DNA of 49,581 nucleotides from Gammaproteobacteria bacterium (GTDB lineage Bacteria > Pseudomonadota > Gammaproteobacteria > Pseudomonadales > Azotimanducaceae): contig VXPO01000051.1 of assembly GCA_009839505.1 (NCBI GenBank), forward strand, positions 1 to 49,581, in the 5' to 3' direction. The translations under genes and the position numbers were made by a program. Below the pieces are notes generated by a model. The model was not told the origin of the DNA. It did not search any database and saw only the letters and a program-made list of their open reading frames with translations. Positions 1-49,581 of the stretch are shown one piece after another (the first letter of the stretch is position 1; each line of letters starts with the position of its first letter).

Positions 1-100
1 CGACCGCCGCCATCGGGCGTGCGGGACGCTCGACGCGTGTGTCCGGAACTCGGGAGGAACACACGACGGCCTGCGACATTCCCCCAACCGGTTGTAGGAC

Positions 101-1993
101 TCAGTTCGCGTGTGTCCCCGTGTCGATCATCCGGTAGCCTTTGGGGGCGGGAGCGCCGGTGGCGATCGCGTGTTTCAGGTCGCGTACGTGGCGGCACATT
201 CCGCGGTAGGTGAAGCCCTTGCAGTCGCAGGCGATGTCGGTGCCGTCCACCTCGACTCGGTGGAAGGCCTTGGGATCCGATGTACTGGCCACCGCGTAGA
301 CAATGTGCCGCGGGCCCGCGAGCGCGTCCGCGAGGGCGCGGATGGCGCTCTCCGAAACCGGTCCGAGTTGTCGACGGGCCTCGCTGCTCATGGACGCATG
401 GTTCTCCGCCAGAAATCGTTCGGCAGCCTCGTGGAGGAAGCTCTCCACGACCGCCTCGTCCAGGGTCCCGTCCGCTTGGCGAGCGGCATCGTCGAGGAAG
501 GCCGCCATACGCCGCAGTTCGACCAGTACGTCGGCCTCCACGGCGCTGCCCAACGCCCTTCCCTCGACCACGTCGTCCACAAGCCGCGACTTGGTCTCGA
601 GCACCGTGCGCACAAACTCCTCCAACGTGTCGCGGGCCACCATGTAGGTGACGTTGACCGTGCCCGCCTGGCCGATGCGATGGGCGCGGTCCTCCGCCTG
701 CCAGTGGTTGGCCGGAACCCAGTCCAGATCGTTGAACACCACCTGACGTGCCGCGGTGAGGTTGATGCCGACCCCCGCCGCCTGAATCTGACCGATGAGC
801 ACGCGCACGGCGTCGTCGTTCTGGAAACGGTCGACGATGGCTTGGCGCTTGGCCGTCGGGACCTCCCCCGTGATGGTCACGGCAAGGTCGCCGAAGGACC
901 TCGCGAAACGCCGGGTCGCATGGGTGAAGCACGAGTAGAGGAGGACCTTCTCCCCCTGGTCCACCGCACCCTGGACGTATTCCACCGTCTGCGGCACCTT
1001 CGCCACCGCCAACGCCCGGCGGGCGGAGGAGAACATGCCAACCCCCCAACGACGGCCCGTACCACTGCGTTCGTCGGACAGGAACTGAGCCACCGCGGTG
1101 TTCAGCCGCTCGCGGATGTCCGACTCGACGTCGACCTCGATCCAGGTGCGCTGCTTCGGCGGCAGGTCGAGCACATCGTCCTTGCTCCGACGCATCATGA
1201 TCCCTTGCAACTGCACCGACAGCTCTTCGATGTTGCTTGCGCCGCCGGTCACCCAATAGCCGTAGTCGTTCCGATGGGCGTCGCAGTAGCGCTTGGCGAA
1301 GGCGAGGAAGCTCTGACCGAGGGAATGGCCCACCAGCTGCAGAAGCGGAAACAGATCCCGAGGCCGGTTGGTCAGCGGCGTTCCGGTTAGCACGTGGACA
1401 ACCGGATCACGATCGATCACCAACCTTCTGGACAAGCGGCTGCGCTGGGTGCGGTGATTCTTGAGATAGTGCCCCTCGTCGAAAACGAGCCCCGTGAACT
1501 CGTGCCCGATGAGGGCGTCGATGTCACGCTTTAGAAGGTCGTAGTTGATGACCACCCAACCCCGGAACCCCGGCCCCGGCGGAGGTTTAGAACCCACTAC
1601 ATAGGTCGGTGCCTCACCCAGCGCAAGGCGAATCTCACGGGCCCAGTTGTGCTTGACCGAGGCCGGGCAGACCACGAGCCACGGCCCGACCGGGGCCGCC
1701 TCCATCATGGCGATGATCGACTGCCGGGTCTTGCCCAGACCCATGTCGTCGGCCAGGATCGCACGCCGACGACCCAGCAGGAAGCCGACGCCTTCGACCT
1801 GGTGGGGATACAGCCCCTGTGCGATTTCCCGGGCACGGGAAACGTCGCCGGCTGCGTTGGCCGGCCCTCTCGGGGCCCTGCGTCCGACGGCGCCCGTGCC
1901 TGCGCTTATGTCGCTCCCCGGTGGTTCAGGGAACGCGCCCGGGCGAACCCGCCCGGACGAAGAACGTGCCCGCATGGGCGTGTCGCCGCCCAC
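101..1993 (-). CDS. SNF2-family DEAD/H helicase with C-terminal SWIM zinc finger
   Basis: An ATP-driven DNA translocase of the SNF2/SMARCAL1-like group. Visible motifs in order: Q-motif region (LYPHQVEGVGFLL), Walker A (DDMGLGKT), a DEGH box in place of DEAH, TGTPLTNRP (motif III region), and C-terminal RecA-lobe motif QAEDRAHRIGQ (motif VI). The last 40 residues carry CDCKGFTYRGMCRHV, a CxCxnCxH SWIM zinc finger usually placed in DNA or protein contacts. At about 630 residues it is short for SNF2 proteins but complete. The first methionine is a GTG at 1993; an ATG at 1975 is an equally good start and the Arg/Gly/Pro-rich N-terminus is not conserved-looking. It follows the TonB receptor by 18 bp on the same strand, which suggests co-transcription. 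The cellular role (repair, replication restart or defence) cannot be read from the sequence. Confidence 0.88.
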   Translation of the reverse strand: MGGDTPMRARSSSGRVRPGAFPEPPGSDISAGTGAVGRRAPRGPANAAGDVSRAREIAQGLYPHQVEGVGFLLGRRRAILADDMGLGKTRQSIIAMMEAAPVGPWLVVCPASVKHNWAREIRLALGEAPTYVVGSKPPPGPGFRGWVVINYDLLKRDIDALIGHEFTGLVFDEGHYLKNHRTQRSRLSRRLVIDRDPVVHVLTGTPLTNRPRDLFPLLQLVGHSLGQSFLAFAKRYCDAHRNDYGYWVTGGASNIEELSVQLQGIMMRRSKDDVLDLPPKQRTWIEVDVESDIRERLNTAVAQFLSDERSGTGRRWGVGMFSSARRALAVAKVPQTVEYVQGAVDQGEKVLLYSCFTHATRRFARSFGDLAVTITGEVPTAKRQAIVDRFQNDDAVRVLIGQIQAAGVGINLTAARQVVFNDLDWVPANHWQAEDRAHRIGQAGTVNVTYMVARDTLEEFVRTVLETKSRLVDDVVEGRALGSAVEADVLVELRRMAAFLDDAARQADGTLDEAVVESFLHEAAERFLAENHASMSSEARRQLGPVSESAIRALADALAGPRHIVYAVASTSDPKAFHRVEVDGTDIACDCKGFTYRGMCRHVRDLKHAIATGAPAPKGYRMIDTGTHAN

Positions 1994-2011
1994 CCGGCAC
2001 CGATCGGCGCG

Positions 2012-5000
2012 TCACTCGCCGAAGGTGTAGCGCACCGACACGCCGAAGATCCTCGGTTCCGTCACGAAGTAGTTGCGGAAGAAACCGGATGTGTCGGAGG
2101 TCAAGTATTTGCCGGTGACGTTCTCGGAGTCGGCAACGTTGCGCACCCACCCCCTGGCGAGCCAGCCATCTCGTTCATAGATGAGCGAGAGGTTGTGCTG
2201 CATCCAACTGTCGATCTCGTCGCCTCGTGCATTGAACTCACGGGCGTACGAATCGGTCTGCCAATAGCCGTCCCAGCGCGCCGTGAGGTCGCCCTGGCCC
2301 ACGGGCCACGTGTACGCCAAGCCGAGCCTAAGTGTGTGGTCCGGGGCGTTCGGCAACGTGTTGCCGTCAAGATCCACCGGAACGCCGTCCAGGGTTTCCA
2401 CACCCGCCGCATCCAGGAAGTTCCGCGAGAAATACGCGGGGATGGACAAGCCTGCGCTGTTGGGCGGATGGGATACCGACTCCACGGTCGCTCCGTTGCG
2501 AATGTCCAGCGCCGCCCCCGAGCCGAGTGCCGCGGCGAGAAGCTCCGCGGTGATCTGCGACTCGTTGGCCACGTAGTTCGTTGCCGTGGACGAGCCCGGA
2601 TCGATGTTGTTCAGCAGGACATAGGCCGGGTTGCCCCCCGTACGATTGATCGGATCGATGGACGCGGAGTCCTGGACTGCGGAGTCGAGCCAGCCGTAGG
2701 CGAAGTCGATGAACGCGTTCGGGAACGCTTCGGGACGCCAGATGCCCTCGATCTCCACGCCCATGATCCTCGCATCGATGTTCTCGTTGATCGACGTGTT
2801 GTTGCGAATGCGTGTGATCTGCAGGCCCGCGTAGTCGTAGTAGAACGCGGCGGCATTCACCACGAGGCGTCCTTCCATGAGCGTCCGCTTGGCGCCGACT
2901 TCGAGGGCGTTCACCTGCTCCGGGGCGAAGGTGAAGGGCGTGGTGCCATGGAACTGCGGCGGAATCGCGGGGTTGAAACCGCCCGGCTTGTAGCCACGGC
3001 TGTAGAACCCGTAGAGCAGCGTGCCGTCGTCAAGCCGGTAGTCGATGCCGAGACGTCCGCTGAGTTCCTTCCAGGTGGAGGCCGTGGGACTGCCCGTGAT
3101 GAAGCGGGTCTCGCCGAACGCCGGCGCCGGACCGATTGCGTTGGCGATGGCGGCGAGGGCCGACGTGCCCGCCAGCCGTCCAGGGTCCGTGCCGATGGCA
3201 ACCGGATTACCCGACAACAACGCGAGTACGGTCTGTTGGAAGACCGGCGGCAATGGCAATCCCTGCACGACTGCCGGGATGAACGCGGGAGGCAAGGTTC
3301 CCGCCTGGACCTGGGCGCCGATCGCCTGCGCGGCGCCCGCCGCGACGAACAGTCCGATCGCCGCGGGCGCGTTGGTCGCGTACGTGGCCTCGGCATTGTG
3401 AAACGCTAGCAGCCGCTGGCTGGCCGCGCTGATCTCCGTGGCAGTGCCGCCCGCGATCGCAGACATCTCCCCCAGCAGGCCGGATCTCATCCACACCGTT
3501 TGCCCCAAGAGACCCCCGAGCGCGGCATTGACGTCAGCGGAGTTGAACAGCACGCTGGAGTCGCTGGTGCTCTTGTCGTCCTCGTTGTAGCGCAGACCCG
3601 CGGTCAGCTTCATCCGGTCGGACAGGTCGTAGTACACCTCGCCGAAAGCCGCGAAGCCATCGGAGTTGGTGCCTTCCACCGGGTCGTTGGAATTCATGAA
3701 GAAGCTAGGATAGAGCGGCGGTGCCTGCAACGTGGCCGACCCGTAGCTACCGACCAGATCCAGGGTGTTGGCGAGCACGTAGTAACTGCCGTAGCCGAAG
3801 TTCTCCAGCGCCGTTATCCCCGCGAGGAAGCCGTAGGGCGCCTCGTAGTTGGAGTGGATCTTCGCCTCGACGGTCCAGTACTCGTTGATTCCGTCGATCT
3901 GGTCGAAGGCGAACGCGCGGTTCTGCGCCGCCGGGAGACGGCATCCCCCCCGCAGTCCGGCCGTGCCGTCCAGGACATTGCAGGAATCCGACGTCCACTC
4001 CACCCCGGCGCCGCCCGCAGGCTCCGATGTGGGCCACGCACCCGACGGGTTCTCCGCCGAGGGACCGAGGCTCGCGCCGACATCCATGAGGTAGTCCTGC
4101 TGTGCCAGGAAGGTGATGTCGCGGCGCGCACCGATGATGCTTGCGCTGTAGCAACTGAAATCGAAGTCGAAGCCGAACGCGAACAGTTCCTCACGGTACT
4201 GGTAGATCGGCTCGAAGTCGGTGTGCATTTCCCGGAACCCGTTGATGTTCGGGCGCGGGAAGTCGTAGGAACCCTGGCGTGCCCCGAAAGGTAATGCGCC
4301 GGCGGCGCCGGCGAAGATCCCCGCGGTGGTGGCACCGAGATGGGAGGTCTCGAAGCCGAACTCGTCCGGTAGGCAACCGGTGGTCGGAATCGGGTTTGTG
4401 ACACAGACTTGGTTGGTAATCCGGGCCCGGTTGTCGTCCTCTTCGAAACGGCTGTAGAGACCCCAGATCCGGGCCTGATCGCTGATCTCCCAAAGGACGG
4501 TGCCGCGATACGCCAGTATGTCGCGTCCGTCGAGGGACGGGCCAATTCCCGACAGCCTCTCGCCGTTGGAACCAGTCTGGCCGTAGGCGAGATTCTTCGT
4601 ATAGCCGTCCCGTTCCAACTGGAATGCGGCCACCCGTACGGCCACCGAGTCTGCCAGCGGCAGGTTGACCGCGAACTTCGACCGGGAGTGCTCGTAGTTG
4701 CCGTACTCGAAGTCGACGTATCCATTGACCCCGTCCAGCTCCGGCTTGCGGGTAATGAAGTTGATGGCGCCCCCCGTCGCGTTGCGCCCGAACAGCGTTC
4801 CCTGCGGGCCGCGCAGCACCTCGACACGTTCCATGTCGAAGAACTCGAGAATGTTTAGGTTGGTGGACACAGCGATCTCGTTCAGATGCTGCGACACGCC
4901 GGGTTCGCCCGTGCGTGCGATTACGAGGTTGCCGATCCCGCGGATGCTGAACGTGGAGCCGCCGAAGTTGGTGGAACTGAAGGACACGTTGGAGGCGTTC

Positions 5001-5257
5001 ATCTGCAGGTCCGAAGGCGTGATGACCTGTCGCTCCTCGATGTCGTCCCCGGTGAGCGCGGTCACCGCGATCGGCACATCCTGGATGCTCTCCGCGACCC
5101 GCTGGGCGGTGACGGTGACCTCCTCGATGTATTGCGAATCCTCTTCTTCCTCGGCGGCGAGCACCGCGCAAGGCGCCAAGAGCAGGCCAAGCGCTGGCGC
5201 GCCCAACTTCAGCGTCTGAAATGTCGTTCTACGGGACTTGAAACCGACGGAGACCAT
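2012..5257 (-). CDS. TonB-dependent outer-membrane receptor without STN domain
   Basis: A 1081-residue outer-membrane active transporter. It has a signal peptide (hydrophobic LGAPALGLLLAPCAVLAAE), a TonB-box-like segment EEVTVTAQR, and a plug domain with the typical VEVLRGPQGTLFGRNATGG stretch. A long beta barrel ends in VRYTFGE. The ATG at 5257 is preceded by a G-run (GGGGGG) that acts as Shine-Dalgarno. The same frame stays open up to 6412 without a stop, but that part is antisense overlap with the kinase and dehydrogenase and is not receptor. An Ala/Pro-rich insert of roughly 100 residues (about 3090-3520) interrupts the barrel before the conserved WKELSGRLGIDY region, which explains the unusual length. 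There is no N-terminal STN signalling domain. Substrate unknown; this subgroup is common in Sphingomonas/Caulobacter-like and marine gammaproteobacterial genomes. Confidence 0.93.
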   Translation of the reverse strand: MVSVGFKSRRTTFQTLKLGAPALGLLLAPCAVLAAEEEEDSQYIEEVTVTAQRVAESIQDVPIAVTALTGDDIEERQVITPSDLQMNASNVSFSSTNFGGSTFSIRGIGNLVIARTGEPGVSQHLNEIAVSTNLNILEFFDMERVEVLRGPQGTLFGRNATGGAINFITRKPELDGVNGYVDFEYGNYEHSRSKFAVNLPLADSVAVRVAAFQLERDGYTKNLAYGQTGSNGERLSGIGPSLDGRDILAYRGTVLWEISDQARIWGLYSRFEEDDNRARITNQVCVTNPIPTTGCLPDEFGFETSHLGATTAGIFAGAAGALPFGARQGSYDFPRPNINGFREMHTDFEPIYQYREELFAFGFDFDFSCYSASIIGARRDITFLAQQDYLMDVGASLGPSAENPSGAWPTSEPAGGAGVEWTSDSCNVLDGTAGLRGGCRLPAAQNRAFAFDQIDGINEYWTVEAKIHSNYEAPYGFLAGITALENFGYGSYYVLANTLDLVGSYGSATLQAPPLYPSFFMNSNDPVEGTNSDGFAAFGEVYYDLSDRMKLTAGLRYNEDDKSTSDSSVLFNSADVNAALGGLLGQTVWMRSGLLGEMSAIAGGTATEISAASQRLLAFHNAEATYATNAPAAIGLFVAAGAAQAIGAQVQAGTLPPAFIPAVVQGLPLPPVFQQTVLALLSGNPVAIGTDPGRLAGTSALAAIANAIGPAPAFGETRFITGSPTASTWKELSGRLGIDYRLDDGTLLYGFYSRGYKPGGFNPAIPPQFHGTTPFTFAPEQVNALEVGAKRTLMEGRLVVNAAAFYYDYAGLQITRIRNNTSINENIDARIMGVEIEGIWRPEAFPNAFIDFAYGWLDSAVQDSASIDPINRTGGNPAYVLLNNIDPGSSTATNYVANESQITAELLAAALGSGAALDIRNGATVESVSHPPNSAGLSIPAYFSRNFLDAAGVETLDGVPVDLDGNTLPNAPDHTLRLGLAYTWPVGQGDLTARWDGYWQTDSYAREFNARGDEIDSWMQHNLSLIYERDGWLARGWVRNVADSENVTGKYLTSDTSGFFRNYFVTEPRIFGVSVRYTFGE

Positions 5258-5379
5258 GGTAACCCCCCAATTTGCGGTCAGCCGAACTATACCCCTTGTG
5301 ACCGGGCGATTCGATGCCTCGGGCAGACGCCTGTCCCGATGCGAAGAGATACCGAAACGGCCGTTGTGTCGTAACCCGG

Positions 5380-6321
5380 CTACCAGTCCTCCTGGAGCTC
5401 CCGGATCAGTTCTCCGGTCGTCTGCACACGCTCGTCGGCACCGCGGCGAAGGCAGAGCATGCAGAGTTCGTCCAGGCGTTCGGGCACCACGCCCTTCGAC
5501 ACCGCCGACGGCGGCGGTATGTCCGCATGGAGCGTGTGGTCGAGGATGTCGTCGATGCTCTCGCCGATCACCGGCGGCTGCCCCGCCAGCGCTTCGTAGA
5601 GAACCGCGCCGAGACTGTATATGTCGGTACGGTAGTCGATGTCGTCGTCCATCCGGATCTGCTCCGGCGACATGTACGACACCGTCCCCTGAAGCCGGCC
5701 GTGAAGCGTCAGAGAGAGGTCGTCGACCACCGCCTCGGTTGCCGGCTCTGTCCCCGAACCGCCGTCGGGATCCCAGACCTTGGCAAGGCCCCAGTCGAGC
5801 AGGAGCACCTCGCCGAACGGACCGACGAGAACGTTCTCCGGCTTCACATCGCGGTGCGCAACACCGTGGCCGTGGGCGTATTCCAAGGCGTGGGCCACCT
5901 GGATGATGACCTCGACCAGCCGTGTCAGGTCGTACCTTTCGCGGTAGTCGTAGATCTCCCGCAGCGTATAGCCGTGGATCATCTTCATGGTGAAGTAGTA
6001 GTGGCCCTGGAGGTCGCGGCCGAGTTCGTAGGTAGGCACGGTGTTCGGATGCTGCAGCATCGCGGACACCCGCGCCTCGCGCAGGAACCGGCGCTGCTCG
6101 TCCGGATCGTCGGCGAACTCCGCCTTCAGGCTCTTGTAGCAGACCACCCGCATCAAGTGCAGGTCCTTGCAGGACTGGATGATCGACCGGCCACCCCGGG
6201 CGATGAGCTTGAAGTAGGCGTAACGCGTCGCCGGATTGACCTTGCGCGGCAAGGGCTTGTCGGTGTCGGCGATGTAGACGACGGGGTAGTCGTCCTCCGG
6301 CGTGGCGGCGAATCGGGTCAT
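5380..6321 (-). CDS. Hanks-type Ser/Thr protein kinase, soluble
   Basis: A 313-residue eukaryotic-like protein kinase that is almost only a kinase domain. Seen: glycine-rich loop region (LIARGGRSII), catalytic Lys63 (CYKSLK), alpha-C Glu82, catalytic loop HRDVKPEN (Asp158, Asn163), DWG at 176-178 in place of DFG, and SPEQ in place of APE. These DWG and SPEQ forms are known in bacterial kinases and are compatible with activity. There is no transmembrane segment, PASTA or other sensor domain, so it probably acts in the cytoplasm. The ATG at 6321 (MTRFAATPEDDY) is chosen because residues further upstream are Arg-rich and overlap the dehydrogenase. It sits between the dehydrogenase (38 bp upstream) and the TonB receptor (122 bp downstream), which suggests one transcript. 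Target unknown. Confidence 0.9.
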   Translation of the reverse strand: MTRFAATPEDDYPVVYIADTDKPLPRKVNPATRYAYFKLIARGGRSIIQSCKDLHLMRVVCYKSLKAEFADDPDEQRRFLREARVSAMLQHPNTVPTYELGRDLQGHYYFTMKMIHGYTLREIYDYRERYDLTRLVEVIIQVAHALEYAHGHGVAHRDVKPENVLVGPFGEVLLLDWGLAKVWDPDGGSGTEPATEAVVDDLSLTLHGRLQGTVSYMSPEQIRMDDDIDYRTDIYSLGAVLYEALAGQPPVIGESIDDILDHTLHADIPPPSAVSKGVVPERLDELCMLCLRRGADERVQTTGELIRELQEDW

Positions 6322-6359
6322 GCCCTTGGACTCTCTGCCATGGAATACAGGCTCGACTG

Positions 6360-7280
6360 CTACTCGGCGTCGTCGGCAACGGGCGACCGCGAAGCGGTCG
6401 CGTGGTCCACACGGCGCAGCCGTTCGATCAGACTCGAGGTGTCCCACCGACCGCCGCCCATGGCCTGGATGTCGGCATAGAACTGGTCGACCAGCGCCGC
6501 CAGCGGCATCCGCGCACCGAGTTTGCGCGCCTCCGCCAAGGTCATGTCGAGATCCTTGCGCATCCAGTTCACGGCGAAACCGAACTCGAACTCGCGCCGG
6601 GCCATGGTCGAGGCGCGATTGTCCATCTGCCAGGACTGGGCCGCACCCTTGGAGATCACTTCCACCACGGCATCCACGTCAAGCCCCGCCTTCTCCGCGA
6701 AGTGCATGGCCTCGCCGAGCCCCTGCAGGACGCCGGCAATGCACACCTGGTTGACCATCTTCGTCAGTTGGCCGGCGCCGGCCTCGCCCATCCGCTTCAC
6801 CGACTTCGCGTAGCAGTCGATCACCGGCGCGACCCGGTCGAACACCGGCGCGCGCCCGCCGCACATGACGGTGAGCTGCCCGCTCTCCGCCCCGCCCTGA
6901 CCGCCGCTCACGGGGGCATCGACGAAGCCGACGTTGCGCGCGTCACCGGCAGCTTCCAGCTCACGGGCGAGATTGGCGGACGCGGTCGTATGGTCGACCA
7001 CGACCGCCCCTTCGGCGGTCCCGGCCAACACGCCGTCATCCCCCAAAGCGACGCTGCGTACATCATCGTCGTTGCCGACACACATGAACACGATCGCGGC
7101 GCCTTCGGCCGCCTCCCGCGGGGTCGCGGCATCCGATCCTTGATGTTCACCCAGCCATTGGGCCGCGCGGCTGCGGGTCCGGTTGTAGACGCGGACACGG
7201 TGGCCGGCAGCAGCCAGATGGCCGGCCATCGGATAGCCCATGACGCCCAAGCCCACGAACGCGACGTCCTTCTCGCCCAC
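6360..7280 (-). CDS. 3-hydroxyisobutyrate dehydrogenase family NAD(P)-dependent oxidoreductase
   Basis: A 306-residue beta-hydroxyacid dehydrogenase of the 3-hydroxyisobutyrate / tartronate-semialdehyde reductase / GLYR1 family. The N-terminus has the Rossmann fingerprint FVGLGVMGYPMAGHL. The substrate-binding signature FVDAPVSGGQGGAESG and the catalytic Lys in GAGQLTKMVNQ follow, then the all-alpha C-terminal domain. The length matches the family. It reduces or oxidises small 3-hydroxy acids with NAD(H) or NADP(H); the exact substrate is not evident and no valine-degradation or glyoxylate genes are adjacent. It is first of the minus-strand run dehydrogenase-kinase-receptor-helicase and diverges from selA across a 137-bp region that should hold both promoters. 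Confidence 0.93.
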   Translation of the reverse strand: MGEKDVAFVGLGVMGYPMAGHLAAAGHRVRVYNRTRSRAAQWLGEHQGSDAATPREAAEGAAIVFMCVGNDDDVRSVALGDDGVLAGTAEGAVVVDHTTASANLARELEAAGDARNVGFVDAPVSGGQGGAESGQLTVMCGGRAPVFDRVAPVIDCYAKSVKRMGEAGAGQLTKMVNQVCIAGVLQGLGEAMHFAEKAGLDVDAVVEVISKGAAQSWQMDNRASTMARREFEFGFAVNWMRKDLDMTLAEARKLGARMPLAALVDQFYADIQAMGGGRWDTSSLIERLRRVDHATASRSPVADDAE

Positions 7281-7373
7281 GATCCGTCCTCTTACAGCAG
7301 GTAGACGGCGACCTTATCACGCCCGTATGAAGCACCCCGGTGAAGCGGCCACTGCGTTCTTTCTCCGGACGCG

Positions 7374-7388
7374 CGCGACGCGGTCGCG
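7374..7388 (+). promoter_or_regulatory. Hairpin in selA leader
   Basis: Perfect inverted repeat CGCGAC-GCG-GTCGCG about 30 bases before the selA ATG. In E. coli a SECIS-like structure in the selAB leader binds SelB and lowers selAB expression, so this could be an analogous element. The GC-rich setting makes chance hairpins common, so the assignment is weak. Confidence 0.3.
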
Positions 7389-7417
7389 TCTGAAGCGCGG
7401 GTGGTAAGCTCGCCGCC

Positions 7418-8782
7418 ATGTCGCGCCGCCAACTACCGAGCGTCGATCGCGTGCTGAACGAAACCGCGACGGCAGCGGCAGTCTCACGTTGGGGCTTCCG
7501 CACGGTCAAGATCGCCGTTCGCGCCCTGCAGACTACCCTGCGCGCCGCCGAAGAGATACCGGACTGGGGGCACTCGCCCTCGGGCTACGCCAAGGCGATC
7601 GACGAGTGGCTCGAGAAGCAGCTTGGCCGCGGCTACGAGCCGGTGTTCAATCTCACTGGAACCCTCGTACACACAAATCTCGGCCGCAGCCCGATCGCTC
7701 CGGATCTCGCCGAGGCAGCGTTGACCGCCGCGACCCGACCGGTGGCCTTGGAATACGACCTGGGCGCGGGCAAACGGGGCGACCGGGAAGCGATCGTCGC
7801 CCATCGCCTGTGTCTGCTCACGGGTGCCGAGGCGGCCACCGCAGTGAACAACAACGCGGCCGCGGTCCTGCTGGTACTCAACACCCTCGCCCTAGGCCGC
7901 GACGTGCCGGTTTCCCGCGGCGAGTTGATCGAGATCGGCGGCAGTTTCCGCCTTCCCGATGTCATGGAGCGTGCCGGCTGCCGGCTGAAGGAGATCGGCA
8001 CGACGAACCGCACCCACGCGCGCGACTACGAAAACGCCATCGACGACCGCACGGCTCTCCTGCTCAAGGTGCATCCGAGCAACTACCGGGTCGAGGGGTT
8101 CTCGACAGCAGTCGAAGTCGCCGACGCCGCCGCCATCGCCCACCGCCGCGATCTTCCCCTCTGCGTCGATGCGGGCAGCGGCGCGCTGGTGGATCTCGGC
8201 AAGTACGGCCTGCCGCGCGAGCCCCTGCCCGGGGAGTTGCTCGACGCGGGCGCCGACCTCGTCACCTTCTCCGGAGACAAGCTGCTCGGCGGCACCCAGG
8301 CGGGTCTCATCGTCGGCCGCCGTTCCCTGATCGAGCGAATCAACGCCAACCCCCTAAAGCGCGCGTTGCGCCTCGACAAGATCGCGTTGACGCTCCTGGA
8401 CGCGACACTCAAGGCCTACGAGGACGAGACCCACGTCGCCGAGATAGTTCCCGTGCTTGGCATGCTTGCCCTGCCAATCGACGAACTGGAGCGTCGGGCC
8501 GAGATCGTTGCCGGGGCTCTCGGCGACGTTGCCAACGCCAAAGTCGCCGTGGAGCCCTCCCTCGCCGAGACCGGCAGTGGCGCCCTTCCGGGCCAGCACC
8601 TCGAGAGCCGCGCCGTCACCGTGGCCTTCGCCAAGGGATCGGAGCTGAGAGCCTTCGAAGCGGCCTTGCGGCGGCTGCGCCCCGCCGTCGTCGGTCGTAT
8701 CGCGGATAACCGGCTGTGGCTCGATATGCGCGGCACTGACCCACTGGACGAACTGGTCGAAGTCCTGGGAACACTGCATTGA
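7418..8782 (+). CDS. selA: L-seryl-tRNA(Sec) selenium transferase
   Basis: A PLP enzyme of 454 residues that converts Ser-tRNA(Sec) to Sec-tRNA(Sec) using selenophosphate. The match to SelA is clear along the whole length: N-terminal [67 protein letters not shown], and the PLP lysine at about residue 288 in [14 protein letters not shown]. The ATG at 7418 gives the usual N-terminus. The stop overlaps the TTG start of selB by four bases (TTGA), so the two are translationally coupled. selC lies just behind selB, making a complete selA-selB-selC cluster; selD (selenophosphate synthetase) is not in the window. Confidence 0.97.
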
Positions 8783-10653
8783 TCGTCACCCTCGCGGGCC
8801 ACGTCGACCACGGCAAGACCTCCATAGTCCGCGCCCTGACCGGCGTCGACACCGACCGCCTGGCCGAGGAGAAACGCCGCGGCCTGACCATCGACCTGGG
8901 TTTCGCGTACACCGACTTAGGTGCGCACCGGGTCGGTTTCGTCGACGTGCCCGGCCATCACCGCTTCGTGCACAACATGGTCGCCGGGATAGCCGGTCAG
9001 CAGTACGCGCTTCTCGTCGTCGCCGCCGACGACGGCGTCATGCCGCAATCCCTGGAACACCTGCAGATACTCCGGCTGCTGGGCCTGAATCGCGGCGTGG
9101 TCGCCCTGAACAAGGTTGACCGGGTATCCGCGGATCGCCTGCACGAGGTCAGGCAACAGATTCGTACGCTCGTCGACGGCTCGTTTCTCGCGAGCGCCGA
9201 AATCGTCGATGTGTCCTGCGAGACGGGCACGGGGATCGACGACCTGGCCGGTCACTTCGAACAAGCCGCCGCCTCCGCCGTGCACACGAGTCGGGACGCC
9301 CTGTTCCGGTTGGCTATCGACCGCGCTTTCACGGTGCGCGGCAGCGGCGTGGTGGTCACCGGCACGGTGGTCGACGGCACCACGACCGTCGACGCGCGCC
9401 TCGTCACTTCGGCCGGAGTACCGGTGCGCGTCCGCAGCATCCACGTCCAGGACGAACCTTCGTCGACGGCCACGGTCGGCGACCGGGCGGCGATCAACAT
9501 CGCAGGCGCGGATCTCGGTGAAGTGCGCCGCGGCGATTGGCTACTCGATCCCGCCACGCGGGAGCCTGTTGACGGATTCGCCGCCCGGCTTACGGTCCTG
9601 GACGACTTCCCACGTCCGGTGAAACACAACGCACCGGTTCACGCCTACCACGCCACCAGCCACACCCAGGCCCGCATCCTGCTGATCGAGGGCGCCCCCA
9701 TCGCGCCCGGGGCCACGGCAATCTGCGATGTCGTCTGCGAGGAACCACTCCACGTGAAGATCGGGGATCGGTTCGTCCTGCGTGACCACGACCTCGAACG
9801 CACCCTCGGCGGCGGCCGCGTCGCCGAAATCGGCGTTCCCTTGTCGCGCCGCAGGAACGAGTCGAGGCGCCAACGCCTCACCGCCGTTCGACTGGACGAC
9901 GTCACCGACAGCCTCGCCGCCCTCGCCAACCAATCCCCCCTGGCGGTCGAGGACTTCGCACGTCATTGGAACCTCGCCGCGGACACGGTCGAGCAGTTGG
10001 CCGGAAGTGCTCATCTGCAACGAATCGACGACCACCTCCTGCATCCCGAGCTTGTCGACGCCGCGTCGCGCTTTGTCCGCGACAAGCTGGCGAAGCACCA
10101 CCGCGAGCATCCCGACAGCCCCGGACTCAATCCCGATGAGATCTGCGCCGGAACCTCCGCGGAGCGCCAGGCACAGCGACTGGTCCTAGGCGCCCAAGTC
10201 GAATCCGGGGCGCTACGCATCGACAACGGCCGCTATGCCGAGACGACCCACCGCGCCGCCATCCCGGAGAACGTGCAACGCCTGTTCGAGTCCGTCGAGA
10301 CGTGGCTCGACAGTACCCAGCCGCCCAGCCTCGGCGACATCGCCAAGCGCCTGCGACGCCCGTTTCCCGCGTTCGAACGCGAGATGCGCGCCCTTCCCGC
10401 CTTCCAACTCGCCGTGCGGGTCAGCGATACCCGCTACTACCTCCCCGCCCGGCTTGCCGAACTGGCCGACGCCGCGGTCCGGCTCGACAATCAAGGACCG
10501 TTCACGGTACGCGACTTCCGAGACGCCACCGGTGTGGGCCGCAACGTCGTGATCGAAGTGCTCGAACACTTCGACGCCGCGGGGTTCACGAAACGCGTGG
10601 GCGACACCCGCCACGTGGTCGGCGATGCATCGAGAATCGGCCAGACCTCCTAA
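8779..10653 (+). CDS. selB: Selenocysteine-specific translation elongation factor SelB
   Basis: A 624-residue GTPase that carries Sec-tRNA(Sec) to UGA codons marked by a SECIS hairpin. The N-terminal G domain shows GHVDHGKT (G1), the switch region [25 protein letters not shown] (G3) and NKVD (G4). EF-Tu-like beta domains II and III follow, for example [21 protein letters not shown]. The C-terminal 250 residues have the winged-helix repeats that bind SECIS RNA (for example [25 protein letters not shown]). Length matches E. coli SelB (614). The start is a TTG at 8779, chosen because [13 protein letters not shown] is the canonical beginning; no in-frame ATG lies nearby. It overlaps selA by 4 nt. 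Confidence 0.97.
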
Positions 10654-10690
10654 CGGTTGAACCAGCGCGAAGCGGCCACGCCCCGTGACG

Positions 10691-10696
10691 TAGAAT
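10691..10696 (+). promoter_or_regulatory. Likely -10 box of selC
   Basis: TAGAAT lies seven bases before the first base of tRNA-Sec, the spacing expected for a tRNA promoter with transcription starting next to the mature 5' end. No convincing -35 hexamer lies 16-18 bp upstream; TTGAAC at 10657 is too far. selC may also be read through from selB. Confidence 0.45.
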
Positions 10697-10703
10697 CGAT
10701 CCC

Positions 10704-10797
10704 GGAAGAGCATCGTCTCCGGTGGGGCGCGCGGCCTTCAAAGCCGTCGGGACGCTCGATAGGCGTCCGGTGGGTTCGACTCCTACCTCTTCCGCCA
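10704..10797 (+). tRNA. selC: tRNA-Sec (anticodon TCA)
   Basis: Selenocysteine tRNA, 94 nt with encoded CCA, closely matching the E. coli selC layout. It has the 5' start GGAAGAG, conserved D region CGTCTCCGGTG, anticodon arm GCGGC-CTTCAAA-GCCGT with UCA at the usual position, and a long variable arm with perfect stem GGACGC/GCGTCC. The T arm is GTGGG-TTCGACT-CCTAC, followed by CTCTTCC-G-CCA. The acceptor pairs as GGAAGAG/CTCTTCC, seven base pairs, and an eighth pair would be C-C. Bacterial tRNA-Sec normally has 8+5, so this looks like 7+5. Its last 17 bases are repeated three times downstream and serve as an integration site. Confidence 0.95.
10781..10797 (+). repeat. att core copy 0, inside selC 3' end
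   Basis: TCCTACCTCTTCCGCCA, the native 3' end of selC. The identical 17-mer recurs in the same orientation at 25361-25377, 29398-29414 and 34645-34661. An integrating element that targets a tRNA 3' end leaves such a direct repeat at each junction. Confidence 0.9.
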
Positions 10798-10806
10798 GGT
10801 TCATGC

Positions 10807-10835
10807 GGCTTCATGGGATTTCATGGAGCCTTTTT
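10807..10835 (+). terminator. Rho-independent terminator of selC
   Basis: Stem GGCTTCATG / CATGGAGCC (nine pairs including one T-G), loop GGATTT, followed directly by TTTTT. It begins ten bases after the CCA end, so it is well placed to stop selC transcription. Confidence 0.8.
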
Positions 10836-10843
10836 GACAGGGG

Positions 10844-10954
10844 TTGTTCCCAACGACGATCCGACATGCCTCCGCGGCATGATCCGGTAGCTATCCGGAA
10901 ACGCTGTCCTGACCAGCAGCGGCTCGATCAGGCTCCGCGGATAGCGGTCGTCGG
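10844..10954 (-). pseudogene. RES-domain toxin remnant (5' end only)
   Basis: This stretch aligns with 26100-26213, the first part of the intact RES toxin gene. Shared blocks include GTTGTTCCCAACG, ATGATCCGGTAGC and TCCGGAAACGCTGTCCTGACCAG. Similarity stops at about 10844, so the rest of the toxin (the catalytic RES core) is absent here. The remnant lies just behind the selC terminator, the position where the intact module sits behind att core 1. Confidence 0.7.
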
Positions 10955-11504
10955 TCAGATAAGGGTCGAGCCGAATCCCGCTGCCGCCGATAGAACCTCG
11001 TCGAGCCCACCGGACTGCAAGCGCTCGATGGGCCGGACCACGCCGTCCTCAAAGGGCCATTCCTGACTGAGGAAAGTCCAGGCAAGCTCCGGCTCCCCAA
11101 CAACGTCCACGATTTCTGCCAATCCGTCAGCGGCCCGACCGGGCCCGACGATCTGACCTGCCGGGATGTTCAGTCGGCGCTTCGTGGAACGCCAAGTGAT
11201 CAACGTGTTCCTGGCCGCCCAGTCGTAAAGGGTCGTACGGGACAAACCCAATCGTGACGCTGCCTCCGTGGCGCCAATCAGATCCTCTCCTGTCGGATCC
11301 ACCTCGAACCGCCGGAGCCGCGCAGGCACATCCCCCGTTGATCTCGTCGGCCTGCCTTAGATTGTGCTGCGGCCGTTTCCAGAGCCACCGCTACCGCGAC
11401 GCGCGCCTCCTCGGGATGCACGCGGACAAACTCCCGGGCACCGCTCGACAGCTTCGGCGGTCTCGTCACGAGGAAACCCAACATCGTTCCGGCGACTCTG
11501 CCAT
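10955..11504 (-). pseudogene. Xre/MbcA-type antitoxin, frameshifted copy
   Basis: A broken duplicate of the antitoxin at 26214-26765. The N-terminal part (MLGFLVTRPPKLSSGAREFVR and onward) and the C-terminal part (RLRRFEVDPTGEDLIGATEAASRLGLSRTTLYDWAARN to AGFGSTLI) are both highly similar to the intact protein. They lie in different frames, and the shift occurs near 11330-11370 after ALETAAAQS. The excisionase-type helix-turn-helix and the toxin-binding C-terminus would need an internal start to be made. With its toxin truncated as well, the module is probably dead. The start codon equivalent to the intact gene is at 11504. Confidence 0.8.
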
Positions 11505-11535
11505 CTCGCTAGAGCCATCTGCTCTTTAAAACCGG

Positions 11536-11564
11536 ACAATTGCCCACAATGTTCAGTTTGTAAA
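11536..11564 (-). promoter_or_regulatory. Promoter of the broken antitoxin copy
   Basis: Reading on the minus strand: -35 TTTACA (11564-11559), 17-bp spacer, -10 AATTGT (11541-11536). It is the same promoter as at 26799-26827, where the -10 is AATTAT. The duplicated region ends just beyond it. Confidence 0.6.
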
Positions 11565-11740
11565 GTAACCCCGAAGATTCCACGCCCCCCTCAAAGACCG
11601 GCAACCACCATTCCCGCCTTCCGCTTGGGGTCGCGCGCGCCAAGCATTGAACACCCCAACGAAATGGATGAAGCTTGTCTGGAGTGCTAGGGTCCAATGC
11701 GAGGTGACCGGGACTCGTAAGCCGTTGGAATCACGTCGCG

Positions 11741-12313
11741 ATGCCCGACATGGTGTCCAAAACGCTCTCTAGGGATATGGAAACACGCTCGGAACAGCCA
11801 GTCAGGCGGTGCTTCAAGCGCGAATCGGTGATCATGGAAAACCGCGCAAGGATAGAGCGTTTCCTTGCCGCGCGCGTCGCCAACCCGATCGACGCCCAGG
11901 ATCTGGCCCAAGAGACCTTCATGCGCCTGTTGCGGGTGAAGGATGCCGACCTGATCCACCAGCCCGATGCGTACCTGTTCAGGATCGCGATCAATCTGAT
12001 CTATGAATACCGATTGCGGGAACAGAAACGCCGAACGAGGGAGAAGGAGTTCAGCATAGACCCGGCGTTCTCCGACCCCCACGCCATAAACGTCGATGAA
12101 CTGGCGTCCCAGCAGGAGCGTATCCGACAGCTCGAGGACTGGCTGGAGGAACTGCCGCCCAAGGTTCGGGCGGCACTGGTTCTACAGCGCCGCGACGGCT
12201 GGACCTACGCCGAGATTGCCGGACGGCTGGACGTTTCCACCAGCATGGTCAAGAAGTACTTGAAACAGGCGATCTCTCATTGCCGCCTCAGAATGAACGA
12301 GTCGAGCGAATGA
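11741..12313 (+). CDS. FecI-type ECF RNA polymerase sigma factor
   Basis: A 190-residue sigma-70 family ECF factor of the iron-starvation FecI type. Region 2 is visible as RIERFLAARVANPIDAQDLAQETFMRLLRV, followed by YLFRIAINLIYEYRLREQKR. Region 4 is LPPKVRAALVLQRRDGWTYAEIAGRLDVSTSMVKKYLKQAISHCR. In FecI systems the factor is released by FecR when a TonB receptor with an STN domain binds its ligand, and it then transcribes the receptor operon. Here fecR overlaps it (ATGA) and a receptor with an STN domain lies 2.3 kb downstream, matching that logic. The ATG at 11741 is taken; ATG 11777 and ATG 11834 are alternatives, and the conserved part starts after residue 30. Confidence 0.93.
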   Translation: MPDMVSKTLSRDMETRSEQPVRRCFKRESVIMENRARIERFLAARVANPIDAQDLAQETFMRLLRVKDADLIHQPDAYLFRIAINLIYEYRLREQKRRTREKEFSIDPAFSDPHAINVDELASQQERIRQLEDWLEELPPKVRAALVLQRRDGWTYAEIAGRLDVSTSMVKKYLKQAISHCRLRMNESSE

Positions 12314-13380
12314 AGCGCGCTAGGGACATCCCGCATCCGAAAGAGGCGGCCGACTGGATTCTCATTGCCCAGGAACGCCCGCTCACCCGACAGGAAAGCA
12401 GGCAGCTCGCCCAGTGGCTGCGAAGTTCGCCGGCGAACGTGCGCGAGTACATGGACGCCGCGGTCGTATGGAACGACATGGCAGACATCGACCCTAATCG
12501 GCGAATCGACATCGACACCCTCGTCTCGCACGACGGCGTCGTGCCGTTTCCCGTGCCGCCGGCCGCATCGACCGCCCCAACAACGCGACGTGCCCTGACT
12601 GCCCGGATTTCCGCCATCGCCGCCTCGGTGCTCGTCGCGGTCTTCGCCGGGCTGCTGTACTGGCAGATGGATGCGGGCGATCCGAAGACCGTCTCTACCG
12701 AGCTTGGAGAGCAACGGTCCGTCGCGTTGGACGACGGTTCGATCATTCACCTCAATACGCAGTCGCAGGTACGGATCGACTACGACAAGCGACGGAGGTT
12801 CCTGGAACTGGTCGAAGGCGAGGCCCTGTTCACGGCGGTCGAGGATCCCGCCCGGCTCTTCATCGTGCGGGTGGGCGGAGCGGAGGTCCGGGTTGTGGGA
12901 ACACAGTTCAACATCCGGCGTCGGCGGGATTCGGCCATCGTCACGGTCGTCGCCGGTGCCGTCAGAATCGGTCAGGTCGCACCCGGTCCTTCGGCGGAAG
13001 GACCGTCCGCAACCTCCGGCGAGGGCTCCGCCGACCTTGTCGAGGTCGTCGCCGGGCAGCGCGTCGGCATCGACCACGCGGGAAGAGCCGGCCCGCCGGA
13101 AGACGTTCACACCGACAAGGTGCTGACGTGGACCGAACGCCGCCTGGTCTTCGATGGCGACCCATTGGCCGTTATCGCCGAGGAGTTCAATCGATACAAC
13201 GCCGTCAAGCTGAAGATCGGCGACCCCAAGTTGGGCGACATGCGGCTCAGCGGCGTATTCTCGGCTAACGATCCAGCGTCGCTCGTCGAATACCTCAAAA
13301 CCGTCGAAGCGCCGACGATCGACGTCCGCCGCAGCGGGACCGCCTTGGTCGTCCATTCTGCCGACGATCGAGTGCCCTAA
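12310..13380 (+). CDS. FecR-type anti-sigma / sigma regulator
   Basis: A 356-residue inner-membrane protein that passes the receptor signal to the sigma factor. The N-terminal cytoplasmic FecR_N/DUF4880 segment is AADWILIAQERPLTRQESRQL. One transmembrane helix follows at about residues 98-118 (ISAIAASVLVAVFAGLLYW), then the periplasmic FecR domain (LGEQRSVALDDGSIIHLNTQSQVRIDY, EGEALFTAVEDPARLFIVRVG) and a C-terminal STN-like DUF4974 domain (PLAVIAEEFNRYNAVKLKIG). ATG at 12310 overlaps the sigma stop as ATGA, so the pair is translationally coupled. A Pro/Ser/Gly-rich insert (about residues 225-250) splits the periplasmic part. The last codons and stop lie inside a repeat that recurs before the receptor gene. 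Confidence 0.92.
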   Translation: MKRARDIPHPKEAADWILIAQERPLTRQESRQLAQWLRSSPANVREYMDAAVVWNDMADIDPNRRIDIDTLVSHDGVVPFPVPPAASTAPTTRRALTARISAIAASVLVAVFAGLLYWQMDAGDPKTVSTELGEQRSVALDDGSIIHLNTQSQVRIDYDKRRRFLELVEGEALFTAVEDPARLFIVRVGGAEVRVVGTQFNIRRRRDSAIVTVVAGAVRIGQVAPGPSAEGPSATSGEGSADLVEVVAGQRVGIDHAGRAGPPEDVHTDKVLTWTERRLVFDGDPLAVIAEEFNRYNAVKLKIGDPKLGDMRLSGVFSANDPASLVEYLKTVEAPTIDVRRSGTALVVHSADDRVP

Positions 13381-13425
13381 ACCCGTTTCCAAACACTCTC
13401 TGGTCGTACAGAAGGTGACCCTTCG
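13369..13425 (+). repeat. Leader repeat copy 1 (fecR end to trxB)
   Basis: Begins CGAGTGCCCTAAAC and contains AACACTCTCTG and CCCTTCG. The same blocks in the same order and spacing (one 1-nt gap) recur at 14601-14656. GAGTG and CACTC within each copy can pair. It overlaps the fecR stop codon. Confidence 0.65.
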
Positions 13426-13431
13426 AGTTGA

Positions 13432-14490
<1,059 letters not shown>

Positions 14491-14600
14491 GCGTGAGCGG
14501 GGCCGAAGTACCGCGCGCCCGAAGCCGGAGGATTTCGTGGCGCAAGCGTCGCATCGGCATCGCAGGGACTCGGCCTTCTTAAACCGTCGCGCGACCCGGT

Positions 14601-14656
14601 CGAGTGCCCTAAACGCGGTGGGGAACACTCTCTGTATGAAAAGGGGCGATCCTTCG
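14601..14656 (+). repeat. Leader repeat copy 2 (before TonB receptor)
   Basis: Second copy of the element at 13369: CGAGTGCCCTAAAC, AACACTCTCTG and TCCTTCG blocks are shared. It sits directly in front of the receptor's ribosome-binding site GGGGAGG. In a FecI-controlled cassette this is where the ECF promoter should be. Confidence 0.65.
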
Positions 14657-14667
14657 GGGAGGTGATA

Positions 14668-17600
14668 GTGATCCGACGACCGTTTTCGCTAGTGTTGCTC
14701 TGTGCATCGTTGCTGCTTTGTCCGAACGCGCCGGCCGGACCGGCGGAGGCAGAGTCTGCTCCCGCCGCCGAGGTGCCTTTGGACGAGGCCCTGTTCTCGT
14801 TCGCCGAGGCGACCGGCCTGCAGCTCGTCTACCAACCCGAACTCGTCGCCGGCAAGACTGCGCGGGCATATGCGCCGTCGGCTGGGGCGGCGGACGATCC
14901 TGGAGCGGAACTAGCACGGCTGCTCCGGGGAACCAAACTCTCCTACACCTTTGTCAACGACCGCACCGTCGCCATCGAAAGCTCGACGCCAAAGGATGGG
15001 CCGCCCGATAAGGAAGATACCGACCCCGGGGGCGCACCCGAACCGTCGGACGGGCAGCCCGCCGCCTCCGAATCGGACAGCCCCGGCGCGCAGAGCGCTC
15101 CCGGGAATGTCGACGACGGGCCGCCCGAACGCGAAGTCGAAGAGGTCATAGTGACAGGCTCTCGAATCCAGCGCGCGCGCTCGGAAGTCACCGCGCCGCT
15201 CACGGTCATCGATGGAGACTACCTGCGCGACCGCGGGTACGCCGACGTCGGCCAGGCGCTGCTGGCCGAAGCGTCGTCCACGTCATCCAACCTTGCGACC
15301 ACGAACACCGCCAACCCGACTCTGGGCGGGATCTCCAGCGTGAACCTCCGCGGCTTCACCCGCGGGTCGAGCAGCCGGACGCTCGTGCTGGTGAATGGGC
15401 GTCGCCAAGCTGCCGGAATCGTCGGCTCGTCGGACGTGAATCTGGCCAACATCCCCACGTCCCGCGTCGAGCGGATCGAGATCATTACGGGCGCCTCGTC
15501 CGCAGTCTACGGGACGGATGCCATCGCGGGCGTGGTGAACATCATACTCAAGGACCGCCACGACGGGATCGACTACACATTTCGACTCCAGGGAAACGAA
15601 CACGGCGACGGCGACGAGCAGTTTGCCTCCGTGACGTGGGGGAAGTCGTTCGACAACGGTGGTCTGATGCTCAACCTGGAGCACACCAATGTCGAACCCG
15701 CATTGAGGGAGAACCGGGACTTCCTCGATCCCCTCAACCTCGAGAGACTAATATTCTCGTTCGACTTCACGACGCTCTCGCTGACGACTGAATTGCGGGA
15801 CAACGTCACGAATCCCGCCATCAACGGCAGAGGCTTGTTCCGCCACCTGTTTCTGACCTTCGACGACGCCGCCGGACTCGTCCCGTTCGACCCCGGCGAA
15901 TTGACGATATCCGGGCAAAGCATCGGCGGCGACGGGCCGCCTGCCGAAGAGGAGCGCACGCCCTACCTCACGTTTCCCGTCGAGAGAACGCAGCTCGGCA
16001 TCACCTTCGATCGGACCCTAGGCAGCGCCGATGGGATACCTCTTGACGTCGAGGCGTTCGGCGAGGCGACGTACATTCGAACCCACTCGGGACACCGCGG
16101 TTTCTACGTCGACCTGAACCCGAACCAGGAGACGACCCTCGGTCCCGTCCTCGTCGATCCCGGCAACCCGTTCCTGCCACCGACGTCGGCCGCCATCCTG
16201 TCGGTGATCCCCGCCGCGGCCAGGGCCTTCACCCGCAGGTTCTACGAATTCGGGCGCAATACGCTGGATACGGAGTCCAACCAGGTCGACGTTGTCCTCG
16301 GACTCAAGGGGACGATGCCGAACGACTTTCGCTGGGAGGTCTCATACAGCGCGGACCGCAGCGAAAGATACCTCGCGTACGACTCGATCAACCGGTGGCG
16401 CCTGAAACAGGCCGTGGAGGCCACGCGCGATCCCGCCACCGGCGAGCCGGTATGCGCGGACCCCTCTGCTGGCTGCGTCCCCATCGACCCGTTCGGACCC
16501 TTCGACCGACACACGTTGCCGCCGGCGTTGATCGACTTCCTCTACTTCTCGCCGGAGCAACAGGAGACAACGCGCCTTCAGGTCGCCTCGGCGTCGCTGC
16601 TGGGCCGCCTTCTGCCGACCCCGGCCGGCGACATGAGGTTCGCGCTCAACCTCGAGTACCGAAGGCAGTCCGTCGGCATCGACGTCAACCAGGACACGTT
16701 GATCGAGGACACGTTCGCGCATTCGCTCGGAAACTACGACTACTCCAAAGCCGACTTCAGCGTCGGCGAGGCTCGGGCCGAACTCAACATTCCCCTGCTC
16801 GCGGGGCAACCTTTGGTGAACAAGCTGAGTCTGGATCTGTCCGGGAGCATAGGAAACTACAGCCACATCGACGGCGCTGTCGACTCCTGGAAAGCGGGAC
16901 TGGCCTGGGCGCCCATCGGATCGCTGCGATTTCGCATCGCCCTGGGGTCCGCGATCCGCGCGCCGAACCTCGGCGAGGTCTCGGGCCCCGGCTCGGAACA
17001 GATCGCGCTCACCCTAGACCGCTGCAGCCTGCTCGGCATCAGTTTCGCCTTCGACCCCGACCTGGTCCGCAGCAACTGCGAGGCCCGCGGCGTCAACGTC
17101 GTCACCAACAGCCCCTTCGCGCTCGCCTCGCTGGTGACACGTCGCAACCCCGACCTGGGTCCGGAGACGGCCCAGACGCTGACGGCCGGCTTCACATTCG
17201 AGCCTCCGTTTGTGCCGGGGCTGGTGCTCGAAGCCGACTACTTCGACATCGACACCGATCGCGTGATCCGGTTCCTCCAAGGAACCGCCGCGCACTTCGA
17301 CTGCGTTACGGACCAGGTCGGCGACGGCTCGAGTCCCGCCTGCGACTTCGTCGTCCGCAATCCGGACGGTACGATCGACACGATCCTCTCGCAGTACGAC
17401 AACCTCGATCGGCTCGCCAGCAGGGGACTCGACCTCAACCTAAGCTACTCGCTGGCGCTCGCGGGCGGAGAGCTGGACCTGTCCTTTACGGGGACACGTC
17501 TGGAGTTGTTCAGGCTGACTCCCTACCACGGCGTAGTGCGGGACGAGATCGGATGGCCGGGCACGCCGAGGAAGAAATACAGGATATCGGCTAACTACTT

Positions 17601-17868
17601 CCGCGGCCCGGTCGGCCTGTTCCTGTCGAGCCGTTTCCAGGACACGCTCGATAGCTCCTTCGGGGGACGGCTCGAGGGCATACCCCGGGCCGAGTCCGTC
17701 GTCTACCACGACGCCACCGCGCGATGGACCATTGCGGAGCGGTTCGAACTTCGTCTCGGCGCCACGAATCTCCTGGACACCCGGCCGAAATCGAGCGTGC
17801 AACTGAACATTCTGCTGTACGACCTGATCGGACGTCGCGTGTTCCTGAGCCTCGGCGGGTCGCTCTAG
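14668..17868 (+). CDS. TonB-dependent receptor with N-terminal STN signalling domain
   Basis: A transducer-type outer-membrane receptor of about 1066 residues. A signal peptide (PFSLVLLCASLLLCPNAPAG) is followed by an STN domain (VPLDEALFSFAEATGLQLVYQPELVAGK to YTFVNDRTVAIE). An acidic Pro/Gly/Ser linker comes next, then the TonB box/plug (EVEEVIVTGSRIQRAR, VNLRGFTRGSSSRTLVLVNGRR, RIEIITGASSAVYGTDAIAGVVNIILK) and a barrel ending in RRVFLSLGGSL. The STN domain contacts FecR, which matches the fecI-fecR genes upstream. The GTG at 14668 sits five bases after GGGGAGG; a GTG at 14662 is the alternative. This plug family (GSRI, ...AGVVNI) is often tied to peptide or complex-carbohydrate uptake in marine proteobacteria, but the ligand is unknown. 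The neighbouring YddA-type transporter favours a peptide or protein ligand (inference). Confidence 0.93.
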   Translation: MIRRPFSLVLLCASLLLCPNAPAGPAEAESAPAAEVPLDEALFSFAEATGLQLVYQPELVAGKTARAYAPSAGAADDPGAELARLLRGTKLSYTFVNDRTVAIESSTPKDGPPDKEDTDPGGAPEPSDGQPAASESDSPGAQSAPGNVDDGPPEREVEEVIVTGSRIQRARSEVTAPLTVIDGDYLRDRGYADVGQALLAEASSTSSNLATTNTANPTLGGISSVNLRGFTRGSSSRTLVLVNGRRQAAGIVGSSDVNLANIPTSRVERIEIITGASSAVYGTDAIAGVVNIILKDRHDGIDYTFRLQGNEHGDGDEQFASVTWGKSFDNGGLMLNLEHTNVEPALRENRDFLDPLNLERLIFSFDFTTLSLTTELRDNVTNPAINGRGLFRHLFLTFDDAAGLVPFDPGELTISGQSIGGDGPPAEEERTPYLTFPVERTQLGITFDRTLGSADGIPLDVEAFGEATYIRTHSGHRGFYVDLNPNQETTLGPVLVDPGNPFLPPTSAAILSVIPAAARAFTRRFYEFGRNTLDTESNQVDVVLGLKGTMPNDFRWEVSYSADRSERYLAYDSINRWRLKQAVEATRDPATGEPVCADPSAGCVPIDPFGPFDRHTLPPALIDFLYFSPEQQETTRLQVASASLLGRLLPTPAGDMRFALNLEYRRQSVGIDVNQDTLIEDTFAHSLGNYDYSKADFSVGEARAELNIPLLAGQPLVNKLSLDLSGSIGNYSHIDGAVDSWKAGLAWAPIGSLRFRIALGSAIRAPNLGEVSGPGSEQIALTLDRCSLLGISFAFDPDLVRSNCEARGVNVVTNSPFALASLVTRRNPDLGPETAQTLTAGFTFEPPFVPGLVLEADYFDIDTDRVIRFLQGTAAHFDCVTDQVGDGSSPACDFVVRNPDGTIDTILSQYDNLDRLASRGLDLNLSYSLALAGGELDLSFTGTRLELFRLTPYHGVVRDEIGWPGTPRKKYRISANYFRGPVGLFLSSRFQDTLDSSFGGRLEGIPRAESVVYHDATARWTIAERFELRLGATNLLDTRPKSSVQLNILLYDLIGRRVFLSLGGSL

Positions 17869-17920
17869 TCCGTTGTTCGGCACTCCAGAAACAGTCGGTA
17901 CCGACGCTGGGTCCCTGCGC

Positions 17921-19666
17921 ATGAAGGTCTCGGCACGCGGCTTGGCGAGCATCGCCAGGTACATCGTCGAAACGTATCGGCTCGTGTACCCGTTCTGGAC
18001 GTCGCGACAAAAAGGCAGGGCCTGGCTCCTGCTGGGCACCACCGTTGCGCTCAACTTCGGCACGGTGGCGATCACCGCCCGGATGTCCTTCGCCTACGCG
18101 GACATCATGGACAGACTGTCATCGAAGCAGATCGACGAGTTCATCCCCGTCGGTCTCCTGTATCTGGGACTCATCGCCCTGTTCCTGGCAGCGACGATTG
18201 TGTCCATCCATGTCCAGAACATGCTGGTCATCCATTGGCGCAAGTGGCTCACGGAGGTCTTCTTCGGCGTCTATTTCCGCAACCGGCTGTTCAACCAGCT
18301 CGAGCTCAAAAGCTACGGCGTCGACAACCCGGACCAGCGATTGTCGATGGACCTCTTCAATCTGTGCGACGAGACGCTGGACATCTTCCTCAGCTTCCTC
18401 TCGAACCTTGCCCGGATGGCGACCTTTGGCGCGATCCTTTGGGCGATATCCGGACCCCTGGAATTCACGCTGCTCGGTATCGATGTCTACATCCCCGGGT
18501 ACATGCTCTGGGTCGTGATGATCTATGCGACGTTCGTCACCTGGTTCACGCACGTCATATCCAGTCCCATGACACGGCTGGAATTCCAGCGTCAGGCGGT
18601 GGAGGCCGACTTCCGGTTCCGCCTGCTGCGGGTTCGCGAGAACGCCGAGAGCATCGCGCTAATCGGCGGCGAACGACAGGAAACCGAAGCGTTGCGCGCG
18701 CTGTTCGGAAACATCTGGACGAACTGGGTCGCCTTGGTCAGGTACAAGCGGCGGCTGTTCGGCTTTCAGGGAATCCTGGGCCAGATCTCGCTGGTGTTTC
18801 CCATCGTGGCCGGCATGCCGGCGTTCCTCGCCGGCACCGCCACGTTCGGCGGCCTGCTGCAACTCGCCCAAGCGTTCAATAGCGTGTCGCAGGCGCTGAA
18901 CTGGTTCGTGTACAGCTACGCCGCGCTCGCCAGGTGGAAGTCGAGCGTCGACCGCGTGCTGTCGCTCCAGCAAGCGCTCAGGGAGGCCGAGAAAGACCTG
19001 CGCCAATCGGGGTTCGCTATCGAATCCGACGGCGACGAACAAGCGACAGTCTCTCACCTCGATATCAAGCTGCCGACCGGACGGCCACTGCTCATGGACG
19101 TGAACATCGCCTTCAGGAAGGGCGAGAACACCATCGTGACCGGAACGTCGGGGTCCGGGAAAAGCACGCTCTTCAGAACGATATCGGGACTTTGGGTATG
19201 GGGCGGTGGATCCATCCGGCTCCCCCGGGGATCGGTGATGTACGTGCCGCAGCGTCCCTACCTGCCCTCAGCCACGCTTAGGGAAGTCTTAAGCTATCCC
19301 ATGCCGCCCGAGGAGTATCGCGACAGCGAACTTTCCTCCGTGATGCAAGCGTGTCACTTGGGTGACTTCGTCGGCCGGCTCAACGAGTTAGCCAACTGGT
19401 CCAGGGTGCTTTCCGGCGGGGAGCAGCAGCGCGTCGCCTTTGTCCGCGCGCTGCTCGCCAAGCCCGATTGGCTTTTCCTCGACGAGGCGACCGCAGCACT
19501 CGACCCCGAGACGGAATCGGCGCTCTACGAAGCGCTGAAGGCACACCTGCCCGACACCACGGTCGTCAGCATCGCTCATCGCGAGAGCCTGCGGCGACAC
19601 CACGTTCGACAACTGAGACTCGACGCCGAGACGCGATCGGTCTCGGTCCTGCCCGTATCCACCTGA
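17921..19666 (+). CDS. YddA/SbmA-type ABC transporter, fused permease-ATPase
   Basis: A 581-residue half transporter of the ABC_membrane_2 / ABCD-like group (E. coli YddA, Pectobacterium FusD; the membrane part resembles SbmA/BacA). About six hydrophobic segments fill residues 25-330 (for example WLLLGTTVALNFGTVAIT, PVGLLYLGLIALFLAATIVSI, YMLWVVMIYATFVTWFTHV). The ATPase has GTSGSGKST (Walker A, about residue 408), LSGGEQQR (signature), DWLFLDEATAALD (Walker B) and an AHR switch histidine. ATG 17921 is chosen because the transporter family begins shortly before its first helix. Family members act at the inner membrane on peptides or fatty-acyl substrates. It follows the receptor by 52 bp and precedes the thioredoxin-ankyrin gene by 14 bp, so the three form one operon. 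Confidence 0.9.
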   Translation: MKVSARGLASIARYIVETYRLVYPFWTSRQKGRAWLLLGTTVALNFGTVAITARMSFAYADIMDRLSSKQIDEFIPVGLLYLGLIALFLAATIVSIHVQNMLVIHWRKWLTEVFFGVYFRNRLFNQLELKSYGVDNPDQRLSMDLFNLCDETLDIFLSFLSNLARMATFGAILWAISGPLEFTLLGIDVYIPGYMLWVVMIYATFVTWFTHVISSPMTRLEFQRQAVEADFRFRLLRVRENAESIALIGGERQETEALRALFGNIWTNWVALVRYKRRLFGFQGILGQISLVFPIVAGMPAFLAGTATFGGLLQLAQAFNSVSQALNWFVYSYAALARWKSSVDRVLSLQQALREAEKDLRQSGFAIESDGDEQATVSHLDIKLPTGRPLLMDVNIAFRKGENTIVTGTSGSGKSTLFRTISGLWVWGGGSIRLPRGSVMYVPQRPYLPSATLREVLSYPMPPEEYRDSELSSVMQACHLGDFVGRLNELANWSRVLSGGEQQRVAFVRALLAKPDWLFLDEATAALDPETESALYEALKAHLPDTTVVSIAHRESLRRHHVRQLRLDAETRSVSVLPVST

Positions 19667-19680
19667 CATCGGAGGACGAC

Positions 19681-21321
19681 ATGCCCAACTACATGAAGCT
19701 GACAGACGAGACTTTCGATGAGGTAGCGCTACGATCCGAGGTGCCGGTGCTCGTGGACTTCTCCGCAACCTGGTGCGGCCCGTGCAAGGCGCTGGATCCC
19801 ATCATTGACGATCTCGCGATCGCCTACGGGGACAGAGCGAAGATCGCCAAGATCGACGTCGACGACGCCCCCGAAACGGCGAGGAGGTACGGCATCCGCA
19901 GCGTGCCGGTCGTGATGCTTTATGCCGGCGGCGAGGTGAAGAGCAGGATGCTCGGCGTGAAGATGCCCTCGCACTACCGGCGCGAAGTCGACGCTCTGAT
20001 CGCGAACGCGGTTCCTGCCGAAGTCGACGCCCCGGAAGGCATGGACGTGTTCGGTGCCCTGCAGACCCGCGACCCGGCGGTCGTCGAGGCGGTGCTGGCC
20101 AAGGAGCCGGCTCAGGTCGACGCCTTTGACTCGAACGGCCGCACACCCTTGTCCATCGTGATAAGAGGCGGTGAGCGATCACTGCTGGAGGCAGTCGCAA
20201 AGACCGGTCCCCGCATGGAAGCGGACGGGCTGGCCGCCCTTGGCCGCGCCGACGAACTCCGGGCGTTGCTGGCGATGGATCCGCAATTGGCAAATCGGGC
20301 CGGCACGGACGGTCAGACGCCGCTGCACCACGCGGCCGCCTGGAACCAGGCGGAGTGCACGGAAGTCCTGCTCGACGCGGGCGCGGACATGAACGCCGCC
20401 GCATCCGTCGCGCTGTTGCGGCGCACGCCCGGCAAGACGGCCGTAGTGATGGGATCTCTCGATGTGCTTCGCGTCATGCTGGAGCGCGGGTTCGACGCAA
20501 ACACCGAATTCGATCCGCAGCTCGGGTCGGTCCTCCACTTGGCGGCGACGGCGAAGCTCGATGAGGTATACAGCCTGCTCGTGGCATACGGCGCCGACGA
20601 AAACGCCAAGGACGGGGCCGGCCGAACTCCCCGGCACGCGTCGGCACGCCGGGCCAGCATGATCCTCGCAGAGAGGGATCCGCTCGTGGCGCTCCTCAGA
20701 GGAGAGACCGGCACGGCCGCAGAGCTCGATGCCTATCTCGAAAACCATCCGGATCGAATAGACGAGGTGATGGAACTCTCCAATGGTCCCATGACCCCCA
20801 TCGAAGTCGCGGTCAATTCCCGCGACCCGGATCGCGTCCACGCGGTGCTGAAGCACGGCCCCAGCCTGACGGCCGCCGACCTCGCGGCCCTGAACCGGCC
20901 GGAGGAACTGGCCAAGCTGCTCGACGAAGACCCCGATGCCGCTACGCAAGCCAATGCCCGCGGCATGAAACCCGCCGAGCAGGCCGCTCTGTTCGGCGCC
21001 GGGGATACCCTCGGACTGCTCCTCGACGCGACTCCGCTCGACAATGATCCCGCCGTGCTGTCAAGTGCCCTCGCGCAGCCGGACGAGGCGCTCTGGCGGC
21101 TGCTGCTGGACCGTGGGGTGGACTTCGCCGCCGCGTACGCCGAAGCCCCCCGGAACTTCATCGCAGTCGTGGCGCTCGGCAACGTGTCGGCGATCCGGTT
21201 TCTCGTCGAGCAAGGGATTGATGTCGATCTGGAGCATCCGACGTTCGGTAGCATGCTCGACTACGCGCGAACTTTCGGCAATCCGGAAATCGTGTCCGTG
21301 CTTGAGAGCGCGTCGTCCTGA
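19681..21321 (+). CDS. Thioredoxin domain fused to ankyrin repeats
   Basis: A 546-residue fusion. Residues 1-110 are a thioredoxin fold with active site W31-C-G-P-C35 (FSATWCGPCKALDPII) and the cis-Pro loop RSVPVVMLY. The remainder, from about 120 to 546, is a series of ankyrin repeats, clear ones being DGQTPLHHAAAWNQAECTEVLLDAGADMN and GSVLHLAATAKLDEVYSLLVAYGADENAKDGAGRTP, with others degenerate. No signal peptide or membrane segment is seen, so the protein is likely cytoplasmic. Shine-Dalgarno GGAGG lies 8 bases upstream of ATG 19681. Ankyrin repeats bind proteins, so the natural reading is a disulfide reductase directed to specific protein clients, re-reduced by the TrxB encoded at 13531. 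The client is not evident; the receptor and ABC transporter upstream suggest an imported polypeptide. Confidence 0.88.
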   Translation: MPNYMKLTDETFDEVALRSEVPVLVDFSATWCGPCKALDPIIDDLAIAYGDRAKIAKIDVDDAPETARRYGIRSVPVVMLYAGGEVKSRMLGVKMPSHYRREVDALIANAVPAEVDAPEGMDVFGALQTRDPAVVEAVLAKEPAQVDAFDSNGRTPLSIVIRGGERSLLEAVAKTGPRMEADGLAALGRADELRALLAMDPQLANRAGTDGQTPLHHAAAWNQAECTEVLLDAGADMNAAASVALLRRTPGKTAVVMGSLDVLRVMLERGFDANTEFDPQLGSVLHLAATAKLDEVYSLLVAYGADENAKDGAGRTPRHASARRASMILAERDPLVALLRGETGTAAELDAYLENHPDRIDEVMELSNGPMTPIEVAVNSRDPDRVHAVLKHGPSLTAADLAALNRPEELAKLLDEDPDAATQANARGMKPAEQAALFGAGDTLGLLLDATPLDNDPAVLSSALAQPDEALWRLLLDRGVDFAAAYAEAPRNFIAVVALGNVSAIRFLVEQGIDVDLEHPTFGSMLDYARTFGNPEIVSVLESASS

Positions 21322-21345
21322 CCGGCCGGCGGGCGGTCGCTGCGA

Positions 21346-21360
21346 GCACCCGCCGGGTGC
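21346..21360. terminator. Hairpin between convergent genes
   Basis: Perfect stem GCACCC-GCC-GGGTGC between the ends of the thioredoxin-ankyrin gene and tldE, which converge here. There is no T-run, so it may only be a weak or factor-dependent terminator. Confidence 0.35.
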
Positions 21361-21430
21361 GTCTGCCGCTGGAGGATCGACGGGCACGGATACGGGCGTG
21401 CCGCGAGCCCGAAGCCGCCCGGTCCGGAGG

Positions 21431-22777
21431 TCAGCCCTGTCCAGCCACCGTCATGGCGCCGATGAGCACGCTCGGCGTGCGCACGTTCGATCGCGCGTCC
21501 AGGTCGTCCCCCAATGCCACCACGTCGCGGTACATGTCCTTCAGGTTCGAGGCGATGGTCAACTCGTGCACAGGGTGGCGTATTTCTCCATCCTCCACCC
21601 AGAACCCCGCCGCCCCCTGGGAGTAGTCGCCGCTCACCGCATTGACCCCGTAGCCCATCAGTTCGGTGACGTACAGGCCCCTGCCCATTTCGGCCACCAG
21701 GTCGTCGAACGGCAGCGTCCGGCCCGACAGCGTCAGGTTGCGCACGCCCCCGGCGTTGCCGGTCGTGGCCATGCCGAGCCGACGCGCCGTATAGGCGGAC
21801 AGGGCATAACTCCTGACGACGCCCACGTCAATGAAGGCCTTCCGGCGGGTGGCAACGCCGTCGTCGTCGAAACCTCCGCTCCCGGCCCCTTTCCGCAGCA
21901 GCGGATCCTCGGCCAGGGACAAGTGCTCACTTGCAACGGCGGTCCCGAGCGAATCGAGCAAGAAGGAGGCGTTCCGATAGAGGGATCCCCCGCTGATCGC
22001 GTTGATCAGGTGGCCGACCAGCGACTGCGCCGCCTCTGCCGAGAACAGGACCGGATATCGGCCGGTCGCAAGCTTACCGGGCGAGAGCCGCTCCACCACC
22101 CGTGCCGCGGCCTTGCCGCCGACCTGCTCCGGTGTTTCAAGGTCCGCGGCGTCGCGCGCTATCGTGTGCCAATGCCCCCTCTGCACGCCGTTGCTGTCTC
22201 CCGCGATCAACTGACAGGACAGGTTGTGGAGGGTGCCCGTCTGGCTGCCGACGAATCCGTGCGAGTTGCCGTACACCCGGCATGACTGGCGGTTCCCGAC
22301 CGAGACTCCCTCGGACATGGTTACCCGGGGGTCATAGTCGAGCCCACTCGACTCGCAGGCTCTCGCCACCTCTTCGGCACGAGCGACGTCCATTGGGGCG
22401 GGGTGGAAAACGTCCACATCAGGCACCGTCGTGGCCATCAACTCCGGTTCCGCCAATCCGTTGCAGGGGTCGTTCCTAGTCGATCGCGCCACGTCCAGCG
22501 CCCGCGAAACCGTTTCCCGGATCGCGATCGCCCGGCTATCGGAGGTCCTGGCCGACCCCTTGCTGTGACCCGCGTATACCGTCACGGCGAACGCCCCGGT
22601 CTGATCGAATTCGACGGTCTCGACGGAGTCGTTGCGTACGGTAACCGAAAGTCCCGTGCTGCGGGTCGTCGATACCTCGGCAGCACTCGCGCCCTGGCGA
22701 CTAGCCTCCTGCAGGATGGCCTCCACCAGGGTCTGCATTTCGCCTTCAGTCCTGACGATGTCCACTTCGTCGATCAT
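21431..22777 (-). CDS. tldE: TldE/PmbA metalloprotease partner subunit
   Basis: A 448-residue member of the TldD/PmbA family, the non-catalytic half of the TldD/E protease. It shows the family features EVSTTRSTGLSVTVRNDSVETVEFDQ near the N-terminus and YPVLFSAEAAQSLVGHLINAISGGSLYRNASFLLDSLG in the middle. The glycine-rich end (TTGNAGGVRNLTLSGRTLPFDDLVAEMGRGLYVTELMGYGVN...GDYSQGAAGFWVEDGEI) is typical of PmbA. There is no HExxxH motif, as expected for TldE. The frame stays open far upstream, but that part overlaps tldD in antisense; ATG 22777, eight bases after the tldD stop, gives the proper N-terminus. With TldD it forms a heteromer that trims peptides (microcin B17 leader, CcdA in E. coli). 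Confidence 0.94.
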   Translation of the reverse strand: MIDEVDIVRTEGEMQTLVEAILQEASRQGASAAEVSTTRSTGLSVTVRNDSVETVEFDQTGAFAVTVYAGHSKGSARTSDSRAIAIRETVSRALDVARSTRNDPCNGLAEPELMATTVPDVDVFHPAPMDVARAEEVARACESSGLDYDPRVTMSEGVSVGNRQSCRVYGNSHGFVGSQTGTLHNLSCQLIAGDSNGVQRGHWHTIARDAADLETPEQVGGKAAARVVERLSPGKLATGRYPVLFSAEAAQSLVGHLINAISGGSLYRNASFLLDSLGTAVASEHLSLAEDPLLRKGAGSGGFDDDGVATRRKAFIDVGVVRSYALSAYTARRLGMATTGNAGGVRNLTLSGRTLPFDDLVAEMGRGLYVTELMGYGVNAVSGDYSQGAAGFWVEDGEIRHPVHELTIASNLKDMYRDVVALGDDLDARSNVRTPSVLIGAMTVAGQG

Positions 22778-22785
22778 CGCAGCGT

Positions 22786-24219
22786 TCAGGCAAGGGTTCC
22801 GCCGACGATGATCTCGTCCACCTTGAGCGTCGGCTGGCCGACGCCGACGGGGATCTTCTGGCCGAGCTTCATGCAGACGCCTATGCCGGGATCGAGTTGA
22901 AGGTCGTTGCCCACCATGGATACCCGGGTCATGACCTCTGGTCCGTCGCCAATCAATGAGGCGCCGCGCACCGGGCGCGTGATCCTGCCGTCCTCGATGA
23001 GATACGCCTCCGTGGCCGAGAACACGAACCGCCCGGAGGTGATGTCGACTTGCCCGCCCCCGAAGTTGGCAGCGTAAAGACCCTTGCTGCACGACGCGAC
23101 GATCTCTTCCGGGTCGTGTTCGCCCGCTCGCATGAAGGTGTTCGTCATCCGTGGCATCGGCAGGCTGGCGTATGACTGACGCCGGCCGTTGCCCGTCGGG
23201 GCGACACCCGTGAGGCGGGCATTGAGCCTGTCCTGCATGTATCCCTTCAGGACACCGTTTTCGATTAGTACCGTCTCGCCGCTCGGCGTGCCCTCGTCGT
23301 CGACCGTCAGCGACCCGCGCAGGTCGCTCAGGGTCCCGTCGTCGACCACCGTGCACAATGGCGAGGCGACCCGTTCGCCGATGCGGCCGGCAAAGGCCGA
23401 ACTGCCCTTGCGGTTGAAATCGCCTTCCAAGCCATGACCCACGGCCTCGTGAAGCAATACGCCCGGCCAGCCCGGTCCCAGCACAACTGGCATGGGCCCA
23501 GCTGGGGCATCGACCGCCTCCAAGTTCAGCAATGCCATGCGCGCGGCTTCCGTGCCCAGATTCTCCAGCCGCTGTCGCGTCAGAAAGCCGAAGTCGCAAC
23601 GGCCGCCCGCGCCCGAGAACCCCCGCTCCCGGCGAGCGCCCTGCGAGGCGATGACCGACACGTCCAGGCGCACCATCGGGCGAATGTCGGCGGCGAAGGT
23701 GCCATCGGTCGCGAGAACCAAGACGGTGTCGTGACTGGCCGAGAGCTGAATGCTGGCTTTTTCGATGCGATTGTCGGTTCGGTGGGCCGCGAGATTGGCG
23801 TGCTCTAGAAGGGCCAGCTTGTCTTTGCGCGTGGCGGCCGCGATTGGATCCTTCGCGGCGTACCGGCGTTCAGCTTTCGGGACTGGGCCAGCGACGACCC
23901 GCCTGCCACCGCGGCCGTCGACGATAGACCGCGCCGCATCCACGGCTATCCTCAGGGCCGAGGTGTGAATACCTTCCGCGTAGGCGAATCCGGTCTTTTC
24001 GCCGCTGATCGCGCGAACGCCGAGACCCCTGTCGACGCTGAAGCTGCCTTCCGAGACGGCACCGTCTTCGAGCGTCCAGACTTCGCTACGGTGGTTGTGC
24101 AGATAGACCTCGCCGATATCGACGGCACCGCCCATAGAGCCGAGCAGCGCTTCAACGCGAGCTACCGTAAGCTCGGCCGGTTCGAGCAAGTCTGTTGTCG
24201 CGATCTTGACAGGGTCCAT
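22786..24219 (-). CDS. tldD: TldD metalloprotease subunit
   Basis: The catalytic half of the TldD/E peptidase, 477 residues (E. coli TldD 481). The zinc motif HEAVGHGLEGD gives H257, E258, H262 (HExxxH). Other hallmarks are GDFNRKGSSAFAGRIGERVAS, DDEGTPSGETVLIENGVLKGYMQDRLNA, NGRRQSYASLPMPRMTNTFMRAGEHDPEEI and the C-terminal MVGNDLQLDPGIGVCMKLGQ. It is cytoplasmic and accepts short unfolded peptides through a narrow tunnel. It is first of the tldD-tldE operon and convergent with the receptor/ABC/thioredoxin operon. In many proteobacteria tldD and tldE are core genes far apart; here they are adjacent and lie between two tRNA-Sec att cores. Confidence 0.95.
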   Translation of the reverse strand: MDPVKIATTDLLEPAELTVARVEALLGSMGGAVDIGEVYLHNHRSEVWTLEDGAVSEGSFSVDRGLGVRAISGEKTGFAYAEGIHTSALRIAVDAARSIVDGRGGRRVVAGPVPKAERRYAAKDPIAAATRKDKLALLEHANLAAHRTDNRIEKASIQLSASHDTVLVLATDGTFAADIRPMVRLDVSVIASQGARRERGFSGAGGRCDFGFLTRQRLENLGTEAARMALLNLEAVDAPAGPMPVVLGPGWPGVLLHEAVGHGLEGDFNRKGSSAFAGRIGERVASPLCTVVDDGTLSDLRGSLTVDDEGTPSGETVLIENGVLKGYMQDRLNARLTGVAPTGNGRRQSYASLPMPRMTNTFMRAGEHDPEEIVASCSKGLYAANFGGGQVDITSGRFVFSATEAYLIEDGRITRPVRGASLIGDGPEVMTRVSMVGNDLQLDPGIGVCMKLGQKIPVGVGQPTLKVDEIIVGGTLA

Positions 24220-25031
24220 TGTCGTTGCCCGTGGTGCTTGCGGTGCCGATCGGACTTGATGGCGTGCCCCAAGGTCGCATTCCGTTGGTCACGACGCCGC
24301 GGCGGTGGTCTCGTACCGTGGTCGGGGGAGCCGATTTGTACAGCCTCTTCCATCAAAGAGTGATCTCGCCCCGGAGTCGGGCACCTCGGCACCGTCGAAC
24401 TGCTTGGGGCTCGGGGATCCGCGGAGTGCCCCAAGTCCCGAAACTGCAGACATCCTCAGCCGGGAGCTGCACTGTTGCCTCGCTACGGTGCAGTGACCGC
24501 GAACCCGTATCTTGACGTTCCTTCGTTAGCCGCTTCAGTTGGTGGGACAATTGTGGGGCTGCGCAACTCCAGAGAGGAAAATCTAATCTATATTCAGCAT
24601 GTTATTGAACTCTCCTTCATCGCCACCCAATTGACGTTGTCATCCGACAGGCCAATCCTGCCACTCGTCCGAGAGCCACGAGTTTCCCCAGCGCCTGAAC
24701 GCCACCCTGCTCACCCTTCGCTTCCTCGTCTGCAACCCGGCCACCGGTCGTTGCGTTCGAAGCGATGCTCCGCTGTGAAGGTGGGGTGGAGACCGTCGCC
24801 GGCCGATAGCGACGTTCGAGTACCAAGCCGGCTGAAAACCTCGCCAGCCGGCTCTAGGTGCCCACCCATCCACTCGGAGCCCGGCCCTTGGGCGGGACCC
24901 GAAGCTCTCCACGCTGCCGAGTCGCTGTCATCAACCCCACCAAGACCTGCCGCATTTCACGGTCCCCTCGTCCACCCGCTCGTCCTCCACACGCTCCAAC
25001 TCACCACTGACTCAAGGCCTCCGGTGTAGAC
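24220..25031. other. Non-coding stretch behind tldD
   Basis: About 0.8 kb with no convincing gene; the open frames here have no recognisable domain and low-complexity composition. It should contain the tldD promoter (minus strand) near 24220-24350. Its one notable element is the paired GTGGG motif at 24542-24558. The interval from 24541 to 24650 is distinctly more AT-rich than its surroundings. Confidence 0.5.
24542..24558 (+). repeat. Paired GTGGG arm-like site, orphan copy
   Basis: GTGGGACAATTGTGGGG: two GTGGG words 11 bp apart, flanked by TTG and CTGC like the copies at 25284 and 34571. Unlike those it has no intact att core 57-60 bp downstream, only a loosely similar TCCTTCATCGCCAC at 24613. 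It may mark the right end of an older integration whose core has decayed. Confidence 0.55.
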
Positions 25032-25179
25032 TTCGCGATTCAAGTCGTCGAGGAATCCATGGTCGAACTGCTCTCGGCACGCGGCGGGCATAGCGGCGAG
25101 TTCTGCGGCCACGCCTTCGACTCCTTGAGCGACGTCGTGCAGGCGTACATCGACGCGGGCTTCCAATGGGTATGCCACC
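25032..25179 (+). pseudogene. PHP-domain histidinol-phosphatase fragment
   Basis: The plus-strand frame encodes LSARGGHSGEFCGHAFDSL followed by SDVVQAYIDAGFQWV. This resembles the N-terminus of PHP-type histidinol phosphatases (HSGEFC-HA-xSLxxVVxxxIxxGF). The similarity ends at about 25175, where the expected EH-P motif is replaced by unrelated sequence. Nothing upstream supplies a proper start in frame. It is best read as a gene fragment stranded at the right end of segment 1, cut by an integration or deletion event. Confidence 0.45.
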
Positions 25180-25283
25180 CAGCCGGCACCCCGTTGCGGG
25201 TGCCCCCGATCCTACCTGCACTGTCGAACGCACTGCCGATCCGATGTTGCTCCAGAGAGCTGCACGGAGTCACGCATTCACTG

Positions 25284-25300
25284 GTGGGTCATATGTGGGG
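25284..25300 (+). repeat. Paired GTGGG arm-like site, right end of segment 1
   Basis: GTGGGTCATATGTGGGG, two GTGGG words 11 bp apart. It ends exactly 60 bp before att core 1 (25361). The same distance separates the copy at 29321 from core 2, and 57 bp separates the copy at 34571 from core 3. Between motif and core the sequence is AT-rich. Confidence 0.75.
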
Positions 25301-25360
25301 TTGCGGATTCACGGGCCCATAAAAGACCAGTATAAACATTAGGTTGAGAAGCCACCCTCC

Positions 25361-25377
25361 TCCTACCTCTTCCGCCA
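25361..25377 (+). repeat. att core copy 1
   Basis: TCCTACCTCTTCCGCCA, identical to the last 17 bases of selC and followed by the same G. The next 30 bases also resemble the selC terminator region (about 21 of 30 positions match: CTCACGCAGCATCATG against TTCATGCGGCTTCATG), though the stem pairing is lost. Confidence 0.88.
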
Positions 25378-25378
25378 G

Positions 25379-25623
25379 CTCACGCAGCATCATGTGGTCT
25401 CACGAAGGCTATTGACGACGCAAAAATAGCCCCAAAAACAATTCCTTATGGGAACACCGGTCAAGTATGCACAGTTGCATGATACTTCCGAAACTACTAC
25501 GAGACGAATGTGTTTTGTGGGGTCGAGTGGTGGGTCAAGGACGTCGTCTGTAACTCGCCTCGGGCACCTGCAAGGCTGACGTCAGCCTGCGGGAGCGAAC
25601 GGGGCGCGCCACACCCCAGAGCG
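25379..25623. other. Non-coding left end of segment 2
   Basis: About 245 bp between att core 1 and the toxin stop codon. No gene is seen. It contains an AT-rich patch (25410-25500) and a second, differently spaced pair of GTGGG words at 25517 and 25530 (13 bp apart). Confidence 0.5.
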
Positions 25624-26217
25624 TTAAACCAAGAGTCCTATCCCGTGGCGCGCCAGAACACCCGGTAGGTCAACGTGCTCGTCCAATCTCCCTACGTCGC
25701 CCACTTTCAGCTTTACGACACTTCGATCATAGATCGCGTAAACATCTTCACCCGTCAGGCGGGACGCATAGACTAATCCGTCTAGATCCGCCTGTTCGGC
25801 ATGGATGGTCTTGCCGAGGGCGCGCCCGGCTGCATGATTTCTCGCCTGTACCACGTCCGTCGGGGCCCCGATGCGCGTGCAGCCATCCGCACGAAGGTCG
25901 AGGAGCGTCAGCCGCGTACTTGGTTCCGACGAAATACGGACCCACGCGCGTTCCGTGATCTCGCGAAGCGCGACCTTCCGTGTTCGGCGATGCGCGAACC
26001 TGTCCCTGACGATCGTTTCTATGAACGCGGTGGAGAAGTCCGGGGCTGCATACAACACCGTATAACTTCCAGTCCGGGTTGCGAATCGGGAGTCTGCAGG
26101 AGTTGTTCCCAACGGCGAGCCGACATGCCGCTGCGACATGATCCGGTAGCTTTCCGGAAACGCTGTCCTGACCAGGAGCGGTTCGATCAGACTCCGCGGA
26201 TAGCGGCTTTTGGTCAC
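25624..26217 (-). CDS. RES-domain toxin
   Basis: A 197-residue RES toxin (MbcT/ParT-like), a family whose studied members degrade or transfer from NAD+. The RES core is visible: YRIMSQRHVGSPLGTTPADSRFATRTGSYTVLYAAPDFSTAFIETIVRDRF, with the conserved Arg/Glu/Ser region and the typical YAAPDFSTAFIE segment, then AIYDRS near the C-terminus. The ATG at 26217 overlaps the antitoxin stop by four bases, the usual coupling. The gene follows its antitoxin as in Xre-RES modules. It is the only intact copy in the window; the same toxin is represented by fragments at 10844-10954 and 36418-36478. Confidence 0.88.
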   Translation of the reverse strand: MTKSRYPRSLIEPLLVRTAFPESYRIMSQRHVGSPLGTTPADSRFATRTGSYTVLYAAPDFSTAFIETIVRDRFAHRRTRKVALREITERAWVRISSEPSTRLTLLDLRADGCTRIGAPTDVVQARNHAAGRALGKTIHAEQADLDGLVYASRLTGEDVYAIYDRSVVKLKVGDVGRLDEHVDLPGVLARHGIGLLV

Positions 26218-26765
26218 GTAAAGGTAGCGCCAAATCCCGCTGCCGCTGATAGAACCTCGTCGAGCCCACCGGACCGCAAGCGCTCAATGGGACGAGCCAT
26301 CCCGCCATCGAAGGGCCACTCCTGACTGAGGAAAGCCCAGGCAAGCTCCGGCTCCCCAACAACGTCCACGACTTCTGCCAATCCGTCAGCAACCCGACCG
26401 GGCCCCACAATCTGGCCTGCGGGGATGTTCAGTCGCCGCTTCGTGGACCGCCAGGCGATCAATGTGTTCCTAGCCGCCCAGTCGTAAACGGTCGTACGCG
26501 ACACACCAAGTCGCGACGCCGCCTCGGTGACGCCGATCAGATCCTCATCAGTCCGATCCACCACGAACCTCCGAAGCCGCGCGGGCACCTCCGCGGCTGA
26601 CCTCACCCGCTCCGCCCCGGATTGTGCAGCGGCTGTTTCCAGAGCCACCGCGACCGCTACGCGCGCCTCCTCGGGATGCTCGCGGACAAACTCCCTAGCG
26701 CCGCTCGATAGCTTCGGCGGTCTCTTCACGAGAAAGCCCATCATTGTTCCTGACGACTCTGCCAT
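26214..26765 (-). CDS. Antitoxin of RES module (excisionase-type HTH, MbcA/ParS-like C-terminus)
   Basis: A 183-residue antitoxin. The centre has a helix-turn-helix of the excisionase/MerR-like kind (DLIGVTEAASRLGVSRTTVYDWAARNTLI). The C-terminal region VVGEPELAWAFLSQEWPFDGGMARPIERLRSGGLDEVLSAAAGFG matches the layout of the MbcA/ParS toxin-binding domain. ATG 26765 (MAESSGT) is chosen because the promoter lies at 26799-26827, inside any longer form. It should bind both the toxin and its own promoter. A frameshifted duplicate sits at 10955-11504 and a C-terminal fragment at 34664-34750. Confidence 0.85.
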   Translation of the reverse strand: MAESSGTMMGFLVKRPPKLSSGAREFVREHPEEARVAVAVALETAAAQSGAERVRSAAEVPARLRRFVVDRTDEDLIGVTEAASRLGVSRTTVYDWAARNTLIAWRSTKRRLNIPAGQIVGPGRVADGLAEVVDVVGEPELAWAFLSQEWPFDGGMARPIERLRSGGLDEVLSAAAGFGATFT

Positions 26766-26798
26766 ATCGTCCAAGCAATCTGCTCTTTCAATGACCGA

Positions 26799-26827
26799 AT
26801 AATTGCCCACAATGTTCAGTTTGTAAA
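26799..26827 (-). promoter_or_regulatory. Promoter of RES toxin-antitoxin operon
   Basis: On the minus strand, -35 TTTACA (26827-26822), 17-bp spacer, -10 AATTAT (26804-26799), about 35 bases before the antitoxin ATG. The sequence is conserved in the broken copy at 11536-11564, supporting function. Confidence 0.7.
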
Positions 26828-26935
26828 GTCAACCTGACTACCTCTCCACAGGCGAGAGGCGATTCCTCCGGACCGGGCTGCCGTACTGTGTGCACCGCGA
26901 CACGGTCCTTCCAACGACTTGGAAGGCCGGTTCAG

Positions 26936-27307
26936 CTACTCGGGCGGCTGTCCCCATGTGTACAACCGCCGCCCGTCCCTCGTTTCCAGATGATCGAAGC
27001 GGGCGTCGGTACTGTGTCGATATTCTTCGTCTAAATGCGTCAGCACGTACTCGACTGTCTTCTCGTTCACGATGCTGAACTCGACGTTTCCCACACGGGC
27101 TCTCACCTCTACGCTCCAGCGCGGCGACAATACTCCCGGTCCTGCAATAGGTCCGTCCGGCAGGCGCGGCCGAGGGTACAGATTGGGCACGTTGTGAAAC
27201 ACGCCGTCATACCCGGATCCCAACAGAGCCTCGTCGATCTCTTCCTTTGTGAGCGTCTGTACTCCGTTGTGGAACTTCACGCTCAGGATCTCGACCCTAC
27301 AGTACAT
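26936..27307 (-). CDS. Hypothetical protein, last gene of Abi_C operon
   Basis: A 123-residue protein I do not recognise. It reads as a compact alpha/beta protein: MYCRVEILSVKFHNGVQ, a charged helix TLTKEEIDEALLGSG, and a C-terminal segment FSIVNEKTVEYVLTHLDEEYRHSTDARFDHLETRDGRRLYTW. No signal peptide or membrane helix. Its ATG lies within the last codons of the preceding gene (11-nt overlap), so it is made together with that protein and the two probably form a complex. It is the third gene of the 28977-26936 operon on segment 2; a role in defence is inferred only from that context. Confidence 0.75.
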   Translation of the reverse strand: MYCRVEILSVKFHNGVQTLTKEEIDEALLGSGYDGVFHNVPNLYPRPRLPDGPIAGPGVLSPRWSVEVRARVGNVEFSIVNEKTVEYVLTHLDEEYRHSTDARFDHLETRDGRRLYTWGQPPE

Positions 27308-28097
27308 TCAGCTGCCGCATTGCTTCCCGCGAGAGCTCGTCGAAGAACGATTCTTCCACCCTTCTTTCGTGCAATAGATCCTTTCTCGGAATCAGATCCG
27401 ATATCTCGGCGAGATTTCCCAAGTCGAGTTCGATGAAGGGACGGTTTTCCTCCGCATACCAGAGTACGGTCCGGAACTCCTTCTGTTCCTTGTACCCAAT
27501 GTCCTTGTCGAAGAAAGGACTCACCGAAACCGAGGCACGGCCATACACGACGACGGACCTCGTGTATCTCACTGGCGCACTTGCTGCCTGCAACCCGTTT
27601 CGCTGAGCTGCGCTGTGCAAGCGCCCGAAGAACTCTGCGATGTCGGTGATCACCAAGGCGGTGTCGCCGAAGTCCTTATACAGCTGCCTCGTCAGATCCA
27701 GCGTGAAGCTGGAGAGATAGTACGGCCTGTCAGTCTCGACCAAGATCGTCGTGTCGCCTCCTTCTTCGACTACCCGACTTCGCAAATCGTCGCCTTCATT
27801 GAGAATCTCGCCGTTACCACCGCTTCCGAGGATCCTGATCCGCTTCTCGTGCTCGTTGTCCCGCTGCGCCGTGGTCGGAAGACTCGCGGCACCTCCAGAA
27901 GCGTTCAGCCGATACACTCCCGTGTCCCTTGTCTTCCTCGCCACGCATTCCGGGAGGAACCTGTAGAGGCACCCCCGCGTGTACCAGTCGTACAACGACC
28001 GTTGAAAATCCCTGCCACGGCTTATCGTCGCTATCCTTCTCGTATCGTTTGAGCTGAACACGTTACCGGAAGAAGGACATCCCGGGTTTTCACGCAT
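27297..28097 (-). CDS. Hypothetical protein, middle gene of Abi_C operon
   Basis: A 266-residue protein of unknown function. ATG 28097 (MRENPGCPSS) is taken; the frame is open to 28172 but that extension is Arg-rich and unlikely. Features: RGRDFQRSLYDWYTRGCLYRFLPECVARK near the N-terminus, FTLDLTRQLYKDFGDTALVITDIAEFFGRLHSA in the middle, then VVVYGR, PFFDKDIGYKEQKEFRTVLWY and a C-terminal LSREAMRQLNVL. The Y-x-x-Q-x-EFR motif recurs in assorted phage- and defence-associated hypothetical proteins, but I cannot name a family. It follows the Abi_C gene by 106 bp and overlaps the next gene by 11 nt. No transmembrane segments. Confidence 0.75.
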   Translation of the reverse strand: MRENPGCPSSGNVFSSNDTRRIATISRGRDFQRSLYDWYTRGCLYRFLPECVARKTRDTGVYRLNASGGAASLPTTAQRDNEHEKRIRILGSGGNGEILNEGDDLRSRVVEEGGDTTILVETDRPYYLSSFTLDLTRQLYKDFGDTALVITDIAEFFGRLHSAAQRNGLQAASAPVRYTRSVVVYGRASVSVSPFFDKDIGYKEQKEFRTVLWYAEENRPFIELDLGNLAEISDLIPRKDLLHERRVEESFFDELSREAMRQLNVL

Positions 28098-28203
28098 GCT
28101 GCCCTCTCTCGATCGTTCGTACGTGTCGAGCGGCCACCGTTCGCGGTGCCCACGGCTCAAGCTTGCGCCCAAACGGTCGTCGTTCGTCGGCCTTTCCCGT
28201 CGG

Positions 28204-28977
28204 TCAGGTCCTTTCCCTATCTACAAGCGTCTCTATGAGAAACAACGCGATCGCGCCGGCCGTGTTCACCGCGAGACTCGCATGCCGCGGCGATGGCTTA
28301 ACCGGACGCCGTCCGCCTCGGCCATGCGCATCAGACAGACGATTACGTAACGTCCCGAGCCCGTTCACGACCGACATCGTCCCGCCGAGAATCGCCCGAA
28401 TTGGTTCTTCGGTGTGCTGGTCCGGCGCCAAGTTCAGCGCCTTCGCGGCTGCCCGGTAGAGCTTTGGTAGTTCCGCCTTGTCGTCGTACTCCTCGTCGCA
28501 CTCCTCCAGGACGTGCTTGATCACCGTCTCCAGCAGGGTTCTCGCCGACGTGATGGCGCCTTCCGGATCGCGGACGCGCCGGTCGAGGGCTTTCCTCCAC
28601 GCCGAACGGACGCTGTCCGGGTCGACGGACCCAAACGCGTCCGAAGCGACCTGGTCGATCGGCGCCGCGTGAGAATTGTCGAGGTGATCCAATAACGGCG
28701 TGAACGCCTCGTGGATGATCTTGCGGCGTTCCGCCCAAGTCGGTGCGGCTTCCTTGATGTACCCCCAGAAACTCGAGAGGTTTCTGTGCGTGCGAACGAA
28801 CCTCGGCAGGCGCATTCTGAGATCGGGATCTTCCATGAACCCGCGGCGAAGCTCGGTGTAGGCGGGATGGTTATCTTGGCTTATCGTCGCGCGCTCGACG
28901 AGGAGGTTGGCCATCATCTCCGCCCGTTCCACCGCCGATGACGGGAGGTCGTCGTCAAACATCGCTGCATTCTCCAC
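28204..28977 (-). CDS. Abortive-infection C-terminal (Abi_C) domain protein
   Basis: A 257-residue cytoplasmic protein. The C-terminal third matches the Abi_C domain layout: GTLRNRLSDAHGRG followed by RHASLAVNTAGAIALFLIETLVDRE, the typical LGTLRNKxGDAHG...RHAxLAVNxAGAxAxFLxETW pattern. Upstream are the helices ITSARTLLETVIKHVLEECDEEYDDKAELPKLYRAAAKALNLAP. The N-terminal half is helical and unassigned. Abi_C proteins are linked to abortive phage infection. ATG 28977 is used, with ATG 28962 as alternative. It is first of a three-gene operon on the small segment between att cores 1 and 2, next to a toxin-antitoxin module, a setting typical of defence cargo. Confidence 0.85.
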   Translation of the reverse strand: MENAAMFDDDLPSSAVERAEMMANLLVERATISQDNHPAYTELRRGFMEDPDLRMRLPRFVRTHRNLSSFWGYIKEAAPTWAERRKIIHEAFTPLLDHLDNSHAAPIDQVASDAFGSVDPDSVRSAWRKALDRRVRDPEGAITSARTLLETVIKHVLEECDEEYDDKAELPKLYRAAAKALNLAPDQHTEEPIRAILGGTMSVVNGLGTLRNRLSDAHGRGGRRPVKPSPRHASLAVNTAGAIALFLIETLVDRERT

Positions 28978-29319
28978 ATTTCACGCGCGTAGTGCCGTGC
29001 TACGAGTCCGAGGATCCTCTCGTGCAGGGACCCCACCACGTCCATCGCGGCCCTTTTGTGCGCAGTAGTCGTCGCCCAGCAACGCCCGATCATAGGCAGT
29101 GTGGTCCGCACAGCGCCTAGTCACTGCCGATCAAGCAACGACCGGTGATCCTCTGGACATCACAATCTGCCACCGCCGCGTGTCAGTGAGGCTACGCACA
29201 TCTCTTCTCTGCGTGATCACAATCAGATCGCGGGAAGCTCGTCACTCCGGTCGCTCACGCCACCTCGAAGGGCAACTTACCCATTGTCGCACGAGGTTGC
29301 GTCAAGTCCTACGGATCGT
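28978..29319. other. Non-coding region between Abi_C gene and right end of segment 2
   Basis: About 340 bp without a credible gene. It must contain the minus-strand promoter of the Abi_C operon, but I see no strong hexamer pair. Confidence 0.45.
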
Positions 29320-29320
29320 G

Positions 29321-29337
29321 GTGGGTCAAGTGTGGGG
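29321..29337 (+). repeat. Paired GTGGG arm-like site, right end of segment 2
   Basis: GTGGGTCAAGTGTGGGG, 60 bp before att core 2. Same 11-bp periodicity as the other three copies. The 60-bp interval is strongly AT-rich (A- and T-runs at 29346-29380), as is usual between integrase arm and core sites. Confidence 0.75.
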
Positions 29338-29397
29338 TTTTCGCCTTTTCAATAAAATTAAACCTAACAAAAACAATACTATACGATGACACCATGC

Positions 29398-29414
29398 TCC
29401 TACCTCTTCCGCCA
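29398..29414 (+). repeat. att core copy 2
   Basis: TCCTACCTCTTCCGCCA, exact copy of the selC 3' end. The sequence after it (CTTTTTGCTC) differs from that following cores 0, 1 and 3. Confidence 0.88.
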
Positions 29415-29452
29415 CTTTTTGCTCTAATCAATTGTTTTACATCAAAGTTTTT

Positions 29453-29472
29453 GAACAAATGCGCCTTTGTTC
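29453..29472. repeat. Inverted repeat at left end of segment 3
   Basis: GAACAAA-TGCGCC-TTTGTTC, a perfect 7-bp inverted repeat 39 bp inside att core 2. No T-run follows on either strand, so it is more likely a protein-binding site than a terminator. Confidence 0.4.
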
Positions 29473-29582
29473 CCCCTAACGTTGCCGCACCCGAATCCCG
29501 TGCCTGATCGATGCTCCGGGGCGCGCCGCCCGCCGGGCGATGGCCGAGTGCATCGATGCGACTTCCCTTGTTTCACTGATTC

Positions 29583-29606
29583 TGGTATTTTCACCGAATG
29601 GTGAAA
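29583..29606 (+). promoter_or_regulatory. Extended -10 and palindromic operator over the AbiEi start codon
   Basis: TGGTATTTT (29583-29591) is a TGn-extended -10. Transcription would then start at about 29598, the A of the ATG, giving a leaderless message. The palindrome TTTCACC-GAAT-GGTGAAA (29589-29606) covers the -10 and the start codon. Studied AbiEi proteins repress their own operon through inverted repeats, so this is a good candidate autoregulatory operator. Confidence 0.6.
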
Positions 29607-30704
29607 CCCTTTGAATTGCAGAAAGAGCTGGAGGCGAGGGCCCTGGATGCCGTCCGCGATCTTTTGCGTTGTCTCCCTGCCACCGAGGTCACTCCGCTCG
29701 CCGAACTTCGTCGGACCGGCCGCGAATCCCAACCAGACGGATTGATTCGCATGCACTACGGCGGGGCCGTCCGGCTGCTCGTCATCGAGGTGAAGGCGCA
29801 CGGTGCCCCCCGTTTCGTGCGCTCGGCCGTGTACGAACTGGAGAGCTACGTGACACGCATCAGCCAGTCCCCGGCGCACGCTGCCGAGCGGGTCGTACCG
29901 ATGCTCGTCTGTCCCTACCTATCCCCCGAATCGCGCGCCATCTGCCGCGATCACGATGTCGCTTACCTCGACCTCGAAGGCAACGCCCGCCTGGTCTTCG
30001 ACGGCGTCTACATCGAGCGGAGCGTCCCCACCAAGCCGAAGTCCGAAACCCGCACCCTCCGGTCGGTCTTCACCCCGAAGGCGTCCGCCATCCTCCGCGC
30101 CCTGCTGCGGGAGCCGGACCGGCCCTGGCTCGTCACCGACCTCGCCGCGAGCGCCAACGCAAGCCTCGGCCATGTCAGCAACGTCTGCAAGGCCCTTCTC
30201 GAACGGGAGTGGGTCGACCGGCGCCACGATGGCGTCGTCCTCATCCAACCCGACGCCCTCATTCGAACCTGGCGCGAAAACTACCGCCGGCCCCGGGGCG
30301 ACCGGTTCGACGCCTACACGCATCTCCACGGCCGGCAGTTCGACGACCTGATCCGCAGCGGCCTCAATGCTCGACCCGGCTTGCCGCGCGCCGTCTACGC
30401 GCTGGCATCGGCCGCCCAGTGGATCGCCCCCTTCAGCCGTGACGCAACCCGGTCCTTCTACACCGACGCAGCCGGCGCCCGGGTCCTACGGGAGACGTTG
30501 GAACTCAGACCCGGCGGCAGTGGCCCCAACGTCGTCCTCCACACCATTGCCGACGAGAGCATCTTCGACGACGCGATCGAGCCCCTGCCGGACCTGTTCT
30601 GCACCAGCCCGATCGTGACGTACCTGGATCTGTGGTGCGGCAACGACCGCGAGCGCGAAGCCGCCGACCACCTCGCCAGGGAGACGCTGCCGTGGATCGC
30701 GTAG
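29598..30704 (+). CDS. AbiEi-like antitoxin/regulator with PD-(D/E)XK-like N-terminal domain
   Basis: A 368-residue protein resembling long AbiEi-family antitoxins (COG4861 type). The N-terminal 130 residues contain a nuclease-like signature: QPDGLIRMHYGG (Asp47), LLVIEVKAHGAP (Glu64, Lys66), then a helix RFVRSAVYELESYVTR, and SRAICRDHDVAYLDLEGNARL. The centre has a winged helix (SAILRALLREPDRPWLVTDLAASANASLGHVSNVCKALLEREWVDRR, about residues 155-205). The C-terminal half (FDAYTHLHGRQFDDLIR to LDLWCGNDREREAADHL) matches the AbiEi C-terminal domain layout. The stop overlaps the GTG of the next gene by 13 nt. The expected role is repressor and antitoxin to the nucleotidyltransferase. The intact D-x16-E-V-K pattern raises the question of nuclease activity. 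Confidence 0.82.
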   Translation: MVKPFELQKELEARALDAVRDLLRCLPATEVTPLAELRRTGRESQPDGLIRMHYGGAVRLLVIEVKAHGAPRFVRSAVYELESYVTRISQSPAHAAERVVPMLVCPYLSPESRAICRDHDVAYLDLEGNARLVFDGVYIERSVPTKPKSETRTLRSVFTPKASAILRALLREPDRPWLVTDLAASANASLGHVSNVCKALLEREWVDRRHDGVVLIQPDALIRTWRENYRRPRGDRFDAYTHLHGRQFDDLIRSGLNARPGLPRAVYALASAAQWIAPFSRDATRSFYTDAAGARVLRETLELRPGGSGPNVVLHTIADESIFDDAIEPLPDLFCTSPIVTYLDLWCGNDREREAADHLARETLPWIA

Positions 30705-31549
30705 AACCCCAGTCCGCGAACGACTACGACGACCGGACCACCGCGGCGGTCAAGAGCGTCCTGGTCGAGATCGGCCAGATCCTCGGCAGCTTTGAGGGCA
30801 AGTTCGCCGTCATCGGCGGCGCCGTGCCGTGGCTCCTGCTGAGCCAGGCGGAAACGCCGCACGTCGGCACGGCCGATGTCGACCTCGCCCTCCATGCCGA
30901 AGCGCTGGGCGACGGCGAGTACGCGCGCCTCGTCGAGCTGCTCCAGCGTCAGGGCTACCGGCAGGCGCGCGACCTCCGCCGTTTCCAGCTCGCCCGTACG
31001 GTCCCCTCGCGCGACGGCGGACCGCCCATCGACGTCATCGTCGACTTCTTGATGCCCAGGGACGCGGTCATCGCGAAGAACGACCCACCCCTGGTCAGCA
31101 ACTTCGCGGTCCAGCGCGCCGACGGAGCCGAGCTCGCGTTGAACTTCTACCAAATGGTCGCCATCGACGGGGGCATGCCGCACGGCGGCCGCAACCTGGT
31201 CTCCATTGCCGTCGCCAGCATCCCCGCTCTACTCGCCATGAAGGGCTACGCGATCGCGCAACGCCAGAAGCCCAAGGACGCCTACGACATCTACTACTGC
31301 GTGCTCAACTACCCCGGTGGCGTCGACGACCTCGTCGCGGACACCCTGCCGCTTCTCGAGGTCGACGTCGCCAGAACGGGTTACCGCAATATCGCCAGCA
31401 AGTTCCGCACCGTCGACGACTACGGCCCCGTCTGCGTTCGGCGGTTCGTGGACGGCTCGCCCCTCCTCGCCGGGCGGACGCCTGCTCAGTGGCAGCAGGA
31501 CGCTTTCGGCCAAGTCGACGCCTGGCTCGTCCGACTCGGGTTGAGGTGA
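30692..31549 (+). CDS. AbiEii-type nucleotidyltransferase toxin
   Basis: A 285-residue nucleotidyltransferase-like protein. The catalytic region is recognisable: FAVIGGAVPWLLL followed by GTADVDLAL (the T-x-D-V-D metal-binding motif), IDVIVDFL with a further acidic residue, and a C-terminal helical part with LLAMKGYAIAQRQKPKDAYDIYYCV, the KxxDxxDI signature of AbiEii/AbiGii proteins. The GTG at 30692 is chosen because the protein family begins just before VLVEIGQIL; the open frame extends upstream inside the previous gene. It overlaps that gene by 13 nt, as in type IV AbiE pairs. Studied relatives (MenT, AbiEii) transfer nucleotides to tRNA or bind GTP and cause growth arrest. Confidence 0.85.
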   Translation: MDRVEPQSANDYDDRTTAAVKSVLVEIGQILGSFEGKFAVIGGAVPWLLLSQAETPHVGTADVDLALHAEALGDGEYARLVELLQRQGYRQARDLRRFQLARTVPSRDGGPPIDVIVDFLMPRDAVIAKNDPPLVSNFAVQRADGAELALNFYQMVAIDGGMPHGGRNLVSIAVASIPALLAMKGYAIAQRQKPKDAYDIYYCVLNYPGGVDDLVADTLPLLEVDVARTGYRNIASKFRTVDDYGPVCVRRFVDGSPLLAGRTPAQWQQDAFGQVDAWLVRLGLR

Positions 31550-31552
31550 CGC

Positions 31553-32449
31553 ATGCCCACCGCCTCTCGGAGACACATCCGCACCACCGACATGCTGGTC
31601 ATCGACAACGTGTTCGGTATGGGCGACGGCTACGTCCTGAACTTCTCCAACCGCACGTTCTCGGAGTTCTTCGCCGACGAACTCGGCGTCGACATCGACC
31701 AGCCCCGCTGGTCCGTGGACGGCAGCAGCAAGGCGAAGCGCCTGCGCACCTACCTGCGTCAGGCGGATCGCGAAACCGCGTTGCGAACGCTGCAGGCGTT
31801 GTGGGACTACTGCGAAGCAAGCAGCCTGGTCGTCGACCACTCGCCGATCGGCGAAGAGGGCCGTAACGCATTCTTCCGAATCATCGAGCGCCTCGGCGGC
31901 ACGCCGCCGCCGTCTACGACTGCCGATACCAACCCCGCCCTTCAGCGGCCCGACCCGGACGTTGGCAACGAGCTCGCGGCGCGTCTGATCACCATCTCCC
32001 GCATGGATCCACAACCTCGAGGCTACGCGTTCGAAAAGTTCCTCAAGGACGTCTTCGACGCCTTCGGTCTGGCAGCGCGGGCTTCGTTCCGGCTGCGAGG
32101 CGAGCAGATCGACGGCAGCCTCTCGGTCGGTCAGGACACCTACCTGCTCGAAGCCAAGTGGACGAACACCCAGGTCGACGGGGCCACGCTCCGTTCATTC
32201 AACGCCAAGGTCGAAGACAAGGCGAGGTGGTCGCGCGGCCTCATGGTCAGTCAGAGCGGTTTCACGACCGAGGGCCTCCACGCGCTGGGCCGAGGCAAGA
32301 GCGTCGTCTGCATGGACGGGCTCGATCTCCACGACACTTTGACGCGACGACTCGACCTGTCCTCGGTCATCGCCGCCAAAGCCCGGCGGGCGGCAGAAAC
32401 GGGAATGGCGTTCGTGCCCGTAAGGGAGCTGGATCCCCACCGAACGTGA
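31553..32449 (+). CDS. PD-(D/E)XK restriction-endonuclease-like protein
   Basis: A 298-residue protein with a clear endonuclease core in its C-terminal half: RGYAFEKFLKDVFDAFGL (Glu161 on the first helix), GEQIDGSLSVGQDTYLLEAKW (Asp187, Glu200, Lys202), and SRGLMVSQSGFTTEGLHALGRGKSVVCMDGLDL. This is the Mrr/type IV-like arrangement E-D-ExK. The N-terminal 130 residues (VLNFSNRTFSEFFADELGVDI, RLRTYLRQADRETALRTLQALWDYCE) are helical. This part looks like the small domain found before REases in defence loci. GAGGTGA lies just before ATG 31553, and the spacing of 3 bp to the previous stop indicates one operon. No methyltransferase is nearby, so it is not an ordinary restriction-modification enzyme. 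Confidence 0.86.
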   Translation: MPTASRRHIRTTDMLVIDNVFGMGDGYVLNFSNRTFSEFFADELGVDIDQPRWSVDGSSKAKRLRTYLRQADRETALRTLQALWDYCEASSLVVDHSPIGEEGRNAFFRIIERLGGTPPPSTTADTNPALQRPDPDVGNELAARLITISRMDPQPRGYAFEKFLKDVFDAFGLAARASFRLRGEQIDGSLSVGQDTYLLEAKWTNTQVDGATLRSFNAKVEDKARWSRGLMVSQSGFTTEGLHALGRGKSVVCMDGLDLHDTLTRRLDLSSVIAAKARRAAETGMAFVPVRELDPHRT

Positions 32450-32793
32450 ACGCTCCGGAGGGCCTCCCTCGCTCGTCATCGCATCGGCAGCCGCCGGCTC
32501 TCCAACCGGACGACACAACCCGACCAGCCCAACACGGCCGACGCCAACTCAACCGCGTCTGGATCCGCGTTGAACCCCACGCGCTCCATGGCCCAGCATC
32601 GTCGTCTCCAGCAACCCCGCCCCGCCGGCTCCTCTGCCGCGCCATCCCAGTCGTCTCGGCGAGCGACCCCGCCCGCGCTTCGTCCGCTCGCCACAGACCG
32701 ATTGCCACCCCAGGCTCTCCCGCCGTTTTGCCTTCCTTCACCGCGGCTCGTACGCTTGCCCGCTTGCGTAGCAGGCTTGCAGGGACCTGAACC
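32450..32793. other. Non-coding gap in segment 3
   Basis: 344 bp between the endonuclease and the TIGR04141 gene. No gene or clear promoter is seen. The length suggests the last gene may have its own promoter. Confidence 0.45.
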
Positions 32794-34452
32794 GTGCCCG
32801 ACGAACCATCGCTGGTGAGTCTCAGTATTCATCTCATCAAACCCAGCGACGAGGAAATCACGTCCATTCTGGTGAGCCGCGCCCCGTTGGACGAACACCA
32901 CGTGCGATTCAACGACGGCGAAGGTCAGCTCTTCATCAAACGTCCGAACGCCCGCTCGCCCGACTGGGCAAGGTTCTTCTCTCCCCAGATCGACCGGGGC
33001 GCTTTCGGCCTAACCGCTGCGGTGTCGGCTGTCCTATTGCTCGAGACCGGTGATCGAGCGTTCGAGATCACCTTTGGGCCCGGCGGTCGATTCCTTATCG
33101 ACACCGCAAAGGCCGAAGAGAGGTTCGGGCTTCTGGCAGTCGTTAACTCCATTCCGGAGAATCGACTCCGGAGCATGGACAAGACCGCCTTCGACGCGCT
33201 CGCCACGCACTCTCGCGTACAGACAAGCCGTGAAGCAAGCGCCACCGAGTTTGGTTTGGACGTCGAACGCGACCTCGTAAGAGCGGTCACCGGGACCCCT
33301 GACAAGGACGACCTGGGACAAAGGCTCCAAGGTGTAGATTCACTCAGGGCAACGGTTCGAGTCGAGCTGGCCGATCTCCCCGGCCTGCTGCGAACCTATC
33401 TCGCCCGGTATCGCTCGACCAGCTACAAGAAGAGTTTCCCGTGGATCGACCACATCGCCGAGGTCAAGGACAAGGCTCTTCGCCATCGTCTTGATCAGCA
33501 ACTGCTGGAGACAATACAGGGGCGCGAGCTGGACACCTGCTGGCTCGCCGTTCCCGAGATCGTTGACTGGGACCGGATTCACAGGTTTCGTTACGGTAGG
33601 GGTCGCAGGAATCCGACACACCACGACATCGATCTGGACCGATGGCTCACCGAGTTGACCAACACGACAAAACGCTTGAGTTCCCCCGCTGATTTCGACT
33701 TGAACCTGCTCTCGAACCGGAAGGTCCTTGCGCTAGACGAGGATGGCAGGGAAATCGCTCAATGGTCAATCTACAAGTGCCTCAACGCGGAGATCGAGGG
33801 AGACGACGACAACGCATACCTCATAAGCGCCGGCAAATGGTATCGGGTCGCACGGAACTTTGTTCAAGGCGTCAACAGGGACTTCGATCAGATCCCGCGA
33901 TTCGCTCACCGCCTGCCCGAGTACTGTCACGAGAGCGAAGGAAGCTACAACGAATCCGTGGCGCGAAGTGATCCAGAAACGTTTGCATTGCTTGACAAAC
34001 AGAACATTCCGTATGGAGGCGGGCCAAGCCGGATCGAATTCTGTGACCTTTACACGAGAAACCGCGACATCATTCACGTGAAGAGATACGGTGGCTCCAA
34101 CGTTTTGAGTCATCTCTTCTCTCAAGGCACGGTCTCGGGTGAGGTCTTCTGGATGCAGGCTGACTTCAGGGAGTTGGTCAACCAGCGCCTGCCCGAATCT
34201 CACCGAACCCAAGAGCCCGCCCGACAGCCCAATGCACGTGACTATCAAGTCGTCTTCGCGGTGGTTAGCAAACAGGAGGGTGAGGGTCTCTCCCTGCCGT
34301 TCTTCTCGCGATTGAACCTAAGGGCGGCGGCACGACGGTTGCAGGGGTATGGCTATAGGGTGTCCATCGCGAAGATTCCTGTCCAGCAGAGATTCGCCGT
34401 CACCACAGTCACGGTTGAGTCGGGGGATCGAGGCCGCCAAGTTTCGCCTTGA
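32794..34452 (+). CDS. TIGR04141/DUF6119 family sporadically distributed protein
   Basis: A 552-residue protein that fits the TIGR04141 (DUF6119) family, known for patchy occurrence in mobile and defence regions with no settled function. Typical stretches are the N-terminal LSIHLIKPSDEEI, FSPQIDRGAFGLTAAVSAVLLLETGDRAFEITFGPGGRFLI, ELDTCWLAVPEIVDWDRIHRFRYG, WSIYKCLNAEIEGDDDNAYLISAGKWYRVARNFVQGVNRDFDQIP and FCDLYTRNRDIIHVKRYGGSNVLSHLFSQGTVSGEVF. The start is a GTG at 32794 behind AGGGA. No membrane segment or signal peptide. It is the last gene of segment 3, 344 bp behind the AbiEi-AbiEii-endonuclease operon and 190 bp before att core 3. Confidence 0.84.
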   Translation: MPDEPSLVSLSIHLIKPSDEEITSILVSRAPLDEHHVRFNDGEGQLFIKRPNARSPDWARFFSPQIDRGAFGLTAAVSAVLLLETGDRAFEITFGPGGRFLIDTAKAEERFGLLAVVNSIPENRLRSMDKTAFDALATHSRVQTSREASATEFGLDVERDLVRAVTGTPDKDDLGQRLQGVDSLRATVRVELADLPGLLRTYLARYRSTSYKKSFPWIDHIAEVKDKALRHRLDQQLLETIQGRELDTCWLAVPEIVDWDRIHRFRYGRGRRNPTHHDIDLDRWLTELTNTTKRLSSPADFDLNLLSNRKVLALDEDGREIAQWSIYKCLNAEIEGDDDNAYLISAGKWYRVARNFVQGVNRDFDQIPRFAHRLPEYCHESEGSYNESVARSDPETFALLDKQNIPYGGGPSRIEFCDLYTRNRDIIHVKRYGGSNVLSHLFSQGTVSGEVFWMQADFRELVNQRLPESHRTQEPARQPNARDYQVVFAVVSKQEGEGLSLPFFSRLNLRAAARRLQGYGYRVSIAKIPVQQRFAVTTVTVESGDRGRQVSP

Positions 34453-34570
34453 TTCGTGCAGGAACCGCGCGGCTGCTCTCCCCCGGCGGAACCCGTAACC
34501 GGATACCTGGACCGAGTGGACGTGGTTCGGTTGGTGTCCCACCAGGTCGCCCCGAGTCTCACGTTTAGTG

Positions 34571-34587
34571 GTGGGCTGGGTGTGGGG
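34571..34587 (+). repeat. Paired GTGGG arm-like site, right end of segment 3
   Basis: GTGGGCTGGGTGTGGGG, 57 bp before att core 3, again with 11 bp between the GTGGG words and an AT-rich stretch behind it. Confidence 0.72.
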
Positions 34588-34644
34588 CTGCCAATGAGCA
34601 TCCTAAAAAGTTCTATAAAACAATGTGTTGCGGGTTCACTACTC

Positions 34645-34661
34645 TCCTACCTCTTCCGCCA
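34645..34661 (+). repeat. att core copy 3
   Basis: TCCTACCTCTTCCGCCA, fourth exact copy of the selC 3' end and the last one found in the window. It is followed at once by a fragment of the antitoxin gene. Confidence 0.88.
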
Positions 34662-34750
34662 CGACCCGCCGGACTGTAAGCGCTCGATGGGCCGGGCCAT
34701 CCGTCCTCCAAGGGCCACTCCTGACTGAGGAAAGTCCAGGCAAGCTCCGG
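34662..34750 (-). pseudogene. Antitoxin gene fragment
   Basis: About 85 bp matching 26267-26355, the C-terminal part of the RES-module antitoxin. Shared words include GCTCGATGGG, GGGCCACTCCTGACTGAGGAAAG and AGGCAAGCTCCGGCTCC. It begins right behind att core 3 and ends at about 34752. No toxin sequence is attached on this side. Confidence 0.75.
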
Positions 34751-34769
34751 CTCCGCGCCAAGGTCCGCC

Positions 34770-34818
34770 TTGGCATGACTGTCAACTTGGTGCTATATTC
34801 TATATTTCAATGTAGCAC
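34770..34818 (+). promoter_or_regulatory. hipBA promoter with inverted-repeat operator
   Basis: -35 TTGGCA (34770-34775), 18-bp spacer, -10 TATATT (34794-34799). The inverted repeat GTGCTA...TAGCAC (34790-34795 and 34813-34818) spans the -10 and the likely transcription start, the position expected for the HipB operator. Confidence 0.65.
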
Positions 34819-34830
34819 GAAGATTACATT

Positions 34831-35163
34831 ATGCCGACCCCTTACAGTTCTTCGGCCGCCGTTCGGCGAGCCCTGCGCAAACTTGGAGCGGACATCCGTG
34901 ACGCCCGTCGCCGTCGTCGGCTGCCCATGGCGGTCGTGGCGGAACGCGCCTTCACGTCCCGCTCCACTCTCCAAAGGGTTGAAGCCGGCGACACCAATGT
35001 CGGGATCGGCATTTACGCCGGTGTATTGCAGGCGCTTGGCTTGCTCCAAGGGCTAAGCGAAGTCGCCGACATTCGCTATGACCATGTCGGACAGGCGCTG
35101 GCGAGCGCTGCGCTCCCTAGGCGTGTCCACAGCGGCCGGCCGGGTCGTTTAGGCGATGCCTGA
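34831..35163 (+). CDS. hipB: HipB-like Xre antitoxin
   Basis: A 110-residue helix-turn-helix protein: RKLGADIRDARRRRRLPMAVVAERAFTSRSTLQRVEAGDTNVGIGIYAGVLQALGLLQGL is a full Xre domain. The stop overlaps the hipA ATG by eight bases, the usual HipB-HipA arrangement. It should repress the pair through the inverted repeat upstream and neutralise HipA. The C-terminal tail (LASAALPRRVHSGRPGRLGDA) is Arg/Gly-rich. Confidence 0.9.
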   Translation: MPTPYSSSAAVRRALRKLGADIRDARRRRRLPMAVVAERAFTSRSTLQRVEAGDTNVGIGIYAGVLQALGLLQGLSEVADIRYDHVGQALASAALPRRVHSGRPGRLGDA

Positions 35164-36412
35164 CTTTGAGGTCCACATTGACCTTCACGGCCGTACCCGG
35201 TCGATCGGGCTGGCGAGATGCAATCGCGTTCGCGGCAGCGAGACCGTTCTGTTCGAGTATGACAGCACTTGGCTGCAAGACCCTGACACCTTCTCGCTGG
35301 AGCCCTCACTCGCCTTGGGACGCGGCACTTTCGTACCGCCCGACGGCCTCTCGGTTTTCGGATCCATAGGTGATTCGGCGCCCGACTCCTGGGGGCGCCG
35401 CCTGATGCAACGCGCCGAGCGCCGCCTTGCCGCCCGCGAGGGTCGCGCCGTTCGCACGCTCTTGGATAGCGACTATCTCCTTGGCGTGGCGGACACGACC
35501 CGACTTGGCGCTTTACGCTTCCGTTGGGCTGGGGACAACGCGTTCCAGGCTCCGACCCGCGTAGGCGTACCGGCTCTGATCGAGCTTCCCCGCCTGCTTC
35601 AGATCACCGAGAGGATTCTTCGTGACGAAGAGACGGACGAAGATTTCCAGCTCATCTTCGCTCCCGGCTCCTCCTTGGGCGGTGCGCGTCCGAAGGTGTC
35701 GGTCGTCGACCCGCGCGGCAACCTCTTCATCGCCAAGTTTCCGAAGGAGACCGACGAATACCCCATCGAAACTTGGGAGGAGATTGCACTGCGCTTGGCC
35801 AACCACGCCGGCATCGCCACGCCCTTGCACAAGCTGATCGACGTCTCCGGCAAGAAGGTGATGCTGTCACAGCGTTTCGATCGCCAAGGCGCAATCCGCA
35901 TTCCGTTCCTGTCGGCCATGGCGATGATGGGCACCAAAGACGGCGAGCGCCGCAGCTATCCCGAGATGGTCGATGCCCTCGTGGAACATGGCGCCCAGGG
36001 AAAAACGGACGCCCATGCGCTTTATCGGCGGGTGGTCTTCAACGTATTGATTTCCAACGTCGACGATCACTTGCGCAACCATGGGTTCTTGTGGCTCGGC
36101 AGGACAGGATGGTCCCTTTCTCCCGCCTACGACCTGAATCCTGTACCCACGGACCTCAAGGCGCGGGTCCTGTCGACCAACATCGATCTCGACGAGGCGA
36201 CGTGTTCGATTGACCTGCTCGAATCCGCCTCGGAGTATTTCGCGCTGACGCTGGCCCAGGCTCGCTCGGTGATCAAAGAGATCGCCACCGTTACCGCGAC
36301 CTGGCGCGACACGGCGCGAGAGGTTGGCGCGCCCGGTGGCGAGATCGACCGCATGGCCAGTGCCTTCGAACACGACGACCTGAACCGGGCCCTCAACTTG
36401 CCCTCCGAATGA
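35156..36412 (+). CDS. hipA: HipA-like Ser/Thr kinase toxin
   Basis: A 418-residue HipA-family kinase. N-terminal HipA domain (LLFEY-like VLFEYDSTWL, FGSIGDSAPDSWGRRLMQR), nucleotide loop FAPGSSLGGARPKVSVVD, FIAKFPKETDEYPIETWEEIALRLANHAGI (catalytic Lys and its Glu partner), catalytic loop ISNVDDHLRNHGFLW, and metal-binding SPAYDLNP. All parts for kinase activity are present. E. coli HipA phosphorylates glutamyl-tRNA synthetase; this protein is closer to the wider HipA/YjjJ-like group, so the target may differ. It lies just outside att core 3, separated from it by the antitoxin fragment. Confidence 0.92.
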   Translation: MPDFEVHIDLHGRTRSIGLARCNRVRGSETVLFEYDSTWLQDPDTFSLEPSLALGRGTFVPPDGLSVFGSIGDSAPDSWGRRLMQRAERRLAAREGRAVRTLLDSDYLLGVADTTRLGALRFRWAGDNAFQAPTRVGVPALIELPRLLQITERILRDEETDEDFQLIFAPGSSLGGARPKVSVVDPRGNLFIAKFPKETDEYPIETWEEIALRLANHAGIATPLHKLIDVSGKKVMLSQRFDRQGAIRIPFLSAMAMMGTKDGERRSYPEMVDALVEHGAQGKTDAHALYRRVVFNVLISNVDDHLRNHGFLWLGRTGWSLSPAYDLNPVPTDLKARVLSTNIDLDEATCSIDLLESASEYFALTLAQARSVIKEIATVTATWRDTAREVGAPGGEIDRMASAFEHDDLNRALNLPSE

Positions 36413-36417
36413 AGAAG

Positions 36418-36478
36418 GACCAGTTGATCTAATGCTGTTGTCTCGATGAACGCCGTGTTGAAGTCGGGAGCAGCACTC
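36418..36478 (-). pseudogene. RES toxin fragment
   Basis: On the minus strand this encodes SAAPDFNTAFIETTALDQL, almost the same as the toxin's YAAPDFSTAFIETIVRDRF at 26000-26060. Only about 60 bp remain, wedged between the hipA stop and the sulfatase stop. Confidence 0.65.
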
Positions 36479-37955
36479 AATACTCGGGGTACTCCTGGTG
36501 CAGTCTGGTGGGTATGCCACCGTCCTGGTACACCTTTAGTTGCACCTCGTTCAGGTTGGCCAGCAGGCGATCGAAGTGGTCCTCCAAGAAGTGGTCGCGC
36601 ACGCCTGAAAGTCGCGGTTCGTCCACTAGGTTGGAGAGCTCCTGGGGGTCGTCGCCCAGGTCGTACAGTTCCACGGGTTTTCGTGTCAGCGAGTCGATGG
36701 TCATCTTGTAGCGCTCGGTCCGCGCCATGGAGTACAGGTTCACTTCGCTGAAGACCACGTCCCTACCGCGTTGCGAATCGCTCGCGTCAGAGCCGGCCTC
36801 GATCTTTGGACGCAACGAAAGGCCACGGTCGACTTCAGGCTGGTCGGCACCGGCCGCGTCAAGCAGGGTTCTGCAGATGTCGTAGTGGTCCGTCAGGCCC
36901 TGCGCCATCCATGGCTCGGTTCCGCCAGGCGGTCTCACGATCAGCGGTATGTTGAGCGCGCCCTCGTAGAACACCGACTTCTGCGCAAACCGGTGATCGC
37001 CAAGCATTTCGCCGTGGTCGGAGGTATAGACGATCCAAGTGTCGTCCATCAGGCCCGTTTCCCGCAAAGCCTGAAGGACTAAGCCGATCACGTGGTCATC
37101 GAATGCGACCTTTGCGTAGTAGTGACTCGTAAACGTCCGGCTCTGGGACTCGGTCATGTCCTTTAAGCCCCGCCGCGAGTACATCGTCCTGATTTGCGGA
37201 GAAACGGGTTCTGCCGGAGGTTCCATGATCGCCGGGGGCATTTCCGCGGGGTCGAACATGTCCCTGTACCTCGCCGGCGCATCGAACGGGGGATGCGGCC
37301 CCATCAGGCAGACCTGGAGGTAGAACGGCCGGTCGTCCGCATAGCTTCGAATCCACTCCGACGCCGTGTTGGCGATGTAGGTGTCGATGTGCTCATCCTC
37401 TTCGAGGAGGTTGGGCAGGTGTTCCCACGGGCGCAGGAAACCCGTGCTTTGCCCTAGCCTGAAGTTGCGCGCGCAGTCCTCGTAGACCTGCAGCTTCCCT
37501 CTCTCGGCCAGGAAGTCCGTGTAGTAGCAGCGGTGGGTGGCCGAGGGGATCGTGTCCTTGGCCTCGTGGGCGAACTCGTATCCCCAGTCGTGCAATCCCG
37601 AAGCATGGTCGCGGGTGTGGCCGTCATCGGCCTGGTACAGCCGGAAGTGCGTCTTGCCGATCACGGAGGTGCAGTAACCGGCATCCCGGATGTTCCTCAC
37701 GTGGCTCGGCCCGTGACGATCGGCCTCGGTACGATTCCCCCAGGCGCCGTGCTCGTTGACGTATAGGCCCGTGATCAACGAGGCCCGCGCGGGCATGCAC
37801 AGGGGCGAGTTCGTGTTGCAGCTTCGGAAGGTCACGCCTTCGGCGGCCAAGGCATCGAGGTTGGGCGTACGAACTAACGGGTTTCCAACACAACCAAGCG
37901 CGTCGCCACGGTGCTGGTCCGAGAAGATCAGGACGATGTTGGGCTTATGCGGCAC
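36477..37955 (-). CDS. Type I sulfatase (formylglycine enzyme)
   Basis: A 492-residue sulfatase. N-terminal metal-binding FSDQHRGDALGCVGNP, the formylglycine motif SPLCMPARASLITG with Cys53 in C-x-P-x-R, GYCTSVIGKTHF, YTSDHGEMLGDHRFAQKSVFYEGALNIPLIVRPP and C-terminal YDLGDDPQELSNL are all present. The length is normal for the family. No clear signal peptide is seen, so the enzyme may be cytoplasmic or exported another way. It hydrolyses sulfate esters, probably of sulfated carbohydrates or choline sulfate-like compounds; an anaerobic or FGE-type maturase must be elsewhere. There is no polysaccharide lyase or hydrolase neighbour to show the substrate. Confidence 0.92.
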   Translation of the reverse strand: MPHKPNIVLIFSDQHRGDALGCVGNPLVRTPNLDALAAEGVTFRSCNTNSPLCMPARASLITGLYVNEHGAWGNRTEADRHGPSHVRNIRDAGYCTSVIGKTHFRLYQADDGHTRDHASGLHDWGYEFAHEAKDTIPSATHRCYYTDFLAERGKLQVYEDCARNFRLGQSTGFLRPWEHLPNLLEEDEHIDTYIANTASEWIRSYADDRPFYLQVCLMGPHPPFDAPARYRDMFDPAEMPPAIMEPPAEPVSPQIRTMYSRRGLKDMTESQSRTFTSHYYAKVAFDDHVIGLVLQALRETGLMDDTWIVYTSDHGEMLGDHRFAQKSVFYEGALNIPLIVRPPGGTEPWMAQGLTDHYDICRTLLDAAGADQPEVDRGLSLRPKIEAGSDASDSQRGRDVVFSEVNLYSMARTERYKMTIDSLTRKPVELYDLGDDPQELSNLVDEPRLSGVRDHFLEDHFDRLLANLNEVQLKVYQDGGIPTRLHQEYPEY

Positions 37956-38215
37956 AGTGTGGCAACACCACCATCATTCTCAAGTTCAAGTACAGGAATA
38001 CGAAGGCGTCCGGCCTTAGCGTGAATCCCCGATGCTGGAGTTCACTCCCACCATCATCGATCACCGCAATGAGCCAAGGCAAGTTCCCCGGTCTCGCGAG
38101 TCCGCCGCCATCCCCCGAAGAGGGTCATGGATCCGGGTGCGCGGTGGCCCCGTCACGCTGTCGCAGTCGCTGCCCAGCGCAAGAGGGACCACCGTTTCAC
38201 CGGAGCCCTGCCGGC

Positions 38216-41200
38216 CTACGGCCCGCCCGACGCCTTTCCGTCTGAGGCCTCGATCAGCAGCAACGGCATCCGTTCGCCGGCGCCCAACGGCATCACTTTG
38301 GCGCGGGACGCCCCGGCGTCGACCGTCAGCCAGCGCAACGCGGTCAGCCGACCGAGCGGGGAGAAGTCCGTGATCGGACTATCGGCCAGACCCAGCCACG
38401 CGAGCTTCGGCAGGTCGCCGAGCACCGAGACGTCCCGCAAACGATTGCCCGCGAGGTCCAGCCGCCGCAGCGACCGCGCCTCCTGGAGCAGTTCGGCGTC
38501 CGCCACGCGGTTGTTGCCCAGATCCAGGTGGGCGAGCTCCGGCAGGCCCCACAGCGGCGCCAGGTCCGCAACCCGGTTGCCGTCGAGCAGCAGGACCTCC
38601 AGGCGGCGCAGTTCCGACAGCGGCCTGAGGTCGGCCACGCGGTTGCCCGACAAGTCCAGCCGGCGCAGCCGGGTCAGGGAGGCGAGCGCGGAGAGGTCCG
38701 AGACCTGGTTGTCCGAGAGGTCGAGCACGCTCAGGTTCGAGAGCAAGCCGAGAGGCGAAAGGTCCGAGACGGCGTTGCCCGACAGGTTGAGCTCCTCCAG
38801 CCCCGCAATCGGCGACAGCGGCGAGAGGTCGGAGACGCGGTTGCCGGCGAGGTCGAGCCGCTCCAGATCCGCGAGCACGGACAGTTCTTGGAGGTCCACT
38901 TGGCCGCTCGCCGAGAGGTCGAGGACCTCCACCTTGGCGGGTCGATCCCAGGGTCCGATTCCCCGCCGCGCGATAGTATCCGCCGCGGTGTCGGTAGGTG
39001 CCGCCATGGCCAGCACCCGCCGGACCGTCTGCCCGCTCAGCGCGGGCACTGGATTGAGGGAGGTGTCGCGCAGCGGATGCATGGCGGCGGGCAGGTAGCT
39101 GACCGTCAGGCTTTCCGACGGCCCGACCGGCGTTGACAGCTCCAACAGGGCTCCGTCGCCCACCACCGCGACCGACGCGACCGGGATTGACAACGACCCC
39201 GCCGCCACCACGAAGTCGCCCGGCGCGGGCACGGAGCCCGCGTCCAGCGCGCGCTCGAAGCGCAGATTCAGCAGCGACCCGGACAGGGTCACGCTGGTCG
39301 ACGAGGCGCCCGCCGCCGGCCCGCAGGACACCCCGACATCTTCCGAGTGGCGGCAGTTGTGCACGCCCCAGCCCGCGGACGGACAGTCTGCCAGACGCGA
39401 CTCGCTGCCCGCGCACTGCAGGTCGTCTAGCCAGATCGTTCCCGTCCCCTCGCCGAACGCCGCCTGGCGCCGCGCTTCCCCGCCCGTGTGGCCGAGCTGT
39501 CGGCAGACCACCGCCGCGTCGTTCGACGCGAAACGGTCGTCGCACACCGTGCCCCACTCCCCGTTGTGGTAGATCTCCACCCGGCCTTCCTCCACCGTCG
39601 TGCCGCCAACCAGGCGAAGGTCACCTTCCGCCGCCTCGGCCGCTGGTCCCGCCACGGTCGTGCTGGCGCCCTCGGTGAGCTTCACGCCGTCGGCGGTGCA
39701 TACGCCGCCCGCGTCGCAGGCTGCGCCGTCCGCGGGCAGCGACACCGTCACGGCGTTCCGTCCCGTCGGCGTGACCCGCAGCGCGAACTCGGCAGCGCCC
39801 TCGGCGGTCCGATTCACCCGGCGCATCCCGGTTACGGAGCCGTTGGTCACCGACAGCCGGTCGTGGCGCAGACGGCGCACGAGCGTGCTCACCCGGGCGC
39901 TGAACTTCAGCGTCAGCGTGAACTCCGACGAGCCGTCGTGGGCGGTCGGCACGTTCTCGAACCAGGCCGTGAGCGTGTCCTCGTCCGCCGCCCCCGTGCG
40001 CCCCTCGCCCGTCGCCGACCACCCGCTGGCGCCGTCAGCGTTCCTGGCCAGCACCTGCACCTGATACACCGTGTCCGCCGACAGCCCCGTGATCGTCGCC
40101 TCGGTCGCCGTTCCCGCGTGCGGGAAGTCCGCGAACGTGCCGGCCGTGCCGGCGCGGTACTGGACGTCGTAGTCGGTCAGTGCGGGTCGCCCGGCATTCG
40201 CCGGCGAGGTCCACGACACGGATAGCGACGTACTCGAAGCACCCGCCACCGTCGGGGCCGGCGGGGCGTCGGGTGGCTCGTTGACATTCGTCACGGAGAC
40301 CGTCACCGGAATCGACGTTGCGCCGCCGTTCCCGTCGGCCGCGCTCACCGTTACCGAGCGGCGGGATCCCGCCTCGTGATCCAGCGCCGCCGCGGTGGTC
40401 AACTGGCCGGTCGACGCGCCGATCGCGAACTCCGCCGCGTTCGACCCCGCGAGCGAGTACGCCAGCGCGTTGCCGCCGACATCCGTGGCCGCGACCGCCG
40501 CGCCCACCGCGGTGCCTCCGGGAGCGTTCTCCGGTACGGCGCGCGACGCGCTGGCGCCATCCCCGAACGTCGGCGTCGGCGGACAAGCCGCGGACCCCTC
40601 GCGCAGACACACCGTCTCCAATCCGCCGATCGGCAACGTCGTCTCGTAGTTGGCCGCGTCGAGGGAGGGCGCGGTTGCGTCCAGCCACGCCTGGTTCCAG
40701 GTGAAGGTGTTGGAACTGCGGGTGGCGTCGTCGAGCGGCAGGACCTCGCCCGCCCATTCCAGCACGAGGCCGCCGAACGTGTCCCCGCCGTTGCGGGTCC
40801 GAAACGTCACGCCGCCAGATGAGGCAACGACGATCTGCACGCGCCGCGTGAGGCCGGCGTGCTCGAACGTGTCGTCCTCCAGGGCGCCCACGTCGGGGTT
40901 GGGCAGGCTCGAGTATCCCCGGCCCAAGGAGTCGCCCACGGTCAGCGTTGTGGTCCAGACCCACGCCGCGGCACGCGTCACGGTCACGCTGTACGTCTGC
41001 GTGGTGGTGCCGTCCTCGGCTGTCACCCTCACCCTGACCGTGTTCGTGCCCACGTCCAGCGTCGTGTCCAGGGCCGCGGTGGCGGTGTCGTCGTCCGGGA
41101 GCGTGGTCTCGTCCGCGGCCTCATAGTTGACCCGGGCGTTGCTGTCGGTGGTGGCCGGGGTCAGCGTCAACCGCGTCACGCCGTTCGCGACCCCCGCCGT

Positions 41201-43744
41201 GTACGACGCCGTCTGCGGCGCGAACGTCTCGTTCAAGGCCACGGCATTGCCATCGCCGTCAGTCAGGGTCAGTGCCGCGAGCGACGCGTCGGTCGACGGC
41301 GCTTCGCCCCCACCGCGCACCACGCTGAACTGCACGGTCCGCGCCGGCAGGGCGGTGCCCGCTGCACCCGCACGCTCGAATGGTCTGGCCGTGATCGTGT
41401 AGTCGCCCTCGACCAGTGAACCGCCCCTGCCCGCGCCGTACAGCGCATGGGGCGCGGCGTTGCTCACGCGGGATGCCGTCAGCGGTCCGGCGAGTTCCAT
41501 GCGCACGCTTCCCACCGCCGCGCCGGCGGCGAGTTCGGCATGGATGTTGAACATGCTCGCACCCGTGGCGTCGAGATCGACCGCCGCGTCCGGCACCAGT
41601 TCCATGATCTCGGAACCATCCGACGCGTCAACGAGGACGAACCCGCGCACGGGAACGCGCGCGGGCGGGTACGCCAGGGTGAACGCGGTGCGCGTCAGCG
41701 TCGTTCCGGAGGCACCGGCCGCGTCCGGCTCCGCGTAGGGCGTCGCGGTGACCGAGTAGGTACCCGCAGGCGGCGCGACCGGCCAGGCGAACGGCGCGCC
41801 GTTGCCCACACCCGTGCTCGGTACCGGGCCGGAAAGCGCGTAGCCGACGCTCGTCACCAGCCCGGTGCCGGCGGTGGCCGCGCGGATCTCCAGTGCGGCG
41901 TCAAGGCCCCGGTCCACCTCGACAGTCCCGCCGTCGATGATCTCGCCGAAGACCGTGCCGTCTCTTGAATCCGCCAGCCAGAGCGACGCGACGCGCCGGT
42001 CGGCGTCGTCCGCGGTGCCGGTCACCGTGAACGCGGCCGACTGCGTCTCGAGCACGTCGCCGCCCCCGTCCCGACCGGCGTGCGCGACAGCGGTCAGCGT
42101 GTAGTCGCCGGGCGCGAGTCCAATACCGCCGCCGGCGTCGGTCAGGCGGTGCGGCGCCGTGTTGCTGATCCGCGACAGCGAATGCGGTCCCGTCAATTCG
42201 AACGACACGCTTGGGGGATCCACCGCGAGCGAGAAGCCGGCCTGGATGCTGAATGGCCCGGTGCCGACGGCGGACAGGTCGAGCACGTCGCCATCGCGGA
42301 GCGTCGCGAGCACCGGCCCCAGGGGTTCGCGCAGGAGAAATCCCGCGTGGCCGCCGAGATAGACTTCCTCCGGAGCGCTGCCGACGCCGACCCACTCGGC
42401 GATGCGGGGTTGGAAGACGCTCAGGCGCGCGAAGATGACCTTCTCCCGGGGTGGGCACGTCCCTCCCGTCGACTCCGAGATGGCGCCGACCAGATAGTCC
42501 CTCCCCGAATCGTCGCGACGCCAGATGCCCGCACCGCTGCTGCCGCCAATGGCCGCGCCTTCGATCGCTCGCACCATCGCCTTGTGCGTGCTGCTCGCGG
42601 GGTAGTTGAAGCGCACGACCGTGCCGATGAGGATTTTCTTGACCTGCCCGTCCGGGTGGTGCACTCCGACCATGTCGTCGCCCACCACCACGGGTTCCGT
42701 GGTCCATCCGGCCAGCCCGACGCCGAACGGCGGCTTTTCGTGGAGCCGCATCAGCACCATGTCGCTCCCGTAGAACCCGTCGTGGGCCAGCCGGGTCGCG
42801 CCCCGGCCCTGCCGCAGGGTGGAGTACGCGCTGTCGTCGCCGCAGACCGGGGTCTCGTGGAACCAGTAGAACTCGGTCGAGGCGGCCTCGGCCGGCGTTT
42901 CAGCACAGTGGTTGGCGGTGAGGAGGTAGGGGATTTGCGTCGCCAGGTCCTGGTCGTTCAACAGGTTTCCGGTGCAGCTGGAGGTCTCTCCGGACTCTGT
43001 GGTGTAGAGATACTTCGCCACACTGTTCCGCGCCGTGTCGGAGATCCGGTCGTCGCGGCAGACGGCATCGGTTTGGTCGCACAATTCGTCGGGCGAGCGC
43101 TGGGCTTCGTCGAGAGTCTGGTCCAGGTGGGAGATTCTGGGGATGACGACGGACGTCCCGCGCCACGCACCGGACGGAATGCGCAGTTCGATGCCGATGC
43201 GGTCCCCGCCCACCGTCGGCGACCAGTAGAGGTATCCGTCGTCGGTCGGCGACGACGTGGCGGTGAGTTCGCCGGCGGAGATCCACTTCACGGTGCCTCC
43301 CGCGTCGCGGGGGTCGTAGAAGCCCACCTCGAGATCCTCCGGAACGCTCTTCGCCAGCAACTGCGCCCTGATCCCGGCCGCGCCCGGTGAGGCCAGCACG
43401 AGGGAGGCGACCGCCGCGCCGTCCGGCGCGGTCTGCCAGACGAAGTCGCGCGGTCCGACGCCGGCCCCGGTGAGCGCGTCCAGGTCGCGCCCGAAGCCGA
43501 TGATCGCCGGACTATCGAGGTCCGCGTGGCGGAGCAGCCCGGCGGACCGTTCCACCGCCGTCGACGCTGGCAGTTCCAACGTTACGCCGGAGATGGCGCC
43601 AACGGTCGCAGCGTCGGTGGCGGACGCCGTCTCCGCCGCCGCGGCGTGTCTGTCCGTCGCCCACGCGCAGCCCACAGCGAGCAGGACCGCAGTTGTTCGC
43701 CACTGCGGACGAGTTGTCCGCGACGCAGGAGCGTGGCCCTTCAT
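38216..43744 (-). CDS. Giant secreted protein: trypsin-like protease, cadherin/FN3, SRCR, LRR
   Basis: A protein of about 1842 residues, start ATG 43744 followed by a signal peptide ([21 protein letters not shown]). Domains in order: lysyl-endopeptidase-like serine protease with LLTANHC (His, about residue 280), GSDMVLMRL (Asp, about 326) and GGSSGAG (Ser, about 403); several beta-sandwich modules; a cadherin-like domain (about 820-925); a conserved [20 protein letters not shown] module (about 930-1045). A cadherin repeat and FN3 follow, then an SRCR domain (about 1375-1478: [39 protein letters not shown]), a SwmB-like domain and nine or so internalin-like LRRs (about 1605-1815). There is no C-terminal anchor, so it is likely secreted. 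It follows the next gene by 58 bp. SRCR domains are rare in bacteria. Possible role: contact with a eukaryotic host or with extracellular protein (inference). Confidence 0.88.
39477..40036. repeat. Identical segment shared with 45067-45626
   Basis: About 560 bp encoding the end of FN3, the following beta module and the first half of the SRCR domain. I found no difference from the segment 5590 bp further on. Both flanks show scattered differences (for example A/C at 40037 against 45627). Confidence 0.85.
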
Positions 43745-43802
43745 TCCATACGCGGGAACAGGCCGCCCTGCCGCCGACCGATTCAGCCGCCCCGTCCCCA
43801 TA

Positions 43803-46800
43803 CTATCGCCCACCGGCTGCCTCGCCGTCGGTCGTCCCGGTCGGCAGCGGCGCTACTCGTCTACGGTCGCCCCCAGGCGCGGGGTCGCCACCGGGCGGGG
43901 TTCCCTGGTTGATCGTGAGCCAACGCAGGTCGGTGAGGCGACCGAGCGGGGAAAGGTCGGAGAGCGGGTTGCCCGACAGGTCTAGGAACATGAGGTCGCC
44001 CAAGCCGCCGAGCACCCAGACGTCGGGCAACCGGTTGCCGGACAAGTCGAGCCGCCGCAGTGAGCGCGCTTCCCGGAGCATGGCGGCATCCGCCACGCCA
44101 TTGCCACTCAGGGAGAGATGGGCGAGTCGCGGGAGGGTCCACAGCGGCGTGATGTTCGAGACCCGGTTGCCGTCGAGCAGCAGCACCTCCAGGCGGCGCA
44201 GTTCCGACAGCGGCCGGAGGTCAGCCACCCGGTTGCCCGACAAGTCCAGCCGGCGTAGCCGGGTCAGGGAGGCGAGCGCGGAGAGGTCCGAGACCTGGTT
44301 GTACGAGAGGTCGAGCACGCTCAGGTTCGAGAGCAAGCCGAGGGGCGAAAGGTCCGAGACGGCGTTGCCCGACAGGTTGAGCTCCTCCAGCCCCGCAATC
44401 GGCGACAGCGGTGAGAGGTCGGAGACGCGGTTGTCGGCGAGGTCGAGCCGCACCAGATCCGCGAGCACGGGTAATTCTTGGAGGTCCACTTGGCCACTCG
44501 CGGAGAGGTCGAGGACCTCCACCTTGGCGCGTCGATCCCCGGGTCCGATTCCCCGCCGGGCGCTGGCATCCGGCGCGGTGCCAGCTGCTGGCGCCGTGGC
44601 CAGCACCTGCGTGACCGTCTTTCGGTCCAGCGCGGGCACCGGATTGAGGGAGGTGTCGCGCAGCGGATGCATGGCCGCCGGCAGGTAGCTGACCGTCACG
44701 CTTTCCGACCGGCCGACCGGCCTTGACAGCTCCAGCAGGGCCCCGTCTCCCACCACCGCGACCGACGCGACCGGGATTGACAGCGACCCAGCTGCCACCA
44801 CGAAGTCGCCCGGCGCGGGCACGGAGCCCGCGTCCAGCGCGCGGTCGAAGCGCAGGTTCAGCAGCGAGCCGGACAGGGTCACGCTGGTCGACGAGGTGCC
44901 CGCCGCCGGCCCGCAGGACACCCCGACATCCTCCGAGTGGCGGCAGTTGTGCACGCCCCAGCCCGTGGACGGACAGTCTGCCAAGCGCGACTCGCTGCCC
45001 GCGCACTGCACGTCGTCCAGCCAGATCGTTCCTGTCCCCTCGCCGAACGCCGCCTGATGCCGCGCCTCCCCGCCCGTGTGGCCGAGCTGTCGGCAGACCA
45101 CCGCCGCGTCGTTCGACGCGAAACGGTCGTCGCACACCGTGCCCCACTCCCCGTTGTGGTAGATCTCCACCCGGCCTTCCTCCACCGTCGTGCCGCCAAC
45201 CAGGCGAAGGTCACCTTCCGCCGCCTCGGCCGCTGGTCCCGCCACGGTCGTGCTGGCGCCCTCGGTGAGCTTCACGCCGTCGGCGGTGCATACGCCGCCC
45301 GCGTCGCAGGCTGCGCCGTCCGCGGGCAGCGACACCGTCACGGCGTTCCGTCCCGTCGGCGTGACCCGCAGCGCGAACTCGGCAGCGCCCTCGGCGGTCC
45401 GATTCACCCGGCGCATCCCGGTTACGGAGCCGTTGGTCACCGACAGCCGGTCGTGGCGCAGACGGCGCACGAGCGTGCTCACCCGGGCGCTGAACTTCAG
45501 CGTCAGCGTGAACTCCGACGAGCCGTCGTGGGCGGTCGGCACGTTCTCGAACCAGGCCGTGAGCGTGTCCTCGTCCGCCGCCCCCGTGCGCCCCTCGCCC
45601 GTCGCCGACCACCCGCTGGCGCCGTCCGCGTTCCTGGCCAGCACCTGCACCTGATACACCGTATCCGCCGACAGCCCCGTGATCGTCGCCTCGGTCGCCG
45701 TTCCCGCGTGCGGCCAGTCGGAGAAGGCGCCGTCGGCGTCGGCGCGGTATTGGATGTCGTAGTCGGTCAGCGCAGGTCGCCCGGCGTTCGCCGGCGCGCT
45801 CCAGGACACCGAAAGCGACGTACTAGACATCCCCGTCACGGTTGGGGCCATCGGCGTGTTAGGCGGTTCGTCGGCATTGGCCACCGCGATCGTCACCGGG
45901 ATCGTTGCGCCGCCGCCGTTGCCGTCCGACACGCTCACCGTCACCGAGCGGCTCGAGCCCGCCTCGTGGTCGAGCACTGCAGCCGTGCGCAACTGTCCGG
46001 TCGATCCGCCGATGGAGAAGTCCGCGGCATCCGTGCCGGTGAGGTCGTAGGTCAGCGTGTCGCCGTCGTCGTCCGTCGCCGACACCGGTGCGCCCACCGC
46101 CGTGCCCGCCGGCGCGTTCTCCGCCACCGAACGCGCCGCACTGGATCCGTCGTCGAACTCGGGCTCGTGGTTCGACACCGGCGACCCGACGAATGCCGCC
46201 GAACAGGACTGTCGCGTGTCGCGCACGCACACTGGCGTCGTATGGCCCGTGGGTAGTGTCGTCTCGTAGTTGGCGGCGTTCAGCGCGGATGCGTTGGCGT
46301 CCAGCCACGTCTGGTTCCACGTGAAGGTGTTGGAACTACGCGTGGCGTCGTCGAGCGGCAGGACCTCGCCCGCCCACTCCAGCACGAGGCCGCCGAACGT
46401 GTCCCCGCCGTTGCGTGTCCGAAACGTCACGCCGCCAGATGAGGCAACGATGATCTGTACGCGCCGCGTAAGGCCGGCGTGCTCGAACGTGTCGTCCCCC
46501 AGGGCGCCCACGTCGGGGTTCGGCAGGCTCGAGAAGCCCACGCCGGAGGAGTCCCCACCCACGGTCATGGTCGTGGACAAGAGCGGCGCGACAGCGCCGC
46601 GGGCGATGGTCACCGTGTAGGCCCCGACGGTCAGGCCGTCCTCCGCCGTCACCTTCACCTTGATCGTGCTGACGCCGAGGTCCAGGTTGACCTGGAATCC
46701 AGCCGCATTGCCGTCCGTGTCGGCCAGCACCGAGTCGGCGCCGTCGAGGTGCAGCACCGTAGCGCCGTCGTCGCTCTTGGTCCCGTCTATCGTGATCCGG

Positions 46801-48410
46801 TCCACGCCGCTGGCCACGCGCGCGATGTAGTCGGTGGTCGTCGCGGTGAAAGCCGGATTGAGCGCGATGGCGGCTTGCGTGCCGCCATCGTCCCAGGTCA
46901 GGCTCAGATCGCTCAGGGTGGCGTCGCTGGAGGGAGCCACGGCGTCGCCATTGATCTCAAACAAGGGCACGCGGTGATCTGTGTACCAGTCCCTGTCCGA
47001 GGTATGCACAAGCCGATCCGTGTCCATGCTCCACCCTGGCGCGACGCTGTTGAGAAAATCCGACGACGTCACTGAGATTTTGCAGCCCTTGCTGGTGTTC
47101 GAGGCATCCGAGTCAATCACCACGAAATACCTCGTGCTTGCCTCAAGCGTGGCGTTCGAAGGCGCTTCGAATGTCCTGACACCGATCCCGTTCGGCGCCC
47201 GGCCCAGGGAATGGATGCTCTCCTGTGGAAGGCCTCCCGCCGTGCTGTTGAAGATCCTGACTCTCAACCCGGCGCCGGACTGAGTCTGCGTAACGATGAT
47301 CTTCACTGACGTCAGCGCGTAACCCGCCTCATGGTCACCCGTTTCAAACCCCTGCGCGAAAGTGAACCTGTCTTTCGTGCCGATGAATCGGCCTTGACTG
47401 AGGGGTTCATCCAGGTTGCCGATGAGCGCATGCGGAGAACCCAGCAGCTCCGCCCGCGTGATCGCCAACGTGTAGGTCCTGGTGGTGGTCCCGTCGGCAG
47501 CCGTTACCTTCACCTGGATCCTGTTGTCGCCAACCGCGAGATCGACCTGGAACCCCTCCTTTTCGGCATCGGCGTCGGACAGCACCTGATCGCTACCATC
47601 GAGGTAGGCTACGGTGGCGCCGTCAGCATTGCTCGCAGTGCCTTCGATGGTTATCTGATCAACCAACGAGGCTGCGGTTGAGGTGTAGGACGTCATCGAC
47701 GGACTGAAAGTCGGAGACAGGTTTGTCGTAAATCGCTTGATCCCGTCATCGATCGACAGGGCGCTCAAGGTCGCGTCGGTGGATCGGGTGATGGCCTCGC
47801 CGCTGATTTCGATGAGCGGGACCGCGCTATGGGTGGTCCAGGACAGCGACTCCGCGTTCCCGGCGGTATGCCGATCCGCATTTCGGCTCCATCCGGACGC
47901 CGCGCTGGTGAGGGACTCCGACTCCGTCCCCGAAACTTCATAGTCGTTGCCGTCTCCCGAGGCCGTTGAGTCGAACACCACGAAGTACCGGGTGCCGTTC
48001 TCGAGCGTGGCGCTCGCCGGCAGCGTGAACGTCGCCGTCCCGTCGGAGATGGCCGGGTTGGTCAGCGTGTACAGGCTGTAGAACGGATTTCCGTTGCTCC
48101 GGGCGTTGAAGATCCTGACCCGGACGCCGTCCGAAGGCGCGGCGTCGGAGAGAACGGCCTTGACCGACGTGAGGTTGTAGCCACGCTCGTTGCTGCCGGT
48201 CTGGAATCGAATCGCCTGCACGAACTTGCTGCCGCCCGTCGAGCCGACGGTCAGACTGGCATCGGCGCTCTCACTCAGATTGCTGACCAGCACCTCTGCC
48301 TCGGCACTGCCAAGCAGGGCGACGCCGAACAACGAGGTCAGGGCGGCACGCCGGAGGGACCGGCCCCGTCGCCGGGGAAGGACCCCGGACTTGAGGACAC
48401 ACCGCTTCAC
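43803..48410 (-). CDS. Giant secreted protein: cadherin-like, FN3, SRCR, LRR
   Basis: About 1535 residues, paralogous to the protein at 38216 but without the protease. The start is a GTG at 48410 that overlaps the upstream stop as GTGA; the next residues form a signal peptide ([20 protein letters not shown]). Order: two choice-of-anchor-like beta modules (each with TRYFVV and GWS motifs, about residues 40-205 and 325-490), each followed by a cadherin-like beta-sandwich. Then come the [20 protein letters not shown] module, a cadherin repeat, FN3, SRCR (about 1067-1170), SwmB-like domain and LRRs (about 1297-1503). From 44170 to 45690 it is colinear with 38580-40100 at the DNA level, with a core of about 560 bp that is identical. 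It is likely secreted or surface-loose, function unknown. Confidence 0.88.
45067..45626. repeat. Identical segment shared with 39477-40036
   Basis: Partner of the repeat at 39477, same orientation, offset 5590 bp. The wider colinear similarity runs from about 44170 to 45690. Confidence 0.85.
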
Positions 48411-49581
48411 CGGTCCGAACGCCCGGTGGTGGCCCCGGCGTCGAGTATCAGCCAGCGCAGGGACGTCGGCCGGCTGTGCTGAGCCGGGTCGGCGATCGGG
48501 TTGCCGGGGATGCCCAGCCACACGAGCTTCGGCAGGTCGCCGAGCACCGAGACGTCCCGCAACGGGTTGTCCGCGAGGTCCAATCGGCGCAGCGACCATG
48601 CGTCCCGGAGCAGCGCGGCGTCGGCCACACGGTTGTCTCCTAGGCCGAGGTGGGCGAGGCGCGGCAGACCCCAGAGCGGCACCAGGTCCGCGACCCGGTT
48701 GCCGTCGAGCAACAGCACCTCGAGGCGGCGCAGTTCCGACAGCGGCCGGAGATCGGTCACGCGGTTGTCCGACAGGTCGAGGCGGCGCAGGGACGTCAGT
48801 CCCGCCAGCGGCGAGATGTCCGAAACCTGGTTGCCCGACAGGTCGAGCACGCGCAGGTGCGGGAGGCTGGCGAGCGGCGAGAGATCGGCCACCGCGTTGT
48901 CGCGCAGGTCGAGCACCTCGATGCCCGCCATCGCCGTCAGCGGCGAGAGATCGTCGACGCGGTTGCCGCCGAGGTCGAGCACTTCCACGTCCTCAAGCCC
49001 CGCCAGCGCGGACACGTCGACCAGGTCGTGCGACGACAGGTCGAGAAGCTCGATCTTGCCCGCGCTCCACGAGCCGGACGCCAGCAGGAACGTGGCCGGG
49101 ACATCCTCTGGCACCGCCGCCTGCGTAGGCGGAATCATGGAATCGAGCGTTCCCGAGCCAGCCGCTGTGATCGCCGTCCGCCCATGCTCGACCAACCGGT
49201 CGGTCAGTTCCGGCACCGGGTTGAACGACCCATCCTGCAGCGGGTGCATCGGCACCGGCAGGTAGCTGACCGATGCCTTCTCCGACGAATCGAACTTCCG
49301 CGACAGCGTCAGCACCGCCGCGCCATCGACGACGGCGACCGATTCGACGGAGATCGCCGCTTTGGCGGCCGACGAACCCGCAGCGACCACGAAGTCGCCC
49401 GGCTTCGGCACCGAGCCGCCATCAAGCGGCCGGTCGAAGCGCAACGTCAGCGCCGAGCCTGACACCGTCGCGGTATTGAGCGAGTTGCTCGCAGCCGGCC
49501 CGCACGACACGCCTACATCCTCCGAGTGGCGACAATTGTTTATTCCCCAGCCCCTGAACGAGCAATCGGCCAGCCGCGACT
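48407..49581 (-). CDS. SRCR/SwmB/LRR giant protein, C-terminal part
   Basis: The frame is open to the window edge, so the N-terminus lies outside. The visible 390 residues start in the end of an SRCR domain ([22 protein letters not shown]), then a SwmB-like domain ([27 protein letters not shown] to [22 protein letters not shown]). About ten LRRs of 21-22 residues follow ([22 protein letters not shown] and similar), ending [16 protein letters not shown]. The stop codon overlaps the GTG of the next gene by four bases, so this gene, the 43803 gene and the 38216 gene form one operon. It is the more diverged of the three paralogues. Confidence 0.87.

Follow-up and report, generated by a model that had tools for sequence, protein, structure and literature searches.

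An uncultured gammaproteobacterium carries several small genomic islands in series at its tRNA-Sec gene (selC), each with a copy of the tRNA end. Judged from sequence, the region is most probably (at a probability of about 0.87) a stack of integrase-less islands, similar to cis-mobilizable elements (CIMEs), that was built at selC by tandem accretion. This reading draws on four core repeats, a right end common to the islands, the stub of an integrase gene, islands with an intact integrase in relatives, and modules that are closer between genomes than the chromosomal gene selB.

The selC locus and its core repeats

The window, i.e. the whole stretch of 49,581 nucleotides that was analysed, belongs to a draft assembly (G000) of 4,699,526 bases in 181 contigs, 96% complete. 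The tRNA-Sec gene was called at 10703-10796 by ARAGORN and at 10704-10793 by Rfam (RF01852, 69 bits); the last base of the encoded CCA is 10797, and selA (7418-8782) and selB (8779-10653) lie upstream. A first-pass annotation had placed a 17-mer, the 3' end of selC, at 10781, 25361, 29398 and 34645, and all four copies were recovered on the plus strand with no mismatches. When up to three mismatches were permitted, the window still gave only four matches (in 100 shuffles, 0.12 on average and never more than 1). The whole assembly holds exactly four exact copies, all of them those of the window (reversed control pattern, 0), so that a dispersed repeat, the alternative source named in that annotation, was ruled out. 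As a C precedes the 17-mer at all four sites, the common core is 18 bp long (r1, 10780-10797; r2, 25360-25377; r3, 29397-29414; r4, 34644-34661). Direct repeats of the tRNA 3' end thus border the islands, as they do in tRNA-targeted islands, and island-end sequence flanks the core copies on one side or both. A joint alignment of all four surroundings was of little help because the left ends differ in type. The G+C content is 64.3% in segment A, 59.4% in B and 63.5% in C, vs 67.7% across selA-selB and 68.7% to the right of the region. The features are as follows.

10703-10797, plus strand: selC (tRNA-Sec), the integration target, with core r1 (ARAGORN, Rfam)
10798-11587, minus strand: left end of segment A, a hairpin and T-run followed by a decayed RES/HTH module (self-BLAST, alignment, fold)
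11741-24219, no strand assigned: cargo of segment A (Pfam/NCBIfam)
24540-24640, plus strand: decayed extra right end inside segment A, arm motif present, core unrecognisable
25282-25377, plus strand: right end of segment A (arm motif) and core r2 (17-mer search, right-end pattern, alignment)
25378-29397, minus strand: segment B, 4.0 kb (Pfam, PADLOC, NCBIfam)
29319-29414, plus strand: right end of segment B and core r3 (17-mer search, right-end pattern, alignment)
29397-29512, minus strand: left end of segment C, containing the stub of a tyrosine integrase gene, its final ~22 codons (blastn, tblastn)
29598-34452, plus strand: cargo of segment C (Pfam, PADLOC, NCBIfam)
34569-34661, plus strand: right end of segment C and core r4 (17-mer search, alignment)
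34665-34766, minus strand: RES/HTH module fragment of ~100 bp, directly past core r4 (self-BLAST)
34831-36412, plus strand: HipBA-type pair of an HTH_31 gene and a HipA-like gene, beyond core r4 (Pfam)

Island ends, integrase and cargo

One common island right end lies 75-78 bp upstream of cores r2, r3 and r4, and the same right end precedes four cores in relatives (two in G010, one each in G004 and G014). The strict right-end pattern, TGGTGGGWCNNNTGTGGGG, has six matches in 4 of the 16 genomes of the genus, three in G000 and one each in G004, G010 and G014, with none for the reversed control; all six precede copies of the 17-mer or mark the fossil end at 24540. By sequence, attL and attR have been kept as in CIMEs, since the cores and right ends are like those of integrase-bearing islands. 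Segment C additionally retains a left end matching such islands, with 87.8% identity to G010 and 91.3% to G004 over 115 bp (blastn), and this end includes the integrase stub (73% over 22 amino acids, E 4.5e-5, tblastn). An integrase hidden in the window was ruled out, the stub being the only tblastn match with E < 1. Among 28 ORFs of the window scanned for protein domains (small ORFs lay outside the scan), none has an integrase domain, and none is a relaxase or conjugation gene of the kind that defines ICEs and IMEs; as regards these ORFs, the window has the lack of integration and transfer genes that is typical of CIMEs.

In G010 and G004, on the other hand, the islands with the same right end do contain an integrase gene, intact and adjoining selC. 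The two proteins, with domains Arm-DNA-bind_3, Phage_int_M and Phage_integrase, are 95% identical, and other integrases of the genus reach at most 61% identity to the selC type among the matches listed. Two short integrase peptides searched against the genome contigs gave, besides G010 and G004, matches of ~30% identity. In the draft assembly of G000, whose missing contigs could still hold a selC-type integrase, the best match to that type is 56% identical and lies on another contig; none of the 11 listed of the 13 PF00589 matches falls on the window contig (C150), and a tRNA scan around three of the 13 found no tRNA at two and a tRNA-His at one. No conjugative or mobilisation domain was found in eight non-integrase proteins scanned, which were chosen ORFs from the G010 and G004 islands that bear an integrase. 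An integron was also considered and rejected, as no integrase was found in the ORFs scanned and the segments are multi-gene, 4-15 kb long and bounded by a tRNA core.

The cargo of the islands is mostly of defence and toxin-antitoxin type, and segment A differs. It carries a FecIR-TonB-ABC-TldD cluster, made up of a FecI-type sigma factor, FecR, a thioredoxin reductase, a TonB receptor, an ABC transporter, a thioredoxin-ankyrin protein and a PmbA/TldD pair. No close relative of its ABC transporter was found in the family (six best candidates scored per genome), and its TldD is at most 65% identical to the nearest other copy. Segment B begins at its left end with a RES/HTH pair, both frames open, followed by two ORFs without a Pfam match and an Abi_C/AbiJ-like gene (28204-28977). 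Segment C holds a gene with MarR matches below the cut-off, an AbiEii-like gene, an Mrr-like nuclease and a TIGR04141/DUF6119 protein; its AbiE block (29556-31507) is 90.0% identical to G010. The RES/HTH module follows r1 and r2, and a fragment of it follows r4. Relative to the copy in B, that of A lacks ~683 bp, has a broken HTH frame and survives as two pieces in different reading frames, its extent to 11587 having been set by a match to G007. The HTH protein is excisionase-like (TIGR01764, 30.6 bits vs a cut-off of 28.8). The hairpin of this type of end is clear in r1 and G010 and weak or different in r2, G003, G004, G007 and G011, and for this reason it is not claimed as a general terminator. 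The HipBA-type pair beyond the last core could belong either to an island or to the chromosome.

In the mechanism that we infer, which covers the recombination step, the loss of an integrase once islands had entered, any remaining mobility and the order of entry, a tyrosine integrase that has an arm-binding domain would join the core carried by an island circle to its 18-bp counterpart, identical in sequence, at the 3' end of the tRNA. Such joining would restore the tRNA and leave a core at the right end of the island, and later islands could enter at any core, leading to a pile-up. The islands of G000 resemble CIMEs in that they have no integrase and have kept their ends only; as passengers they would depend for their exit on a neighbour or on an integrase provided in trans. 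A stabilising effect on the stack may come from the RES/HTH pairs at left ends and from the HipBA pair, by analogy with Shewanella, where a HipAB pair is described as stabilising a composite island (excerpts of PMC8978831). The view of the first-pass annotation that direct repeats of the tRNA 3' end are footprints of site-specific integration gains support from the right end at r2-r4 and the stub in segment C, as well as from the intact integrases next to selC in two relatives and the differing contents and order of islands among relatives. Its count of three serial events goes too far, since the fossil right end at 24540 and the RES fragment past the last core suggest more.

Comparison with relatives and alternative readings

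The islands at selC differ among G010, G004, G007 and G008, and their contents and order are unlike those of G000. No relative examined (none is conspecific) has all segments in the order of G000, an arrangement that, if fixed and without an empty site, would have told against serial integration. Modules common to G000 and relatives are 82-95% identical, vs only 70-74% for selB (70.1-74.4% against G010, G003, G011, G007 and G008, with G007 across 371 bp only). Between G010 and G003 the RES block (86.5%) is no closer than selB (89.2%), and hence gives no support for horizontal movement between these two. G005 and G014 share 94.4% identity over 648 bp of left flank and 95.8% over 3,034 bp of right flank; G005, with one core and 177 bp between the flanks, looks empty, and G014, with a second core and the same right end, looks occupied. 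Alignment of this pair is poor in the 177-219 bp that follow the core on its right, so that the junction is not base-exact, and as the ends in G014 lie on different contigs, these would only by inference bound one insertion. G007 and G008 have a single 17-mer yet differing insertions, so the right core of an island can be missing. At least two 17-mers occur in 14 of 206 family genomes, on one contig in seven (G000, G004, G010, G060, G153, G158, G161) and on different contigs in the other seven (G011, G014, G029, G064, G179, G194, G219). The two copies of G179, each at a contig end and with identical tRNA sequence, are probably one gene. In G219 one copy has no tRNA, and in G158 no tRNA was found on the 5-kb stretch examined.

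The alternative with most weight, though unlikely, is that the RES/HTH flank is native to selC and not an island end, which would mean fewer insertions, the extra copies having come with incoming DNA that carried an old flank. RES-type sequence does lie directly after selC in G003, G007, G011 and G058, as in G000, and in the first four no second core shares that contig; the flank starts with a strong terminator-like hairpin and T-run in r1 and G010, and it closely follows the last core in G004, over about 230 bp, and in G000, as a fragment. However, in G010 the module lies between two cores, and at r2 of G000 likewise, in a segment closed by the right end and hence inside an island. Moreover, a DNA match (E 0.001) is present in only 15 of 206 family genomes, several matches being very short, when the two best first-look candidates were scored per genome, and two genomes of another genus, G221 and G224, have the module at 86-87% identity, vs 65-66% for the selB stretches of G224.

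The recurrence of this module after r1, r2 and r4 could also suggest that one island was duplicated in place by homologous recombination and then diverged, rather than that islands arrived separately. This is very improbable, given that the cargo of A, B and C comes from different families, that self-BLAST gave no long match among the segments except the RES block, and that the copy in A shares 94.5% identity with G010 and 91.3% with G007, more than the 85.8% that it shares with the copy in B; the B copy is 88.2% identical to G003. Least probable of all is an assembly artefact in which islands of mixed strains were joined at a short repeat. The assembly is a draft of many contigs, but the overlaps that assemblers normally need exceed 18 bp, and two further assemblies, G010 and G004, each have an array with the same ends on one contig. 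In a wider picture, beyond tandem accretion of CIME-like islands, selC-anchored, integrase-less defence-type cassettes with a common right end and a left end of RES/HTH type would circulate between related genera of gammaproteobacteria. Now and then an island bearing an integrase would shuffle them in trans, and the HTH protein would serve as both directionality factor and antitoxin; as a whole, this picture is improbable.

Known island systems and significance

The selC stack is a clear new example of an already known kind of island stacking. CcrB, to which the recombinase of the closest parallel is related, is a serine recombinase. In Dehalococcoides, according to excerpts of PMC3146451, tandem islands with many 3'-end direct repeats lie downstream of one tmRNA gene (ssrA), and 15 of 31 islands have no integration module and were termed possible cis-mobilizable elements. 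The likeness extends to a conserved motif just upstream of each direct repeat of the target 3' end and to an integrase gene whose 3' end overlaps attL. The Dehalococcoides system has a CcrB-related recombinase, a tmRNA target and many rdhA genes as cargo, unlike the tyrosine integrase, tRNA-Sec and mainly defence or toxin-antitoxin-type cargo found here. In view of this published case, and of relatives with two or three cores on a single contig, the array does not count as unusual, contrary to the first-pass annotation. Att sites without integration or transfer genes, stacked behind the target gene, also recall the CIMEs of ICE/IME accretion (excerpts of PMC5704250); the difference, in terms of gene content only, is the lack of conjugative or mobilisation domains in the eight proteins scanned from G010 and G004. 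The enterobacterial islands LEE, SHI-2 and PAI I-536 share the target gene, and direct repeats are reported for the tia island at selC (excerpts of PMC7545054). Those islands measure ~17 to 111 kb, the largest figures being shared with other insertion sites, and carry virulence cargo, unlike the serial 4-15 kb segments described here, in which no virulence cargo was recognised among the ORFs scanned. A literature search combining sponge symbiont, selC and genomic island found nothing in a coverage that leaves out most subscription journals.

At this locus, outside the enterobacteria, selC is a site where small islands, mostly of defence type, stack up. One genus displays the intact integrase island, the integrase stub and bare ends together, and the right-end signature finds integrase-less islands that are easily missed in draft genomes of the genus.

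Cores and island ends at selC

The last 17 bases of selC recur exactly at the four positions claimed by the first-pass annotation (10781, 25361, 29398 and 34645; cores r1 to r4), all on the plus strand. The 17-mer is not a common dispersed repeat, and the draft assembly contains no copy elsewhere. Since a C precedes every copy, the shared core is 18 bp. The gene itself, found by ARAGORN and matched by the Rfam tRNA-Sec family, has selA and selB directly upstream. The main features are as follows.

10703-10796, plus strand: selC (tRNA-Sec)
11741-24219, cargo of segment A (r1 to r2): FecI-type sigma factor, FecR, thioredoxin reductase, TonB receptor, ABC transporter, thioredoxin-ankyrin protein, TldD/PmbA pair
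Segment B (r2 to r3): RES-domain gene with HTH partner; Abi_C/AbiJ-like gene
Segment C (r3 to r4): AbiEii-like (weak: E 2.5e-5 in Pfam, 9e-5 in PADLOC), Mrr-like and TIGR04141 genes
Right of r4: HipBA-type pair
36477-37955, minus strand: sulfatase
38216-48599, minus strand: two giant adjacent ORFs

The nature of the repeats is revealed when the sequences before the cores (right ends) and after them (left ends) are aligned separately. A motif, TGGTGGG...GTGGGG, is conserved 75-78 bp upstream of the 17-mer at r2, r3 and r4, and also before two cores of G010, one of G004 and one of G014, all relatives of the same genus. A strict version gives six matches in 4 of the 16 genus genomes, all of which precede 17-mer copies or mark a decayed end at 24540, and its reversed control gives none in these 16 genomes. 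The strict pattern misses r4 and the third G010 core, which deviate slightly, and a looser variant precedes cores in G006 and G011 (contig 53). On the latter contig, at position 12906 of the reverse complement, a variant right end is followed by a 17-mer that stops after its tenth base and gives way to other DNA; by its sequence, this appears to be an attachment site that is either broken or secondary.

Two main types of left end lie to the right of the cores. The integrase type is found at r3 and at the first cores of G010 and G004; the RES type at r1, r2, the second cores of G010 and G004, G003, G007 and both G011 copies, with a RES fragment of about 100 bp after r4. Other members of the genus differ in sequence there. 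At least two 17-mers are present in 14 of 206 family genomes (on one contig in 7 of the 14). A genome of another genus, G161, has three tRNA-Sec 17-mers inside 14 kb, and the integrase adjoining its selC differs (28% to that of G010).

Integrase and cargo

A Pfam scan of 28 window ORFs, out of 209 mostly overlapping ones listed, found no integrase domain. On the minus strand, the left end of segment C encodes the C-terminus of an integrase that is intact beside selC in G010 and G004 (tblastn 73% over 22 residues, E 4.5e-5). These two integrases are 95% identical and have arm-binding, central and catalytic domains; relatives at E 1e-30 occur in 15 of 16 genus genomes, and the best one in the present genome lies on a different contig, with 56% identity.

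NACHT, DndB, SIR2 and TIR/ThsB-like genes are present on the integrase islands of G010 and G004; of 8 proteins scanned from these islands in addition to the integrases, 2 lack a Pfam match. PADLOC matched 4 of 10 window proteins submitted, AbiJ alone strongly. Taken across segments and relatives' islands, these matches make defence-type cargo a trend, segment A being the exception. Among 206 family genomes, with the best six candidates scored in each, its ABC transporter has a match at E 1e-80 in two: the genome it comes from and one other, at 40%. Another TldD copy, 64% identical to that of the segment, lies on contig 171 of this genome. The transporter, which has an SbmA/BacA-like match, lies beside FecI/FecR, a TonB receptor, a thioredoxin system and the TldD/PmbA pair; this cluster may serve uptake and processing of a peptide.

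Beyond the array, the sulfatase has relatives at 88-91% in five genus genomes, downstream of selC in G008 too and, in the other four, on contigs different from that of the 17-mer. The first giant ORF has cadherin-like, fn3, SRCR and leucine-rich repeat domains, and 38318-41059 is 86.7% identical to 43908-46685 by self-BLAST.

Variation among relatives and the proposed stacking

Islands at selC differ between relatives, so order and content vary; the fixed segment order that would speak against serial integration was not seen in the relatives examined. In G010, selC is followed by an 18.7 kb integrase island, a 5.3 kb RES island and AbiE genes; in G004, by a 15.8 kb integrase island and cytochrome-P450-like genes (named by eye from sequence). 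G007 and G008 share flanks at about 89-96%, and the interval from selC to the right flank holds a 1.5-kb RES module in G007 versus 13.1 kb of different DNA, including integrase remnants, in G008, with no second core in either within the 40 kb examined. At the place where G005 looks empty, G014, whose ends lie on two contigs, shows a second core preceded by the shared right end.

Segment A has a RES/HTH block that shares 94.5% identity with G010 and 91.3% with G007, versus 85.8% with segment B. The block of B stands at 88.2% to G003, 87.0% to G010 and 86.0% to G007, and segment C matches G010 at 90.0% in its AbiE block. In contrast, identity in the neighbouring selB gene is 70.1-74.4% between this genome and five compared relatives. 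The same contrast holds for G010 and G007 (RES 92.2%, selB 72.1%) but not for G010 and G003 (86.5% and 89.2%). In another genus, too, the RES module lies near selC, at 86-87% identity: at a distance of 170 bp from the core in G221 and some 18 kb along in G224. The contig of G058, from a third genus, ends after a 77% match that covers the core and about 300 bp of flank. These identities are read most simply as separate arrivals of pieces that travel between lineages.

The RES/HTH frames are open throughout only in segment B; the copy in A is decayed, and that after r4 is the fragment. In the proposed mechanism, the tRNA 3' end would recombine site-specifically with the same core on a circle, which would restore selC and displace a core to the right. 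Repeated integration would build up the stack, and islands lacking an integrase would remain as passengers resembling cis-mobilizable elements (CIMEs), a concept described together with accretion (PMC5704250). The closest precedent among the sources consulted is the Dehalococcoides ssrA islands, for which over a dozen repeats are reported and 15 of 31 islands have no integration module (PMC3146451). The selC stack is thus well explained and of a known kind; as far as the literature searched shows, the new details lie in the group of hosts, in the target and in the decay series that can be seen.
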